From assembly GCF_000152705.1 (NCBI RefSeq), contig NZ_CH672413.1, positions 806,001 to 870,000 on the forward strand: 64,000 nt of DNA. The letters run 5' to 3'. This document shows positions 1 through 64,000 of this stretch, one piece after another (position 1 is the first letter of the stretch; every line of letters starts with the position of its first letter). This DNA comes from Janibacter sp. HTCC2649 (GTDB lineage: Bacteria > Actinomycetota > Actinomycetes > Actinomycetales > Dermatophilaceae). The position numbers were made by a program, and so were the translations under genes. A model generated the notes under the pieces. It saw nothing but the letters and a program-made list of their open reading frames with translations, ran no database searches and was not told the origin of the DNA.

Positions 1-44
1 AGCGTCGCACCGGCGGGAAGTGACTCCAGCACCTGGTCGACCAC
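1..44 (-). CDS. possible gene running off the left edge
   Basis: A GTG codon lies two bases after the rpe stop and opens a reading frame of 14 codons (V/M-V-D-Q-V-L-E-S-L-P-A-G-A-T) that leaves the window. The spacing fits translational coupling to rpe, but no Shine-Dalgarno sequence is visible and the fragment is too short to assign to a family. It could equally be noncoding sequence. Confidence 0.25.
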   Translation of the reverse strand, partial: MVDQVLESLPAGAT

Positions 45-46
45 GG

Positions 47-703
47 TCAGTGGGCGTGTGACGCTGCGAGAGAGCGGAGTTCGTTGACGGCACCGGCAGC
101 GGACTCGGCGCCGTAGACCGCCGACCCGGCCACGAACACGTCGGCCCCGGCCTCGGCGCACTTCTCGATGGTCTTGGCGGACACTCCCCCGTCGACCTGG
201 ATCCAGATCTCGCCGCCGTGGCGCTCGACGGCCTGGCGGACCTCGGCCACCTTCGCCATCTGGTCGGCCATGAAGGACTGCCCCCCGAAGCCGGGCTCGA
301 CGGTCATGACGAGCACCATGTCCAGCTCGGGCAGCAGGTCGGCGTAGGGCGCCCACGGGGTTCCGGGCTTGATCGCCATGCCGGCGCGGGCACCGGCGGC
401 GCGGAGCGCACGGGCCAGCGTCTGGGGGTCGCGCGCGGCCTCGATGTGGAACGTCACCGACTGCGCGCCGGCCTCGGCATACGCCGGAGCCCAGCGGTCG
501 GGGTCCTCGATCATGAGGTGGCAGTCGAGCGGGATCGGCGACACCTTGAGCAGCGACTCGACGATCGGCAGCCCGAGCGTGAGGTTGGGGACGAAGTGGT
601 TGTCCATGACGTCGACGTGCGCCCAGTCGGCGTTCGAGATCGCCTCGAGCTCGGACTGGAGGTTGGCGAAGTCGGCGGAGAGGATCGACGGTGAGATCTG
701 CAC
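47..703 (-). CDS. rpe: ribulose-phosphate 3-epimerase
   Basis: This 218-residue protein interconverts ribulose 5-phosphate and xylulose 5-phosphate in the cytosolic pentose phosphate pathway. It has the family's usual length and the TIM-barrel signatures: SPSILSADF at the N terminus, [10 protein letters not shown] at residues 31-40 (catalytic and metal Asp), CHLMIEDP at 61-68, [10 protein letters not shown] at about 135-144 and QVDGG at about 169-173. It starts at GTG. No Shine-Dalgarno sequence precedes it; instead TAGGCT ends exactly six bases upstream, as expected for a leaderless transcript. It lies 42 bases after rsmB on the same strand, in the usual actinobacterial order metK-priA-fmt-rsmB-rpe. 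Confidence 0.97.
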
Positions 704-709
704 GCGAGC

Positions 710-715
710 AGCCTA
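710..715 (-). promoter_or_regulatory. -10 element of rpe (leaderless type)
   Basis: TAGGCT (TANNNT) is separated by exactly six bases from the GTG start of rpe, so transcription would begin at or next to the start codon. Inferred from spacing; no good -35 is visible. Confidence 0.5.
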
Positions 716-745
716 CGGGTGGGACGGCAGCCGGCCCGAGGACCC

Positions 746-2248
746 TCAGGCCTTCTTGCGCAGCAGCGTGAAGAACATCGCGTCGGTGCCGTGCACGTGC
801 GGCCACAGCTGCACCGACGGGCCGTCGCCGAGGTCGTGGAGGACCTCGCCGGAGGCGTCGCGGAAGAACTCGCGAGCGTCGACGACGTCGATGTCGTCGC
901 GCTTCTTCAGCACGTCGCGCACCACGAAGGTCGTCTCGGCCGGGTGCGGGCTGCACGTGGCGTAGCCGACGAGTCCACCCGGAGCGACCGCATCGAGGGC
1001 ACTGCGCAAGAGGTCGCGCTGGAGCGGGCCGAGCTGGACGAGGTCGCTCGGCTGGCGACGCCACCGGGCTTCGGGTCGCCGACGCAGCGCGCCGAGACCC
1101 GTGCACGGCGCATCCACGAGAACGCGCCCGTATGCCGCCGGCTCGGCTTCTCCGACCTCGCGGCCGTCCGTGGTGCGCACCTCGATGCGCCGCCCCGCGG
1201 CCCTGGCCAGCGCGATGACGGGTTCGAGGGTGCTGCGGACGAGGTCCGCGCGGTGGTCACTGATCTCCACGGCGACGAGGTCGGCGTCGGCCTCGACGGC
1301 GAGCGCTCCGAGGACGCCGCTCTTGCCACCGGGTCCGGCGCAGAGGTCGAGCCAGCGGTGGGGCACGTCGGAGTCGACGGGGGCCATGGCGAGGGCGGCG
1401 GACAGGAGCTGCGATCCCTCGTCCTGGACCGCGGCGCGTCGGTCACGGATCGCGGCGATGGCGCCGGGCTCGCCGTGCTCGAGGACGGCCCCGAACGGTG
1501 AGGTCGCACTGGCCGTGGCACCGGCATCGACGAGCTCGTCGACCGTCGCGAGGCCGGGGCGGGCCACGAGGCTCACCTTGGCGGGGATGTTGTCGCTGTC
1601 GAGGAGCTCGCGCAGCTCGCCGTCGACGGTCTCGGCGGTGGCCCGACCCCCGGTGAGGAGGGCGCCACGCAGGGCGCTCACGACCCATTCGGGGTGCGAG
1701 TACTCCACGGCGAGCGCTGCCGTCGAGCCGCCCTCGGGAACGACCTGGGTCACCCACTCTTCGCGGGTGCGTTCGCTGATCCGGCGCATCACGGCGTTGA
1801 CGAAGCCACTGGCCCCTGCGCCGCTCACGGTGCGGGCGAGCCCGACGGTCTGGTCGGCCGCGGCGTGCGTCGGCACCCGCATGCCGAGCAGCTGGTGGGC
1901 CCCGAGCCGGAGGACGTCGAGGACGCCGCTGTCGATCGTGGATGTCGAGCGATCGGCCGCCCGCTCGATGACGGCGTCGTAGAAGCCCTGCATCCGCAGC
2001 GTCCCGAAGGCCAGCTCGGTGGCGAATGCCGCGTCGCGCGAGTCCAGTTTGTGGCGACGAATGATGGCCGGGAACTCGAGGTTCGCGTACGCGCCGTCAT
2101 CGACCGCCCGAAGGAGTGTGTATGCCGCGAGCCGTGCCGGTTCGGCGTGCTTCGCGCGCTCGCTCGGCTTCTGCAGGGAGCGCTGGCTGCCACGGGGGCC
2201 CGAGCGTCCTTGGGGGCGTCGGGGCTGGGCGGAGTCGGGGGCGGGCAT
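746..2248 (-). CDS. rsmB: 16S rRNA (cytosine-967-C5)-methyltransferase RsmB
   Basis: This 500-residue protein should methylate C967 of 16S rRNA using SAM. The first ~35 residues are basic and low complexity. A NusB-like RNA-binding domain follows (roughly 35-170), then the Rossmann methyltransferase domain with the SAM loop DLCAGPGGKSG. Both catalytic cysteines of the family are present, in DAPCTGLGALRRRPE and YATCSPHPAET. The start ATG shares its A with the fmt stop (TGATG), so translation is coupled to fmt. Length and motif order fit RsmB rather than RsmF. Confidence 0.95.
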   Translation of the reverse strand: MPAPDSAQPRRPQGRSGPRGSQRSLQKPSERAKHAEPARLAAYTLLRAVDDGAYANLEFPAIIRRHKLDSRDAAFATELAFGTLRMQGFYDAVIERAADRSTSTIDSGVLDVLRLGAHQLLGMRVPTHAAADQTVGLARTVSGAGASGFVNAVMRRISERTREEWVTQVVPEGGSTAALAVEYSHPEWVVSALRGALLTGGRATAETVDGELRELLDSDNIPAKVSLVARPGLATVDELVDAGATASATSPFGAVLEHGEPGAIAAIRDRRAAVQDEGSQLLSAALAMAPVDSDVPHRWLDLCAGPGGKSGVLGALAVEADADLVAVEISDHRADLVRSTLEPVIALARAAGRRIEVRTTDGREVGEAEPAAYGRVLVDAPCTGLGALRRRPEARWRRQPSDLVQLGPLQRDLLRSALDAVAPGGLVGYATCSPHPAETTFVVRDVLKKRDDIDVVDAREFFRDASGEVLHDLGDGPSVQLWPHVHGTDAMFFTLLRKKA

Positions 2249-3216
2249 CAGGTCAGCGTAGTGGCGCGACCGAGCACCTCACGCGCGTCGATCCGCACGC
2301 CCCGGGCCCAGTCAGCGGCCGCCATGGGCTTCTTGCCCTGGGGGCGCACCTCACCGAGAGTCACCACACCGGACGCCGTGCCGACGTGGACTGCCTTCTT
2401 GGTGACGTGGACCTCCCCCGGGCTCAACGGTTCCGAGCTCTCTCGGGCCTCGAGGGCATCAGCGCCGGCAACGACGAAGGGACCGATTCCGAGCCGCTCG
2501 CCCCGAAAGGTCGTCCACGCACCCGGCGCAGGGGTGCACCCGCGCACGTGGCGACTCACGGCATACGCCGGCGTCGTCCACGTGATCTCCGCATCGGCGG
2601 TCGTGAGCTTCGCGGCGTGCGAGACGCCTTCGGCGGGCTGGGGCACGGCGTGCAGGTCGCCGCTCTCGAGGCCGTCCATCGTCGCGACGAGCAGACCCGC
2701 GCCGGCGTGGGCCAGGCGGTCGAGAAGCACACCGGAGGTGTCGTCAGGGCGGATCGTCTCGGTCATCAGCCCGAGGACAGGTCCAGTGTCGAGGCCCGCC
2801 TCGATGACGAACGTCGTGGCACCGGTGGCCTCGTCGCCGGCCATGATGGCGCGCTGCACCGGGGCGGCTCCGCGCCAGGCCGGGAGCACCGAGAAGTGCA
2901 GGTTGATCCAGCCATGGACCGGGATGTCCAGGACGTCAGGCGGAAGGAGCGCGCCATAGGCGACCACGGGGCACGCATCGGGCGCGATCTCACGCAGCCG
3001 CTCCTGGAACTCCGGGTCACGCGGAGACACCGGCGTGAGCACCTCGATCCCACGCTCGACCGCCAGGGCCTTGACCGGCGAGGGGTGCAGGGTGCGACCG
3101 CGACCCGCACGGGCGTCGGGTCGGGTGAGGACCGCGACGACTTCGTGCGGTGAGGCCAGCAGGGCCTCGAGGGCGGGCACGGCGGTCTCGGGGGTGCCGG
3201 CGAAGACCAGCCTCAT
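2248..3216 (-). CDS. fmt: methionyl-tRNA formyltransferase
   Basis: It formylates the initiator Met-tRNA with 10-formyl-THF. The 322-residue length is typical. Visible motifs are [10 protein letters not shown] at the N terminus, HPSPVKALA, the active-site block [18 protein letters not shown] (the family's H-x-S-x-LP-x-xRG pattern) and GLDTGPVL; a C-terminal tRNA-binding domain follows. It lies between priA and rsmB, starting 36 bases after the priA stop and overlapping rsmB by one base. A TAGACT hexamer overlapping the priA stop could be its own -10. Confidence 0.97.
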
Positions 3217-3252
3217 CGGGGGTTGCAGCTCTGGCTCGTCACGCAGGTCAGT

Positions 3253-5301
3253 CTACGAAGGGTCGCGAGGATCGAGCCGAGCGGTCAGGGGCGCCGTGTC
3301 CTTGCGCGCAGAGCGACGGGCCCGCATCGCCGCCACCTCGGCCGCGAGGGCCGGGCCGTCGGACAGCGGTGCACTGAGCACCATCCGCTCGGTCTCGGCG
3401 TCGACGGGCAACGGGCCGAGGACCCGCACGGACTCCCCCAGCCGCATCTCGGTCACGGCGGCTTGGAGCGCGGCCCGGGCACCGGTCAGCGTCGCCACTC
3501 GCGCCGTCGGGGGCAGGGAGAGTTCCGTGCGCTCGGCCAGCTCGCGGTCGGCGAACCACGCCGGGTCCCAGCGCACGAGCGCTTCGATGGCAGGGACAGT
3601 CGTGTGCGTCGGAACCCCCGCGAGCACAGCGACTCCCCCATCAGCCGCACCGCGGGTGAGTGCGACAGCGTTCATCCACCGTCGCAGCGACTCCTCGGCC
3701 GCGTCCAGGGTCGGGCGGTCGAGCAGGGCCCACGCGTCAAGGAGCAGGCAGGCGGCATACCCGCCGTCGGCAACGGGCTCGGCACCCGGCGTCGAGATCA
3801 CGAGGCGCGGCTTGGCATCGACATGGTCGACGACGGCTCCGGCGCCCGAGGTCGCCACCGGCACACCCGGGAACGCTCGCCCCAGCTCCTCGGCCGTCCG
3901 GCGCGCGCCGACAACCGACGAGCGCAACCGTGGGGACCCACAGTGCGAGCACTCGAAGCGAGTCTCGACCGCTCCGCACCAGCGACAGGTCGGCGGCTGA
4001 CCGGGACCCGCGAGTCCGAGCGGACCAGCACACACCCGACAGCGCGCCGGTCGTCGGCAGTCCTGGCACGAGAGCGAGGGCAGATAGCCGCGTCGAGGCA
4101 CCTGCACGAGCACGGGTCCGCGAGCGAGAGCGTCCTTGGCGACCTGCCAGGCCATCGACGGCAGGTGCGCTCGGGCGGCTGCGGGATCCCGGGCCAGGTC
4201 GGACCCCTCACCGGCGACGCGCACCCGGGCCACGACCTTGCGCAGCGCGGACCGGTCGACATCGAGGCCGACGACGACACCTTCCGCGCACCACTGCGCC
4301 AGCGCCGCGCTGCGGGTGAACCCAGCGCTGAGCAGCGCGGCCCCTTCGAGCTCGGCGCGGATCCGGGCCACCTGCCGCACCTGCGGGTAGGGCGCCCGCG
4401 GCTCGTCGTGAAGGTCGTCGCCGTCGTCCCACCATGCGACCAGACCGAGGTCACGCACCGGGGCGAACGCCGCCGCCCGGTTGCCGACGACAACGCGCGC
4501 GTGACCGCGCACCAGCTTCAGGTATGCCGTGTAGCGGGCCTGCGGCCCTTGGTCCGCGGTGAGGCGGACGTGGTGCCCCTTGCCGAGGCGTTCGGTGAGC
4601 GCGGCCTCGACGCGCACGACGTCGCGCGCGTCGGGAACCACGAGAATGCTGCCGCGGTCGCCGGCCAACGCTGCCGCCGCCGCGTCGGCCAGCAGGCGCG
4701 GCCAGTCCTCGGTGGGTTCGGTCGTCGGCGCTGCGAGCACCGAGGCTGCCGGACCCTCACCGGCGGTGACCCGGGAAAGGAAGGCCGGCCCCACGGCATA
4801 CCGGCTCCAGGCGGAGGACACGGAAACCGGCACGGCGTCGACGTCAGGTGCGTCGAGCGCAAGGGCCTTTTCGGCAGCGGCGTGGCGAGGCGGCACGGCA
4901 AGCCGCAGCACATCACCCACGACCCCGCCGTAGCGACGCGCCACCGCCTGGGCGGTCGCGAGCACCAGTGGGGTGAGCACCGCCTCGGGCGAGACCACCC
5001 GCCGGATGAGCGCCAGGCGGCCTTCGTGTTCGGGTTCGGCCGTGCGTGAGATGACGAAGCCGTCGAGGTCCTGTCCGGCGAACCGCACCTTGACCCGCAC
5101 GCCCGGCGAGACGTCGTCGGCCAGGACAGCGGGCACGAGGTACTCGAACGGTCGGTCCAGGTGCGCGAGCCCCGTGTCGACGAGCACGGACGCCACGGGG
5201 TCGACCTCGGCGACGGGCTCGCCCCCCGTCTTGGGTTTCGGCCGAGGCCGGGCAGCAGGCTGGATGAGCTCCAGCTGCGTCCCCTCACCCGGCTCGGTCA
5301 T
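3253..5301 (-). CDS. priA: primosomal protein N' (PriA), ATPase motifs degenerate
   Basis: This 682-residue homologue of replication-restart PriA has the N-terminal DNA-binding domain (VASVLVDTGLAHLDRPFEYLVP) and the zinc-binding insert with four CxxC pairs between roughly residues 400 and 460 (CQDC, CRVC, CRWC, CSHC). The helicase core is not intact. The usual GxTGSGKT Walker A position reads LAAPTTEPTEDW, and the DEEH box position reads AWWDDGDDLHDE, so ATP hydrolysis is unlikely. This is a known property of actinobacterial PriA. TAGTTT lies exactly six bases before the ATG, suggesting a leaderless message. Confidence 0.93.
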   Translation of the reverse strand: MTEPGEGTQLELIQPAARPRPKPKTGGEPVAEVDPVASVLVDTGLAHLDRPFEYLVPAVLADDVSPGVRVKVRFAGQDLDGFVISRTAEPEHEGRLALIRRVVSPEAVLTPLVLATAQAVARRYGGVVGDVLRLAVPPRHAAAEKALALDAPDVDAVPVSVSSAWSRYAVGPAFLSRVTAGEGPAASVLAAPTTEPTEDWPRLLADAAAAALAGDRGSILVVPDARDVVRVEAALTERLGKGHHVRLTADQGPQARYTAYLKLVRGHARVVVGNRAAAFAPVRDLGLVAWWDDGDDLHDEPRAPYPQVRQVARIRAELEGAALLSAGFTRSAALAQWCAEGVVVGLDVDRSALRKVVARVRVAGEGSDLARDPAAARAHLPSMAWQVAKDALARGPVLVQVPRRGYLPSLSCQDCRRPARCRVCAGPLGLAGPGQPPTCRWCGAVETRFECSHCGSPRLRSSVVGARRTAEELGRAFPGVPVATSGAGAVVDHVDAKPRLVISTPGAEPVADGGYAACLLLDAWALLDRPTLDAAEESLRRWMNAVALTRGAADGGVAVLAGVPTHTTVPAIEALVRWDPAWFADRELAERTELSLPPTARVATLTGARAALQAAVTEMRLGESVRVLGPLPVDAETERMVLSAPLSDGPALAAEVAAMRARRSARKDTAPLTARLDPRDPS

Positions 5302-5307
5302 GTCCCG

Positions 5308-5313
5308 AAACTA
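5308..5313 (-). promoter_or_regulatory. -10 element of priA (leaderless type)
   Basis: TAGTTT followed by six bases and the priA ATG, with no Shine-Dalgarno sequence. Same spacing as many other genes in the window. Confidence 0.5.
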
Positions 5314-5331
5314 GACGATGGGGCGGACAGG

Positions 5332-6114
5332 TCAGGTGTCGAGGTGCTGCAGCAAGAGCGCCGTCGTCTCGTCGGGACGCTCGAGTGACGGGAGATGGCC
5401 AGCCCAGGCGAGCTCGACCAGCTCGGCGCCCGGCACCTCGCGGGCCAGCAGGGTGGCGATGTCGCGGTGGTGCGCGACGTCGTGGGCCCCGGCGACGACC
5501 AGCGTCGGTGCCGTCACGGCCCGCGGGTCGACCTCGATGTGTTCCGCCCGCGGCGGCGGGTCCTGCTCGTCGGCGGCGAGCTGCACCTCGAAGGCACGGC
5601 GCTGCATCCGGGCGATGTCGTCCCGCACCTGCGGCGAGGCCTCGGGACCGGCCCAGAGGTCGACGTTCAGCGCGGTGGCCCCCTCCACGTCACCGGCCTC
5701 CAGCAGCTCGTCCTCCCGCTCGCCGAAGGCCAGGACGACGGGGTCGGTGACCTCGAGCCCGCGGTACGCCGGGCAGAGCAGGACGAGCGATGAGACCCGG
5801 TCAGGATGACGGGTCGCGAGCTCGAGCGCCACCCGTCCGCCGAAGGAGGCGCCGACGACGGCAGCCCGCTCGATGCCGAGCTCGTCGAGGAGGTGCACGA
5901 CGTCGTCGGCGTCGGCGTACGTCTCCCCCGGCTGCGGCGTCTCGCCGAAGCCACGCAGGTCCGGCGCGATGACACGGTGGCCGGCGGCGAGGCCCTGGAG
6001 CAGCGGCGACCACATCCCCCTGTCGGTGACAGCCGAGTGGAGTAGCACGACAGCGGGTCCACTGCCCTCGTCGTCGTGCGCGAGGAGCAGCGGGTCCGAA
6101 TTGTCGGTGGTCAG
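5332..6114 (-). CDS. alpha/beta hydrolase, probably starting at CTG
   Basis: An alpha/beta hydrolase of unknown substrate. It has the nucleophile elbow GASFGG, the strand/oxyanion region APDLRGFGETP, the acid in VVAGAHD and the catalytic His in WAGHLPSLE. The only ATG/GTG-type start (GTG at 6048) would cut into the first conserved beta strand (DEGSGPAVVLLHS). Homologous sequence continues in frame upstream to a CTG at 6114, which has AAGGG about eight bases before it and lies just after the metK stop. No ATG, GTG or TTG exists in that stretch. The CTG start gives 260 residues, a normal family length. The hydrolase call is firm; the start is inferred. Confidence 0.8.
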   Translation of the reverse strand: MTTDNSDPLLLAHDDEGSGPAVVLLHSAVTDRGMWSPLLQGLAAGHRVIAPDLRGFGETPQPGETYADADDVVHLLDELGIERAAVVGASFGGRVALELATRHPDRVSSLVLLCPAYRGLEVTDPVVLAFGEREDELLEAGDVEGATALNVDLWAGPEASPQVRDDIARMQRRAFEVQLAADEQDPPPRAEHIEVDPRAVTAPTLVVAGAHDVAHHRDIATLLAREVPGAELVELAWAGHLPSLERPDETTALLLQHLDT

Positions 6115-6119
6115 CGTCT

Positions 6120-7340
6120 TCAGCCCTTGACCGCGCGCTGGAGGTCCTCGACGCGGTCGAGGCGCTCCCAGGTGAACGGGTTGTCGTAGCCAGCCGCCTC
6201 GGTGCGACCGAAGTGGCCGTAGGCCGCGGTCGGCTTGTAGATCGGGCGGAGCAGGTCGAGTGCGTCGAGGATCGCGGCGGGCCGCAGGTCGAAGACGGAC
6301 AGGATCGCGTCCTGGATCTTGTCGGCCGGGACCGTCTCGGTGCCGAAGGTCTCGACGTAGATGCCGACGGGCTGGGCCTTGCCGATCGCGTAGGCGACCT
6401 GGACCTCGCAGCGACGGGCGAGGCCCGCGGCGACGACGTTCTTGGCGACCCAGCGCGTGGCGTAGGCGGCCGAGCGGTCGACCTTGCTCGGGTCCTTGCC
6501 CGAGAAGGCGCCGCCACCGTGGCGGGCCATGCCGCCGTAGGTGTCGACGATGATCTTGCGACCGGTGAGGCCGGCGTCGCCCATCGGACCGCCGATGACG
6601 AACGTCCCCGTCGGATTGATGAGGGAGCGGTAGTCGGAGGTGTCGAGGTCCGTGCCGTGCTCGGCCAGCTCGGCGAGCACCGGTGCGATGACGTGCTTCT
6701 CGATGTCGGGGCTGAGCAGTCCGTCGAGGGAGATGCCGTCGGCGTGCTGGGTCGAGAGGACGACGGTGTCGAGCTTGACGGCCTTGTCGCCGTCGTAGCT
6801 GATCGTCACCTGCGTCTTGCCGTCCGGGCGGAGGTAGGCGAGCTCCTCGCTCTTGCGGACCGCCGTGAGTCGCTCGGCCAGGCGGTGGGCGAGGTAGATC
6901 GGGAGCGGCATGAGCTCGGCGGTGTCGTCGCAGGCGTAGCCGAACATGAGGCCCTGGTCGCCGGCGCCCTGCTTGTCGAGCGGGTCGATTCCTCCCGTGC
7001 GGCTCTCATAGGCCGTGTCGACGCCCTGCGCGATGTCGGGGCTCTGCTGACCGATGGAGACCTCGACGCCACAGGAGGCGCCGTCGAAGCCCTTGGTCGA
7101 CGAGTCGTAGCCGATGCCCAGGACCGTGTCGCGCACGATCTTGGGGATCTCGACGTAGGCCTCGGTGGTCACCTCACCGGCGACGTGGACGAGACCAGTC
7201 GTCACCATCGTCTCGACGGCGACACGGGCTCCGGGGTCCTGCGCCAGCATGGCGTCGAGGATCGAGTCGGAGATCTGGTCACAGATCTTGTCGGGGTGAC
7301 CCTCGGTGACGGACTCGGACGTGAACAGGCGTGCAGCCAC
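6120..7340 (-). CDS. metK: S-adenosylmethionine synthetase
   Basis: It makes SAM from methionine and ATP. The 406-residue protein has all family signatures: [20 protein letters not shown] near the N terminus, [12 protein letters not shown] around residue 130 and [19 protein letters not shown] around 265. It starts at GTG with AAGGAG eight bases upstream. The leader carries a short GC hairpin (7372-7388), but no recognisable SAM riboswitch core. It heads the minus-strand run metK-hydrolase-priA-fmt-rsmB-rpe. Confidence 0.98.
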
Positions 7341-7371
7341 CCGGGGTACTCCTTCGTGCGGAACGGTTCAT

Positions 7372-7388
7372 CGCGCCGTCGCGGCGCG
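7372..7388 (-). other. GC hairpin in the metK leader
   Basis: CGCGCCG-TCG-CGGCGCG, a 7-bp perfect stem with a 3-base loop, lies about 30 bases upstream of metK. It could be a simple 5' UTR structure; I see no known riboswitch architecture around it. Confidence 0.4.
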
Positions 7389-7501
7389 AGACCGCCAAAT
7401 CTAACCCGTCCCGATGCCCGGCGGGGGTGGCGCCCACCACATGGGAGGTGATGCGCCCCACGAGGGGCCGTTCTCGGGCCGCAGGACTCGTCGCGAGATG
7501 C

Positions 7502-7507
7502 CAGAAT
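7502..7507 (+). promoter_or_regulatory. -10 element of the first coiled-coil gene (leaderless type)
   Basis: CAGAAT followed by six bases and the GTG at 7514, with no Shine-Dalgarno sequence. Confidence 0.45.
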
Positions 7508-7513
7508 GTCCGC

Positions 7514-8995
7514 GTGAACGACCGGCCGGAGACCTTGGCCCCTCAGAGTTCGTCACGTCCCACGATCACGTCGGCGGCGAGCTCGACATCCGGCGACCCC
7601 CTCGACCTCCTGGCCCGGGCCCAGATGCTCGCCGACCAGGTGCGCGGCGAGTCGATCCGCGAGGTGGCCGAGGCCCGTCGCGACGCCGCTCAGGTGCGGG
7701 CCCGCACCGCCGACGCCCTCTCGGAGCTCGAGAACGTCGAGGCCACCCTGGCCGCTGCCCGCGCCGAGGCTGACTCGGTCATCGAGGCAGCACGCCAAGA
7801 GGCACAGGCCCTCCTTGCCGACGCGTCAGATCAGGCCAACCTCCTGCGCGCCCGCTCGTCCAAGACCGCCGACGAAGCCCTGTCGATCGCTGAGGACGAC
7901 GCCGCAAAGCGCCTTGCCGATGCCGATCGCCGGGCCCACGAGATCCTCGAGACGGCGGAGCGCTCGAGCCGAGAGCTTCTCGACCGGACGGCGGCCGACG
8001 TTGCCACGGCTCGCTCCGCGTGGGAGGCCGACCGCGCGACCGCCGAGGTGGAGATCTCTCGCCTGCGCGAGCTGGCCGAGGTCGAGGCAGCAACGCTTCG
8101 CAGCGAAACAGACGCGTATGCCGCCGCGCACCGTGACGATGCCGAGCGTCACGTGAGTGCCCGGCTGGCCGAGATCGACCGCCTCACCTCTGATGCCTCG
8201 AGTGAGCGCGAGCAGGTCCTCCAGCAGGCACGTGATGAGGCTGCCGCGCATCTCGAGCAGATGCGCGGCGAGGCCGACGGCGTCGTGGAGTCCGCCCAGA
8301 CCCACCTGGCGTGGGCGCAGGCGACGGTTCGCGAGATCCTCGACAAGACCGAGCGTGAGACGTCGGCCCAGAGGCGTGAGGTCCACCAGGCCCTGGCCGA
8401 GCGCGCCAAGCAGAGCCGGGACCGAGCAGCGACCCTGCTCGCCTCCGCAACGGCCCGATCCACCGACCTGGGTGCCGAGGCCGCGGCCGAGTCGGACCGG
8501 ACCCGCGCCCAGGCCACGTCAGTTCTCGAGGAGGCCAGGGCCGACGCTGCGCGCACCCTCGACGACGCTCGCCGGGAGGCCGAGCGGATCACGCAGAGTG
8601 CCCGCGAACGCGCCCAGGAGGCGGAGGCCCGGGCCGAACGCCGACTGGGCGAGGCCGAGCGCGGTGCCCAGCTCGTGCGCCAGAGCGCCGCCGACGACAT
8701 CGAGCAGTTCCAACGCCAGGCACATGAGCAGCACCGGGCCGCTCGTGCCGAGATCCTGCGGATCACCGACGAGGCACAGCGCCGCTCCGACGAGATCCGC
8801 GCCGAGGCCCAGGACAGCGTGACCCGTGCCCGAGCCGAGGTGGCCGTTCTGGCTGCCCGTCGCGATGCCATCACGACCCAGCTGGGCGACCTCAGCGGCG
8901 TCATCGATGCCCTGTCCGTCGCCGACTTCCCCTCCCCTGCCCCCACCGACGAAGAACCCCTGCCACCGCCCACCCAGCACCAGGAGTCCCGATGA
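7514..8995 (+). CDS. long coiled-coil protein, possible polar scaffold
   Basis: I recognise no named family. The GTG start at 7514 gives 493 residues: about 45 residues of low-complexity head, a short LARAQMLADQVRGESI segment, then almost continuous Ala/Glu/Arg-rich heptads to near residue 450 and a Pro-rich tail. There is no signal peptide or membrane segment, so it should be cytoplasmic and filament-forming. Its stop overlaps the ATG of the next coiled-coil gene (ATGA), implying fixed co-production. The composition recalls the Streptomyces polar filament proteins Scy and FilP, but this is an analogy from architecture. It interrupts the usual coaBC-metK neighbourhood. Confidence 0.8.
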   Translation: MNDRPETLAPQSSSRPTITSAASSTSGDPLDLLARAQMLADQVRGESIREVAEARRDAAQVRARTADALSELENVEATLAAARAEADSVIEAARQEAQALLADASDQANLLRARSSKTADEALSIAEDDAAKRLADADRRAHEILETAERSSRELLDRTAADVATARSAWEADRATAEVEISRLRELAEVEAATLRSETDAYAAAHRDDAERHVSARLAEIDRLTSDASSEREQVLQQARDEAAAHLEQMRGEADGVVESAQTHLAWAQATVREILDKTERETSAQRREVHQALAERAKQSRDRAATLLASATARSTDLGAEAAAESDRTRAQATSVLEEARADAARTLDDARREAERITQSARERAQEAEARAERRLGEAERGAQLVRQSAADDIEQFQRQAHEQHRAARAEILRITDEAQRRSDEIRAEAQDSVTRARAEVAVLAARRDAITTQLGDLSGVIDALSVADFPSPAPTDEEPLPPPTQHQESR

Positions 8996-10140
8996 GCACG
9001 CCCCAGTTCCCGACGATCTTTCGTGGCTACGACCCCATCCAGGTCGATCGTCACCTCGCGTCGATCGGTGACACCGTCGATGCAGCCCGCCAGGAGGTCG
9101 CTCAGATCACCGTCGAGCTGACCAAGGCCAAGCAGCAGAACGCGGACCTCGCCTCCACCCTCAAGGAGCACAAGGCCCTCGTGGCCTCGCTCGAGGCCAA
9201 GGAGTCGCAGGTCTCGTCCCCGACGTTCGCCCACCTCGGCGAGCGCATCGGCACCATGCTGGGTCTGGCCGACGAGGAGGCCACGTCCATCCGTGCCACC
9301 GCCACCGCGGAGGCCGACAAGCACCGTCGTCTGGCTGACGAGTCCTCGGCGACCGTGCGCGCCGAGGCCGACCGCTACGCCGAAGAGGTCCGCTCCCGCG
9401 CCGAGGTCGAAGCCTCCGAGGTCGTCGCCAAGGCGAAGCAGGACGCGACCGCGCTGCTCGACGACGCCGGCCGCGAGGCCTCTGCTCGTCGTGAGGAGGC
9501 CGAGGCCTACTTCGAGAACCAGCGCGCCCGTGCTGCCGCGGCTGCCGCCGACTTCGAGAGCACCCTGCAGGAGCGTCGCGACCGCGCCACGAGCGAGTTC
9601 ACGCTCGCCCAGAGCAGCCACGAGGATCGTCTGCGCGAGCTCCAGGAGCGCACCGACCAGCTCGCCAAGGAGTCCGAGGAGGAGCACAGGTCCCGCGCGG
9701 CCGAGGCCGTCTCGATCCTCGACCAGGCCAAGGCCGAGGCGTCCGCCATGGTCACGACGGCCAAGGAGCAGGCCGAGCGGATCAGGCGTGACTCCGAGCG
9801 TGAGCTCGCGGCCGCCACTGCTCGCCGCGACAGCATCACCGCCCAGCTGAGCAACGTCCGCAACATGCTCGGCACCCTCGGCGGTGCGTCGTCCATCGGT
9901 CAGGCCGACCACGCCCAGGCCGCAGCCCCCGAGGCCGCACCCAAGGCCCCGGCCACCGCCGAGGCTGAGGTCCAGGCCGAGACTCCCGCCGAGGCTGAGG
10001 TCCAGACCGAGACTCCCGCCGAGGCTGAGGTCCAGACCGAGACTCCCGCCGAGGCTGAGGTCCAGACCGAGACTCCCGCCGAGGCTGAGGTCCAGACCGA
10101 GCCTGAGTCCAAGCCGAAGGTGAACGCGAAGACCCGCTGA
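8992..10140 (+). CDS. DivIVA-like coiled-coil protein with C-terminal repeats
   Basis: A 382-residue cytoplasmic coiled-coil protein. The first ~20 residues (FPTIFRGYDPIQVDRHL) match the GYDPxxVDxxL pattern of the membrane-curvature-binding DivIVA N terminus. An Ala/Glu-rich coiled coil follows to about residue 300. The tail is an acidic spacer with the 10-residue unit EAEVQTETPA repeated four to five times, ending in a basic KPKVNAKTR. It is translationally coupled to the preceding coiled-coil gene. It probably acts with that gene at the pole or septum, by analogy with Wag31/FilP-type proteins. Named DivIVA/Wag31 is usually shorter and sits by the cell-division cluster, so this is a paralogue. 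Confidence 0.85.
   Translation: MSTPQFPTIFRGYDPIQVDRHLASIGDTVDAARQEVAQITVELTKAKQQNADLASTLKEHKALVASLEAKESQVSSPTFAHLGERIGTMLGLADEEATSIRATATAEADKHRRLADESSATVRAEADRYAEEVRSRAEVEASEVVAKAKQDATALLDDAGREASARREEAEAYFENQRARAAAAAADFESTLQERRDRATSEFTLAQSSHEDRLRELQERTDQLAKESEEEHRSRAAEAVSILDQAKAEASAMVTTAKEQAERIRRDSERELAAATARRDSITAQLSNVRNMLGTLGGASSIGQADHAQAAAPEAAPKAPATAEAEVQAETPAEAEVQTETPAEAEVQTETPAEAEVQTETPAEAEVQTEPESKPKVNAKTR
9961..10101 (+). repeat. 30-bp coding tandem repeat (4.7 copies)
   Basis: Four complete and one partial head-to-tail 30-bp units encode EAEVQTETPA. The units are identical except for one base triplet in the first copy (GCC for ACC). Identity at synonymous positions points to recent expansion or slippage rather than old duplication. 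It is in frame, so changes in copy number alter only the length of the acidic tail. Confidence 0.95.
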
Positions 10141-10141
10141 C

Positions 10142-10209
10142 CCAGTCGAGGTAGTACGAAACGCCGTGGGGAGCTTGCGCCCACGGCGTTTCGTACTACC
10201 TCGACCTGG
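10142..10209. terminator. 26-bp perfect hairpin between convergent genes
   Basis: Arms 10145-10170 and 10180-10205 are perfect reverse complements (26 bp) around a 9-base loop, and a one-base bulge adds three more pairs. It starts five bases after the coiled-coil gene stop and ends 19 bases before the coaBC stop, so it can end transcripts from both sides. There is no T-tract on either side, and the stem is unusually long for an intrinsic terminator. Confidence 0.8.
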
Positions 10210-10227
10210 TGAGGTCTTGCTCTTCTG

Positions 10228-11538
10228 TCAGAGGAGGGTGGCGACGACGTCCCAGACGGCGTCGGACACGGCAGCCTTGGTGGCCGGGCCGACCTCGACC
10301 GACTCTTCGCTGCCGCGTCGCAGGACCGTCACGGTGTTGTCGTCGGAGCCGAAGGTCTTGCCCTCGCCCACCTCGTTGACGACGAGGACGTCGCACCCCT
10401 TGCGCTCGAGCTTGGAGCGCGCGTGGTCGAGGACCGATCCGTTCTCGTCGCCGGTCTCGGCGGCGAAGCCCACGATGACCGGGGTCGCAGAACCCCCGCG
10501 GTTCTGCACCAGCTCGGCGAGGATGTCGGGGTTGCGCACGAGGGTGATCGTCGGAGCGGAGTCGTCCTCGGTGCCGTCGACGTGGGCCTCGTGCGTCTTC
10601 TTGATCTTGGACGGCGCATAGTTCGCCGGCCGGAAGTCCGCGACGGCGGCGGCCATGACGACGACGTCGCTGTGCGCAGCCGCCTCGATGATGGCCTCAC
10701 GCATCTGCAGGGCGGTCTCGACCGGCACGACGTCGACGCCCGGGAGATCCGCAGCGGCGGAGGTCACGAGGGTCACCTGGGCACCACGTGCGGCGGCAGC
10801 GACTGCGAGGGCGTGGCCCTGCTTGCCGGAGCTGCGGTTGCCGAGGTAGCGCACCGGGTCGAGGGGTTCGCGGGTGCCACCGGCACTCACGACGACCCGC
10901 CGACCACTGAGGTCACCGCGCCGGTTCCCCTGCACCTCTGGCGCAGCGTCTGCGGAGGTGGCCGTTCCAGCGACCGCATCCGCAGACGCAACGGTGCGGG
11001 AAGCGGAGGCGGAGCGAGCCAGCTCACGCTCGCACACGGCATACAGGTCCTCGGGTTCCGGAAGGCGTCCGGGACCGGTGTCCTTGCCGGTGAGGCGACC
11101 ACTGGCGGGTGGCACGATGTGCACGCCGCGCTCGGTGAGCGTCGAGACGTTGGCCTGCGTCGCGGGGTGGTCCCACATCTCGGTGTGCATGGCGGGGGCC
11201 ATGACGACGGGACAGCGCGCGGTCAGCAGGACGTTGGTGAGCAGGTCATCGGCCTGACCGGTCGCGGCCTTGGCCAACAGGTCAGCGGTCGCCGGGGCCA
11301 CGATGACGAGGTCGGCCTCCTGACCGAGGCGCACGTGCGGCACCTCGTGAACGGCTGACCACACGTCGGTGCTCACGGGCTTGCCGGACAACGCCGCCCA
11401 CGTGGGGGCGCCGACGAAGTTCAGGGCAGCGGCCGTCGGCACGACGGTGACGTCGTGACCTGCCTCGGTGAGGAGGCGTAGGAGCGAACAGGCCTTGTAT
11501 GCCGCAATGCCGCCCGCCACACCGAGGACGACGCGCAC
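10228..11538 (-). CDS. coaBC: bifunctional CoaBC (phosphopantothenoylcysteine synthetase/decarboxylase)
   Basis: It couples 4'-phosphopantothenate to cysteine using CTP and decarboxylates the product, in coenzyme A synthesis. The 436-residue protein has the CoaC flavin half first (VAGGIAAYKACSLL, APATADLLAK, the active-site PAMHTEMWDHPATQ) and then the CoaB half (VSAGGTREPLDPVRYLGNRSSGKQG). Between them, around residues 175-205, lies an Ala/Ser/Thr-rich linker longer than usual. GTG start, seven bases after the rpoZ stop. It is the last gene of the gmk-rpoZ-coaBC group and converges on the coiled-coil pair. Confidence 0.97.
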   Translation of the reverse strand: MRVVLGVAGGIAAYKACSLLRLLTEAGHDVTVVPTAAALNFVGAPTWAALSGKPVSTDVWSAVHEVPHVRLGQEADLVIVAPATADLLAKAATGQADDLLTNVLLTARCPVVMAPAMHTEMWDHPATQANVSTLTERGVHIVPPASGRLTGKDTGPGRLPEPEDLYAVCERELARSASASRTVASADAVAGTATSADAAPEVQGNRRGDLSGRRVVVSAGGTREPLDPVRYLGNRSSGKQGHALAVAAAARGAQVTLVTSAAADLPGVDVVPVETALQMREAIIEAAAHSDVVVMAAAVADFRPANYAPSKIKKTHEAHVDGTEDDSAPTITLVRNPDILAELVQNRGGSATPVIVGFAAETGDENGSVLDHARSKLERKGCDVLVVNEVGEGKTFGSDDNTVTVLRRGSEESVEVGPATKAAVSDAVWDVVATLL

Positions 11539-11545
11539 GGTGGGC

Positions 11546-11809
11546 TCAGTCCTCGATCTTCTCTGAGGTCAGCAGGTTGCCGTTGATCTCACGCAGGGCG
11601 ATGGAGAGAGGCTTCTCGTGGACCTCGGCGTCGACGAGCGGGCCGACGTACTCGAGCAGACCGTCCTGGAGCTGCGCGTAGTAGGCGTTGATCTGGCGCG
11701 CGCGCTTGGCCGAGTAGAGGACCAGGGAGTACTTGCTGTCGGCGTGCGTGAGGAGCTCGTCGATCGGCGGGTTGGTGATGCCGATGGGGTTGGCCTTGGT
11801 GCCTGACAC
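11546..11809 (-). CDS. rpoZ: RNA polymerase omega subunit
   Basis: An 87-residue assembly subunit of RNA polymerase. It has the family core [27 protein letters not shown] and the actinobacterial C terminus with [14 protein letters not shown]. It starts at GTG, four bases after the gmk stop, in the conserved order mihF-gmk-rpoZ-coaBC. Length is as expected for actinobacteria. Confidence 0.97.
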
Positions 11810-11813
11810 GGAA

Positions 11814-12392
11814 TCAGTCTCGTTTCGTCTGGTGGGGGGTGCGCATCAATGATACGAGTTCGTCGGCCACACGCCGAACGTCGTCGTTCACGAGCGTCAC
11901 ATCGAACTCTTCGGCGGCAGCGAGCTCGGCCTTGGCCGTGGTCAACCGGACCTCTCGCTCCTCCTGCGACTCGGTGCCCCGCCCGACGAGCCGGCGGACC
12001 AGCTCGTCCCAGCTCGGCGGCTTGAGGAAGACGAACAGGGCCTCGGGCATGGTCTCGCGGACCTGTCGTGCACCCTGCAGGTCGATCTCGAGGAGCGCCG
12101 GTCGACCCGCGGCGATGGCCGCCTCGACCGGCCCACGGGGCGTGCCGTACTGGGCCCGACCGTGGACCGTGGCGAACTCGAGGAACTCGCCGTGGTCGAC
12201 CATGCGGCCGAACTCCTCGTTGGACACGAAGTGGTAGTGCTTGCCGTCGACCTCGGTGGGCCGTGGTTTGCGGGTCGTGGCCGAGACCGACAGCCACACG
12301 TCGGGGTGGTGCTCGCGAACGTATGCCGCGACCGTGCCCTTGCCGACCGCGGTCGGCCCGGCGAGGACGGTGAGCCTGGACGTGCCGGTCAC
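11814..12392 (-). CDS. gmk: guanylate kinase
   Basis: It phosphorylates GMP to GDP with ATP. The 192-residue protein has the P-loop GPTAVGKGT at residues 12-20, the GMP-binding [23 protein letters not shown] region (in part [11 protein letters not shown]), and [11 protein letters not shown]. The GTG start overlaps the mihF stop by four bases (GTGA), so the two are coupled. Confidence 0.97.
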
Positions 12393-12706
12393 GCCTTGTC
12401 GAAGCGGGTGAGGAGAGCCGAGATCTGGTTCTGGCCAAGGCCGCGCACTCGGCGGCTCTCGCTGATACCGATGTCCTCCATGAGGGCCTTGGCCTTGACT
12501 CGACCGACGCCTGGCATCGACTCGAGCAGTGCGGAGACCCGCATCTTGCCGATCACGTCGTTCGACTTCCCTTCGCTGATGACCTCTTTGAGGTCGCCCT
12601 GGGCGTACTTGAGGCGGTTCTTGACGGCGGCCCGCTCGCGTCGAGCCTGCGCCGCCTTCTCCAGTGCGGCAGAGCGTTGCTCGGGGGTCAGTGGCGGGAG
12701 TGCCAT
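12389..12706 (-). CDS. mihF: actinobacterial integration host factor mIHF
   Basis: A 105-residue nucleoid-associated DNA-binding protein found only in actinobacteria. It has the N-terminal [13 protein letters not shown] helix and the helix-two-turn-helix/H2TH-like core [18 protein letters not shown] with the basic SRRVRGLG loop that contacts DNA. GGAGG lies eight bases before the ATG. The 126 bases upstream separate it from pyrF and are likely to hold its own promoter. It leads gmk, rpoZ and coaBC. Confidence 0.96.
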
Positions 12707-12832
12707 GGCGGAAGTCCTCCGTGTGAATCTTTTACGGCGCTGCTTCTCAACACCTCCGGCGATTTAATCATGCTGAGCCGGTTGGGATCGGACTGGCGCA
12801 AGGGCCTTGGCCGAGCCCGCGGCCCGTTCACA

Positions 12833-13717
12833 TCAGGACAGCAGTGCCGCGAGGGACTCGTTGGACTGAGCAGCCCTGGCGCGCAGCGCACTCACATCCG
12901 GACCTGCAGAGAGGACCTCGCGGCTGCTCGCCGGAAGGACGTTGGGCAGGGCATCACCGAAGACGCGCTTGAGATCGTCGGACGTTCCACCCTGCGCTCC
13001 GACCCCGGGCGCGAGGATCGGGCCACCCATGGCCGTGAGGTCGAGACCGAGGTCCTGGACGGCGTTGCCGACCGTCGCGCCCACCACGAGACCCACGTGG
13101 CCGAGCTCGCCGCGCGCGAAGGCGGCGGCGTTGTCAGCCCTCGCTCCGTCGACGATCGACCCGGCGACGGACCGACCCTCGAGGACTGCGTGCTGGACCT
13201 GGGCGCCCTCGGGGTTGGACGTCAGGGCGAGGACGAAGACACCGCGTCCGGTCTGGTCGGCCAGGTCGATGGCGGGGCGCAGCGAGCCGTAGCCGAGGTA
13301 GGGACTCACGGTCATCGCATCCGGCGAGTCGATTGCGTCCTTGCCCAGGAAGGCTTCCGCGTAGGCGTCCATCGTGGTGCCGATGTCGCCGCGCTTGGCA
13401 TCGAGGATGACCACGGTGCCGCTCTCACGCAGGGCGGTGACCGCACCCTCGAGGACAGCGACACCCGCCGAGCCGAACACCTCGAAGAAGGCCGACTGCG
13501 GCTTGACGACACCGACGTGACCGCCGAAGGCGTCAACACAGGCCCGGGTGAAGGCGCGCAGACCGTCGAGGTCGTAGGTGAGGCCCCAGGACTCCACGAG
13601 GGCCCGGTGCGGGTCGATGCCGGCACACAGGGGGCCGAACTGCTGGGTGGCGGCGCGCAGCCGCTGCCCGAACGTCGCTGCGCCGGTGCCGTCCTGGCTC
13701 TCGATGCGTGTGGTCAT
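12833..13717 (-). CDS. pyrF: orotidine-5'-phosphate decarboxylase, type 2
   Basis: The final step of UMP synthesis, OMP to UMP. The 294-residue length and motifs (CAGIDPHRALVESWGL, VVKPQSAFFEVFG, the catalytic VILDAKRGDIGTT, MTVSPYLGYGS) place it in the long 'type 2' subfamily typical of actinobacteria. Its ATG overlaps the pyrD stop (ATGA). It is the last pyr gene of the operon; the next gene (mihF) is 126 bases away. Confidence 0.97.
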   Translation of the reverse strand: MTTRIESQDGTGAATFGQRLRAATQQFGPLCAGIDPHRALVESWGLTYDLDGLRAFTRACVDAFGGHVGVVKPQSAFFEVFGSAGVAVLEGAVTALRESGTVVILDAKRGDIGTTMDAYAEAFLGKDAIDSPDAMTVSPYLGYGSLRPAIDLADQTGRGVFVLALTSNPEGAQVQHAVLEGRSVAGSIVDGARADNAAAFARGELGHVGLVVGATVGNAVQDLGLDLTAMGGPILAPGVGAQGGTSDDLKRVFGDALPNVLPASSREVLSAGPDVSALRARAAQSNESLAALLS

Positions 13718-14676
13718 GGGATCACCATCCTGTCGTGCGCGATTCCGACGAGCTCGGTGATGCGGGCGACGCCGTGGGACTCGGCGAGGGCCTCGAGCTC
13801 GGTGAGGACGCGCTGGGGAGCGGTCGGGTCGTTGAAGGTCGAGGTGCCCACCTGGATACCGGTTGCTCCGGCAGCGATGAGCTCGAGGGCGTCACGCCCC
13901 GTGCGCACTCCCCCGACTCCGATGAGCGGCACGGTCTGGAAGCGCCCGTCACGCATGGCTGCCGTGACCTGCCAGAGGGCCCGGACGGCCACGGGGCGGA
14001 TCGACGGCCCGGAGAGGCCACCGGTGATGCCGCCGAGCTGAGGTCGCAGGCGGTCCGTGTCGATGACCATGCCGAGCAGGGTGTTGATCATCGTGAGCCC
14101 GGTGGCGCCGGACTTCACGGCGGCGTCGGCGATCGACACGATGTCGGTGACGTCAGGCGTGAGCTTGGCGAAGATTGGCACGTCTCGCGGCAGCTGCTCC
14201 CGCACGAGCGCAATGACCTTGCCCGACGCCAGCGGGTCGCACGCGAAGACCAGCCCACGGTTGGCGACGTTGGGGCACGAGATGTTGACCTCGACGCCCA
14301 CGACGCAGTCGAAGGCATCGCTGTCGGCGAGGACCCGCGCGACATCGGCGAACTCGCCCGCCGTGTTGCCGGCGATGGACACGAGCACGCGGGCGCCGAC
14401 GGACTTCAGCCAGGGCAGGTCCTTCGCGACGAAGGCGTGGATACCGGGTCCTTGGAGGCCGATCGAGTTGAGCATGCCGGAGCTGGTCTCGGCCATGCGC
14501 GGGGTGCCACGACCCGACCGCGGGTCCATCATGACGGTCTTGGTGACGAACGCCCCGAGCTTGGAGACGTCGAAGAAGCGGTGCAGCTCGCGCCCGTTGG
14601 CGGCGCAGCCGGACGCTGTCATGAGGGGGTTGGGCAGGGTCCGACCGGTGAAGGTCACGGCCATGTCGACGGCCAT
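13714..14676 (-). CDS. pyrD: dihydroorotate dehydrogenase catalytic subunit, class 1B type
   Basis: It oxidises dihydroorotate to orotate on FMN. The 320-residue TIM barrel has PLMTASGCAANG, the FMN/substrate loop LNSIGLQGPGI, the ISCPN motif containing the class 1 catalytic Cys, and GVGGVRTGRDALE with GATGIQVGTS for the FMN phosphate. It overlaps pyrK by one base (TGATG), as expected for the PyrD-PyrK heterotetramer that uses NAD. Confidence 0.96.
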   Translation of the reverse strand: MAVDMAVTFTGRTLPNPLMTASGCAANGRELHRFFDVSKLGAFVTKTVMMDPRSGRGTPRMAETSSGMLNSIGLQGPGIHAFVAKDLPWLKSVGARVLVSIAGNTAGEFADVARVLADSDAFDCVVGVEVNISCPNVANRGLVFACDPLASGKVIALVREQLPRDVPIFAKLTPDVTDIVSIADAAVKSGATGLTMINTLLGMVIDTDRLRPQLGGITGGLSGPSIRPVAVRALWQVTAAMRDGRFQTVPLIGVGGVRTGRDALELIAAGATGIQVGTSTFNDPTAPQRVLTELEALAESHGVARITELVGIAHDRMVIP

Positions 14677-15568
14677 CAGTGACCTCCCACTCTCGGTGCG
14701 CCCACGGCGTCTTCGGGGACTCCGCAGACTCCGTCGTGGAAGGCCTCCCAGCGGATGCGGTCGCCACGAAAGACCGAACCCTCGACACAGGACCGCACCA
14801 TCGAGGTGACTCCGTCCTTGTTGCGGACGGGCATGACGCAGGTCATGCAGATCCCGATGCCACAGGCCATCGACTCCTCGACCGCGACCTGGGCGACGGC
14901 GCCGAACTCGGCGGCGACGCGCGTCACGGACTGGAGCATGCCCATCGGCCCACAGGCATAGGCCACGGGAGCACCGGTGCGTCGGAACACGTCAGGCAGG
15001 ACGTCACTCACCCAGCCGCGCTGACCTGCTGAGCCGTCGTCCGTGGTCACCGTGACCCCGTCGGCAGCGCGTCGTGCCTCGACGACACCGAAGAGCCGGT
15101 CCTCGGACGCCGCACCGAGCACCATCTCGACGCTGCAGCCGCGCTCACGCAGGACCTCGGCGAGCCAGAACAGGGGTGCCGACCCGTAGCCGCCACCCAC
15201 GAGCACACACGGCACCGGCTCGGTGGGCAAGGGGAAGGGGCGCCCGAGCGGAGCGACGACATCGACGGCGTCATGCGCCCGCAGCTGGGTGAGCCACTCG
15301 GTGCCCGCGCCCTTGGCCGCGATGACGAGGTCGAGCGTGCCGCCATAGGTGCCGGACGGGCTCACCTTGTGGATGGAGAAGGAGCGCCGGAGCAGGTTGC
15401 CCGTCGTGGGACCACCCACCGCCAACGCAGCGAACTGCCCCGGTCGAGCGAGCTCCGCAACACCGGGCGCGACGATCGTCAGGTGGTGGTAGGCGCCGAC
15501 TCGACGGGTCGCGATGACCTCGCCCTGCACCTGGACCACGCCGCCCGCGCCGCTCGAGTTTCTCGTGC

Positions 15569-15572
<4 letters not shown>
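14676..15572 (-). CDS. pyrK: dihydroorotate dehydrogenase electron transfer subunit
   Basis: A 298-residue FAD and [2Fe-2S] subunit that passes electrons from PyrD to NAD. It has the ferredoxin-reductase fold with the FAD motif RRSFSIHK, the nucleotide loop [13 protein letters not shown], and the cysteine cluster [13 protein letters not shown] followed by a fourth Cys in VRSCVEG. The GTG start overlaps the carB stop (GTGA). Placement beside pyrD confirms a class 1B enzyme. Confidence 0.95.
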
Positions 15573-18886
<3,314 letters not shown>

Positions 18887-18887
18887 G

Positions 18888-20048
18888 TCAGGCGTTCACC
18901 TTCTGGTTTGAGTTGAGCAGATCGACAAACCGATCGAACAGGTATGCCGCGTCGTGCGGTCCCGCTGCGGCTTCCGGGTGGTACTGGACCGAGAATGCCT
19001 TCAGTTCGCCTGTGCCAGAACGCAGTTCGAGCCCCTCGACGACGTCGTCGTTGAGGCAGATGTGCGAGACGCGCACAACCCCGAGTCCGGTCACTGTGCC
19101 TTCAACGTCCAGGGGTGCATCGACCGCGAAGCCGTGGTTGTGAGCCGTGACCTCGACCTTGCCCGTCGTGCGGTCCATGACCGGCTGGTTGATGCCGCGG
19201 TGGCCGTACTTGAGCTTGAAGGTGCCGAAGCCCAGGGCGCGTCCGAACAGCTGGTTGCCGAAGCAGATCCCGAAGTACGGGATCCCCGCGGCGAGCACCT
19301 CGCGCAGGACACCGACCTCGTGGTCGGCGGTCGAGGGGTCACCGGGACCGTTGCTGAAGAAGACTCCGTCGAGGCCGTCGATGGCCGTGATGTCGGCGAA
19401 CGTCGAGCTCGCAGGGAGGACGTGGACCTCGATGCCCCGCTCGGACATGCGCTGCGGCGTCATCGCCTTGATGCCGAGGTCGATGGCGGCCACGGTGAAG
19501 CGCTTCTCCCCCACGGCCCTGACGACGTAGGCCTTGTCCGTGCTGACCTCCTGGGCCAGCGAGGCGCCGGCCATTTCGGGCGCGGCGGTGACGCGCTCGA
19601 GAAGCTGGGCGGACGGCATACGCGCGTCGTCTCCGGAGAAGATGCCGACCCGCATCGCGCCACGCTCACGCAGGTGGCGCGTGAGGGCGCGGGTGTCGAT
19701 GTCGCAGATGCCCACGACGCCCTGGGACACGAGCTCGTCCTCGAGGGATCGCTGCGAGCGCCAGTTCGACGGCCGGAGGGCGGGGTCGCGCACGACGTAG
19801 CCGGAGACCCAGATGCGCGAGGACTCGTCGTCCTCGTCGTTCCAGCCGGTGTTGCCGACGTGTGGAGCCGTCATGACGACGACCTGACGGTGGTAGCTCG
19901 GGTCGGTGAGCGTCTCCTGGTAGCCGGTCATGGCCGTGCAGAAGACGGCCTCGCCGACGGTCTCGCCGTGCTTGCCGTAGGAGCGTCCGGTGAACGTGCG
20001 TCCGTCCTCGAGGACGAGGACTGCCGGTTCGCGGGTGTTGTCCATCAT
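18888..20048 (-). CDS. carA: carbamoyl-phosphate synthase small subunit
   Basis: The glutaminase subunit that supplies ammonia to CarB. From the ATG at 20048 it has 386 residues; a second ATG follows at 20045. The N-terminal interaction domain begins [14 protein letters not shown]. The class I amidotransferase domain has the Cys nucleophile in [10 protein letters not shown] and the His/Glu pair in [12 protein letters not shown]. The start overlaps the pyrC stop (ATGA), with GGGAGAG just upstream. Sequence upstream of this start in the same frame is pyrC in another frame and not part of the protein. Confidence 0.97.
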
Positions 20049-21333
20049 GAAATCTCTCCCTGACGAGCCGTGACCCTGCCGCGCAGGATCGTCGTGTGGA
20101 CGGCACCTGTGAAGCTCATGCCATGCCACGGATTGTTGCGGGACAACGACTTTGATGCCGATGCGTCCACTGTCTGGTTGGCCTCGGTGTCGACGAGGAC
20201 GAGGTTGGCGGGGGCACCCACCTCGATGGCTCGTCCATGGTCGCCCAGGCCGGCGATCCGCGCGGGCGCCGTGGACATGCGGTCGGCGAGGCCGGCGAGG
20301 TCCAGGGCACCGTTGCGGACCATCGTGTCGTGCACGACGGCGAATGCGGTCTCGAGGCCGAGCATGCCGAAGGCCGCGTCGACGAAGGCGTGTTCCTTGT
20401 CGTGACGGGCGTGGGGCGCGTGGTCGGTGGCCACGGCATCGATGGTGCCGTCGGCCAGTGCCGTCCTCAGCGCCTCGACGTCCTCGATCGGCCGCAGCGG
20501 CGGGTTGACCTTGAACGTCGGGTCGTAGCCACTCACCAGATCCTCGGTGAGGAGCAGGTGGTGCGGCGTGACCTCGGCAGTCAGGTCGATGCCCCGGGCC
20601 TTGGCCCAGCGGACGACCTCGACGCCTTCGGCCGTGGTCACGTGGGCCACGTGGACCCGCGAGTTCGTGTGCTGGGCGAGCTGGGCGTCGCGGGCGATGA
20701 TGCTCGACTCCGCGACGGCCGGCCAACCGGGAAGACCGAGCCGCCCGCTGAGCTCACCCTCGTGGCAACAGGCGCTCGAGCCCGCGAGGTCGGGGTCCTG
20801 GCTGTGTTGGCTCACGACCCCACCGAAGGCTCGGACGTACTCCAGGGCGCGGCGCATGACGCGCGCATCGTGGACACAGCGACCGTCGTCGGAGAAGACG
20901 CGGACGTTGGCGCGCGAGCGGTGCATGAGGGCGAGCTCGGCGAGCTCCTCGCCGGCCAGGCCCTTGGTGACGGCACCGATGGGCTGGACCTCGACGAGCC
21001 AGGTTGCGCGCCCGAGGTCGAGGATGCGCTCCGCTGCCTCGGCGGTGTCGGTCACCGGGTTGGTGTTCGCCATCGCGAGGACCGCCGTGTAGCCCCCGAC
21101 GGCCGCCGCGGCTGCACCGGACTCGATGGTCTCGGCATCCTCGCGCCCGGGCTCGCGCAGGTGGGTGTGGAGGTCGACGAAGCCGGGGAGGAGGGCGAGC
21201 CCGTCGGCGTCGATGGTCTCGACACCCTGCGGCACGTCGAGTCCGGTGCCGATCGCCGCGATCTGGCCCTCGAGCACGAGGACGTCGCTGGCGTCGCTCC
21301 CCAGGACTCGGGCCCCCGTGATGTGCAGCCGGT

Positions 21334-21337
<4 letters not shown>
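20045..21337 (-). CDS. pyrC: dihydroorotase
   Basis: It cyclises carbamoyl-aspartate to dihydroorotate. The 430-residue amidohydrolase has the metal ligands in [11 protein letters not shown] (His57, His59), further His residues in VSQHSQD and VAHVTTAEG, and the catalytic Asp in TDHAPH. Its length fits the type I/III allantoinase-like dihydroorotase. The ATG overlaps the pyrB stop (ATGA). Many actinobacteria have a small membrane-protein gene between pyrC and carA; it is absent here. Confidence 0.97.
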
Positions 21338-24150
<2,813 letters not shown>

Positions 24151-24237
24151 GCGCCGATCCTCTCAGGGGCGACGAAGCGGAATTTTCCGGCCCCTCGCGC
24201 CTTGTCGGTCGTGCCCGGCATGGCCACAGTGGACGCC

Positions 24238-25245
24238 ATGAGCGAGACCACCGCGACCTTCCTCGGCGCCGACACCGAAGCCCTGCGCCGCCTGCGCACC
24301 CAGTTGGACACCGTCGGCGAACAGCTGCGCCGTCAGGGCGCGACCACGACCCAGCAGCTTCAGTCCCTGGGGTGGGCCGGACGCGACCAGCAGACCTTCC
24401 TCGACAGCTGGAGCGGTCACTACCACCCGGCTCTGCTGCGAGCTGCCGACGCCCTGACGACCGCGGCCGGCACGATCGAGGGTCAGGCCGCTGACCAGGA
24501 TCGGGTCAGCGGTGGGCCAGGTGGTGCCGGCTCGACCACTGGGGCGGCGGCGTCCACCGCCGCGACGGGGGCTCTCGGCGCGGCGGCCGCAGGGACCGAA
24601 CAGACGGGCGCGGCCGGCACCCAGACCGCCGGTGGCGACCTGGGCAGCCTCAGCCGACGCTACGAGTCCAACGGGGACCCCGGCACCGTCTCCCAAGGAC
24701 GCGGTGATCGCGGTGGCGTCTCCTACGGGACCTACCAGCTGTCGTCGACGATGGGCTCGGCCGGCGAGTTCCGCACCTGGCTGCGTCGCGAGCACCCAGA
24801 CCTTGGCGCACGCTTGGGCAACGCGGCTCCAGGGTCAGCAGCCTTCAGCCAGGCGTGGCGCAACATCGCCGCGACGGACGGTGCCCAGTGGGGCCAGATC
24901 CAGCACGACTACATCCAGTACAGCCACTACGACCCGCAGGTCGCGGCGGTCGAGCGGGCGCTCCCGGGCATCAACCTCGAGGGCCGTGACCCCGTCGTGC
25001 GCGACGTTCTCTGGTCCACAGCGGTGCAGCACCGGAACGCCACGGACAACATCTTCACGCGCGCCGTGGCCGGCCGGGACGTCACGACCATGAGCGACGC
25101 CGACCTGGTCCGCGCGGTCTACGGCGAGCGGGGCCGCGACAACGGAGCCGCCTACTTCAGCAGGAGCTCCGTCGCGTGGCAACTGGGCAATGCCCGCCGC
25201 TTCCGCGAGGAGCAGGCCGAGGCCCTGAGCCGCCTCGGCCCCTGA
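24238..25245 (+). CDS. WXG100-like protein fused to a muramidase-like domain
   Basis: A 335-residue protein with two parts. Residues 1-90 form a helical hairpin of WXG100/ESX type: FLGADTEALRRL, then W46-A-G, then FLDSW. A Gly/Ala/Ser/Thr linker spans about 91-134. Residues ~135-335 carry YESNGDPGTVSQGRGDRGGVSYGTYQ and later VLWSTAVQHRNATDNIF. This pattern occurs in phage-tail and type VI-associated lysozyme/chitosanase-like domains; Glu143 is the candidate acid. No signal peptide is present, so type VII export is the natural reading, but no ESX machinery is in the window. In-frame ATG 24220 and TTG 24202 are alternative starts. No immunity gene is evident. Confidence 0.75.
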   Translation: MSETTATFLGADTEALRRLRTQLDTVGEQLRRQGATTTQQLQSLGWAGRDQQTFLDSWSGHYHPALLRAADALTTAAGTIEGQAADQDRVSGGPGGAGSTTGAAASTAATGALGAAAAGTEQTGAAGTQTAGGDLGSLSRRYESNGDPGTVSQGRGDRGGVSYGTYQLSSTMGSAGEFRTWLRREHPDLGARLGNAAPGSAAFSQAWRNIAATDGAQWGQIQHDYIQYSHYDPQVAAVERALPGINLEGRDPVVRDVLWSTAVQHRNATDNIFTRAVAGRDVTTMSDADLVRAVYGERGRDNGAAYFSRSSVAWQLGNARRFREEQAEALSRLGP

Positions 25246-25719
25246 TCAGGACCTCGCTGGCCGTCGAGGCTTCTTGGCCGGTCGCACGACAAGCACCGGG
25301 CATGGGGCGTACTGCTGCACGCGCTGAGCCGTGCTGCCGAGCAACACCGTCTCACTGATCCCTCGCGAGCCGCTGGCCACCACGATGAGGCCGGCGCCCA
25401 GCTGAGTCGCAGCCTTGATGATCTCGTTGGCCGGGGATCCACTTCGGGTCCGCCTGTGGACCTTGGGCCCCCAGCCTTCGAAGACCTCGGCCACGACATC
25501 CGTCGCGGCTTCGGCCTCCGCCCTGAAGGAGGCTCCCTCGGCGGCCGACTTCGGCTTGCTCGCCGCGCCGAGTTCGTTCGAGAAGGACACCGCGGCGAGC
25601 GGGCGGACGACCGCCAGCACCGACACTTCCGTGACCTTGGTGGCGTCGAGCACGGTCGTGGCAAAGCGCGCCGCAGTCAGCGACTGCCTGGAGCCATCGG
25701 TCGCGATGATGACGTGCAT
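25246..25719 (-). CDS. universal stress protein (UspA family)
   Basis: A 157-residue single Usp domain starting MHVIIATDGS. It has the ATP-binding pattern G-x2-G-x9-G-S/T in ASGSRGISETVLLGSTAQRV followed by PCPVLVVR. It starts four bases after the stop of the upstream permease gene and is probably co-transcribed. Usp domains linked to transporters often sense ATP/AMP or regulate the carrier; whether this one does is inference from position. Its stop lies one base from the convergent WXG100-like gene. Confidence 0.9.
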   Translation of the reverse strand: MHVIIATDGSRQSLTAARFATTVLDATKVTEVSVLAVVRPLAAVSFSNELGAASKPKSAAEGASFRAEAEAATDVVAEVFEGWGPKVHRRTRSGSPANEIIKAATQLGAGLIVVASGSRGISETVLLGSTAQRVQQYAPCPVLVVRPAKKPRRPARS

Positions 25720-25723
25720 GTCG

Positions 25724-27175
25724 TCACAGTCCGTTCTTCGGGTCGAGTTCTGACAGGTCTGCTGGCCGAGCCTCTGATGGGCCCCCACGGTGACCCGGCC
25801 GCCCGAAGATCAGCTCTGCGACGAACAGCGCTCCACCGAGGGCGAGCAGCCCAGCACACCAGATGAGCGAGCCCGGGTCGTCGATGACGACGTAGCCGAG
25901 CAGCAGGATGTTGCCCACGATTCCCACCCAGAGCAGCACGGTCGGGGCGTGGTAGACGTCCTCACGCTCCTCCTGACCACGCAGCTTGAGCGCAGAGAAG
26001 ATCACGAGCGCGTAAATGAAGAGCGTGAAGACAACAGTCACCAGGGCGAGCCGCTCGACGACGTCGACGCCGACACCGACCTTGTTGAGCACCGCGCCGA
26101 TGATGAGCAGGCCGCACACCACGGCAGCGGCGAAGCTCAGCGCCACCCACGGACTGCGACGGCTGGCATGGATACGACCGAAGACTCCGGGAACGACATC
26201 CTCGCGGGACATCCCGTAGAGAATGCGCGACTGGGTGACGACGGCGACGAGCGTGGTGTTGGTGATGGCGGTCATGGCGATGACGGCAAAGAGGATGGTC
26301 ATGACTCCCACGGGCACGGGCAGGACGCCTGCCTTGACGACCTCGAGGAGCGCGGCATCCGAGTCCGCGAGGGTACCCACCGGCACCACGAGCGCCGCCG
26401 TGGCTGCGACCACGACGTAGATGACACCGGCGGTCAGCATGCCGCCGATGAGGGCGCGCGGGAAGGTCCGTGACGGTTCGACGGTCTCCTCCGCGACGTT
26501 GGCCGCATTCTCGAAGCCGGTCATGGCGAAGAATGCGAGTGCCACGCCAGCGATGATGGCGAAGATCGGGCTCTGGTCGCCGGTGTCGAACTGGGCCAGG
26601 GTGCCGAAGTCCGCCTTGCCCTGGGCGACGTAGACGATGCCGATGATGACGACGATGACGAGACCAGCGATCTCCACGAAGGTCATGACCATGTTGGCCA
26701 CGACCGATTCGGTGATGCCGATGAAGTTCACGACCGCCAGGACAAGGATGAAGATGAGCGTGATGAGCAGCGCCGGCGGCAGATCCCACACCTGGCTGAA
26801 GTAGTTCGAGAACCCCGTGGCGAGAGATCCGGCGGCAGCGAAGCTCGCGGAGAGCATGCACACCGTGATCAGGAACGTCAGGGCCCGATTGCCGAAGGCC
26901 TTGTTGACGTACAGCGCAGCCCCAGCCGCCTGCGGGAACTTCGTCACCAACTCGGCGTAGGCCAGCCCGGTGATCGTCGCAATCGTGATGCCGACCGCGA
27001 AGGCGATCCAGAACGCCCCTCCGACGGCGGCGGCGACAAGCCCGATGAGGACGTAGATCCCCGACCCGAGGACGTCTCCGAGGACATAGAAGAAGAGGAG
27101 CCGTCCGGTGATGGACCTCTTCAGACCGTCGTCGTTGTCCGCCGCGAGCGGTTGGGCGTCGGTCTCGTCAATCAC
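25724..27175 (-). CDS. APC-family amino acid permease
   Basis: A 483-residue membrane protein with about 12 hydrophobic helices. The first carries the APC signature LGDVLGSGIYVLIGLVAAAVGG (the GSGIY substrate loop), followed by ELVTKFPQAAGAALYVNKAFG and GFENAANVAEETVEPSRTFP. It probably imports an amino acid or amine; the substrate cannot be told. GTG at 27175 (VIDETDAQPL) is preferred over a TTG further upstream. It is followed four bases later by a universal stress protein gene, likely one operon. Confidence 0.9.
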   Translation of the reverse strand: MIDETDAQPLAADNDDGLKRSITGRLLFFYVLGDVLGSGIYVLIGLVAAAVGGAFWIAFAVGITIATITGLAYAELVTKFPQAAGAALYVNKAFGNRALTFLITVCMLSASFAAAGSLATGFSNYFSQVWDLPPALLITLIFILVLAVVNFIGITESVVANMVMTFVEIAGLVIVVIIGIVYVAQGKADFGTLAQFDTGDQSPIFAIIAGVALAFFAMTGFENAANVAEETVEPSRTFPRALIGGMLTAGVIYVVVAATAALVVPVGTLADSDAALLEVVKAGVLPVPVGVMTILFAVIAMTAITNTTLVAVVTQSRILYGMSREDVVPGVFGRIHASRRSPWVALSFAAAVVCGLLIIGAVLNKVGVGVDVVERLALVTVVFTLFIYALVIFSALKLRGQEEREDVYHAPTVLLWVGIVGNILLLGYVVIDDPGSLIWCAGLLALGGALFVAELIFGRPGHRGGPSEARPADLSELDPKNGL

Positions 27176-27276
27176 ACGGGGACCCGCTTCCTGCCCGCGT
27201 CGGCGAGCTCGATCCGTCGACCCTAACAACGGCCGGTCGGGATCGCGCGGTGAGACAACGGGAGTGACCTGGCCAC

Positions 27277-27297
27277 GACCTGACCGTCCCTCAGGTC
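27277..27297. other. inverted repeat between the reductase and permease genes
   Basis: GACCTGA and TCAGGTC arms are separated by seven bases in the 175-base gap between the two minus-strand genes. It may end the reductase-side transcript or act as an operator for the permease. Nothing else is recognisable in this gap. Confidence 0.35.
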
Positions 27298-27350
27298 TGT
27301 GACCTGCACGAACGCGGGGATGTGTCGAAGGGACGGTTCACGGCCCCGCG

Positions 27351-27935
27351 TCAGGAAGTGCGATCGAGGGTGACGACGCGGACACCGCCTGCGAGGTCCA
27401 CCTGGCCGACCGGAGTGAAGCGTGCCTGCGTGAACTCCCCTGCGAACAAGGGGATCCCGGAGCCGATGACCGACGGGTTGACCTTGAGCACGAGCTGGTC
27501 GATCTCGGGCAACAGGGCGTGGGCGAGGGTGCCGCCTCCGACGAGCCAGATGTCGAGGCCGTCCTCGGCCTTGAGCTCCCGCGCGCGAGCCAACGGGTCG
27601 GCCGGCACGACCTCGACGGGCAGGTCGTCGCGCCCCGCGAGCGAGGTGGAGACCACGAGATGGCGCAGGTGCGGATAGGCGTCAGCGAGTCCGGCAGCCA
27701 GGCCAAGGTCGTAGGAAGCCCGCCCCTCGATGACCGTGTCGAAGTGCCGGCCCTCCCCCGCGATCCCCATGGCGTCGCGCGCCGGCCCGGGCAACGTCTC
27801 GGGATAGTTCGCCACGATGAACTCGATGAGATCCGGCGTGATCGGGAAGAACTCCGCCCCGCTCGGGTCTCCCCCGTCCGGTCCGGCGATGAATCCATCG
27901 AGCGTGACAGCGACGAAGTAGACGAGTTTGCGCAT
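27351..27935 (-). CDS. RibD C-terminal / dihydrofolate reductase-like protein
   Basis: A 194-residue protein of the DHFR-like 'RibD C-terminal' family, starting KLVYFVAVTLDGFIAGPDG, with GRASYDLGL, VVSTSL and WLVGGGTLAHALLP (NADPH loop). Members are NAD(P)H-dependent reductases, mostly of unknown substrate; it is not expected to be the housekeeping folA or ribD. CAGGAT lies seven bases before the ATG. It is followed by the convergent-free gap to the permease and preceded by vapC on the same strand. Confidence 0.88.
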   Translation of the reverse strand: MRKLVYFVAVTLDGFIAGPDGGDPSGAEFFPITPDLIEFIVANYPETLPGPARDAMGIAGEGRHFDTVIEGRASYDLGLAAGLADAYPHLRHLVVSTSLAGRDDLPVEVVPADPLARARELKAEDGLDIWLVGGGTLAHALLPEIDQLVLKVNPSVIGSGIPLFAGEFTQARFTPVGQVDLAGGVRVVTLDRTS

Positions 27936-27948
27936 GCGCCCGATCCTG

Positions 27949-28368
27949 TCAGGCCGGCTCCCACGGGTTGATGACGGCAATGCCCGTGCCCTCGAAGTCC
28001 GTGACGTTGCGCGTCAACAACGGGACGTCATGACGCCGACAGACGGCCGCGATCCAGGCGTCCGAGATGCCGATGGGTCGACCGGCACGACGCCGCGAGG
28101 CCCGGATGGTTGCGAAGTAGGGAGCAGTTCGCGCATCGACATCGAGCACTCGTCCATCGAAGGTCATGAGCGCCGCATCGATCTCGGCTTCGAGCGCATC
28201 TCGCCTGCGCCCGTCGGGCAATTGGAAGGCTCCCTGGAGCAGTTCTCCAACGGTGATCACAGTGATGTGGGTCTGGCGCCAAGGCACCGTGTCCATCCAC
28301 TCCGCCACTCGTCCGTCCGGATCCGCCCGCATCGTCTCCGAGACGACGTTCGTGTCGAGCACGATCAC
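27949..28368 (-). CDS. PIN-domain toxin, VapC/FitB type
   Basis: A 139-residue PIN-domain ribonuclease toxin. The acidic metal ligands are all in place: Asp5 (IVLDTNV), Glu42 (VGEL), Asp103 (SDAWIA) and Asp124 (TRNVTDFEG). It is expected to be active RNase when free of its antitoxin, with tRNA or rRNA as usual VapC targets. The ATG overlaps the antitoxin stop (ATGA), the classic antitoxin-first order. Confidence 0.93.
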   Translation of the reverse strand: MIVLDTNVVSETMRADPDGRVAEWMDTVPWRQTHITVITVGELLQGAFQLPDGRRRDALEAEIDAALMTFDGRVLDVDARTAPYFATIRASRRRAGRPIGISDAWIAAVCRRHDVPLLTRNVTDFEGTGIAVINPWEPA

Positions 28369-28622
28369 GAGAAATCCGGAATCCGCCGGTCGCTGTCATC
28401 CATGTCGTCCCGCGGCGGTAGGTCGACCTCTACCCCACCTGTTCGGCGTCGGAACTCCGCCATGACCTCACCGAGTGAGACCTCGTTCGGCTTGCCCCCG
28501 GCGACCGCTTCGCCGAGGATCGCTCGCACCTCGGCCTCCATCGACCGACCGTTCTCGGCAGCCCTGACCTGCAGGCGCTTCTTCACTTCTTCGTCCACCT
28601 TGCGGATGGTCAGTGTGCTCAT
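28365..28622 (-). CDS. antitoxin, FitA-like ribbon-helix-helix
   Basis: An 85-residue antitoxin. The N-terminal ribbon-helix-helix STLTIRKVDEEVKKRLQVRAAENGRSMEAEV should bind the operon's own promoter. The C-terminal tail (roughly 55-85, acidic, DLPPRDDMDDSD) should wrap the toxin active site. ATG at 28622 is preferred, with GAGG just upstream. An inverted repeat with a TTGACA lies immediately upstream, overlapping the end of the GNAT gene. Confidence 0.92.
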   Translation of the reverse strand: MSTLTIRKVDEEVKKRLQVRAAENGRSMEAEVRAILGEAVAGGKPNEVSLGEVMAEFRRRTGGVEVDLPPRDDMDDSDRRIPDFS

Positions 28623-28646
28623 CGTCCTCACCCCTGTCGCTCAACA

Positions 28647-28667
28647 AGTGCTGTCAATGCTAGCACT
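28647..28667 (-). promoter_or_regulatory. probable operator of the toxin-antitoxin pair
   Basis: AGTGCT/AGCACT inverted repeat with a 9-base spacer containing TTGACA on the minus strand (28657-28652). It is 25 bases upstream of the antitoxin start and overlaps the GNAT stop. Ribbon-helix-helix antitoxins usually bind such sites. No clear -10 at 17 bases. Confidence 0.45.
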
Positions 28668-29145
28668 CACGCACCATGGCGACGCGGCCTCCAAGACGCA
28701 TCAGCCCGATCCGCTCCTCGGCCTCGCGCAGCGGCCCCATCCACTCTGGCTCCGCCTCAAGCTCGACGAACCCATGCCGCGCGTAGAACGGCGCGTTCCA
28801 CGCCACGTCGGCAAACGTGCGCAAGGTAACCGCACGCCCACCTCGAGAGGCGACCTCACGGCATACGCCATCGAGAAGAGCCGACCCGAGACCACGGCGA
28901 CCGTGCGCTGGGTCGACGGCAATCTGTTCAAGATGCCAGCCACCGCCCAGCTCGAGGACGTGGGCAAACCCCACCACGGGCTCCCCCACGACCAGCACGA
29001 ACCCAGGCTCGGCCGCGCGTTCCTCCCCCGACAGCGGCGCCGGCCAGTCGAGCGGGCCGAAGACCGTCTCGAACAACGCGTCCCCCAACGCCTCGACGGC
29101 CGCCAACCTCGAAAGGTCGGCGGCCGTCGCGGGACGTACGGGCAT
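28660..29145 (-). CDS. GNAT-family N-acetyltransferase
   Basis: A 161-residue acetyltransferase with the acetyl-CoA motif LEQIAVDPAHGRRGLGSALLD (Q/RxxGxG/A as RRGLGS) and a C-terminal PFYARHGFVELE. The acceptor is unknown. It starts two bases after the nusB stop and is probably read with efp-nusB. It lies between nusB and the toxin-antitoxin module. Confidence 0.9.
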   Translation of the reverse strand: MPVRPATAADLSRLAAVEALGDALFETVFGPLDWPAPLSGEERAAEPGFVLVVGEPVVGFAHVLELGGGWHLEQIAVDPAHGRRGLGSALLDGVCREVASRGGRAVTLRTFADVAWNAPFYARHGFVELEAEPEWMGPLREAEERIGLMRLGGRVAMVREC

Positions 29146-29147
29146 CG

Positions 29148-29558
29148 TCAGGCCAGGGTCGGCTTGACCTCGGCGAGGCGGGCGAGCAGGCCATTGACGA
29201 ACTTCGGTGAGTCGTCGGTGGACAGCTCGGTGGCGATGGCCACGGCCTCGGCGATCGCGACACCCTCGGGCACCTCACCGAAGAGCACCTCGAAGGCACC
29301 CACGCGCAAGATGGCGCGGTCGACGGCGGGCATGCGCTCGACGGACCAGCCCTGGGAGTAGGTGGCGAGCAGGTCGTTGATCTGCGACCAGTTGTCGACC
29401 ACGCCCGTGACCAGGTTGGCCGTGAACTCGTTGAGCGGAGCCTCGGTCACCGGAGTGGCGAGGCGCTCCTTGAGGAGCTCGGTGGCGTTGACCTGGCGCT
29501 GCTCGGCCTCGAAGAGGAGGTCGATGGCGCGGCGGCGCGACTTCGTGCGGGCACCCAT
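29148..29558 (-). CDS. nusB: transcription antitermination factor NusB
   Basis: A 136-residue boxA RNA-binding protein needed for rRNA antitermination. It has ARTKSRRRAIDLLFEAEQR, the NWSQINDLL helix and the AVDRAILRVGAFEVLF and KFVNGLLA motifs. It starts 18 bases after the efp stop, in the conserved efp-nusB order of actinobacteria. Confidence 0.97.
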   Translation of the reverse strand: MGARTKSRRRAIDLLFEAEQRQVNATELLKERLATPVTEAPLNEFTANLVTGVVDNWSQINDLLATYSQGWSVERMPAVDRAILRVGAFEVLFGEVPEGVAIAEAVAIATELSTDDSPKFVNGLLARLAEVKPTLA

Positions 29559-29576
29559 GTGTGGAGCGTCCGCCGA

Positions 29577-30137
29577 TCAGTTGACTCGGCCGAGGTAGGA
29601 CCCGTCGCGCGTGTCCACCTTGACCTTGTCGCCGGTGTTGAGGAAGAGCGGGACGCCGATCTCGGCGCCGGTCTCGAGCGTCGCCGGCTTGGTGCCGCCG
29701 GTCGAGCGGTCGCCCTGGAGGCCGGGCTCGGTGTACTGGATCTCGAGGACGACCGAGGCGGGCAGCTCGATGAAGAGCACCACACCGTCGTGACGCGCAA
29801 CGATGGCGTCCTGGTTCTCGAGCATGTACTTGGCGGCGTCACCGACGACGGTGGGCGTCACGGTGATCTGGTCGAACGTGTCGCCGTCCATGAACACGTA
29901 GTCGGTGCCGTCGTGGTAGAGGTAGGTCATGTTGCGCTTGTCCACGTTGGCCGTGTCGACCTTGGTGCCAGCGTTGAACGTCTTGTCGACGACCTTGCCC
30001 GACAGCACGTGCTTGAGCTTGGTCCGCACGAAGGCCGGGCCCTTGCCGGGCTTGACGTGCTGGAACTCGATGACGGTCCACAGCTGACCCTCAAGGTTGA
30101 GGACGAGGCCGTTCTTGAGTTCGTTCGTGGATGCCAC
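29577..30137 (-). CDS. efp: elongation factor P
   Basis: A 186-residue factor that rescues ribosomes stalled on polyproline. It has the three-barrel fold with the tip loop [12 protein letters not shown]; the tip residue is Lys32 in the PGKGP loop characteristic of actinobacterial EF-P, which needs no modification in the species studied. The C-terminal signature region [17 protein letters not shown] is intact. A GTATGCCG octamer lies 35 bases upstream of the ATG. The 163-base gap upstream holds TAGACT as a possible -10. Confidence 0.97.
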
Positions 30138-30300
30138 GTGAGTTCACTTTCGATGAGATTGACAAGATTCGGTATGCCGTGTGCGCAGGCGCATGACGAC
30201 GTCACGGAAATTCTGGTGCTGGGATTGCGTCGGCGAGTCTATCCGTCGACGACCCGTCGCCCGAATCTGCGGGCGGCGAGGGCGTTCGGTAGGGCGCGGC

Positions 30301-30897
30301 TCAGAGGAACTGCGACGGGTCGAACTCGCCGATCGGGATGACCCGGATGCGCGGCAGCGGCGAGGTGAACGCCTTGACGTCGTACTCGAGGTCGAAGGTC
30401 TCCAGCCCGTCCGCCTCCAAGGCGGTGAAGCCACTGTTGCGGAACTCGCGGAAGGCCATGACACCGACGCGACGGTCGTCATCGAGCAGTCCCTCGATCT
30501 CCTCGAGGAAGTCACCGTCGTGACTGACGAGCATGACGTCGGCGTCGCGGTCGCGGATGGCGCGCAGCGTCTTCTGGATGGCGACGTCGACCACCTTGAC
30601 GTCGGCGTCACCGGACAGCGGCACCGGCGTGAACCCGAGCGCGTTGAGCGCCTGGATGAACGACATCGGCATGCTCGTACTCGCATTGAGGAAGAACAGC
30701 CCCTTGACGTCCTGGTCCCAGGTGTCCCGGGCGAACGACAGGAGGCGGTCCCAGCGCGGTCGCTCGTCGGGCTGGGGTCGCCGACCCAGGATCGAGGTGC
30801 CAAGGGTGGCGTCGATGTTCTCGCCGTCGACGAGGACGTAGGTGATGACGGGGTCACCACCGTTCTCGGACGGGGACGACGTGTGCGGGGCGGCCAT
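30301..30897 (-). CDS. NYN (PIN-like) domain protein
   Basis: A 198-residue NYN/LabA-like nuclease-fold protein. The core acidic residues are visible in YVLVDGENIDATLG (D-G-E-N), PLSGDADVKVVDVAI and MLVSHDGDFLEEI, with GVMAFREF near the end. NYN proteins are putative RNA-processing nucleases; no substrate is known for this type. TACACT lies seven bases before the ATG and no Shine-Dalgarno sequence is present. It sits between efp and the dioxygenase-like gene. Confidence 0.88.
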   Translation of the reverse strand: MAAPHTSSPSENGGDPVITYVLVDGENIDATLGTSILGRRPQPDERPRWDRLLSFARDTWDQDVKGLFFLNASTSMPMSFIQALNALGFTPVPLSGDADVKVVDVAIQKTLRAIRDRDADVMLVSHDGDFLEEIEGLLDDDRRVGVMAFREFRNSGFTALEADGLETFDLEYDVKAFTSPLPRIRVIPIGEFDPSQFL

Positions 30898-30904
30898 GCG
30901 TTGG

Positions 30905-30910
30905 AGTGTA
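30905..30910 (-). promoter_or_regulatory. -10 element of the NYN gene (leaderless type)
   Basis: TACACT, seven bases before the ATG. Confidence 0.45.
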
Positions 30911-30923
30911 GGCCCGAGCAGGG

Positions 30924-31787
30924 TCAGACCCCGATCGTGAGGTTCGCGACGTAGCCGCTCGTGGCGTCACCGGTCACGGTGGCGAGCTGGTGGATGCCGC
31001 CGTCGTCACCGAAGACGTTGTCCGAGGTGAGGCTCGTCTGCGACATGTTGTTGACGCTCTGCTCGTAGCCGGCGGTCGCATAAACGGTGTTGCACACGGC
31101 CTCGGGCAGCGCGAGCTGCGACGTCTTGACGATCTGCCCGCTGCTCGTGGCCTCCGCCGTGCTCTTGTAGACCTCGAAGTGCACGTGCGGCCAACGACCG
31201 CTGTATGCCGCAGGGAAGATGCTCGTGAACGTCGCGGTCCCGTTCGCATTCGTGGGCTGCACACCGCGCAGGTAGTTCTCGTTCTCGACGCCCTGCGAGT
31301 ACATCGAGTAGTTGCCGTCCCGGTCGCAGTGCCAGAGGTACACCGCCACGCCCTCCATTGCGGCATACCCGTTCGCACTGTCGGTGACGGTGAGGTTGAT
31401 CGTCAGCGGAACACCCTCGGCTTTCGTCGTCGACGTGCCGAACGAGCTCGTGATGTCGGAGCGGATGATGCCGGCGTCGTCGAGGACGTTGGCCCCGTTG
31501 CTGCCATCACCCGGGTACGGGCCACCGGTCTCGTCGGGCACCTCGCTGGTCACCGTTGATGCAGTGGCACTCGTCGAAGCCGTGGCCGACGCGGACGACG
31601 TGCTGCTCGATGAGGCGGTCGATCCGGACGAACTCGTGCTGGCATCGGCGCACCCCGCCAGGGCGAGCAGACCGGCCCCACCGAAGAGGCCGAGGGCCCG
31701 GCGTCGGTCGAGCAGGGTGGCGACGTCGAACTCGAGGCCGCGGTCGTGGTTCGGATGGGGCTGGGTGGGGTTTCGGCGTTCGCTCAT
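30924..31787 (-). CDS. intradiol dioxygenase-like Tat lipoprotein
   Basis: A 287-residue exported protein. Arg28-Arg30 followed by a hydrophobic stretch and the lipobox LAGC (residues 43-46) predict Tat export and a lipidated N terminus. A Ser/Thr/Ala linker covers ~47-90. The rest is the catechol/protocatechuate intradiol dioxygenase beta fold: DETGGPYPGDGS, VAVYLWHCDRDGNYSMYS and GRWPHVHFEVY. The Tyr and His iron ligands are visible in the latter two. Extracellular members are common in actinobacteria; the substrate is unknown. CACAGT lies six bases before the ATG (31785-31787). Confidence 0.88.
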   Translation of the reverse strand: MSERRNPTQPHPNHDRGLEFDVATLLDRRRALGLFGGAGLLALAGCADASTSSSGSTASSSSTSSASATASTSATASTVTSEVPDETGGPYPGDGSNGANVLDDAGIIRSDITSSFGTSTTKAEGVPLTINLTVTDSANGYAAMEGVAVYLWHCDRDGNYSMYSQGVENENYLRGVQPTNANGTATFTSIFPAAYSGRWPHVHFEVYKSTAEATSSGQIVKTSQLALPEAVCNTVYATAGYEQSVNNMSQTSLTSDNVFGDDGGIHQLATVTGDATSGYVANLTIGV

Positions 31788-31919
31788 GGGTTCACTGTGG
31801 CGTCCGCCCCCAGTCGCCAACCATGAGCGCGCTGTGCGGATCCTGTGAACGACTCGCCACCGCAATCTGCTGGCGCGACCTCACCGCGCAACCGCCTGAT
31901 GCACGGCAGACTGCGAGAC

Positions 31920-33497
31920 ATGAAAGCGAAGGCGCTCATCGGTGCAACTGTCGTCGGTCTTGCAGGGGTCGCCGTCCGGGACCTCACCCAGAAGAAGCAC
32001 TCGCTCAAACGCAACTTCCCTGTCATCGCGAACCTCCGCTACCTCCTCGAGAAGGTTGGGCCGGAGCTGCGGCAGTACATCATCACGAGCAACGACGCCG
32101 AGCGCCCGTTCTCGCGTGACCAGCGCTCGTGGGTCTATGCCAGCAGCAAGCTCGAGAACAACTACGTCGGCTTCGGCACCGACAACGACATCGAGCACCT
32201 CGAGAACTACCCGATCATCAAGCACCGCACCTTCTCCGCGTCGGCTCCGTCGACCGCCGTCGCCCACGGGCATGACGACGCCGTCTCGCTGCCTGCCGCC
32301 AAGGTCCTGGGCGGACCTCGTGGCAGGAAGCACGCGTTCCGCCCCACCTCCGTCGTCAACGTCTCGGCCATGAGCTTCGGATCCTTGTCCGGCAATGCGA
32401 TCGAGGCCCTCAACCGTGGCGTGGCCCTCGCGGGCGCGATGCACAACACCGGTGAGGGCGGACTGTCCGAGCACCACCGCAAGGGTGGCGACCTCATCCT
32501 CCAGATCGGCACGGCCTACTTCGGCTGTCGCGACGACCAGGGCCGGTTCGACCTCGCCAAGCTCACGGACCTCGTCCAGAGCGCGCCGGTCAAAGCGATC
32601 GAGATCAAACTGAGCCAGGGCGCCAAACCCGGCCTCGGCGGCGTCCTGCCGGCCGCGAAGATCACCGAGGAGATCAGCAGGATCCGCGGCATACCCTTGG
32701 GCGTGGACTGCGTCAGCCCGTCACGGCATGCCGAGTTCAACAGCGTCGACAGCATGCTCGACTGGGTCGAGATGATCGCCGACGCGACCGGGCTCCCCGT
32801 CGGTGTGAAGTCCGCCGTGGGCGAGATGGACTTCTGGACCGAGCTGGCGGAGAAGATGTCGAGCCGTACCCGCGGCGTGGACTTCATCACCGTCGACGGG
32901 GGCGAGGGTGGCACCGGCGCCGCTCCCCTGATCTTCAGCGACTCCGTCGCTCTCCCCTTCCGGGTCGGGTTCGCGCGGGTCTACTCGACCTTTGCGCGTG
33001 CGGGGCTCACGGACGACGTCGTCTTCATCGGCAGCGGCAAGCTCGGCCTGCCCGACAACGCGCTGGTGGCCTTTGCGCTCGGAGTCGACATGGTCAACGT
33101 CGCGCGGGAGTCGATGTTGTCGCTGGGCTGCATCCAGGCCCAGAAGTGCCACACCGACAAGTGCCCCACGGGTGTGGCGACGCAGGATCCGTGGCTCGCG
33201 CACGGACTCGATCCCACGCTGAAGTCCGTGCGGCTGTCCAACTACCTGCAGACGTTGCGGCGTGACCTGCTCAAGGTCTCGGAGGCCTGCGGTGTCCCCC
33301 ACCCCGGCCTCATCGATGCCGACGCGATCGAGATCCTCGATGGCAACCGATCCGGTGTGCCGCTGCGCGAGGTCTACGGCTACGAGCCCGGCTGGGGCGC
33401 CCTCGGCCCGGACCTCGCTCGCGAGATCACCTCGATCATGTGGCCCGATCGCGACCGCGACACCAAGGCACCCGCCTCCTCGACCGCCACGACCTGA
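31920..33497 (+). CDS. FMN-binding glutamate synthase-like protein
   Basis: A 525-residue protein related to the FMN domain of glutamate synthase (GltB). It has an N-terminal membrane-like helix (ALIGATVVGLAGVAV), SAMSFGSLSGNAIEALN, the GEGGLSEHH loop, KLSQGAKPGLGG, VDGGEGGTGAAPL and the 3Fe-4S cysteine set in GCIQAQKCHTDKCPTGVA. It lacks the glutaminase domain, so it is not a complete GOGAT. Members are uncharacterised oxidoreductases. ATG 31920 is preferred; ATG 31899 and GTG 31845 are in frame. Divergent from the dioxygenase gene. Confidence 0.87.
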   Translation: MKAKALIGATVVGLAGVAVRDLTQKKHSLKRNFPVIANLRYLLEKVGPELRQYIITSNDAERPFSRDQRSWVYASSKLENNYVGFGTDNDIEHLENYPIIKHRTFSASAPSTAVAHGHDDAVSLPAAKVLGGPRGRKHAFRPTSVVNVSAMSFGSLSGNAIEALNRGVALAGAMHNTGEGGLSEHHRKGGDLILQIGTAYFGCRDDQGRFDLAKLTDLVQSAPVKAIEIKLSQGAKPGLGGVLPAAKITEEISRIRGIPLGVDCVSPSRHAEFNSVDSMLDWVEMIADATGLPVGVKSAVGEMDFWTELAEKMSSRTRGVDFITVDGGEGGTGAAPLIFSDSVALPFRVGFARVYSTFARAGLTDDVVFIGSGKLGLPDNALVAFALGVDMVNVARESMLSLGCIQAQKCHTDKCPTGVATQDPWLAHGLDPTLKSVRLSNYLQTLRRDLLKVSEACGVPHPGLIDADAIEILDGNRSGVPLREVYGYEPGWGALGPDLAREITSIMWPDRDRDTKAPASSTATT

Positions 33498-33562
33498 CGT
33501 GGCCTGACGCGACCTGACTGATGACCGTCGCTGCCCAGTTCGGCGATGCACGCTGACGGTGG

Positions 33563-33568
33563 TTTGAT
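33563..33568 (+). promoter_or_regulatory. -10 element of the epimerase gene (leaderless type)
   Basis: TTTGAT followed by six bases and the ATG at 33575, with no Shine-Dalgarno sequence. Confidence 0.4.
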
Positions 33569-33574
33569 CGGCCC

Positions 33575-34477
33575 ATGCGCATCTTCTTCACCGGTGGTAG
33601 CGGCAAGGCCGGCAAGCACGTGGCAACGCACCTCGCCCAGCTCGGCCATCAGGTCACCAACGCCGACCTCGTTCCTCTCGGACACTCGTCGGTCAGCGAC
33701 CTGAGGGTCGACCTCACGGACATCGGCGAGACCTACTCGGCCCTGGCCGGGCTCGCGACGTTCGACGAGCTGGAGCTGGCGAGCAAGCCCGCCTACGACG
33801 CCGTCGTGCACTTCGCCGCGGTGCCCGCGATCCTGCTCGCCCCTGACGCGAAGACCTATGCGACCAACGTGCTCAGCACCTACAACGTGCTCGAGGCCGC
33901 GACCCGGCTGGGTATCCGCAAGATCGTGTTCGCCTCGTCGGAGACGACCTACGGTGTCTGTTTCGCCCAGGGCGAGCGGCGTCCGCAGTACGTGCCCGTG
34001 GACGAGGAGCACCCCACCGTGCCCGAGGACTCCTATGCCATGTCCAAGGTGGCCAACGAGGTGACAGCGCGCTCGTTCCAGGCCCGTACTGGAGCGGACA
34101 TCTACGGCCTGCGGATCAACAACGTCATCGAGCCCCACGAGTACGCCGACATGTTCCCGGACTTCCTCAACGACCCGTCACTGCGGCGCCGCAACATCTT
34201 CGCCTACATCGACACCCGCGATCTTGGCCAGATGGTGCAGCGCTGTCTCGAGGTCGACGGGCTCGGCTACGAGGTGTTCAACGTGGCCAACGCCGACATG
34301 TCCGTCGCGGCGACGACCCAAGAGGTTCAGGACCGCTTCTACGACGGAATCGAGGTGACGCGGGAGATGGGTCAAGACGAGACGTTCTACTCCATCGACA
34401 AGGCGCGCCGACTTCTTGGCTACGAGCCGCAGCACTCCTGGCGCGATGTCCTGCCCGATCCCCGGGTCAACACCTGA
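33575..34477 (+). CDS. NAD-dependent epimerase/dehydratase (extended SDR)
   Basis: A 300-residue Rossmann-fold protein. It has the NAD loop FTGGSGKAGKHVA (GxxGxxG), VHFAAVPA, the serine in FASSETTYG and the catalytic YAMSK pair. Sugar-nucleotide or sugar-acid substrates are typical for the family; this one cannot be assigned. An imperfect hairpin follows its stop by about 50 bases. Confidence 0.88.
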   Translation: MRIFFTGGSGKAGKHVATHLAQLGHQVTNADLVPLGHSSVSDLRVDLTDIGETYSALAGLATFDELELASKPAYDAVVHFAAVPAILLAPDAKTYATNVLSTYNVLEAATRLGIRKIVFASSETTYGVCFAQGERRPQYVPVDEEHPTVPEDSYAMSKVANEVTARSFQARTGADIYGLRINNVIEPHEYADMFPDFLNDPSLRRRNIFAYIDTRDLGQMVQRCLEVDGLGYEVFNVANADMSVAATTQEVQDRFYDGIEVTREMGQDETFYSIDKARRLLGYEPQHSWRDVLPDPRVNT

Positions 34478-34526
34478 CCTACGGGCATCCACCAAAGCGT
34501 GCAGCCTGACCCCTCTGCGGCGGAAA

Positions 34527-34581
34527 GACGCACCTTCTGGGAGGTTGGCCAGACTCGGGGATCGCGGCAGAAGGGTGCGTC
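34527..34581 (+). other. imperfect long inverted repeat before the 34596 gene
   Basis: GACGCACCTTCTG (34527-34539) pairs with CAGAAGGGTGCGTC (34568-34581) apart from one bulged G; the spacer is 28 bases. It may terminate the epimerase transcript. It ends next to the -10 of the following gene, so it might also be regulatory. Confidence 0.45.
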
Positions 34582-34583
34582 GC

Positions 34584-34589
34584 TAGGTT
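34584..34589 (+). promoter_or_regulatory. -10 element of the 34596 gene (leaderless type)
   Basis: TAGGTT followed by six bases and the GTG start. Confidence 0.45.
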
Positions 34590-34595
34590 CGACTC

Positions 34596-34895
34596 GTGAC
34601 CAAACGTCCTGAGATCGTGTGCATCTGTGGGTCTTCGAAGTTCATGACCGAGATACGCGCGGCGAACCGTGAACTGACCTTCACCGGAGTTATCGTCGTC
34701 GCCCCCAGCGAGGCGGATGAGTCCCCCACCCCCGAGCAGAAGGCCGTGCTGGACGCTCTTCACCTGCGCAAGATCGACTTGTCCGACCGGGTTTTGATCG
34801 TCAACCCGGGTGGGTACGTCGGAGAGTCGACGCGAAGGGAAATCGCCTACGCCCAAGCGGCCGGCGAGCCGATCACCTTCACAGACCCGCTCTGA
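34596..34895 (+). CDS. small deoxyribosyltransferase-like protein (DUF4406-like)
   Basis: A 99-residue protein. IVCICGSSKFMTEIRAANREL at the start and VLIVNPGGYVGESTRREIAYA near the end match the nucleoside 2-deoxyribosyltransferase-like Rossmann fold often found in phages and mobile regions. There the Ser/Gly loop binds the nucleoside and the Glu is catalytic. Substrate unknown. It begins a pocket of small genes with lower G+C than the surroundings. Confidence 0.7.
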   Translation: MTKRPEIVCICGSSKFMTEIRAANRELTFTGVIVVAPSEADESPTPEQKAVLDALHLRKIDLSDRVLIVNPGGYVGESTRREIAYAQAAGEPITFTDPL

Positions 34896-34992
34896 CGACA
34901 GCGGGCGCGCTCATCGGCACGACCGCCCGGAACACGGTATGAGGGGATGAGCTCGTCCTGCGCTAGTTCTCGCGGTCGACAACAGTCGTAAG

Positions 34993-34998
34993 TACGCT
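34993..34998 (+). promoter_or_regulatory. -10 element of the 35005 gene (leaderless type)
   Basis: TACGCT followed by six bases and the ATG start. Confidence 0.45.
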
Positions 34999-35004
34999 CC
35001 CTCC

Positions 35005-35313
35005 ATGACTGCTCGCCTCACAATTGCTAGACCCGCAGGTGGCTACCGAGACCGGGCCCGCGAGTATGTAATCGAGGTAGATGGCCACGAGGTGGGCCGC
35101 CTTCAGCGCAACCGCGACCTGACCGTTGACATCCCTTCCGACCGAGAAGTGGCAGTCCGAGCGGCCATCGATTGGACTGGCTCGCCGACGTGGCGAGGGC
35201 AGCTAGCGGAAGATGAACACGCGCTCATCGAAGTGGCGCCCAAGAGCGCATTCGCTGGCCTCATGAACCTGTTCGGCGGCGACACATGGATCCGTATCCG
35301 ACGACTCGATTGA
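35005..35313 (+). CDS. hypothetical protein (102 aa)
   Basis: Not recognised. The 102-residue soluble protein has a beta-rich pattern (EYVIEVDGHEVGRLQRNRDLTVDIP; ALIEVAPKS; DTWIRIRRLD), suggesting a small beta-sandwich. No signal peptide or membrane segment. The leaderless -10 spacing and good codon use support it as a real gene. It is convergent with the 90-residue gene that follows. Confidence 0.65.
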   Translation: MTARLTIARPAGGYRDRAREYVIEVDGHEVGRLQRNRDLTVDIPSDREVAVRAAIDWTGSPTWRGQLAEDEHALIEVAPKSAFAGLMNLFGGDTWIRIRRLD

Positions 35314-35352
35314 TGGTCCTGCATTCTCGTGTCGCGGCAAATCCGGACGTTG

Positions 35353-35625
35353 CTACTCGGCCGCAGACCGCCGTCGGAACTCCGCAAGCCAATCGATCAC
35401 CTGTTGATCGTCGTGCAAGTAGGGCTCTCCGGGACCATGACTCAGATCGATCCCATAGAGAACGCCGAGAGCCCACCAGACAACGCGATCGCCGCCGGCC
35501 GATTCATCGCTGGCCACCCATTGCGCCGCCCATCGATCGACGGCATCACGGCCCACCCGACCAGCGATGAGGTCTCTGAACTTTCGTTCGACATCGGCCC
35601 GTGATGGGGGTGGTGCGCTTCTCAT
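35353..35625 (-). CDS. conserved hypothetical protein (90 aa)
   Basis: A 90-residue acidic, Trp-rich protein: AGRVGRDAVDRWAAQWVASDE, VVWWALGVLYGIDLSHGPGEPYLHDDQQVIDWLAEFRR. From memory, this type of small protein is frequent in actinomycetes, often near polymorphic-toxin or immunity-like genes; its function is unknown. CATGCT lies six bases before the ATG. Its start nearly abuts the divergent gene, whose real start is probably 90 bases further in. Confidence 0.65.
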   Translation of the reverse strand: MRSAPPPSRADVERKFRDLIAGRVGRDAVDRWAAQWVASDESAGGDRVVWWALGVLYGIDLSHGPGEPYLHDDQQVIDWLAEFRRRSAAE

Positions 35626-35713
35626 GACCCAAGCATGTCCGTGCCGCGACCCGCTAGCACTCGACTCACGGAAGACCCGGACGGATCTTTCGAAGTCGCG
35701 ACAGACTGTCAGT

Positions 35714-36313
35714 GTGGCAACCAGTCAGGCTATTCGGAACCTTCAGGCCTACATCTACAAGCGTCCCGGAGACGCGGATTTCCACCAGGTGTGCACCCGC
35801 GTGCAAGAGGTGGACTCAAGGGACAAGCTGACAGCGGCGCAGCGGGACGCTCTCCTAGTTCCGGTCTGCTCGCGCCCGGATGCCGAGTTGCTCCAGTGGC
35901 TTATTGACTACGGCTCGCGCCCTCAGAAGCAACTGAAGAAGTTGCTGACCATGACGGTGGGTTGGAATGAGCGGCGACTTGAGTGGGCCGAACGACAGAT
36001 TGCCGTTCTGCAGCTCCTGCGCACGTTCGTAGCCGATGGTGAAGACCATCTGCTTTCTGAGGCCCTTTCGACGGTGTGCTGGTTCGGTAACACTGGGCCA
36101 GCCGTCTGGCTTATCGAGACAGGGGCGGACACCCACTTCTCCAGTTGGAACGCGCTTGGACAGAACCATGTCGATTGTCTGGCGAATGCCGAGATGCGTG
36201 GAGAGCGCCTCGGTGACTACTCCACATACGAATTCCTTCGCCCGTGGCACGAAAGCCGCGAGCCTTTGACCGACTGGAAGCAGCTCTACGAGGCTGGGTC
36301 CAACCTCACCTGA
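35714..36313 (+). CDS. helical-repeat hypothetical protein, ankyrin-like
   Basis: Not assigned to a family. The GTG at 35714 gives 199 residues and has CAGACT six bases upstream; ATG 35624 is an in-frame alternative that would overlap the divergent gene's start. Helical segments such as DAELLQWLIDYGSRP and GPAVWLIETGADTHFSSW resemble degenerate ankyrin repeats. Soluble, no signal peptide. Codon use is less G+C-rich than in neighbouring housekeeping genes, consistent with acquisition. Confidence 0.6.
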   Translation: MATSQAIRNLQAYIYKRPGDADFHQVCTRVQEVDSRDKLTAAQRDALLVPVCSRPDAELLQWLIDYGSRPQKQLKKLLTMTVGWNERRLEWAERQIAVLQLLRTFVADGEDHLLSEALSTVCWFGNTGPAVWLIETGADTHFSSWNALGQNHVDCLANAEMRGERLGDYSTYEFLRPWHESREPLTDWKQLYEAGSNLT

Positions 36314-36401
36314 GCTGATAGCGGCATGTGAGGTAGTCGTTGTCGGTGAGCGGTGGCATCGTGCCCTCATGCATTAGCGAATCGAGCAAGCCGGGAACAC
36401 C

Positions 36402-36614
36402 GTGGTTCCAGCCATCTTGGCAGTCGAGTCGCTGGGATTCGCGGTCGAGGTGAATCGCGATCGTGTCTGCGCCCGGCGTGGGCACGAGGAGTATGCGGCC
36501 GAGGATCCTGTGGCTCTGCTTGGCCTGATTCGGCTCGTAGAACTCCGCTCGTGGGATTGGGGCGCGAGCGACCTACAGATCGACGAGACGCTGCGGCGAT
36601 ACGGAGCCGGCTGA
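36402..36614 (+). CDS. small conserved-type protein, possibly truncated at its start
   Basis: A 70-residue frame (AVESLGFAVEVNRDRVCARRGHEEYAAEDPVALLGLIRLVELRSWDWGASD) with plausible helical structure. GTG 36402 is the first usable start, with no Shine-Dalgarno. In the same frame 33 bases upstream, ATG-CAT-TAG is followed by codons for R-I-E-Q-A-G-N-T that read naturally into the protein. So an ancestral start at 36369 may have been cut by a nonsense change. A CATCGT hexamer sits six bases before that ATG. Function unknown. Confidence 0.5.
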   Translation: MVPAILAVESLGFAVEVNRDRVCARRGHEEYAAEDPVALLGLIRLVELRSWDWGASDLQIDETLRRYGAG

Positions 36615-36663
36615 CTTCCGCTCATCGGCTACTTGTTTCATTGACGGCATGTCCGTGAAACGA

Positions 36664-36683
36664 GGCGCCGCCGGAGCGGCGCC
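36664..36683. terminator. GC hairpin between convergent genes
   Basis: An 8-bp perfect stem (36664-36671 / 36676-36683) with a CGGA loop, about 50 bases after the small plus-strand gene. No T-tract. Confidence 0.5.
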
Positions 36684-36710
36684 ATCTGGGCGAAGTGACA
36701 CGCCCGTTAC

Positions 36711-36742
36711 GGGGGTCTGACTGACAGCGAGCCGAGACCCCC
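36711..36742. terminator. second hairpin downstream of aroB
   Basis: GGGGGTCT (36711-36718) pairs with AGACCCCC (36735-36742), loop 16 bases. It lies about 80 bases beyond the aroB stop and can end the aro transcript. The rest of the 210-base gap shows nothing else. Confidence 0.5.
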
Positions 36743-36824
36743 AGGGCCGGGACCAGCCAAGGATCACCCCTGGTCGATCCAGATCCTCGATGTTCCAGAG
36801 TTCAAACGCCGATCAGTCGGCGGT

Positions 36825-37886
36825 TCACTCCGAGACTGCGGCGTATGCCGTGTGCAGTTGTTCCGTCGTCGGGCCTTCCAGCCTGACAGGGCGGGCGATG
36901 TCCTCGAGGACGACGAACCGCAGGAGCGAACCGCGGGTCTTCTTGTCGCGCCGCATCGCCGTCTCGAGCTCGGCCCATCGACCGGCTTCGTAGGACGTCG
37001 GCAGCCCCACCGACTCCAGCACGGACCTGTGCCGGTCGACGACGTCGCGCGCGAGAACGCCTGCGGCACAGGCGAGTTCGGCAGCAAAGATCATCCCGAT
37101 GGACACGGCCTCACCGTGGCGTCGGCGGTAGTGCTCGACATGCTCGATGGCGTGACCGAACGTGTGCCCGTAGTTGAGGATCTCGCGCAGCGAGGATTCC
37201 TTGAGGTCCTGGGTGACGACGTCGGCCTTGACCTGGATGGCCCGCTCGATGAGCTCGAGCGTGTGCGGACCGTCCGGTCGCGTCGCGGCCTCGGGGTCGG
37301 CGGCGACGAGGTCGAGGATGACGGGGTCGACGATGAAGCCAGCCTTGATGATCTCGGCCAGCCCGGCGACATAGTCCTCACGCGGCAGGGTTCGCAGGAC
37401 GTCGACGTCGCAGAGGACGGCGCGCGGCAGGTGGAAGGAGCCAACGAGATTCTTGCCCTCGGCCGTGTTGATGCCGGTCTTGCCACCGACAGCCGCATCG
37501 ACCATGGCGAGCAGTGTGGTCGGCACCTGGACCACGGGCACCCCGCGCAGCCAGGTCGCGGCGACAAACCCGGCGAGGTCGGTCACGGTCCCCCCGCCGA
37601 CCCCGACGACGACGTCGGTGCGGGTGAAGCCGTGGTGTCCGAGCAGGGCCCAAAGGTCGGCGGCGACGAGAGCGGTCTTGGCGTCTTCGGCGTCAGGCAC
37701 GCCCACGGCATACGCCTCAATGCCGTTGTCCCGCAGGGAGGCCGTGACCTTCTCTCCCAGGGGGCGCATGGAGTCGGGGTGCACGACCAGGGCGCGCTGC
37801 ACGCCCTCACCGATGACGTCGGCGACCCGCGTGGAGCAGCCGGACTCGATGACGACGTCGTAGTCACCGACCGAGACGATGCTCAT
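36825..37886 (-). CDS. aroB: 3-dehydroquinate synthase
   Basis: It converts DAHP to 3-dehydroquinate using NAD and a divalent metal. The 353-residue protein has GVGGGTVTDLAGFVAATWLRGV, PTTLLAMVDAAVGGKTGIN and the metal region ILNYGHTFGHAIEH. The ATG at 37886 overlaps the aroK stop (ATGA). It is the last gene of aroC-aroK-aroB. In many actinobacteria aroQ and further genes follow, but here transcription seems to end at hairpins. Confidence 0.97.
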   Translation of the reverse strand: MSIVSVGDYDVVIESGCSTRVADVIGEGVQRALVVHPDSMRPLGEKVTASLRDNGIEAYAVGVPDAEDAKTALVAADLWALLGHHGFTRTDVVVGVGGGTVTDLAGFVAATWLRGVPVVQVPTTLLAMVDAAVGGKTGINTAEGKNLVGSFHLPRAVLCDVDVLRTLPREDYVAGLAEIIKAGFIVDPVILDLVAADPEAATRPDGPHTLELIERAIQVKADVVTQDLKESSLREILNYGHTFGHAIEHVEHYRRRHGEAVSIGMIFAAELACAAGVLARDVVDRHRSVLESVGLPTSYEAGRWAELETAMRRDKKTRGSLLRFVVLEDIARPVRLEGPTTEQLHTAYAAVSE

Positions 37887-38404
37887 TGCGCCGCCTGCAG
37901 GTGCTCGGCGATCTCGCTGACGATGCCGGCGACCGGGCGCCCGGCCGTGTCGATGCGGTGCGTCGCGACCCGCTCGTAGGTCGGTCGGCGCTCGTTCATG
38001 AGCTTGGTCCACGAGGCGCGCGGATTGATGACGAGCAGGGGCCGACTGCCGTCGAAGCCGACGCGCTTGGCGGCATCGGCGATCGTGACATCAAGGAACA
38101 CGACGACATGGTCCGCGAGGACCCTCTGGGTCTCCGCGTCCATGGGTGCTCCGCCTCCGAGGGCCACGACACCGGGCTCGACAGACACTGCGCGGGCAAC
38201 CTCTGCCCGTTCGAGCGCCCGGAAGGCGGGCTCACCCTCGAGGACGAAGATGTCGGAGATCGAGCACCCCTGGTCGGCCTCGATGGCGGCGTCGGTGTCG
38301 TGGAACGGCACGTCGAGCTCGGCCGCGAGCGCCTCACCAATCGTCGTCTTGCCGGACCCGGGAGGGCCGATGAGGACAGCGACGGGACGGGCGGAGGTCA
38401 CCAC
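37883..38404 (-). CDS. aroK: shikimate kinase
   Basis: A 173-residue kinase making shikimate 3-phosphate. It has the P-loop GPPGSGKTT (residues 13-21), shikimate-binding DTDAAIE and FR, the second substrate loop GGGAP and the LID Arg region DGSRPLL. The GTG start overlaps the aroC stop region (GTGGTGA). A second GTG three bases later is an alternative. Confidence 0.97.
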
Positions 38405-39621
38405 GAGCGCATCGTCTCGGGGATGGACGCGAGGTATGCCGCGTGGTTGCGTCGCGTCTCGTCCACCGAGTCTCCGCCGAACTTCTCGAGGCAGGCCTCG
38501 GCGAGGACGAGCGCCACCATGGCCTCGGCGACGACGCCGGCGGCGGGGACCGCGGAGACGTCGGAGCGCTGGTGGATGGCCTTGGCCTCCGCCTCACCCG
38601 TCGTGTCGATCGTGTCGAGGGCGCGGGGCACGGTGGAGATCGGCTTCATCGCGGCGCGCACCCGCAGGACGTCGCCGGTGGACATGCCACCCTCGGTCCC
38701 GCCGGCTCGGCCGGTGCGTCGCTGGATCGTGCCGGAGGCGTCGCGTTCCATCTCGTCGTGGGCGGCCGAACCTCGGCGTGCAGCGGTGCGGAAGCCGTCG
38801 CCGACCTCGACACCCTTGATCGCCTGGATGCCCATGAGGGCACCGGCGAGGCGGGCGTCGAGTCGTCGGTCCCAGTGGACGTGAGAGCCCAGGCCGGGTG
38901 GCAGTCCGTAGGCGAGGACCTCGACGACGCCGCCGAGGGTGTCGCCGTCCTTCTTGGCTGCTTCGACCTCGGCGACCATGGCGGCCGAGCCCTCGGCGTC
39001 AAGGGTGCGCACAGGGTTGGCGTCGATCTCGGCGACCTGGTCGGGGGTCGGCAATGGGGCATCCTCGGACACGCCGGCCGGGCCCATCGAGACGGTGTGT
39101 GAGACGAGACGGATGCCGTAGGCCTGCTCGAGGAAGCGCGCCGCGACCTCACCGAGGGCGACACGAGCGGCGGTCTCGCGGGCCGAGGCGCGCTCGAGCA
39201 CCGGGCGGGCGTCGTCGAAGCCGTACTTCTGCATGCCCACCAGGTCGGCGTGACCGGGACGCGGACGGGTCAGCGGCTTGTTGCGCGCGACCTCCTTGTC
39301 GGCGTTGACGTCGTTGGACGCGGCGTAGGCCTCATCCGACACGGGGTCGGCCGACATGACCGTCTCCCACTTGGGCCACTCGGTGTTGCCGATGCGGATC
39401 GCGACCGGCGAACCCATCGTCAGGCCGTGACGCACGCCGCCGAGGAACTCGACCTCGTCCTGCTCGAACTTCATCCGGGCGCCGCGGCCGTAGCCGAGAC
39501 GGCGGCGCGCGAGCGCGTCGGCCAGGTCCTTGCGAGTCACCTCGACTCCAGCGGGGAGGCCTTCGATCGTGGCAAGGAGGGCGGGGCCGTGAGACTCGCC
39601 TGCGGTCAACCAACGGAGCAT
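38398..39621 (-). CDS. aroC: chorismate synthase
   Basis: It converts EPSP to chorismate with reduced FMN. The 407-residue protein has [36 protein letters not shown], the central RPGHADL signature and [16 protein letters not shown] lies six bases before the ATG, suggesting a leaderless transcript for aroC-aroK-aroB. Confidence 0.97.
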
Positions 39622-39627
39622 GGCCCG

Positions 39628-39633
39628 ATCTTC
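39628..39633 (-). promoter_or_regulatory. -10 element of aroC (leaderless type)
   Basis: GAAGAT followed by six bases and the aroC ATG. Confidence 0.4.
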
Positions 39634-39706
39634 CCACGCGCTCTTGCGGAACCGCCGGTCGCGGTCAGCACGTGGGCGCGGTCGGGAGCAGGCGGCATAC
39701 GCACTC

Positions 39707-39736
39707 TTGACAGGAAACCAATTGGTTTCCTATGGT
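39707..39736 (+). promoter_or_regulatory. promoter with palindromic operator in the spacer
   Basis: A perfect -35 TTGACA (39707-39712) and a -10 TATGGT (39731-39736) are 18 bases apart. The spacer plus flanking A and T is a perfect 20-bp palindrome (half-site AGGAAACCAA). The -10 is six bases from the GTG start. A repressor on this site would block polymerase directly. The HTH-SRPBCC protein encoded just downstream is the obvious candidate. Confidence 0.85.
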
Positions 39737-39742
39737 GACGAC

Positions 39743-40504
39743 GTGGACGTCATCTTCCGAGCACTCGCGGACCCGACTCGACGGGCCCTGCTCGATGCGC
39801 TGTTCACCCGGGACGGCCAGACGCTGGTCGCCCTCACCGCCGAGTTCGACATGACCCGGATCGGCGTGGCCAAGCACCTGGCGGTGCTCGAGGAGGCCGG
39901 ACTCGTCGTCAGCCGACGACAGGGTCGGGAGAAGCTCCACTTCCTCAACCCGGTCGGGATCCGCCAGATCCACAACCGCTGGGTCAGCAAGTACACCGAG
40001 CCCTGGGCTGACGGCCTTCTCGGGCTGCGCGACGAACTGGAAGGACAGGACATGAGCACGAGCAAGGTGTTCGAGATCTACATCCGCACCACCCCTGAGC
40101 GCCTGTGGGAGGCCATCACCGACCCCGACACGCGCCGGCGCTTCCACTTCGGCAGCACGATCGCGTCGGACTGGACCCAGGGCTCGGCCTACGAGGTCAC
40201 CCATGACGGCGTCGACGGCCCTCTCGTCGACGGCGAGAACCTCACCGTGGAGCCACCCCGGCTCCTCGTCCAGAGCTTCCACGCGCACTGGGACGATGCC
40301 GCCGACTCGGTCGGCACATCCCGGGTCACGTGGGAGATCGAACCCGTGGGCGACTCGTGTCGCCTCACGGTCGTCCACGACCAGCTCCCCGAAGGCGTCA
40401 CCGAGGCGATCTACGGCGGCTGGCCCATGGTGCTCTCGGGCCTCAAGACCTGGCTCGAGACCGGCACCGAACTCACCACCCCCGGCTCGCAGATGTACGG
40501 CTGA
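39743..40504 (+). CDS. ArsR-type HTH fused to an SRPBCC (AHSA1-like) domain
   Basis: A 253-residue fusion. Residues 1-95 are an ArsR/SmtB-like winged helix (ALADPTRRALLDAL, MTRIGVAKHLAVLEEAGLVVSRRQGREKLHFLN); no metal-binding Cys pair is seen. Residues ~104-253, starting at an internal Met, form an SRPBCC/AHSA1-type hydrophobic-pocket domain (VFEIYIRTTPERLWEAITDPDTRRRF). Elsewhere the two parts are often adjacent genes. The GTG start coincides with the predicted transcription start. It probably represses itself and senses a ligand through the second domain; the ligand is unknown. Confidence 0.9.
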   Translation: MDVIFRALADPTRRALLDALFTRDGQTLVALTAEFDMTRIGVAKHLAVLEEAGLVVSRRQGREKLHFLNPVGIRQIHNRWVSKYTEPWADGLLGLRDELEGQDMSTSKVFEIYIRTTPERLWEAITDPDTRRRFHFGSTIASDWTQGSAYEVTHDGVDGPLVDGENLTVEPPRLLVQSFHAHWDDAADSVGTSRVTWEIEPVGDSCRLTVVHDQLPEGVTEAIYGGWPMVLSGLKTWLETGTELTTPGSQMYG

Positions 40505-40531
40505 GCCGCAGACACATCTGAGGAGCACGAC

Positions 40532-40636
40532 ATGACCACGCTCGACAAGACGTTCACCGGCACCCTCGTCACGAGCGGCGCCGACGGAGGTTGGACCTAC
40601 CTCGACGGCGCTCCGTCCGCGTCGGTGAAGGCGTGA
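40532..40636 (+). pseudogene. remnant of a DUF1905-type gene (34 codons)
   Basis: ATG 40532 has a good GAGGAG upstream and encodes LDKTFTGTLVTSGADGGWTYLDG, which resembles the start of DUF1905-type proteins of about 95-100 residues. The frame then ends after 34 codons, where the family continues with its beta-barrel core. The stop overlaps the ATG of the VOC gene (TGATG). It looks like a deletion remnant kept as a translational lead-in. It might also be a short functional leader peptide. Confidence 0.6.
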
Positions 40637-41001
40637 TGTTCACCGACGTCAGGGCCGTTGCTGTCGGCGTCGCGGACACGGACGCGGCGATCACCTTCTT
40701 CACCGAGTGCCTCGGCTTCGAGGTGCGGATGGACGTCCCGATGAGCGCGACGATGCGCTGGGTCGAGGTCGCTCCACACGGTGCCGCCACGTCGGTCGCG
40801 CTGCTGGCGAGCAACGGTCCGCCCGTGGGCATCGACACCGGCATCCGCTTCGTGGTCGACGACGCTGCCGCTTCGCACGCCCGGCTGAGTGCGGCCGGCG
40901 TGCACGTGGACGAGCTCATCGTGTCGGACTACGCGCCCCCGATGTTCGACTTCACCGATCCCGACGGCAACGTCTACTACGCGAGCCAGCACGAGGGTTG
41001 A
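40636..41001 (+). CDS. VOC-family (glyoxalase-like) protein
   Basis: A 121-residue vicinal-oxygen-chelate protein with two beta-alpha-beta-beta-beta units: VRAVAVGVADTDAAITFFTECLGFEV, then GIRFVVDDAAASHARLSAAGV and MFDFTDPDGNVYYASQH. Such proteins are often dioxygenases, glyoxalases or drug-binding proteins; substrate unknown. Translation should be coupled to the preceding DUF1905 remnant. Likely in one operon with the HTH-SRPBCC regulator. Confidence 0.88.
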   Translation: MFTDVRAVAVGVADTDAAITFFTECLGFEVRMDVPMSATMRWVEVAPHGAATSVALLASNGPPVGIDTGIRFVVDDAAASHARLSAAGVHVDELIVSDYAPPMFDFTDPDGNVYYASQHEG

Positions 41002-41040
41002 CCATGCTCGCCCTTGCACCGTCGGCGACACGGTTTCGCC

Positions 41041-41046
41041 TAGTCT
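41041..41046 (+). promoter_or_regulatory. -10 element of the 41053 gene (leaderless type)
   Basis: TAGTCT followed by six bases and the ATG start. Confidence 0.5.
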
Positions 41047-41052
41047 CGGCGC

Positions 41053-41583
41053 ATGACGACGATACCTCCCACTGACGCGGCCACGACGTTCGCGACCTCC
41101 TCTCGAATGCTGACCGGCGCCATCATGGGCGCACTGGTCTTCTTCGGCATCGCGCTCTTCTTCGTCCTGGGCACGGACGCGACCCCACCGACATGGGTTC
41201 CGCTCGCCCAGCTCGCAGCCGGCGTCGTCGTGCACTTCCTCGTGGAGACGATCGGCTATCGGGTCGAACCCCTCGATCCGGCTATGAGTGACAGTGATGC
41301 CGCTGTCTCGGCCCGCACCCGCTGGCAGACGTCGATGATGGTTCGGATGGTCCTCATCGAGGCCATCGCCATTCTTTCGCTCGTTGCTGCCTTCGTGATC
41401 GACGGAGGCGTGTGGACCTACGTCGGGGGTGCTGTCGTGTCACTGGTGCTCCTGGCGGTCCACGTCTGGCCGTCGTCGCGCTCGGTGACCAAGAGCGCTG
41501 ACGCTCTCGAAGCCCGGGGACAGGCGTCCTTCCTGCGTGAGTCCTTCGGCCTGCCCGCTGCCGGACCCATCCAGCAGCTCTAG
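41053..41583 (+). CDS. uncharacterised four-helix membrane protein
   Basis: A 176-residue integral membrane protein with about four predicted helices (MGALVFFGIALFFVLG; PLAQLAAGVVVHFLVETIG; MVLIEAIAILSLVAAFVI; YVGGAVVSLVLLAVHVW) and a hydrophilic tail. No family recognised. Its TAG stop overlaps the TAG stop of the convergent GNAT (CTAG), leaving no room for a terminator between them. Confidence 0.8.
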   Translation: MTTIPPTDAATTFATSSRMLTGAIMGALVFFGIALFFVLGTDATPPTWVPLAQLAAGVVVHFLVETIGYRVEPLDPAMSDSDAAVSARTRWQTSMMVRMVLIEAIAILSLVAAFVIDGGVWTYVGGAVVSLVLLAVHVWPSSRSVTKSADALEARGQASFLRESFGLPAAGPIQQL

Positions 41584-42023
41584 CCTCGCGCGGCGCGCCG
41601 CACCATCCACACGTCGATGGGGTCCTCGCGTTCGAGTACGAAGCCGTGCCGCTCGTAGAGGCGCCGCGCCGGGCTCCCCTGCAGGACGTTGAGTCGGAAG
41701 GGACGTCCTTCGCTCTCCTGCTCCAGCGCCCACCGAAGCACTTGCTCACCGAGCCCACGGCCCTGGTGGTCCGGCCGCAGGTAGAAGTGCTCGATCCACG
41801 TCTCGTCCGCCTCCGGGCGAACGGCGATGAGGCCCACCTCGGCATTGGCCACCGCGATGACGTGCGCCACCTGTGGCCGGAACCCGGTGAGGAAGCGCTG
41901 GCGCACCCGGACCGGGTCGTAGCGTCCGAGTCGTTCGAGATCGGGCCGCATCACCTCGGCCCGCAGCTCGGCAACCCAGGAGGCGTCGCTGGCTGCGGCC
42001 TGCCGGAGCGCGAAGTCGCTCAC
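41580..42023 (-). CDS. GNAT-family N-acetyltransferase
   Basis: A 147-residue acetyltransferase with the acetyl-CoA motif IEHFYLRPDHQGRGLGEQVLRWAL and a C-terminal ARRLYERHGFVLERED. The acceptor is unknown. The GTG at 42023 overlaps the stop of the A24 peptidase gene (GTGA), so it belongs to the alaS-aroE transcript. Longer upstream reading in frame is the peptidase gene in another frame. Confidence 0.88.
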   Translation of the reverse strand: MSDFALRQAAASDASWVAELRAEVMRPDLERLGRYDPVRVRQRFLTGFRPQVAHVIAVANAEVGLIAVRPEADETWIEHFYLRPDHQGRGLGEQVLRWALEQESEGRPFRLNVLQGSPARRLYERHGFVLEREDPIDVWMVRRAARG

Positions 42024-42718
42024 TGGCCGACGAGCCCCGCGAGTACTTGCTCGGTCCCCGCCAGAGCCACGAAGACGCCGCCGCACATGAACGGCCCGAA
42101 GGCCATGGCCGACTTCCGACCGGCGCGCCCCGTGACCAGCAGCACCCCTGCGCCGAAGCCACCGAGAACGAACGCGGCGAGAGTTCCCACGACGACGTGC
42201 CCCACGGAGAACCACCCCAGGAGCAGACCGATGGTCGGCGCGAGCTGCACGTCCCCGCCGCCAAAACCTCCACCGGGCAGGAACGCGAACGCGACATAGA
42301 TCGCGGTGAGCACGGCGCAGCAGATCCCCGCACTGACAAGGCGGTCCCACTCCCCCGTCGCGATCGTCGGTGGGATGAGCAGGAGGGCGAAGGCGGGCAA
42401 CGCCGGGCGGGTCAGTCCGACTGGGAGCCGGTGGACGTCGATGTCGATCCAGACGAGACACACGCTCAACCAGGCGAAGAGCAGGTATGCCGGCAGCGCG
42501 GCATACGCCGCCGTGTCACCGACCGTCTGGGTCAGGAGGAGAACGAGGACCCCGAGCAGGGGCGCGACCCACCAGGAGGGTGGCGTGGCGTGGCTCGCCT
42601 CGTCCTCGGGGATCCGGTAGCCACCGGTGGCGAGCTCGCGAGCGGTGAGCTGCCCGACCACGAGAGCCGCCACGACGAGGACGATCGTTGCGACGACGCC
42701 GAGTGGGTGGGCGTCCAT
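42020..42718 (-). CDS. prepilin peptidase, A24 family
   Basis: A 232-residue membrane aspartyl protease with about six helices. The two catalytic aspartates are in the IDIDVHRLP segment (Asp92/Asp94) and in GGGFGGGDVQLA (GxGD, Asp156). The N-terminal methyltransferase domain of PilD is missing, as usual for Gram-positive types. It would process type IV or Tad/Flp pilins, but no pilin gene is in the window. It overlaps aroE by one base, an arrangement conserved in actinobacteria. Confidence 0.9.
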   Translation of the reverse strand: MDAHPLGVVATIVLVVAALVVGQLTARELATGGYRIPEDEASHATPPSWWVAPLLGVLVLLLTQTVGDTAAYAALPAYLLFAWLSVCLVWIDIDVHRLPVGLTRPALPAFALLLIPPTIATGEWDRLVSAGICCAVLTAIYVAFAFLPGGGFGGGDVQLAPTIGLLLGWFSVGHVVVGTLAAFVLGGFGAGVLLVTGRAGRKSAMAFGPFMCGGVFVALAGTEQVLAGLVGQ

Positions 42719-43533
42719 CAGGGGGCCATCGCGGCGTGCGCCGCGGCGAACATGACGTCGACCGGGCCGGGTCGTCCGGTGAACAGCTCGATCTGGGCTG
42801 CGGCCTGGTAGACGAGCATGTCGAGGCCGGAGATGACGTCCGCACCGGCGGCACGGGCCGATCGCGCGAGCGGTGTCGGCCAGTCGGCATAGACGACGTC
42901 GAGGAGCGTCACCCCCGCGAACGTCGAGCCGGACTCGTCCACTGCGTTGCCCGTGGCGGCGCTGGCTGCGGGTGCCAGCGTCGAGATGACGAGGCGACGC
43001 CGCTCATCGGCCCACCTCTCCAGCGGGACGTGGGCGGCTTCGACACCGTGACGGGACAGGAGAGCGACGACCTCAGCCGCAGCCTCGGCGTTGCGGGCCG
43101 CGACGGCGACGTCGCGCACCCCGAGCTCGGCCAGGGCCAAGGCGGCCGAGCGACTCGTCGCGCCCGATCCAAGGAGGGTGGCGCGACCGTCGTGCTCGAC
43201 GTTCTCGACCGCGCGCACCAGGCCCACGACGTCGGTGTTGTGACCGTCCCACTGGCCGTCGTCGCGTCGCACGAGCGTGTTGATGGCGCCGGCGTCGCGA
43301 GCGATCCTCGTCACCGTGGTCGCGACGTCGAAGGCCGCTTCCTTGAGTGGCATGGTCAGGCTGAGGCCGCGCCAGGACACGTCGAGCCCGGCCACAACCT
43401 GTGCCAGCTCGGCTGCCGCAACCTCACGCCGGTCGTAGGTCCAGTCGCTCAGGCCCAGTGCGGCATACGCCGCGGTGTGGAGAGCGGGCGAGAGCGAGTG
43501 CGAGACGGGCGACCCGAGGACGCCCGCTCTCAC
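42718..43533 (-). CDS. aroE: shikimate dehydrogenase
   Basis: It reduces 3-dehydroshikimate to shikimate with NADPH. The 271-residue protein has GSPVSHSLSPALHTAAY (shikimate binding), LTMPLKEAAF with the catalytic Lys, AINTLVRR and GHNTDVVGLVRA, then the NADP loop LLGSGATSRSAALAL. GTG start, overlapping the mltG stop (GTGA). The actinobacterial type begins GLSLTMPLK where others have GxNVTxP. Confidence 0.95.
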   Translation of the reverse strand: MRAGVLGSPVSHSLSPALHTAAYAALGLSDWTYDRREVAAAELAQVVAGLDVSWRGLSLTMPLKEAAFDVATTVTRIARDAGAINTLVRRDDGQWDGHNTDVVGLVRAVENVEHDGRATLLGSGATSRSAALALAELGVRDVAVAARNAEAAAEVVALLSRHGVEAAHVPLERWADERRRLVISTLAPAASAATGNAVDESGSTFAGVTLLDVVYADWPTPLARSARAAGADVISGLDMLVYQAAAQIELFTGRPGPVDVMFAAAHAAMAP

Positions 43534-44699
43534 TGCCCGCAGTCCTTCGGATTGGCCTTGCAGTAGGCATTGAGCTCACGGACGTTGGCGTTGTGCTCCG
43601 CCAAGGTGGTTCCGTACTTCGTCTCGCCCGTGATGGGGTTGACCGCGACGAAGAAGAACCACGGTCCGTCAGCCGGCTTGGCCGCCGCGTCGATCGAGGC
43701 CCGACCCGGGTTGCTGATCGGGCCCGGCGGCAGGCCGGGGTGGATGCGCGTGTTGTAGGGGTTCGACGCGTCCTTGAGCTCTGCCTGGCTCGGGAAGAGA
43801 GAGCGACGCTTCGCGCCGTACGACACGGCCGCATCGGACTGGAGGAGCCCATAGCTGGGCAGGCCCTCGGTCTCGATGCGGTTGAGGAAGACCCGGGCGA
43901 TCTTGGGACGGTCCTCGTCGAGTTTGGCCTCGGCCTCCACCAGGGAGGCCAGGGTCAGGACCTTCTCGCGGTCGGCGTCGACCACACCTGCCGCGTCGAG
44001 GGTCTTGATGGTCAGCGCCACCATCGCCTTGAGCTGATCGACTGCGGGAGTGCTCTTGCCGAACTCGTAGGTCGACGGGAAGAGGTAGCCCTCGACGTTG
44101 CCCTTGGCCGAGGCCGGCAGACCGATCGCCTCGGGGTTCTTGGCGGCCTGGGTGTACTCCGCCACCGGCACCCCCGTGGCCTTGCTGAGCAGCGCGTAGA
44201 CCTCCGTGGCCCACAGACCCTCGCGGATCGTGACCCCGCCGCCCTTGCGGCCGGCCGGGTTGGTGAGCAGCGTGAAGGCATCGATCGCCTTCATCCCCTT
44301 CTTGAGGGTGTAGGTCCCCGCCTGGATCTTGGCGCTCTGCTCCGGGTCCGCTGCCGAGGCGTCAAGGTAGGCCGTGCGGGTCTTGACCACGCCCGCCGCC
44401 TTGAGCGTGGAGGCGATCGTCTCGCCGCTGTCACCAGCCTTGATGCTCACGTCGACGTCTCCGGTGCCCGGACCCGGGAAGTCCTCGGCTTCCGAGGAGC
44501 CTCCTCCGACGATCGACGACACGAGCGGCTTGAGCAGGGTGAAGGCGGTCACCGAGGCGACACCCACGAGAACCACGGCGACGATCAGGGCAATCGTGCG
44601 ACGACCACGGCTGCGCTTGCGGCGCTGGTGGCGACGACGGCGCGGCTCATCGGGCGCAGGCTCCCCGAAGATCGTCGTGTCAAGGTGGTTCTGGGTCAC
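43530..44699 (-). CDS. mltG: endolytic transglycosylase MltG
   Basis: It cleaves nascent glycan strands at the membrane and sets their length. The 389-residue protein has a basic cytoplasmic N terminus, one membrane helix (roughly 28-52: TIALIVAVVLVGVASVTAF), a LysM-like region and the YceG catalytic domain. That domain contains LASLVEAEAKLDEDRPKIARVFLNRI (with the expected Glu), SDAAVSYG, NPYNTRIHPGLPPGPISNPG and FFVAVNPITGE. GTG start overlaps the ruvX stop. Confidence 0.95.
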   Translation of the reverse strand: MTQNHLDTTIFGEPAPDEPRRRRHQRRKRSRGRRTIALIVAVVLVGVASVTAFTLLKPLVSSIVGGGSSEAEDFPGPGTGDVDVSIKAGDSGETIASTLKAAGVVKTRTAYLDASAADPEQSAKIQAGTYTLKKGMKAIDAFTLLTNPAGRKGGGVTIREGLWATEVYALLSKATGVPVAEYTQAAKNPEAIGLPASAKGNVEGYLFPSTYEFGKSTPAVDQLKAMVALTIKTLDAAGVVDADREKVLTLASLVEAEAKLDEDRPKIARVFLNRIETEGLPSYGLLQSDAAVSYGAKRRSLFPSQAELKDASNPYNTRIHPGLPPGPISNPGRASIDAAAKPADGPWFFFVAVNPITGETKYGTTLAEHNANVRELNAYCKANPKDCGQ

Positions 44700-45211
44700 C
44701 GTGGTCCGTCCTTCGTCTTCGGCCTGCGCCGTTTGTGCCTCACTGGCTCACCCGGTGGGCGGCCCGAACTGCGTTCCTCATCCAGCGCGGCTTGAAGGAT
44801 GAGGACCGCCGCCGCCTGGTCGACGACTGCACGCTGCCGACGTCCGGCGACACCACTGTCGCGCAAGGCTCTGTGGGCACTCACACTCGTGAGGCGTTCG
44901 TCGACCAGACGGACGCCCACGGGTGCAACCCGGCGAGCCAACTCCGCAGCATACTTGCGGGCGGCTTCTGCGCTTGGACCTTCGTCACCTGAAAGTGAGC
45001 GAGGTAGTCCGACGATGACCTCGAGGGCCGCTCGTTCCGCGCTCAGTGCGACGATTTCGGCGATGTCGTCGCCGGGGGTCTCGGCGTCCGGCCAGATGCG
45101 GGTGAGCGTGGCGTGCGGCGTCGCCAACATGCCCGAGGGGTCGCTGACGGCCACGCCGACACGCACTGTGCCGACGTCCACCCCCAGACGAACCCCGGGG
45201 CGGACGCTCAA
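44696..45211 (-). CDS. ruvX: RuvX/YqgF RNase H-fold nuclease
   Basis: A 171-residue putative Holliday junction resolvase / pre-16S rRNA nuclease. It has GVDVGTVRVGVAVSD (catalytic Asp), IVGLPRSLSGDEGPSAE (with Glu) and the third acid in LVDERLTS. TTG at 45211 overlaps the alaS stop (TTGA) and has GGGGAG eight bases upstream. GTG 45235 would give a longer N terminus that other members lack. Confidence 0.93.
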   Translation of the reverse strand: MSVRPGVRLGVDVGTVRVGVAVSDPSGMLATPHATLTRIWPDAETPGDDIAEIVALSAERAALEVIVGLPRSLSGDEGPSAEAARKYAAELARRVAPVGVRLVDERLTSVSAHRALRDSGVAGRRQRAVVDQAAAVLILQAALDEERSSGRPPGEPVRHKRRRPKTKDGPR

Positions 45212-47901
45212 CCGACCAGCTCCCCGACGCGCCACTCGACGGCGTTGATGGCCTCGCCGGACTTCGCGATGTCCTGGCCACCGCCCTGGGCGATGTCGTC
45301 CTTGCCGCCGCCACCGCCACCGAGGGTCTGGGCGGCGATGCGCACGAGCTCACCGGCCTTGATGCCCTTGTCACGAGCGGCCTGGTTGGTCGCGATGACG
45401 ACGACCGGTCGGCCCTTGGCGCCACCGGTCACGGCGACGACCGACGGTGCGGCGTCGCCGAGCTTCTGTCGGGCATCGAGGACCATGGCGCGAACGTCGT
45501 CCGCACCAGCCTCGCCGCCGGCGTCGTGTCCGACGAAGCGCACCCCGCCGACGTCCTTGGCGTTGTCGCTGAGGGATCCGGCTGCGGCGAGCACGGCCTG
45601 CTTGCGGGTGCGCTCGAGCTCACGCTCGGCGTCCTTGAGCCGCGCCACCATGGCACCGACACGCTCGGTGAGTTCACCGGGCTGGGCGCCGACGATTCCG
45701 GACAGCTCGGCGACGATCGCCCTCTCACGAGCGAGGTAGCGCAAGGCATCCATGCCGACGAAGGCCTCGAGGCGGCGGACGCCGGAGCCGACGGAGGACT
45801 CCCCCGTCACCGTGAGGGCACCGACCTGGGAGGAGTGACCGACGTGGGTGCCACCGCAGAGCTCGCGCGACCAGGGGCCACCGATCTCGACGACGCGCAC
45901 GTCCTCGCCATAGGTCTCACCGAAGAGCGCGAGCGCCCCGGCCTCGCGGGCCTGGGCGAGCGACATCCACTGGGCCGAGACGGGCAGGTCCTTGCGCACG
46001 GCGAGGTTGGCGACCTCTTCGATCTCACTGCGGGTCTCGGGCGAGAGCGCCTGTCCCCACGCGAAGTCGAGTCGGAGGTAGCCCGGCTTGTTGTAGGACC
46101 CGGACTGCAGGGCCGACGGGCCGAGCACCTGACGCAGCGCGGCGTGGATCACGTGGGTGCCGGAGTGCGCCTGGCAGGCGGAGATGCGCCACTCGGGATC
46201 GACCTCCGCGAGAACGGCCGAACCAGCGCGCAGCGGTCCGTGGACGACCTCGACGGTGTGGGCGATGAGGCCCTTGACCGGGCGCTGCACGTCCATGACC
46301 TTGAGGTGGACACCGTCGGCCGTGATGATGCCCTCGTCGGCGATCTGCCCACCGGACTCGGCATAGAACGGGGTGCGGTCGAGGACGACCTGACCCTGCT
46401 GGCCCGGCTCGATCTCCTCGACCCGGACGCCATCGACGACCAGACCGACGACCTTGGCCTCGCTCGTCAGCTCCTGCCACGCGCGGAAGTCGGTCTCACC
46501 GGAGGTGCGCAGCTCCTTCCACACCTCGGTGTTGGCGTGGCCGGACTTCTTGGACTTGGCGTCGGCCTTGGCGCGGTTGCGCTGCTCGAGCATGAGGCGG
46601 GTGAAGCCCTCACGGTCGACGGTCAGACCGTGCTCCTCCGCCATCTCGAGGGTGAGGTCGATCGGGAAGCCATAGGTGTCGTGCAGCTGGAAGGCCTGGT
46701 CGCCCGCCAGCGTCGTGCCACCGGACTCCTTGGTCCTCGACACGGCAGTGTCCAGGATCGTCGTGCCGGAGGCGAGCGTGCGTCGGAAAGCCTCCTCCTC
46801 GGCATACGCGATCTTGCTGATTCGCTCGAAGCCGGTCTCCAGCTCGGGGTAGGACTGCTTCATCCGCTCCATCGAGATCGGGAGGAGGTGCGGCAGGGCC
46901 GGGTCCTCGAAGCCGAGGAGGCGCATCGAGCGCACGGCGCGTCGCAGCATCCGGCGCAGGACGTAGCCACGTCCCTCGTTGCCGGGCGTGACGCCGTCAC
47001 CGATGAGCATGAGCGAGGACCGGATGTGGTCGGCCACGACCCGCAGGCGGACGTCGTCGGGGTGCGAACCCTGGGCGGAGTGTCCCGAGTTGGCGCCGTA
47101 GGACTTGCCGGTCATCTCCGCGGCCTTGGCGAGGACGGGGTAGACCTCGTCGATCTCGTAGAGGTTGTCGACGCCCTGCAGGACCGAGGCGATGCGCTCA
47201 AGGCCCATGCCCGTGTCGATGTTCTGTGCCGGGAGCGGGCCCTCGATGTCGAAGTCGTCCTTGGCGCGGACCTGCGAGAGCTCCTCCTGCATGAAGACGA
47301 GGTTCCAGATCTCCATGTAGCGGTCCTCGTCGACCGCCGGACCGCCCTCGACGCCGTACTCCTCGCCGCGGTCGTAGAAGATCTCGCTGCACGGGCCGCC
47401 GGGGCCGGGAACGCCCATGTGCCAGTAGTTGTCGAGCTTGCCGCGGCGCACGATGCGGTCGAGCGGGATCGAGGTGTACTCGGCCCACAGGCGCTCGGCC
47501 TCGTCGTCGTCCTCGTAGACGGTCGCCCACAGGCGGTCGGGGTCAAGGCCGTAGCCGCCCTCGTCCTGCGAGGTCGTGAGGAGCTGCCACGCGAAGCGGA
47601 TGGCGTCCTTCTTGAAGTAGTCCCCGAAGGAGAAGTTGCCGTTCATCTGGAAGAACGTGCCGTGACGTGAGGTCTTGCCGACCTCCTCGATGTCGCCGGT
47701 GCGGACACACTTCTGCACGCTCGTGGCCCGCTCCCACGGCGGCGTCTCCTGGCCCGAGAAGTAGGGCTTGAACGGCACCATGCCTGCGTTGACGAACAGC
47801 AGGTTGGGGTCGTCGTGGATGAGGGGCGCGGAGGGCACCACCGTGTGGCCGTTCTTCTCGAAGAAGGCAAGCCAGCGGCGCCGGATCTCAGCGGTTTCCA
47901 T
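45208..47901 (-). CDS. alaS: alanine--tRNA ligase
   Basis: An 897-residue class II synthetase with editing. Motifs: IRRRWLAFFEKNGHTVVPSA, FVNAGMVPFKPYF, the motif 2 region RHGTFFQMNGNFSFGDYFK, the editing HxxxH in HSGTHVIHAAL and the CxxxH in ELCGGTHVGH, and a C-Ala domain ending GGGGGGKDDIAQGGG. ATG 47901 is chosen over longer in-frame starts; AGGA lies about nine bases upstream. TAGGAT near 47973-47968 is a likely -10. No T-box is visible. Confidence 0.97.
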   Translation of the reverse strand: METAEIRRRWLAFFEKNGHTVVPSAPLIHDDPNLLFVNAGMVPFKPYFSGQETPPWERATSVQKCVRTGDIEEVGKTSRHGTFFQMNGNFSFGDYFKKDAIRFAWQLLTTSQDEGGYGLDPDRLWATVYEDDDEAERLWAEYTSIPLDRIVRRGKLDNYWHMGVPGPGGPCSEIFYDRGEEYGVEGGPAVDEDRYMEIWNLVFMQEELSQVRAKDDFDIEGPLPAQNIDTGMGLERIASVLQGVDNLYEIDEVYPVLAKAAEMTGKSYGANSGHSAQGSHPDDVRLRVVADHIRSSLMLIGDGVTPGNEGRGYVLRRMLRRAVRSMRLLGFEDPALPHLLPISMERMKQSYPELETGFERISKIAYAEEEAFRRTLASGTTILDTAVSRTKESGGTTLAGDQAFQLHDTYGFPIDLTLEMAEEHGLTVDREGFTRLMLEQRNRAKADAKSKKSGHANTEVWKELRTSGETDFRAWQELTSEAKVVGLVVDGVRVEEIEPGQQGQVVLDRTPFYAESGGQIADEGIITADGVHLKVMDVQRPVKGLIAHTVEVVHGPLRAGSAVLAEVDPEWRISACQAHSGTHVIHAALRQVLGPSALQSGSYNKPGYLRLDFAWGQALSPETRSEIEEVANLAVRKDLPVSAQWMSLAQAREAGALALFGETYGEDVRVVEIGGPWSRELCGGTHVGHSSQVGALTVTGESSVGSGVRRLEAFVGMDALRYLARERAIVAELSGIVGAQPGELTERVGAMVARLKDAERELERTRKQAVLAAAGSLSDNAKDVGGVRFVGHDAGGEAGADDVRAMVLDARQKLGDAAPSVVAVTGGAKGRPVVVIATNQAARDKGIKAGELVRIAAQTLGGGGGGKDDIAQGGGQDIAKSGEAINAVEWRVGELVG

Positions 47902-48020
47902 GTGGGCAGTCCTGAGGTTGAAAAGGCAGTGGGTCGAGTGCGTCGGCCCGGGTGGGGGCACCGATGAATCCTACGGGTCGCACCTCCGCGAGCGCCGCGG
48001 CGTTCCTTGCCAGCACGCTC

Positions 48021-48064
48021 CGGTCCTCGCAAACGCGTGGTATTTCCCGCGTTTGCGAGGACCG
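48021..48064 (-). terminator. 17-bp perfect hairpin downstream of rarA
   Basis: Arms 48021-48037 and 48048-48064 pair perfectly (17 bp) around a 10-base loop, seven bases after the rarA stop and about 120 bases upstream of alaS. No T-tract. It should separate rarA from alaS transcription. Confidence 0.75.
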
Positions 48065-48070
48065 AGGGGG

Positions 48071-49444
48071 TCAGCTGCGGCCGAGGCGTTCCTTGAGCCA
48101 CGTCCAGCGCTCCTGGAGGCGCGCCTCGAAGCCGCGATCGGTCGGTTGGTAGTAGTCGGTCTTGCCGTGCAGGTCGTCCGGGAGGTACTGCTGACGCGCC
48201 ACCCCGTCGGCCTCGTCGTGGGCATAGACGTAGCCCTTGCCGTGTCCGAGACGGGTCGCACCGGCATACCCGCTCCCGCGAAGGTGAGGTGGCACCGCCC
48301 CGCCACGTCCGCCACGGATGTCGGCAATGGCAGCGTTGATCCCGGCATACGCCGCGTTGCTCTTGGGAGCGAGAGTGTTGTGAACAACGGCCTGCGCCAA
48401 GATGATTCGCGCTTCTGGCATGCCGACCTGAGCGACGGCGTGCATCGCTGCGACCGCCGTCTGGAGCGCGGTCGGGTCGCCCATGCCGACGTCCTCGCTC
48501 GCCGAGATGACGATGCGTCGCGCGATGAAGCGAGGGTCCTCCCCCGCTTCGAGCTGGCGGGCGAGGTAGTGCAGCGCGGCGTCGACGTCGGAGCCGCGCA
48601 TCGACTTGATGAACGCGGAGGCGACGTCATAGTGCTGGTCGCCGGTCTTGTCGTAGCGCACCGACGCCTGGGCAACCGCCTGCTCGGCGTGGGCGAGGGT
48701 GATCTCGATCGGGGTGTCGTCGGAGCGTCCCGCAGGGGCGTCGTCGAGGGCCACTCCTGCAGCCGCCTCGAGCGAGGTCAGCGCCCGACGGGCGTCACCG
48801 CCGGAGATGCGCACGAGGTGCTCGCGAGCTTCGCTCGACAGGGCGTATGCCGCGTCGAGACCGCGTGCGTCCGTCACCGCCGAGTCGAGCACCTCGGCGA
48901 CCTGCGCGTCGTCCAGGGACGTGAGCGTGATGAGCATCGAACGCGAGAGCAGGGGCGCGATGACCGAGAACGACGGGTTCTCGGTGGTGGCCGCGACGAG
49001 GATGACCTGCCGAGTCTCGACGCCGGGCAGCAGGGCGTCCTGCTGGGCCTTGGTGAAGCGGTGGATCTCGTCGAGGAAGAGCACGGTCTGCCGGTCGTAG
49101 AGGTCACGGTTGCGCGCGGCCGCCTCCATCACGGCGCGCACGTCCTTGACGCCGGCAGTCACTGCCGACAGCTCGACGAACTCCCGGTTCGCCGCCGTCG
49201 CGACCAGGTGGGCCAGAGTCGTCTTGCCGGTCCCGGGAGGACCCCAGAGGATCGCGCTCAGCGAACCTGCCGTGCCGCCAGATCCCTCGATGAGGCGCCG
49301 CAACGGGCTACCGGGGCGGAGCACCGCGTCCTGGCCGCGGACCTCGTCGATCGAGGCCGGGCGCATCCGGACGGCCAGTGGCGGCAGGGTCGACGAGGTC
49401 GACCCACTCCCGGAGGAGGCGAAAAGATCGTCAACGGCTGCCAC
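48071..49444 (-). CDS. rarA: replication-associated recombination protein RarA
   Basis: A 457-residue AAA+ ATPase (MgsA/WRNIP1 family) acting at stalled forks. Motifs: RPASIDEVRGQDAVL, Walker A GPPGTGKTTLA, Walker B FLDEIHRFTKAQQDALLP, sensor ATTENPSF, ISGGDARRALTSLE, then the tetramerisation domain with KTGDQHYDVASAFIKSMRGSD. GTG start; TAGGCT lies six bases upstream with no Shine-Dalgarno sequence. Confidence 0.95.
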   Translation of the reverse strand: MAAVDDLFASSGSGSTSSTLPPLAVRMRPASIDEVRGQDAVLRPGSPLRRLIEGSGGTAGSLSAILWGPPGTGKTTLAHLVATAANREFVELSAVTAGVKDVRAVMEAAARNRDLYDRQTVLFLDEIHRFTKAQQDALLPGVETRQVILVAATTENPSFSVIAPLLSRSMLITLTSLDDAQVAEVLDSAVTDARGLDAAYALSSEAREHLVRISGGDARRALTSLEAAAGVALDDAPAGRSDDTPIEITLAHAEQAVAQASVRYDKTGDQHYDVASAFIKSMRGSDVDAALHYLARQLEAGEDPRFIARRIVISASEDVGMGDPTALQTAVAAMHAVAQVGMPEARIILAQAVVHNTLAPKSNAAYAGINAAIADIRGGRGGAVPPHLRGSGYAGATRLGHGKGYVYAHDEADGVARQQYLPDDLHGKTDYYQPTDRGFEARLQERWTWLKERLGRS

Positions 49445-49450
49445 CTCAGC

Positions 49451-49456
49451 AGCCTA
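49451..49456 (-). promoter_or_regulatory. -10 element of rarA (leaderless type)
   Basis: TAGGCT followed by six bases and the rarA GTG. Confidence 0.5.
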
Positions 49457-49562
49457 ACGGTCACCACCGACGACCAGATTCGTGCCATCCGCGCTGGTCA
49501 GGCCTTCGTTTCCCTGCGTAGGTTGGGAGGCGATCGCCCAGTCTTTGACGAAAGGTGAAGTC

Positions 49563-50378
49563 ATGCCCGACAGCTCGTCCATCACGGTGCACCACGAGGA
49601 CACGGGCGGCGAGGGCCGCCCCGTCGTCCTCATCCACGGTTGGCCCTTGTCAGGAGCCTCGTGGAAGGACACCATCCCCGCGCTCACCGGGGCCGGGCTG
49701 CGTGTCATCACCTACGACCGGCGCGGGTTCGGGCAGTCGGAACCAGCGGCGGATGGTCGTTATGACTACGACGCCCTCACGGCAGACCTGGCCGGGCTCA
49801 TCGAACGGCTCGATCTGCGCGACGTGTCGCTCGTCGGCTTCTCCATGGGTGGCGGCGAGGTCGCGCGCTACGTCGGGACCCATGGCGAGGAGCGCCTCCA
49901 CAGCATCGCGTTCGCCGCGGCCATCCCGCCGTGGCTCCTCAACAGTGAGGACAACCCCAACGGTGGGCTCCCCCGCGCCGAGGCCGAGAAGATGCAGGCC
50001 GGCCTGCGTGCCGACCGTGAAGGCTTCCTCGACGAGTTCCTCACGAACTTCTTCAGCGCCGCCGGAGAACTCAAGGTCACCGAGGAACAGCGGGCCGAGG
50101 CCGTCGCGCTCGCCGCCCGGGCCGACCTCGAGGCCGCAGCCACGTGCATCGTGTCCTGGCTCGAGGACTTCACCGAGGACCTTGCCAAGGTCACCGTGCC
50201 GACGTTGGTCATCCATGGCGACTCCGACGCGATCGTGCCGATCGAGGTCTCCGGACAGCGCACCCACGACCAGGTCCCGGGCAGCGAGCTCGTCACCGTC
50301 AAGGACGGCCCCCACGGCATCAACACCAGCCACTCCGACGGGTTCAACGCGGCGCTCGTGCGCTTCCTCACCGCGTGA
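49563..50378 (+). CDS. alpha/beta hydrolase, non-haem chloroperoxidase-like
   Basis: A 271-residue hydrolase with LIHGWPLSGASWKDT, TYDRRGFGQSEPA, the nucleophile elbow VGFSMGGGE, the acid in IHGDSDAIVP and the His in DGPHGINTSHSD. These match the cofactor-free haloperoxidase/esterase subfamily. True substrates are likely esters or perhydrolysis reactions. AAAGGTGAAG precedes the ATG. It is coupled to the next gene by a GTGA overlap. Confidence 0.88.
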   Translation: MPDSSSITVHHEDTGGEGRPVVLIHGWPLSGASWKDTIPALTGAGLRVITYDRRGFGQSEPAADGRYDYDALTADLAGLIERLDLRDVSLVGFSMGGGEVARYVGTHGEERLHSIAFAAAIPPWLLNSEDNPNGGLPRAEAEKMQAGLRADREGFLDEFLTNFFSAAGELKVTEEQRAEAVALAARADLEAAATCIVSWLEDFTEDLAKVTVPTLVIHGDSDAIVPIEVSGQRTHDQVPGSELVTVKDGPHGINTSHSDGFNAALVRFLTA

Positions 50379-51154
50379 CCCCAGCACCCTGCGACGTCGA
50401 GCGTCTCGCCACGCGGGAGGCGCTCGTCGTCGCGAGCGGGAGCCAACCCGTCGTGCGTTTCGACACCGGCCCGGGACTGCTGCTGCCGGCGCTCGGCCTC
50501 ACCGGGACCTCCGCCGTTGCCTGGGCCCAGACCTGGAACGACGGGCGCCGGGGTGTACAGCTGCTCGGGTCCCGCGACGAGGTGGCGACGCTCCTCGCCG
50601 CTCCCCCGTTCCCGGACTGGTTCGCCCACCACGACCCCGTGCACGTCACGGCTCCGCGCGAGATCTATCACGTCGTCGACGAGGCGCTGCCGGTCCGTGG
50701 CGGCAACACGTGGGACTGGATGTGGACCGACACTCCCCCGCCGGCGCTGCCCGCCGAACCGCGTGTCGAACAGGTCCGGGACGACGAGCACGACGCCCTC
50801 GTCGACTTCCTGAAAGCCCACAACCCCGACACTCATGCGACCCCGTTCGCGCGCCCGCAGCAGCGGTGGGTCGTGGTGCACGACGACTCCGGCGGCATCA
50901 TCGGCTGCGGGTGCGACGAGCCCGGCAACGCCGAGGTCCCCCTGCTCGGTGGCATCACCGTCGACCCCGCGCACAGGGGCGGCGGGCTGGGAGCCGCGAT
51001 CACGGCATACCTGACTCGCGCAGCGATCGAACGCACCGGCGCGTCGTCGCTGGGAGTCTTCGAGGGCAATGACCACGCGCGCACCCTCTACGAGCGCCTG
51101 GGCTACGTCGTGGGCCTGGCTGCACGCACGCGCTTCGTCGTGCGCGCGACCTGA
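50375..51154 (+). CDS. GNAT acetyltransferase with an N-terminal extension
   Basis: A 259-residue protein. The first ~130 residues (LATREALVV, GLLLPALGLTGTSAVAWAQTWNDG, APPFPDWFAHHDP) form a mixed domain with no assignment. The C-terminal ~125 residues are a GNAT fold: LGGITVDPAHRGGGLGAAITAYL (acetyl-CoA loop) and ARTLYERLGYVVG. The GTG start overlaps the hydrolase stop, so the two are co-translated. Confidence 0.85.
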   Translation: MTPAPCDVERLATREALVVASGSQPVVRFDTGPGLLLPALGLTGTSAVAWAQTWNDGRRGVQLLGSRDEVATLLAAPPFPDWFAHHDPVHVTAPREIYHVVDEALPVRGGNTWDWMWTDTPPPALPAEPRVEQVRDDEHDALVDFLKAHNPDTHATPFARPQQRWVVVHDDSGGIIGCGCDEPGNAEVPLLGGITVDPAHRGGGLGAAITAYLTRAAIERTGASSLGVFEGNDHARTLYERLGYVVGLAARTRFVVRAT

Positions 51155-51192
51155 CGATCAGGACTCGGCGGCGCGCACCGCGCACAACGTGC

Positions 51193-51222
51193 CCAGCCGC
51201 GCACGCATGGGTGCGCGGCTGG
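51193..51222. terminator. 12-bp perfect hairpin between convergent genes
   Basis: Arms 51193-51204 and 51211-51222 pair perfectly around a 6-base loop. The second arm is repeated (TGCGCGGCTGGTG) about 20 bases later. It lies between the plus-strand GNAT and the minus-strand RelA/SpoT-like gene. No T-tract. Confidence 0.7.
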
Positions 51223-51276
51223 TGAGGGTCTGCGCGGCTGGTGCGGACAGCGACGACGCTGCGACGACGCTGAGGG

Positions 51277-52296
51277 TCAGGACTGGGTGGCGCGCACCTT
51301 GTCGAGACGGGCAGTGAGTGACTCCACGCGGTGCGCGTTGCCGTGCAGACCGATGTAGCGCGGCCCGAAGACGGCAAGCAGGGCATCGTCGAGGCGGCGC
51401 ACGGCACCCGCCGGGTAGCGATAGTCCATGCGCTCGTTGATGCCCTGGGCGTCGATCGAACCCAACAACCCGCCGAGCTCGTCGAGCGAGGTGATGCCAA
51501 GTTCGAGGAGGAGCCCGGAGATCCACGAGTAGTGGTCGGTGCGGGACCAGCCGGCGTCCTGGAACTGAGCCGACAGGAACGCTGCGAGGTCGGTGCCGCT
51601 GATGCGCGGGTCGTCGTCCACGGCCCCGGAGTCCATGCCGGCGACACTGGCCTGGAGCCGGTCGCGGATCGCGGTGAACTCACGGTCAGCAAGCTCCAGA
51701 AGCCCTGCGGCGAGCGTGAATCGGCGGTCCAGGTCCGGCACGTCCGCCGCGGGGACGGAGCCCTTGTAACGGACGTCGTGCTCGAACTCGGCCCACGCGT
51801 GCTGGAGGATCGTGCGCACCTGGACGGACGCGGAGCGTCCCCGAAGATGCGTGTATGCCGGGTCGCTCTCGTTCTCGTCCAGGGTCACCAGGAGGTGCCG
51901 GCTGGCGTAGCCGAACCGCCCCTCGCTGGCAGTCTCCTGACCGAGGTCGCGGTCATCGAGGACGCTGAACTCACCGGACAGCAGGTCCGCGACAGCGGCC
52001 ACGTCACCGTGCAGGTAGGTGACGACCCGGACGCCGATCTGGTCGGTGATCTCGGTGAGTGGGTCGGTGTAGAGCGACTCGCCATTGACCGTGCGGGCCG
52101 CCTTGGCCGCGAAGGAACCGACGCTCTTGGCCCGACCGGTGACGCTGACGTAGTTGATGCCGGCGTCGTCGAGCATGGCCGTGATCATCGTGGCGAAGTC
52201 GTCGGCGACGGGCCGCAGCTCCGGCTGCTGCGCGGCATACGCCTTGATCGCCTGGCGCACGAGGTCGCCGTCAGCCGACTCGGGCGTCGTGGTCAC
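51277..52296 (-). CDS. RelA/SpoT-domain protein with an altered active site
   Basis: A 339-residue protein with one RelA/SpoT nucleotidyltransferase domain, roughly residues 30-200. It has VTGRAKSVGSFAAKA, DQIGVRVVTYLHGD (Asp present), GYASRHLLV and SVQVRTILQHAWAEFEHDVRYKG. The Glu that normally precedes VQVRT, a metal ligand in synthetases, is Ser here, and the Tyr-Arg-Ser-x-His motif reads YASRH. A helical C-terminal half follows. It may be catalytically weak or act as an effector sensor. GTG 52296 overlaps the HAD stop; GTG 52305 is an alternative. Likely in the aspS operon. Confidence 0.85.
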   Translation of the reverse strand: MTTTPESADGDLVRQAIKAYAAQQPELRPVADDFATMITAMLDDAGINYVSVTGRAKSVGSFAAKAARTVNGESLYTDPLTEITDQIGVRVVTYLHGDVAAVADLLSGEFSVLDDRDLGQETASEGRFGYASRHLLVTLDENESDPAYTHLRGRSASVQVRTILQHAWAEFEHDVRYKGSVPAADVPDLDRRFTLAAGLLELADREFTAIRDRLQASVAGMDSGAVDDDPRISGTDLAAFLSAQFQDAGWSRTDHYSWISGLLLELGITSLDELGGLLGSIDAQGINERMDYRYPAGAVRRLDDALLAVFGPRYIGLHGNAHRVESLTARLDKVRATQS

Positions 52297-52937
52297 GCGG
52301 GCCACCCCAGAACGGTGCGCAGTCCCGCGACGCCGGAGGTCGGGTCGTGGTGCACGGCGCGGATGCCGAGCTGGCGGGCGGCTTCGACATTGGCCTCCAC
52401 GTCGTCGACGAAGCCAACCTGCTCGGCGGGGACGTCGAGTGCCTCGAGCACGCGCTCGAAGTAGGCGAGCTCGGGCTTCCTCGCTCCCATGTCACACGAG
52501 TAGAAGGAGCGCGCGAAGACCGCGTCGTAACCGAACACCCGGCGCAGATAGGCCTTGCGGTGGTCCTGCTGGTTGGTCGCCAGCACACACGTCACTCCGG
52601 ACGCCGCCACCTCCTGGACGAAGCGCACCGCCTCCTCGTCACCGTCGACCTGCTCCCAGAGCTCGAGCAGGTCACCAACGCTCGCCGTGGCCTCGGGCCA
52701 GTCGTCGAGCACGCCGGCGAGGATGTCATGGAAGGGGGCCTCCCCGCGCAGGGCGGGAACCTCGGCGGCGAACACCGCCTCGGCGAACCCCGGGCCGCCC
52801 CAGGCGTCGAGCTTGGGAGCCCACTCGTGCCGTGGGTGCTGGATGACTCCGTCGGCGTCCCAGAGCAGGACGCTGACCGGGCGCGCCGGATCGAGTGGCC
52901 GGTCGACCACGATGTCGATGTCGGCGCGCACGGTCAT
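52293..52937 (-). CDS. HAD-superfamily hydrolase
   Basis: A 214-residue HAD phosphatase, subfamily IA-like. The nucleophile motif is LLWDADGVIQHPRHE (DxDG), motif II ATNQQD, the Lys in GARKPELAYFERV and the acid pair in VGFVDDVEANVEAAR. Substrate unknown. Its ATG is one base after the aspS stop, and its stop overlaps the RelA/SpoT-like gene, so the three genes are probably read together. Confidence 0.88.
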   Translation of the reverse strand: MTVRADIDIVVDRPLDPARPVSVLLWDADGVIQHPRHEWAPKLDAWGGPGFAEAVFAAEVPALRGEAPFHDILAGVLDDWPEATASVGDLLELWEQVDGDEEAVRFVQEVAASGVTCVLATNQQDHRKAYLRRVFGYDAVFARSFYSCDMGARKPELAYFERVLEALDVPAEQVGFVDDVEANVEAARQLGIRAVHHDPTSGVAGLRTVLGWPA

Positions 52938-52938
52938 G

Positions 52939-54801
52939 TCAGCCAAGCTCCGGCTTCGACTCGGGCTTGGCCTCGGACGTGGAGTCAGACTTGGCCTCGC
53001 CCTTGGCCTCGCCCTTGGGCTCGGGCTTGGCGTCGACTCCGGCCTCCTTGCGCTGCTCCGGCGTGATCGGTGCCGGCGCGGCGGTGAGCGGGTCGTAGCC
53101 GCCACCGGACTTCGGGAAGGCAATGACGTCGCGGATGGAGTCGGTGCCGGCGAGCAGAGCGCAGATGCGGTCCATACCGACGGCGATGCCACCGTGCGGC
53201 GGGGCACCGAAGGCGAAGGCGTCGAGGAGGAAGCCGAACTTCTCCTGTGACTCCTCGTCGGTGAGGCCCATGACCTTGAAGACGCGCTCCTGGACGTCGC
53301 GGCGGTGGATTCGGATCGACCCCCCACCGAGCTCGTTGCCGTTGCAGACGATGTCGTAGGCGTAGGCCAGCGCACTGCCGGGGTCGGTGTCGAAGGTGTC
53401 GGCGAACTCCGGCTTGGGGCCGGTGAAGGCGTGGTGCACGGCGGTCCAGGCTCCGGCGCCCACGGCGACGTCTCCACTGGCGACGGCGTCGGAGCTGGGC
53501 TCGAACATCGGGGCGTCGACGACCCAGGTGAACGCGAACGCGTCCTTGTCGATGAGGTCCCCGCGCTGCCCGATCTCGAGGCGGGCCGCGCCGAGGAGCG
53601 CCCGCGACGACTTCGCGTCACCGGCGGCGAAGAAGATGCAGTCGCCCGCCTTGGCACCGACGTGCTCGGCCAGTCCGGCCACCTCGGTCTCGGTGAGGTT
53701 CTTGGCGACCGGTCCTCCGAGGGTTCCATCCTCGGTCACGAGGACGTAGGCAAGACCCTTGGCCCCGCGCTGCTTGGCCCAGTCCTGCCACGCGTCGAGC
53801 TTCTTGCGCGGCTGGCTCGCGCCACCGGGCATGACCACGGCGCCGACGTAGGGCGCCTGGAAGACGCGGAACGTCGTCTCGCTGAAGTAGTCGGTGCACT
53901 CGACGAGCTCGAGGCCCATGCGCAGGTCCGGCTTGTCCGAGCCGAAGCGACGCATCGCCTCGGCGTAGGTCATGCGTGGGATCGGACGCGGGATCTCGAC
54001 GTCGATGAGCTTCCACATCTCGGCGAGGACGTCCTCCATCAGCTCGATGACGTCGTCCTGCTCGACGAAGGACATCTCGATGTCGAGCTGGGTGAACTCC
54101 GGCTGCCGGTCGGCGCGGAAGTCCTCGTCGCGGTAGCAGCGGGCGATCTGGTAGTAGCGCTCCATGCCAGCGACCATGAGCAGCTGCTTGAACAGCTGCG
54201 GGCTCTGCGGCAGGGCGTACCAGGAGCCGGGGGCCAGTCGCGCGGGCACCAGGAAGTCGCGAGCGCCCTCAGGGGTCGAACGCGTCAGCGTCGGGGTCTC
54301 GATCTCGACGAAGTCGCGCCCTTCGAGCACCCGTCGCGCGGCGGCGTTGACCTTGGAGCGCAGTCGCAGTGCGGTGCCGGCCGAGGACTTGCCCGGGCGG
54401 CGCAGGTCGAGGTAGCGGTGCTTGAGGCGGGCCTCTTCACCCACGGTGGTGCGCTCATCGATCTGGAACGGCAGCGGCGCACTCGGCGCGAGCACCTCGA
54501 TGGCGCTCGCCACGACCTCGATGGCACCGGTCGGCAGCTCGGCGTTGACGTTGGCCTCGGTGCGCGCGACGACCTCGCCGGTCACCTTGATGCAGAACTC
54601 GGCGCGCAGGTCGTGAGCAGCACCGGTGAGGACCTCGTCACGTGCGACGACCTGGACGACACCACTGGCATCGCGCAGGTCGATGAAGGCGACGCCCCCG
54701 TGATCGCGACGCTTGGCCACCCAGCCGGTGAGCGTGACGGTCTGACCTGCTTGTGAAATGTGGTCGGCGGTAAGAGTGCCGGCCTCATGGGTGCGGAGCA
54801 C
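52939..54801 (-). CDS. aspS: aspartate--tRNA ligase, with Lys/Glu-rich C-terminal tail
   Basis: A 620-residue class IIb synthetase. It has the anticodon-binding OB fold ([19 protein letters not shown]), motif 2 ([19 protein letters not shown] in part), the bacterial GAD insertion and motif 3 ([17 protein letters not shown]). The RRDHGG stretch resembles the nondiscriminating type that also charges tRNA-Asn, but gatCAB is not in the window. The last ~35 residues are a low-complexity [15 protein letters not shown] tail not found in the core enzyme. GTG start with GAAGGA upstream. Confidence 0.96.
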
Positions 54802-54906
54802 GGGAGGGTCCTTCGGAACGGGGGTGGATGAACTCCGTCATCCTACGGAGTGGCCCCCGCCTCACACGAACCGCATTTCCGGTATGCCGACCGCCCACGA
54901 CACGCA

Positions 54907-54942
54907 GAAGGGCCGTTCCACCCGATGGCGGAACGGCCCTTC
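54907..54942 (-). terminator. 13-bp hairpin downstream of the LysM gene
   Basis: GAAGGGCCGTTCC (54907-54919) pairs with 54930-54942 around a 10-base loop, 31 bases beyond the LysM gene stop. It separates that gene from aspS. Confidence 0.65.
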
Positions 54943-54972
54943 GTCGATCATCGGCCCAGTGGCCGCCGCCGA

Positions 54973-55410
54973 TCAGTCGGGAATGATGAACTTCTGGCCC
55001 GGGAAGATCAGGTCCGGGTTGTCGATGTTGTTGACCTTGGCGATCTTCTTCCAGCTCACGTCGTACTTCGCGCCGATGCCGGAGAGCGTGTCGCCCTTCT
55101 TCACCGTGTAGGTGCGCTGCGCTGGCGCGGCCGCCTTCTTGGGTGCCGGTGCCTGAGCCTTCGGAGCGGGGGCAGGTGCCGGTGCAGGGGCCTTCGGCGC
55201 GGGTGCGGGTGCTTTGGGGGCGGGCGCCGGGGCGGAAGCCTGGCCGGCGTCCTTGGCAGCCTTGTCAGCGTCGGCCTTGCGATCTGCTGCCTCCTTGGCA
55301 GCCTCGTCGGCCTTGCTCTTTGCCTCGTCAGCCTTCTCCTTGGCCTTCTCGGCGACAGTGTCCTTGTCGTCGTAGCCGAGGCCCTTCTTGACGTCGTCCA
55401 GGAAACCCAT
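54973..55410 (-). CDS. LysM-domain protein without signal peptide
   Basis: A 145-residue protein. Residues 1-12 (MGFLDDVKKGLG) precede a Lys/Ala/Glu/Asp helical segment (about 15-60), an Ala-Pro-Lys repeat (about 61-95) and a C-terminal LysM domain (TYTVKKGDTLSGIGAKYDVSW... FPGQKFIIPD). The architecture resembles YgaU/Kbp-like LysM proteins, which can be cytoplasmic. No signal peptide is seen, so peptidoglycan binding is not certain. GGAAGGA precedes the ATG. Confidence 0.88.
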   Translation of the reverse strand: MGFLDDVKKGLGYDDKDTVAEKAKEKADEAKSKADEAAKEAADRKADADKAAKDAGQASAPAPAPKAPAPAPKAPAPAPAPAPKAQAPAPKKAAAPAQRTYTVKKGDTLSGIGAKYDVSWKKIAKVNNIDNPDLIFPGQKFIIPD

Positions 55411-55552
55411 GGGGCTGGTCCTTCCGGTTCGATGCGGCCCCAGGCCACTCGGCCGCGGGGCACCCCCGGAGTCGGTGGGGGCAGATCGACGCTACCCAAG
55501 GTCGGCGGCGTGACGCCCCGAGAGCATCAGGGCAATCGCACGACGTGGATCA

Positions 55553-55963
55553 CTACGTGAGTTCCACGCCGTCGCGATAGAACCAGCGACCGGCGCGATG
55601 GACGAACGTGCTCCGCTCACGCATCACGCCAGCCTGCCGCGACCGTCCTTCGCCCGAGCGCCAGTGCGCGGCGAACTCGACGACACCTTCGACGTCGCCC
55701 TCGGACGACGTCAGGATCTCGAGGCCCAGCCATTCGAGTGAGCCGTCGAGGCTCACGTCCGTGGGTCGGGTCGCCGGATGCCACGTCCGGAAGAGGTGGT
55801 CACTGTCACCGACGGCGTATGCCGTGTAGCGCGATCGCATGACCGTCACCGGAGTCGGTGGCCAGCTCTCCCCCGCCAGGTACGGGCCGCAGCAGGCGGA
55901 GAGCGTGGCTCCCTCAGGCTGACCACCGCAGGGGCAGCGTGGATCGCCGGCTGCGTTGATCAC
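55553..55963 (-). CDS. YchJ-family protein with N-terminal zinc-binding SEC-C motif
   Basis: A 136-residue protein. The N terminus CPCGG and ACCGPYL form a SEC-C-like zinc motif, followed by the family core VMRSRYTAYAVGDSDHLFRTWHPATRP and VEFAAHWR. Function is unknown. The GTG start overlaps the NUDIX stop (GTGA). Confidence 0.9.
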   Translation of the reverse strand: MINAAGDPRCPCGGQPEGATLSACCGPYLAGESWPPTPVTVMRSRYTAYAVGDSDHLFRTWHPATRPTDVSLDGSLEWLGLEILTSSEGDVEGVVEFAAHWRSGEGRSRQAGVMRERSTFVHRAGRWFYRDGVELT

Positions 55964-56600
55964 GCGCGCTCCGACCCGCCCGGCCCCTGGGCCCAGGGAG
56001 CGTCGTGGGGTCGCAGTGAGTCCCAGTTCCGCTGTCGCGCAACCTGAGCCGCGAGCACGGCAGACACGAGGATGCCGTTCTGGACGCGGCCCTCGAGCAC
56101 CGCCTCGACGGCGTCGTCGAGCGCAACCCAGGCCAACGGCATACCCTGCTCCTCCGCCTCACGAACGTGACGATCGGATTCGGGGCCGCGCGAGACGTCA
56201 CGGGTGAGGAAGACCCGGATGGCTTCGTCGAGACCGCCGGGCGAGGGGCGCAGGTCGATGAGGACGTCATAGCGGCCAGCGACGAGGTCGGCTTCTTCGT
56301 GCAGTTCGCGGGCGGCCGCTTCCCACGGCGGTTCTCCCTCGACATCGAGCAGACCCGCCGGGATCTCCCACTCGCGGGCGCGGATGGGGTGGCGGTACTG
56401 CTGGATGAGGCAGATGCGTCCGTCGTCGTCGAGAGCGACCACGGCGACGGCCCCGGGGTGCTGGACGTACTCCCGCACGTGCAGGCCGGCGTCGCCGAGG
56501 TCCACCTCGTCGCGCACGACGTCCCACACGCGGCCCTGCACCAGGACCTCGGAGCGGCGCACCGGACGAGGGTCGAACTCGTCGGCGAACCGATCCGCGG

Positions 56601-56604
<4 letters not shown>
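55960..56604 (-). CDS. NUDIX ADP-ribose pyrophosphatase
   Basis: A 214-residue NUDIX hydrolase with the box [23 protein letters not shown] (GX5EX7REUXEE), preceded by WEIPAG and followed by [13 protein letters not shown]. It fits the ADP-ribose pyrophosphatase group that accompanies pyrG in actinobacteria. The GTG start overlaps the pyrG stop (GTGA). Exact substrate not provable. Confidence 0.92.
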
Positions 56605-58310
<1,706 letters not shown>

Positions 58311-58396
58311 GGGCTTCAACACTACGTCATTGCGAGGGTCAGGCTCACCACGACTCGCAGGTCGAACACCCGATGCGTATGCCGTGCTGTCCGGAT

Positions 58397-59500
58397 CTAC
58401 GCGCGGCGCGCGACTTTCGCGTACCTCGCCTGCCACCATTGGGCGGTCGCGGCGCCGTCGGCCCACTCGGCTGCCCTGAGTCGGCCGGCCGCGGCGGAGC
58501 ACTCACGTGCCTTCGGGTCGTTCAGCAGACCTCGCACGGCTGAACCCACCGCGAAGGCATCTCCGACCGCTACGAGCTCACCGACACCGTCGACGAGATC
58601 ACGCAAACCGCCCGTGTCCGTGGACACCACGGGAACGCCAGCGGCCATCGCCTCCTGGACCACGAGGGCCCGTGCCTCCCAGGTGCTCGTGAGCACGAAG
58701 ACCTCGGCGGCCTGCAGCCACGTCCCCGGATCACTCTGTGGTCCGACGAAGTGGACCGGCGCACCCTCGACGCGGGCACGCGTCTGCAACCTGGCCAGTA
58801 GATCGGGATCACCATCACCGACCACGATCCACGTGGACGTGATGCCCACGACGGACGCGGCGTCGATGATCGTGTCCAAGTTCTTCTGGGGCGCGACGCG
58901 CGCGATGGTCAGAACCATCGGCCCCTCCTCCGCAATCCCGTTCGCCTGCAACAGTGCTGCTCTGCGCGCGGCACGCGTCGTGCGATCGAGGGGCTCTGCT
59001 GCAAGCAGGCCCGGCACCCGTGGCGACGGGACGGGTGCGAGCACGGCGGCACGCGCCCCGTGCCTCTGCGCCTCGAGCACGAGGTCACTGCTCGCCCCCG
59101 TTGAGAGGGCTGCTCGCCCGGCCACGAACCGTTGGAGGAGGCGGGATGACAGCTTGCGCCTCCACCCACCGGCGAGCACGGCGTTGTGCTGGCTCACGAT
59201 CACGGGTACCCCGGTCCCCGTGGCCGCGAGGACGGCGACCAACCCGGCCTGGTGTCCGTGCGCGTGGACCACGTCGGACGAGCGCGTCAGACGGCGCAGG
59301 CGCAGCAGGTTGCGGACAGATCCCGGTGTGGGGCCGGAGGGCCACCAACGCCGGGCATCGACCAGGCCGAAGCGTTCGGCGGTGATGGAGTCCGTCACCA
59401 CCGTGACCTCGTCACCCAGGGCGCGAAGGTGCTCGGTCAGATCCACGGCGTGGGTGCCGATTCCCCCGGTGCTGCGACCGATCACCTGGACGACGCGCAT
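58397..59500 (-). CDS. GT4-family glycosyltransferase
   Basis: A 367-residue GT-B fold glycosyltransferase. It has [21 protein letters not shown], a central [17 protein letters not shown], and the C-terminal donor-binding [27 protein letters not shown] and the EX7E region [28 protein letters not shown]. Donor and acceptor are unknown. It lies 46 bases after murJ and is followed by pyrG, in an envelope-gene neighbourhood. Confidence 0.9.
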
Positions 59501-59546
59501 CAGGGGCTCACCTCATGATCGTGGAGTCGGCACGTGGGAGCTGGGG

Positions 59547-61196
59547 TCATGCCCGATTCTCACCCCGACGGCGACGCCCGCGATCTCTCAACGCGCGCAT
59601 TCCTTCACGGTCGGCCACCGCCATGACCGCGAGATGGGCGCCCATCGTCACGACGGCGACGACGACTCCCGCGAGGATCGAGCCGAGCAAACCGTCCCAC
59701 GTGACCAGACGCTCCACCGTGTCGCCGACGGCGATGGCCACGGCCACGGCCACGATCGCCGAGGCAGCGGTTCGACCGCTCCCTTCGAGAGCCACGGATC
59801 CCCAGGAACGGCGCACGAGGAAGGCGAGTGCGATGGCCGAGAACGTCATCCCACACGTGGAGGCGATGCCCAGGATCCCCAGCGTCGTGCCGGCGTCGGA
59901 GCCCTCGGGAATGGTCGCCAGGGGAAGCAGCCCGGCAATGGCCCAGCCGGCGGCCACGGCCAGAGCTGCGTGGATCGGACGACCGCGCACATAGAGCGCC
60001 CGGGTGAGCAGCGCAGCGACGCTGAAGCCCACGAGACCGGGGGCATAGGCGGCCAGGGCCCCGGGGAGTGCCTCGAGGGCCGCCTGCGCACGGCCACCGG
60101 ATCCACGGTCAAGGGCAAGGAAGAAGCGGCCCACGGGACGGGACACGGTGATGAGGACGGCGGCTGCACCGGACGTGAGCAACAGGATTCCACCGATGCT
60201 GCGCGCCAAGGTCCCAGCGGCCGTCGAGTCGTCGGACTCCCCCTCCTTCGCGCTCTCCGCGTGGGCCATGGCAGGAAAGGCGGTCGTGGCGATCGGAACG
60301 GCGAGAACGGCATACGGAAGGAGGTAGACCGCCTGGACGTAGGCATAGATGTTGACCACGCCGATGTCGATGGTGCGCGGGGAGTGCGTGAGCCAGAGAG
60401 TCAGGAACACCGCGGCCTGCTGCGCCGCAAGCGCCACCACCCCTGCGCCCGCCAGCCCCGCGGCACGGCGACCGAGATCGCCGGGGAACGACAGGGTGGG
60501 TCGGAAGCTGATTCCCGCCCGCACGGCCGGCACGAACAAGGGAATGCTCAGCACCAGAACCCCGAGGGTTGTGCCACCGGCAAGGATCCACACTGCGTCC
60601 GAGGGCACCGCGTCCGCGGCGACGCGTCCGCTGATCCGCTGCCCGTAGGCCACGTAGGCAGCCATCACCACAACGCTCGACAGCAAAGGCGCCAGGGCCG
60701 CGGCGAGGAACCGCCGGTGAGCCTGGAGCATGCCGGCAAGCACGACACCGATGCCATAGAGCGCGACCTGGGGGGCGAAGATGCGCAGCATCGTCGCCCC
60801 GAGATCCACGCTCCCGGGCTCCTTGCGGTCGTCGAGCAGCAGGTCACTGAGCCACGGCGCTGCGATGAAGACGATGGCGGCGAGCGGCACCAGGACGACG
60901 ACGGCCCAGGTCAACAGGGCGGACCCGGCGCGGTCGGCGTCCTCACGACGGCCCATGCCGAGCTGCCCTGCGACGAGCGGCACCGCGATGGCAGCGAGCG
61001 CGCCACCGGCCGCCACTTCGTAGACGACATTGGGCAGGGTGTTGATCGTCTGGTAGGTGTCGCCGACGGGGGTCGCCCCCACGCTGCTGGAGAAGACGAA
61101 CGTGCGCACGACTCCGGCGATGCGTGCAAGAAGGGTGGCGACGGCGACGACCAACGCCGCCCGGGCCAGCGACTGGCCCACGGACCCGGTGGTCAC
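59547..61196 (-). CDS. murJ: MurJ/MviN-family lipid II flippase
   Basis: A 549-residue membrane protein with about 14 helices of the MOP exporter superfamily. The N terminus LARIAGVVRTFVFSSSVGATPVGDTYQTINTLPNVVYEV has the family's conserved Arg and NxxP region. It may flip lipid II, or act on the product of the neighbouring PNPT-like transferase. No kinase or FHA extension as in mycobacterial MviN. GTG start overlaps the upstream stop (GTGA). Confidence 0.87.
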   Translation of the reverse strand: MTTGSVGQSLARAALVVAVATLLARIAGVVRTFVFSSSVGATPVGDTYQTINTLPNVVYEVAAGGALAAIAVPLVAGQLGMGRREDADRAGSALLTWAVVVLVPLAAIVFIAAPWLSDLLLDDRKEPGSVDLGATMLRIFAPQVALYGIGVVLAGMLQAHRRFLAAALAPLLSSVVVMAAYVAYGQRISGRVAADAVPSDAVWILAGGTTLGVLVLSIPLFVPAVRAGISFRPTLSFPGDLGRRAAGLAGAGVVALAAQQAAVFLTLWLTHSPRTIDIGVVNIYAYVQAVYLLPYAVLAVPIATTAFPAMAHAESAKEGESDDSTAAGTLARSIGGILLLTSGAAAVLITVSRPVGRFFLALDRGSGGRAQAALEALPGALAAYAPGLVGFSVAALLTRALYVRGRPIHAALAVAAGWAIAGLLPLATIPEGSDAGTTLGILGIASTCGMTFSAIALAFLVRRSWGSVALEGSGRTAASAIVAVAVAIAVGDTVERLVTWDGLLGSILAGVVVAVVTMGAHLAVMAVADREGMRALRDRGRRRRGENRA

Positions 61197-62005
61197 GGGC
61201 GACCCCAGGAGTCGACCCGTCGCAGGACCGGGTTGCCCTCGATGACCTTGCTGAAGGAGACCTTCTCGGACAGGACAGTGAGAACGGCGGTGACGGCCAG
61301 GAGGGCGAAGCGACCACGCGGCCCGGTGCGCTCGACGAGGGCGAGGCCCACCATGGCCCCGGCCGCGTTCGCGCCCGTGTCGCCGAGCATCGACTCGCCA
61401 CGAAGGTCATGGGGCAGCGTGCCCACTGCCGCACCAAGTGCTGCCGCTGCCGTGGCCGCACCGTGAGCCCCCAGGGGAAGGAGCAGGGTGCCGGCTCCGA
61501 GGGACACGACCTTGAGCGTGCGTCCGGGCCGAAGGTCGAAGAGGTTGGCAAGGTTGGCCGATCCAGCGATGGCCGCACCCCCGATGAGGGTGGTGAGCAA
61601 CCTGCGGTCCCGACCCCGGTCGGCGAGCACCGAAGCAGCCAGCCCGGTGGCCGCGAGTCCCACGATCTTGATCGCGCCTGTCGTCACCTCGCCGCGGGCC
61701 AGCGCACCGAGGTGACCCTTGAGGCCCTTGCTCGAAGCATCACCCGCGAGGTCGTCCAGGGCACCGAAGGCTCCGGCGCCCAGGCCTGCCACCACGCCTG
61801 CGGCCGAGGGGGCACCTGCCGCAGCCGCACCGGCAGCGGCGGCCGCGGCATACACGGGTCCCTCGAGGAGGGTGACCGTCCGGCCTGCATGGTTCGTGCG
61901 GTCCCACGGCGCGCGAAGGTGCGCGGGGACGTGCCGGCGAGCGAGCATCGCCCCACCTGCCGCTGCGGCCGCCACGACGGCACCCACGAGCGGTCGTCGG
62001 CTCAT
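61193..62005 (-). CDS. small PNPT (MraY/WecA-like) transferase
   Basis: A 270-residue membrane protein, short for MraY or WecA. It has FGALDDLAGD (Asp-Asp), KGLKGHLGALARGEVTTGAIK, NLANLFDLRPGRTLK and the MLGDTGANAAGA loop, all positions expected of polyprenyl-phosphate sugar-1-phosphate transferases. The substrate is unknown. It overlaps steB and murJ by four bases each, so it is made together with them. Confidence 0.85.
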   Translation of the reverse strand: MSRRPLVGAVVAAAAAGGAMLARRHVPAHLRAPWDRTNHAGRTVTLLEGPVYAAAAAAGAAAAGAPSAAGVVAGLGAGAFGALDDLAGDASSKGLKGHLGALARGEVTTGAIKIVGLAATGLAASVLADRGRDRRLLTTLIGGAAIAGSANLANLFDLRPGRTLKVVSLGAGTLLLPLGAHGAATAAAALGAAVGTLPHDLRGESMLGDTGANAAGAMVGLALVERTGPRGRFALLAVTAVLTVLSEKVSFSKVIEGNPVLRRVDSWGRP

Positions 62006-62955
62006 GGCGCCGGGATCGGCGGGTAGCCGGCAGAGACGCCGTCGCCGAGGCCGTACTGTCCGACTCCCCCGGCCAGCTGCTGCACCAGGGCATAGACCAC
62101 GCTGACCTGGCCGAGGGACAGGCTCACGTCGTCGACGGTGGAGAGCGCTCGGGCCGTGGTCGCGTCGCCGCGCGCCGCACGCACCACGGAGGCGGCACCG
62201 GTGAAGCCGCTCACGCCGACGTCCTCGGTGAGAACGGCCCCCTTGCCCGCACGATCGAGCGCGACGGAAAGGGAGACCAGACGCGCTGCCTGACGGTCGC
62301 GGTCGGCCACGACATCACCCTTGACCGGCGCGGAGACGATCACTGCCGTGGTGGCCCGCACCAGATCCGCGGTCTCGACGTCGATGAGCTTGGCGCCCGT
62401 CAGTGCGTCGAGCGCAGCCTTGCCGGAATCGTTGGCTGCGGCGCCATCGGCGGCCACGAGCGAGGTGGCGAGCACGTCGTCGAGCGGGCTCGAACCTGCG
62501 TCAGCCGCTTCGGGCAGGCCCAGGGCCTTGCGCTGTTCGGTCGCCAGCTGCGTCTGCTTCGTGGTCGCCTCGACGTCCTTGGGAACCCACTCCTCCTTGA
62601 CCGTCGTGCGGGACACGACGGTCGCGCCGGATGCAGTCAGGGTCTCGGTCACGGCCTTGACGTCATCGGCGTCGGCGTCCGGGAGCAGGACGAGCGCGAC
62701 CTTGACGTCCGTGAGTGTTCCGCCGACCAGTCGGGTGCGCGCCTCATCGGTGAAGTCGTCGCGCGTGACCCCAGCCTTGCGGGCGGCCTCGAGCTCGGTG
62801 CGAAGGGCCACTCGGTCCTCGCGGAGCTGGGTGACCTCCTGCGTGAGGGTCTCGCCGATCGTGCCCTTGAGCGGGCCCGCGCCGAGCACGATCCCGACCG
62901 CGAGGGCCATGAAGATCGAGACGATCGAGACGAGGTGATAGCGAAAGTCGATCAC
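62002..62955 (-). CDS. steB: SteB/MctB-family protein
   Basis: A 317-residue protein with a single N-terminal membrane helix (LVSIVSIFMALAVGIVLGAG), a coiled coil (about 40-70) and an outward-facing alpha/beta domain. It matches the family of Corynebacterium SteB, involved in envelope integrity and division with SteA. The mycobacterial homologue was named MctB for copper homeostasis, so function is debated. GTG start overlaps the steA stop (GTGA). Confidence 0.9.
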   Translation of the reverse strand: MIDFRYHLVSIVSIFMALAVGIVLGAGPLKGTIGETLTQEVTQLREDRVALRTELEAARKAGVTRDDFTDEARTRLVGGTLTDVKVALVLLPDADADDVKAVTETLTASGATVVSRTTVKEEWVPKDVEATTKQTQLATEQRKALGLPEAADAGSSPLDDVLATSLVAADGAAANDSGKAALDALTGAKLIDVETADLVRATTAVIVSAPVKGDVVADRDRQAARLVSLSVALDRAGKGAVLTEDVGVSGFTGAASVVRAARGDATTARALSTVDDVSLSLGQVSVVYALVQQLAGGVGQYGLGDGVSAGYPPIPAP

Positions 62956-64000
62956 GTGAAGATTCCTCCGAGAGCGGACCAGAGATCGTCGAGGCGGGCG
63001 CCGAGCACTTGCAACAGCACCTTGCCTCCGGGGGTGGCCCAGAGGGCTGCGGCCAGCGCACCCAGGCCCACGAAGACCATGAGCACGAGCCACGTCCCGG
63101 AGATGCGCGAGCGATAGAGACGGCTCACACCCTTGGCATCGATGAGCTTGCCCCCGACGCGCAACCGGGTGAGGAAGGTGCTCGCCATGCCCGATCGACC
63201 CTTGTCGAGGAACTCGATGAGGGTCGCGTGGGTGCCGACCGCGACGATGAGCTGGGCGCCCTTGTCGTCGGCGAGCAACATCGCGACATCCTCGCTCGTG
63301 CCCGTGGCGGGGAAGACGACCGGCTCGACACCGAGGTCGCGGACCCGCTCCAGGCCGGGCGCGCGACCGTCACGGTAGGCGTGGACGACCACCTCTGCCC
63401 CACACCGAAGCGTGGCGTCCGAGACGGAGTCCATGTCGCCGACGATGAGGTCGGGCTTGAGGCGGGCCTCAACGATGGCGTCGGCTCCCCCGTCAACGCC
63501 GATGAGGATGGGCTTGTACTCGCGGATGTAGGACCGAAGCATCTTCAGGTCCTCCTTGTAGTGGTACCCGCGGACGACGATGAGGACGTGGCGCCCGTCG
63601 AGGTTGGTGCGGATGTCCGGGACGCCGACACCGTCGAGGAGCAGGGCACGCTCCTGCTTGAGGTATTCCATCGTGTTGGCTGCGAAGGCCTCGAGCTGGA
63701 CGTTGAGTCCGGCTCTCGCCTCGGCCATGGAGGCCATCACCGACGTGTCGTCGAGGGCCTGACCGGTCGCGATCACCGTGTCACCGGACATGAGGTTGTT
63801 GCCGTCGAGGTGGACGAGCGTGCCGTCGGTCAGCTCCATCGCCTCGTCGCCGACGGCGTCAAGGAGGGGAATGCCTGCCGCGAGCAGGATCTCCGGACCG
63901 AGGTTCGGGTAGCGCCCCGAGATCGACGTCGCAGCGTTGACGACGGCGATGGGACGGCAGGCGACCAGGGCTTCGGCGCTCACCCGGTCGATGTCGACGT
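62952..64000 (-). CDS. steA: SteA, putative cytokinetic ring protein (5' end outside the window)
   Basis: About 349 codons are visible; the frame continues beyond the window edge (ending V-D-I-D-R-V-S-A-E-A-L-V-A), so the start is not seen. The visible part has ISGRYPNLGPEILLAAGIPLLD, a TPK-like fold with VDGGADAIVEARLKPDLIVGDMDSVSD, and a C-terminal membrane helix (TWLVLMVFVGLGALAAALW). In Corynebacterium SteA and SteB act together at the septum and influence RipA. Usual length is ~390. Confidence 0.93.
   Translation of the reverse strand, partial: VDIDRVSAEALVACRPIAVVNAATSISGRYPNLGPEILLAAGIPLLDAVGDEAMELTDGTLVHLDGNNLMSGDTVIATGQALDDTSVMASMAEARAGLNVQLEAFAANTMEYLKQERALLLDGVGVPDIRTNLDGRHVLIVVRGYHYKEDLKMLRSYIREYKPILIGVDGGADAIVEARLKPDLIVGDMDSVSDATLRCGAEVVVHAYRDGRAPGLERVRDLGVEPVVFPATGTSEDVAMLLADDKGAQLIVAVGTHATLIEFLDKGRSGMASTFLTRLRVGGKLIDAKGVSRLYRSRISGTWLVLMVFVGLGALAAALWATPGGKVLLQVLGARLDDLWSALGGIFT

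Follow-up and report, generated by a model that had tools for sequence, protein, structure and literature searches.

An abundant octamer of Knoellia and related genera as a candidate DNA-uptake sequence of Dermatophilaceae

The window, i.e., the whole 64-kb stretch of DNA that was analysed, belongs to a genome of the genus Knoellia (Dermatophilaceae), presumably a soil actinobacterium, and carries 42 exact copies of the octamer GTATGCCG, 19 on the plus and 23 on the minus strand. This word ranks first among all 8-mers of the window; shuffling of the sequence gave a mean of 0.73 and a maximum of 4 copies (100 shuffles), and a third-order Markov model predicts 2.0. An earlier, sequence-only reading had put the number at about 43, far above expectation and near-equally divided between the strands, which agrees with our counts. 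According to gene calling, 36 of the 42 copies are genic, encoding Tyr-Ala, Ala-Tyr, Met-Pro or Gly-Ile, and six lie outside genes.

In genes of the minus strand, copies on the minus strand read Tyr-Ala at 475-482 (gene 47-703; TAT GCC), 2559-2566 (2248-3216), 3753-3760 and 4794-4801 (3253-5301), 11037-11044 (10228-11538), 31361-31368 (30924-31787), 37706-37713 (36825-37886), 43461-43468 (42718-43533), 46800-46807 (alaS, 45208-47901), 48262-48269 and 48343-48350 (48071-49366), 52233-52240 (51277-52305), 60308-60315 (59547-61196) and 61846-61853 (61193-61987), and Met-Pro at 17369-17376 (15569-18886), 19614-19621 (18888-20048), 22342-22349 (21334-22380) and 56137-56144 (55960-56604). Copies on the plus strand read Ala-Tyr in such genes, at 1130-1137 (GCA TAC) and 2120-2127 (both in 746-2248), 4522-4529 (3253-5301), 11497-11504 (10228-11538), 12321-12328 (11814-12392), 16799-16806 (15569-18886), 18942-18949 (18888-20048), 23821-23828 (23371-24150), 31203-31210 (30924-31787), 36843-36850 (36825-37886), 38434-38441 (38398-39621), 48845-48852 (48071-49366) and 51853-51860 (51277-52305). 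Three copies fall in plus-strand frames: 8116-8123 (plus) as Tyr-Ala in a called ORF at 7514-8995, 51003-51010 (minus) as Ala-Tyr in a called ORF at 50375-51154, and 32687-32694 (minus) as Gly-Ile-Pro with the rare codon ATA in gene 31920-33497. The copies at 30172-30179 (plus), 39693-39700 (minus) and 54882-54889 (plus) are located between genes; those at 28859-28866 (minus), 55817-55824 (plus) and 58377-58384 (plus) are outside genes according to a second gene calling.

The remaining two copies form an inverted pair within a gene for a type IV leader (prepilin) peptidase of the A24 family (42020-42718, minus strand; PF01478, E 5.4e-10). They encode parts of the peptide AAYAALPAYL, as CCG-GCA-TAC at 42485-42492 (plus, Ala-Tyr) and GCG-TAT-GCC at 42499-42506 (minus, Tyr-Ala), just as the sequence-only reading had described. 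The same reading had recognised the Tyr-Ala, Ala-Tyr and Met-Pro frames, the Gly-Ile-Pro copy with ATA (placed at about 32691) and the three copies between genes, all of which we recovered. Each position that it quoted carries a copy, two of them shifted by one base (30172 for 30173 and 39693 for 39694). The Val-Cys-Arg frame that it also listed was not seen in the window and accounts for 3 of the 364 genic copies in the genome sample described below.

Genome-wide (4.24 Mb), we counted 2,982 copies of GTATGCCG vs. 59 of the reversed control, divided 1,486:1,496 between the strands. A synonymous-codon shuffle (200 shuffles), which the sequence-only reading had named as a check, was applied to 634 called genes in 724 kb of this genome. 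Results showed 364 coding copies vs. 32.0 ± 5.5 expected (maximum 47), and GTATGCCG was the top octamer against this null, a generous one since codons belonging to the word itself took part in the shuffling. The excess therefore stands, and it supports the earlier claim of a signal at the DNA level beyond codon needs. In the same sample the density was 0.575/kb in genes vs. 1.383/kb between genes; 364 of 497 copies (73%) were genic, genes making up 87% of the sequence. Of the rare codons in the sampled genes, 32 of 63 ATA and 159 of 673 TAT lie inside the octamer. No orientation bias was observed: the sampled copies were split 252:245 between strands (chi2 11.6 on 33 df), and the best two-arc split left only 53% of copies co-oriented, in line with the claim of the earlier reading that the word lacks strand bias and is unlike KOPS or Chi. 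Density was even across the sampled stretches outside a mobile island (8-19 copies per 20 kb).

Intergenic GTATGCCG...CGGCATAC pairs, capable of forming hairpins, occurred 16 times in the 724 kb vs. twice in the opposite arrangement, and 15 of the 16 lie at most 100 bases from the stop codon of a gene that is oriented towards the pair. Genomes with the related word GGATGCCG showed no excess of hairpin-type pairs (8 vs. 9 same-direction pairs). We also detected a 3′ extension in the Knoellia genome of the window, where 42 of 496 sites have GCTC at +12, against 4.2 expected, including 33 of 443 sites without a neighbouring copy. The extension was not common to the relatives: other GTATGCCG genomes had GCTC at +12 in 5 of 268 sites (expected 2.3), Ornithinimicrobium-group loci in 0 of 59 and GGATGCCG genomes in 2 of 249. 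Of 160 aligned site comparisons between relatives, 111 retained the exact octamer, against 38 expected. The word is scarce in the recently acquired DNA that we examined, namely one mobile island (5 copies in 80 kb), two phage-like insertions of 40 kb each in word-rich hosts (3 and 2 copies) and the Tetrasphaera phage TJE1 (2 copies in 49 kb).

Extending the counts to relatives, a further check named by the sequence-only reading, revealed at least 390 copies of GTATGCCG in 107 of 186 Dermatophilaceae genomes, a level that no genome reached among 361 sampled from the order's other families. Other members of the family use different words. GGATGCCG reaches 3,619-4,480 copies in five genomes and is mixed with GTATGCCG in two, some relatives carry a degenerate mixture of GTATG[ACG]CG, and all 19 genomes of two genera have 797-1,939 copies of an unrelated word, CGAAGGGGG, of which the remaining 167 genomes have at most 80. 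These dialects cluster on a ComEC tree, following phylogeny. By a tally over separate counts, all three words are lacking in bulk from 55 of the 186 genomes. One of these is Janibacter massiliensis, with 36 copies of CGAAGGGGG, which is placed in a separate genus in the taxonomy used. Scans of 100 kb in five word-poor genomes gave no word of similar copy number.

As regards the competence genes, ComEC was present in 161 of 163 genomes, and the genome of the window encodes ComEA, ComEC and a Tad/Flp locus, together with an A24 peptidase gene away from the Tad locus. The peptidase at 42020-42718 is a plausible candidate for the processing enzyme of the DNA-uptake pilus proposed below. ComEC, ComEA and secretion ATPases were equally present in word-poor genomes; a broken comEC did not track absence of the word among the genomes compared, and ComEA and ComEC showed no residue convergence with the GGATGCCG lineages. 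PilM (PilM_2), a marker of type IVa pili, was matched in 6 of 163 genomes and unmatched in 157, including that of the window, and a receptor of the Proteobacterial type is therefore unlikely. No receptor for the octamer was identified among the components compared (ComEA, ComEC, secretion ATPases and PilM), and we found no uptake or competence data on these organisms in the literature.

We consider it probable that GTATGCCG is the core of a DNA-uptake (self-recognition) sequence (DUS) of Dermatophilaceae, read by a transformation system of Tad/Flp pilus, ComEA and ComEC. Cells of the family would take up DNA through these components, while a putative surface protein would bind the octamer and favour fragments from kin; in Knoellia, the recognition site may comprise the octamer plus a degenerate 3′ extension, about GTATGCCG-TGTGCTCACCTTCCG. 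Because tagged fragments would be imported and recombined more often, copies would accumulate chromosome-wide and be kept at synonymous and intergenic sites. Intergenic inverted pairs may double as transcription terminators, and DNA of recent acquisition would be without the tag. Drift or replacement of receptor specificity would result in rewriting of the genome from GTATGCCG to GGATGCCG, to GTATG[ACG]CG or to the unrelated CGAAGGGGG, and loss of specificity in a lineage would result in loss of the word. With less assurance, we lean towards a broader view, in which this would be the first Gram-positive DNA-uptake-sequence system and the first from a family other than Neisseriaceae and Pasteurellaceae. 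Sequence-selective Tad/Flp-pilus transformation would extend across much of Dermatophilaceae, whole genomes would have been rewritten several times, including a GTATGCCG/CGAAGGGGG switch in the Janibacter/Marihabitans clade, and genetic barriers would have formed between related genera as a result.

Other explanations were weighed against an uptake sequence. In a HIP1-like reading, which we think unlikely, a DNA methyltransferase or a methylation-linked repair process would act on the octamer and so drive or maintain it. HIP1 reaches a similar abundance and is swapped for alternate words in some lineages with matching methyltransferases (PMC4390886), so replacement of dialects alone does not exclude such a role, and octamers with a single mismatch at positions 5-8 are rare, as judged against an inflated null. 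On the other hand, GTATGCCG, GGATGCCG and CGAAGGGGG are non-palindromic. Two methyltransferase families were searched: PF01555 had no match in the genome of the window; PF07669 was unmatched there and in a second Knoellia (G075, 3,277 copies), and by inspection it does not track the word. The analogy with HIP1 drawn by the sequence-only reading is apt in part only: the signal is an abundant octamer at the DNA level, but the word is no palindrome and the two families searched have no match in this genome. Hairpin pairs are not predicted by methylation, and their location after genes, the one-letter dialects following phylogeny and the scarcity in foreign DNA appear to fit a DUS better.

Chi and KOPS are also octamers abundant across genomes, and a site of this kind would direct recombination (RecBCD/AdnAB) or FtsK. 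Yet GTATGCCG shows neither orientation bias relative to replication nor polarity to the terminus, and such sites would not be expected to form inverted hairpin pairs or to be replaced, by one letter or in full, from one related genus to another, which makes this role very improbable. Like the HIP1-like reading, the Chi and KOPS readings fit less well than an uptake sequence. Binding by a nucleoid-associated or architectural protein, or a transcription terminator module spread by selection alone, would suit the even density outside the island, the 3′ extended consensus in the genome of the window, which suggests a protein footprint, and the hairpins located after genes. However, most sampled copies are genic, only 16 hairpin pairs occur in 724 kb, and word replacement across genera is predicted by neither, so we rate this pair of options as distinctly improbable. 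Intergenic hairpins look like REP units, but genic copies have in common the octamer and weak flanks only, intergenic flanks are diverse and the octamer by itself is too short for a transposing unit; a mobile REP/BIME-like family copied round the genome is scarcely credible. A codon, dipeptide or base-composition artefact, in favour of which there is some frame preference (Tyr-Ala, Ala-Tyr) and nothing further, was rejected on the codon shuffle (32 vs. 364), the intergenic enrichment and the 361 other-family genomes.

To our knowledge, self-tag words for DNA uptake have so far been reported in two Gram-negative families. If an uptake sequence operates in Dermatophilaceae, it would be a third, unrelated and Gram-positive case, with relatives that have a different, a mixed or no word, in which the origin, spread, switching and loss of such words could be tested directly, as could the receptor that a Tad pilus uses. 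The octamer may also serve as a simple marker for recently acquired DNA and help in the transformation of environmental actinobacteria, among them the Tetrasphaera group, described as polyphosphate accumulators of wastewater plants (PMC9123174). Whether or not the uptake reading is correct, an octamer that is enriched 50-fold and takes in half of the sampled ATA codons calls for an explanation.

Known DUS and uptake signal sequence (USS) systems have dialects, sometimes two in one genome, hairpin terminators and no orientation bias; in Haemophilus, 65% of copies lie in ORFs, which cover about 86% of the genome (PMC3630211, PMC12616744, PMC2346458), close to the 73% and 87% of our sample. Like the DUS of Neisseriaceae, the candidate uptake word GTATGCCG has thousands of copies, no orientation bias and hairpin pairs, with few-letter dialects by phylogeny, two per genome in cases, and some members without any (PMC3630211, PMC12616744, PMC2346458). 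It differs in its unrelated sequence, in its Gram-positive hosts, most of them with PilM unmatched, and in the full switch to CGAAGGGGG in one clade. With the USS of Pasteurellaceae it has in common a short core with an extended consensus, higher density outside genes and hairpins (PMC12616744, PMC2346458), but sequence and host phylum are unrelated and the extension is seen in the Knoellia genome only. The cores of DUS and USS are given as CTG and GCGG, respectively (PMC12616744), and GTATGCCG/CGGCATAC contains neither. HIP1 of cyanobacteria and its replacements are likewise extremely abundant octamers, with other words in some lineages, and are palindromes tied to matching methyltransferases (PMC4390886), whereas GTATGCCG is non-palindromic and has no link to PF01555 or PF07669. 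In place of the type IVa pilus of DUS and USS systems, which has a minor pilin as receptor, we found a Tad/Flp locus, with PilM_2 in 6 of 163 genomes. The main text of the Micrococcus luteus study, unlike our proposal, does not use the terms 'uptake sequence' or 'sequence-specific' (PMC4322843). Transformation via a Flp/Tad pilus is nevertheless described there, in an organism that has ComEA, ComEC and Tad loci and whose one prepilin peptidase gene lies outside tad (PMC4322843), and the Knoellia genome resembles it in having ComEA, ComEC and a Tad locus, with an A24 peptidase gene away from that locus.

The octamer GTATGCCG (other strand, CGGCATAC) was the top over-represented 8-mer of the window, where 42 exact copies were found vs. 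a mean of 0.73 and a maximum of 4 in 100 dinucleotide-preserving shuffles. Across the whole genome (4,235,068 bases, 99.97% complete) the two strands carried 1,486 and 1,496 copies, and the reversed-letter control numbered 59. Codon effects were analyzed in the window and 33 further stretches (724 kb of 4.24 Mb, with six small contigs, L124-L129, and stretches L269-L272 set aside), for which 634 genes were called by a simple codon score and not from curated annotation. Of the sampled copies, 364 were genic, 126 lay between genes and 7 straddled a boundary, which corresponds to densities of 1.383/kb between genes vs. 0.575/kb within them. Shuffling of synonymous codons within each gene gave 32.0 ± 5.5 copies (maximum 47 in 200 shuffles) vs. 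the 364 observed, and when octamers were ranked against this null GTATGCCG came first with a large lead, its runners-up overlapping it. About half of the ATA codons (32/63) and a quarter of the TAT codons (159/673) in the sampled genes were located within the octamer. The abundance is not a codon effect; the claim of the sequence-only reading that the excess goes beyond codon needs was borne out.

Between genes of the own-genome sample we observed 16 inverted pairs arranged as GTATGCCG-stem-loop-stem-CGGCATAC within 60 bases, vs. 2 in the opposite arrangement. Their folding energies ranged from -26 to -51 kcal/mol. For 15 of the 16, a gene oriented toward the pair has its stop codon at most 100 bases away, and A- and T-rich tracts could be seen by eye beside several of the pairs. 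No Rfam match was obtained in the window at gathering thresholds. Around its copies in this genome the octamer has a degenerate 3′ extension, TGTGCTCACCTTCCG. GCTC at +12 was present at 42 of 496 sites vs. 4.2 expected; the signal was stronger between genes (22/133) than in coding copies (20/364; background 0.7–0.9%) and held for solitary copies with no neighbor within 60 bases (33/443). This extension suggests that a putative protein reads about 20 bases at the octamer. It was not common to the other sampled genomes, in which it occurred at 5/268, 0/59 (Ornithinimicrobium-group loci) and 2/249 sites. A one-mismatch depletion at octamer positions 5–8, which could have pointed to repair or conversion, was given no weight, since the shuffle spreads motif codons and thereby inflates the null.

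Own copies were compared with orthologous DNA at 16 loci. The exact octamer was retained in 111 of 160 aligned comparisons vs. 38 expected from octamers of equal A+T content, these comparisons not being independent because the same own sites are reused across the loci. For the nine Knoellia loci alone, retention reached 78/100 vs. about 27; the AlaS of Knoellia sp. Soil729 (L059) shares 93% identity with that of the window. We assign the source organism to Knoellia, in the family Dermatophilaceae. The octamer is scarce in foreign DNA, as seen in one island, two insertions of word-rich hosts and one phage. The four 20-kb segments of the island (C1:150,001-230,000) contained 0, 1, 2 and 2 copies; at average density they would together hold 56. 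Its first 40 kb encode a secretion ATPase and a TraG-type coupling protein, and we read the genes surrounding these as Tad-like and conjugation-like. Two 40-kb phage-like insertions in Ornithinimicrobium-group hosts (0.32 and 0.43 copies/kb) held 3 and 2 octamers, and Tetrasphaera phage TJE1 2 in 49 kb, although the G+C of this phage is just 58%. Two more phage-like insertions (0 and 1 copies) are uninformative, as their hosts are word-poor.

Among 186 genomes of the family, 107 carried at least 390 copies of the octamer, 14 carried 130–389 and 65 fewer than 130. In a sample of 361 genomes drawn from the order's other families none exceeded 180, which is near the reversed control. Word-rich genomes include Knoellia koreensis, Pedococcus bigeumensis, Flexivirga, Tetrasphaera australiensis, Intrasporangium oryzae, Ornithinimicrobium tianjinense and Serinicoccus kebangsaanensis; Janibacter, Marihabitans, Luteipulveratus, Piscicoccus and Phycicoccus sonneratiae are poor in GTATGCCG. 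Some of the poor genomes carry another word. GGATGCCG was present in 3,619–4,480 copies in five genomes (G017, G018, G034, G035, and G178) and, mixed genomes excepted, in 241–1,336 elsewhere; hairpins with the altered letters occur in its genomes as well, but the excess of one orientation found in the own genome was not seen there. Two genomes of the genus of G034 hold both GTATGCCG and GGATGCCG (2,195 + 1,217 and 2,099 + 1,189 copies); GTATGCCG, GTATGACG and GTATGGCG occur together in Flexivirga (G033) and G167. A second genome-wide word, CGAAGGGGG, is unrelated to GTATGCCG and occasionally forms an inverted pair. It was found on both strands (loci L021, L025, L137, L138, L142, L148, and L209) with 797–1,939 copies in 16/16 genomes of the genus of Janibacter hoylei (G052-G067) and 3/3 of that of Marihabitans asiaticum (G090-G092), vs. 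at most 80 copies in the remaining 167 family genomes. Janibacter massiliensis, placed in a separate genus in the taxonomy used, has neither GTATGCCG nor CGAAGGGGG. By subtraction of classes, 55 of the 186 genomes carry none of the words in bulk. A maximum-likelihood ComEC tree (43 genomes) placed the CGAAGGGGG group in one clade and the group with the GTATG[ACG]CG mixture in another (support 100/99 each). GGATGCCG required two changes, GTATGCCG seven and the word-poor label six; in total, nine changes were needed vs. 21 with shuffled labels.

We scanned 100 kb of each of five word-poor genomes (G184, G160, G082, G083, and G089). The top score of the five came from TAGGTGCGGA in G184 (15 copies vs. 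0.2 expected), which was rejected since all 15 cluster as a repeat in one 20-kb stretch (L211). Also rejected were AACTCGCAA of G160, a paired repeat with 8 copies, and the weak CGATGCGG of G082 (75 vs. 27). The 10-mer GACGCCGTAC/GTACGGCGTC may be a rarer word proper to G083, as it occurred on both strands and in all five stretches (L140, L222-L225), with 20 copies vs. 1.6 expected in 100 kb; G085, the sister genome, has GTATGCCG. The window (1-64000) itself contains two repeats unrelated to the octamer, CTCCCCCG/CGGGGGAG (17 copies vs. 2.4 expected) and a string around GCCGAGGCTGAGGTCCAG whose 12-mers occur 5–6 times. In L188 (G000 C1:4000001-4020000), CTTCTTGGC/GCCAAGAAG reached 15 copies vs. 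0.5 expected, and our guess is an Ala-Lys-rich repeat protein.

As regards competence machinery, ComEC was detected in 161 of 163 family genomes of at least 90% completeness. In the own genome comEA (SLBB and helix-hairpin-helix) adjoins comEC, a Tad locus at C1:3.86 Mb encodes a Flp pilin, a TadE/G-like protein, a T2SSE ATPase and a T2SSF protein, and a prepilin peptidase gene lies within the window. In another actinobacterium, Micrococcus luteus, transformation is reported to need Flp/Tad genes together with ComEA/ComEC, and the sole prepilin peptidase gene to be outside the tad loci (PMC4322843). Both ComEA and ComEC were present at 41/41 inspected loci, with one comEC frame-split (G083) and one comEA split (G022). 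The T2SSE ATPase was found in 163/163 genomes (162 above cut-off), the Eco57I methyltransferase in 106/163 and PilM, the type IVa marker, in 6/163. By inspection none of these proteins separated word-rich from word-poor genomes, and in the genomes and loci examined the octamer was not tracked by ComEC, ComEA, PilM, secretion ATPases or one methyltransferase family. Many relatives have the same set of competence genes and yet lack the octamer. Residue convergence with the GGATGCCG genomes was likewise rejected (ComEA 0 and ComEC 2 columns vs. null means of 2.1 and 6.1).

Damaged comEC genes were observed in word-rich and word-poor genomes alike. In four genomes of three genera the Competence domain is interrupted at about one place by phage-like insertions of 28–44 kb: the word-poor G068 (C1:2176730-2204467, L264-L265) and G159 (C1:850663-894550, L261-L263), and the GTATGCCG-rich G125 (C46:68541-108976, L258-L260) and G134 (C1:1161212-1201313, L255-L257). 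In G134 a Pfam match confirmed a serine recombinase at one insertion end, and G125 and G068 have a similar look. G067, of the CGAAGGGGG type, may be a fifth case, the first third of its comEC not being found near the remainder. Apparent frame splits, for which sequencing error is possible, were seen in the word-poor G083 (L140, L266) and G094 (L238) and the GTATGCCG-rich G145 (L245). The gene lacks about 150 profile positions in G110 (GTATGCCG-rich) and is apparently cut by contig ends in G062, G050 and G113. Prophages able to turn transformation off would be in keeping with a family in which the process matters.

A Chi or KOPS site is disfavoured by the lack of orientation bias: strands were even in the 724-kb sample (252:245), and co-orientation never exceeded 53% in the sampled stretches for any split into two arcs of at least 8 stretches. 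The sequence-only reading, which had argued against both roles for want of strand bias, agrees with these tests. No origin in chromosome architecture, a repeat family or base composition accounts for both the dialects and the codon result. The best rival, a HIP1-like role in methylation, draws on the replacement of HIPs, too, by other words (PMC4390886); however, HIPs are palindromes, and two methyltransferase families searched had no match in the own genome. We regard this role as unlikely.

None of the matches listed from the open-licence literature (subscription papers and preprints lying outside it) reported these words or any actinobacterial uptake sequence. The octamer is not classed with the DNA uptake sequence (DUS) of Neisseriaceae or the uptake signal sequence (USS) of Pasteurellaceae, because it is unrelated to them in sequence, PilM as the marker of type IVa pili is missing from the own genome, and function is argued here by analogy. 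Abundance without strand bias, a higher density between genes, hairpins, an extended consensus, dialects that follow phylogeny and mix in some genomes, and a low frequency in foreign DNA all match DUS and USS, whose published anatomy combines these traits (PMC3630211, PMC12616744, PMC2346458). Because of this likeness, we consider a role of the octamer in DNA uptake or self-recognition probable.
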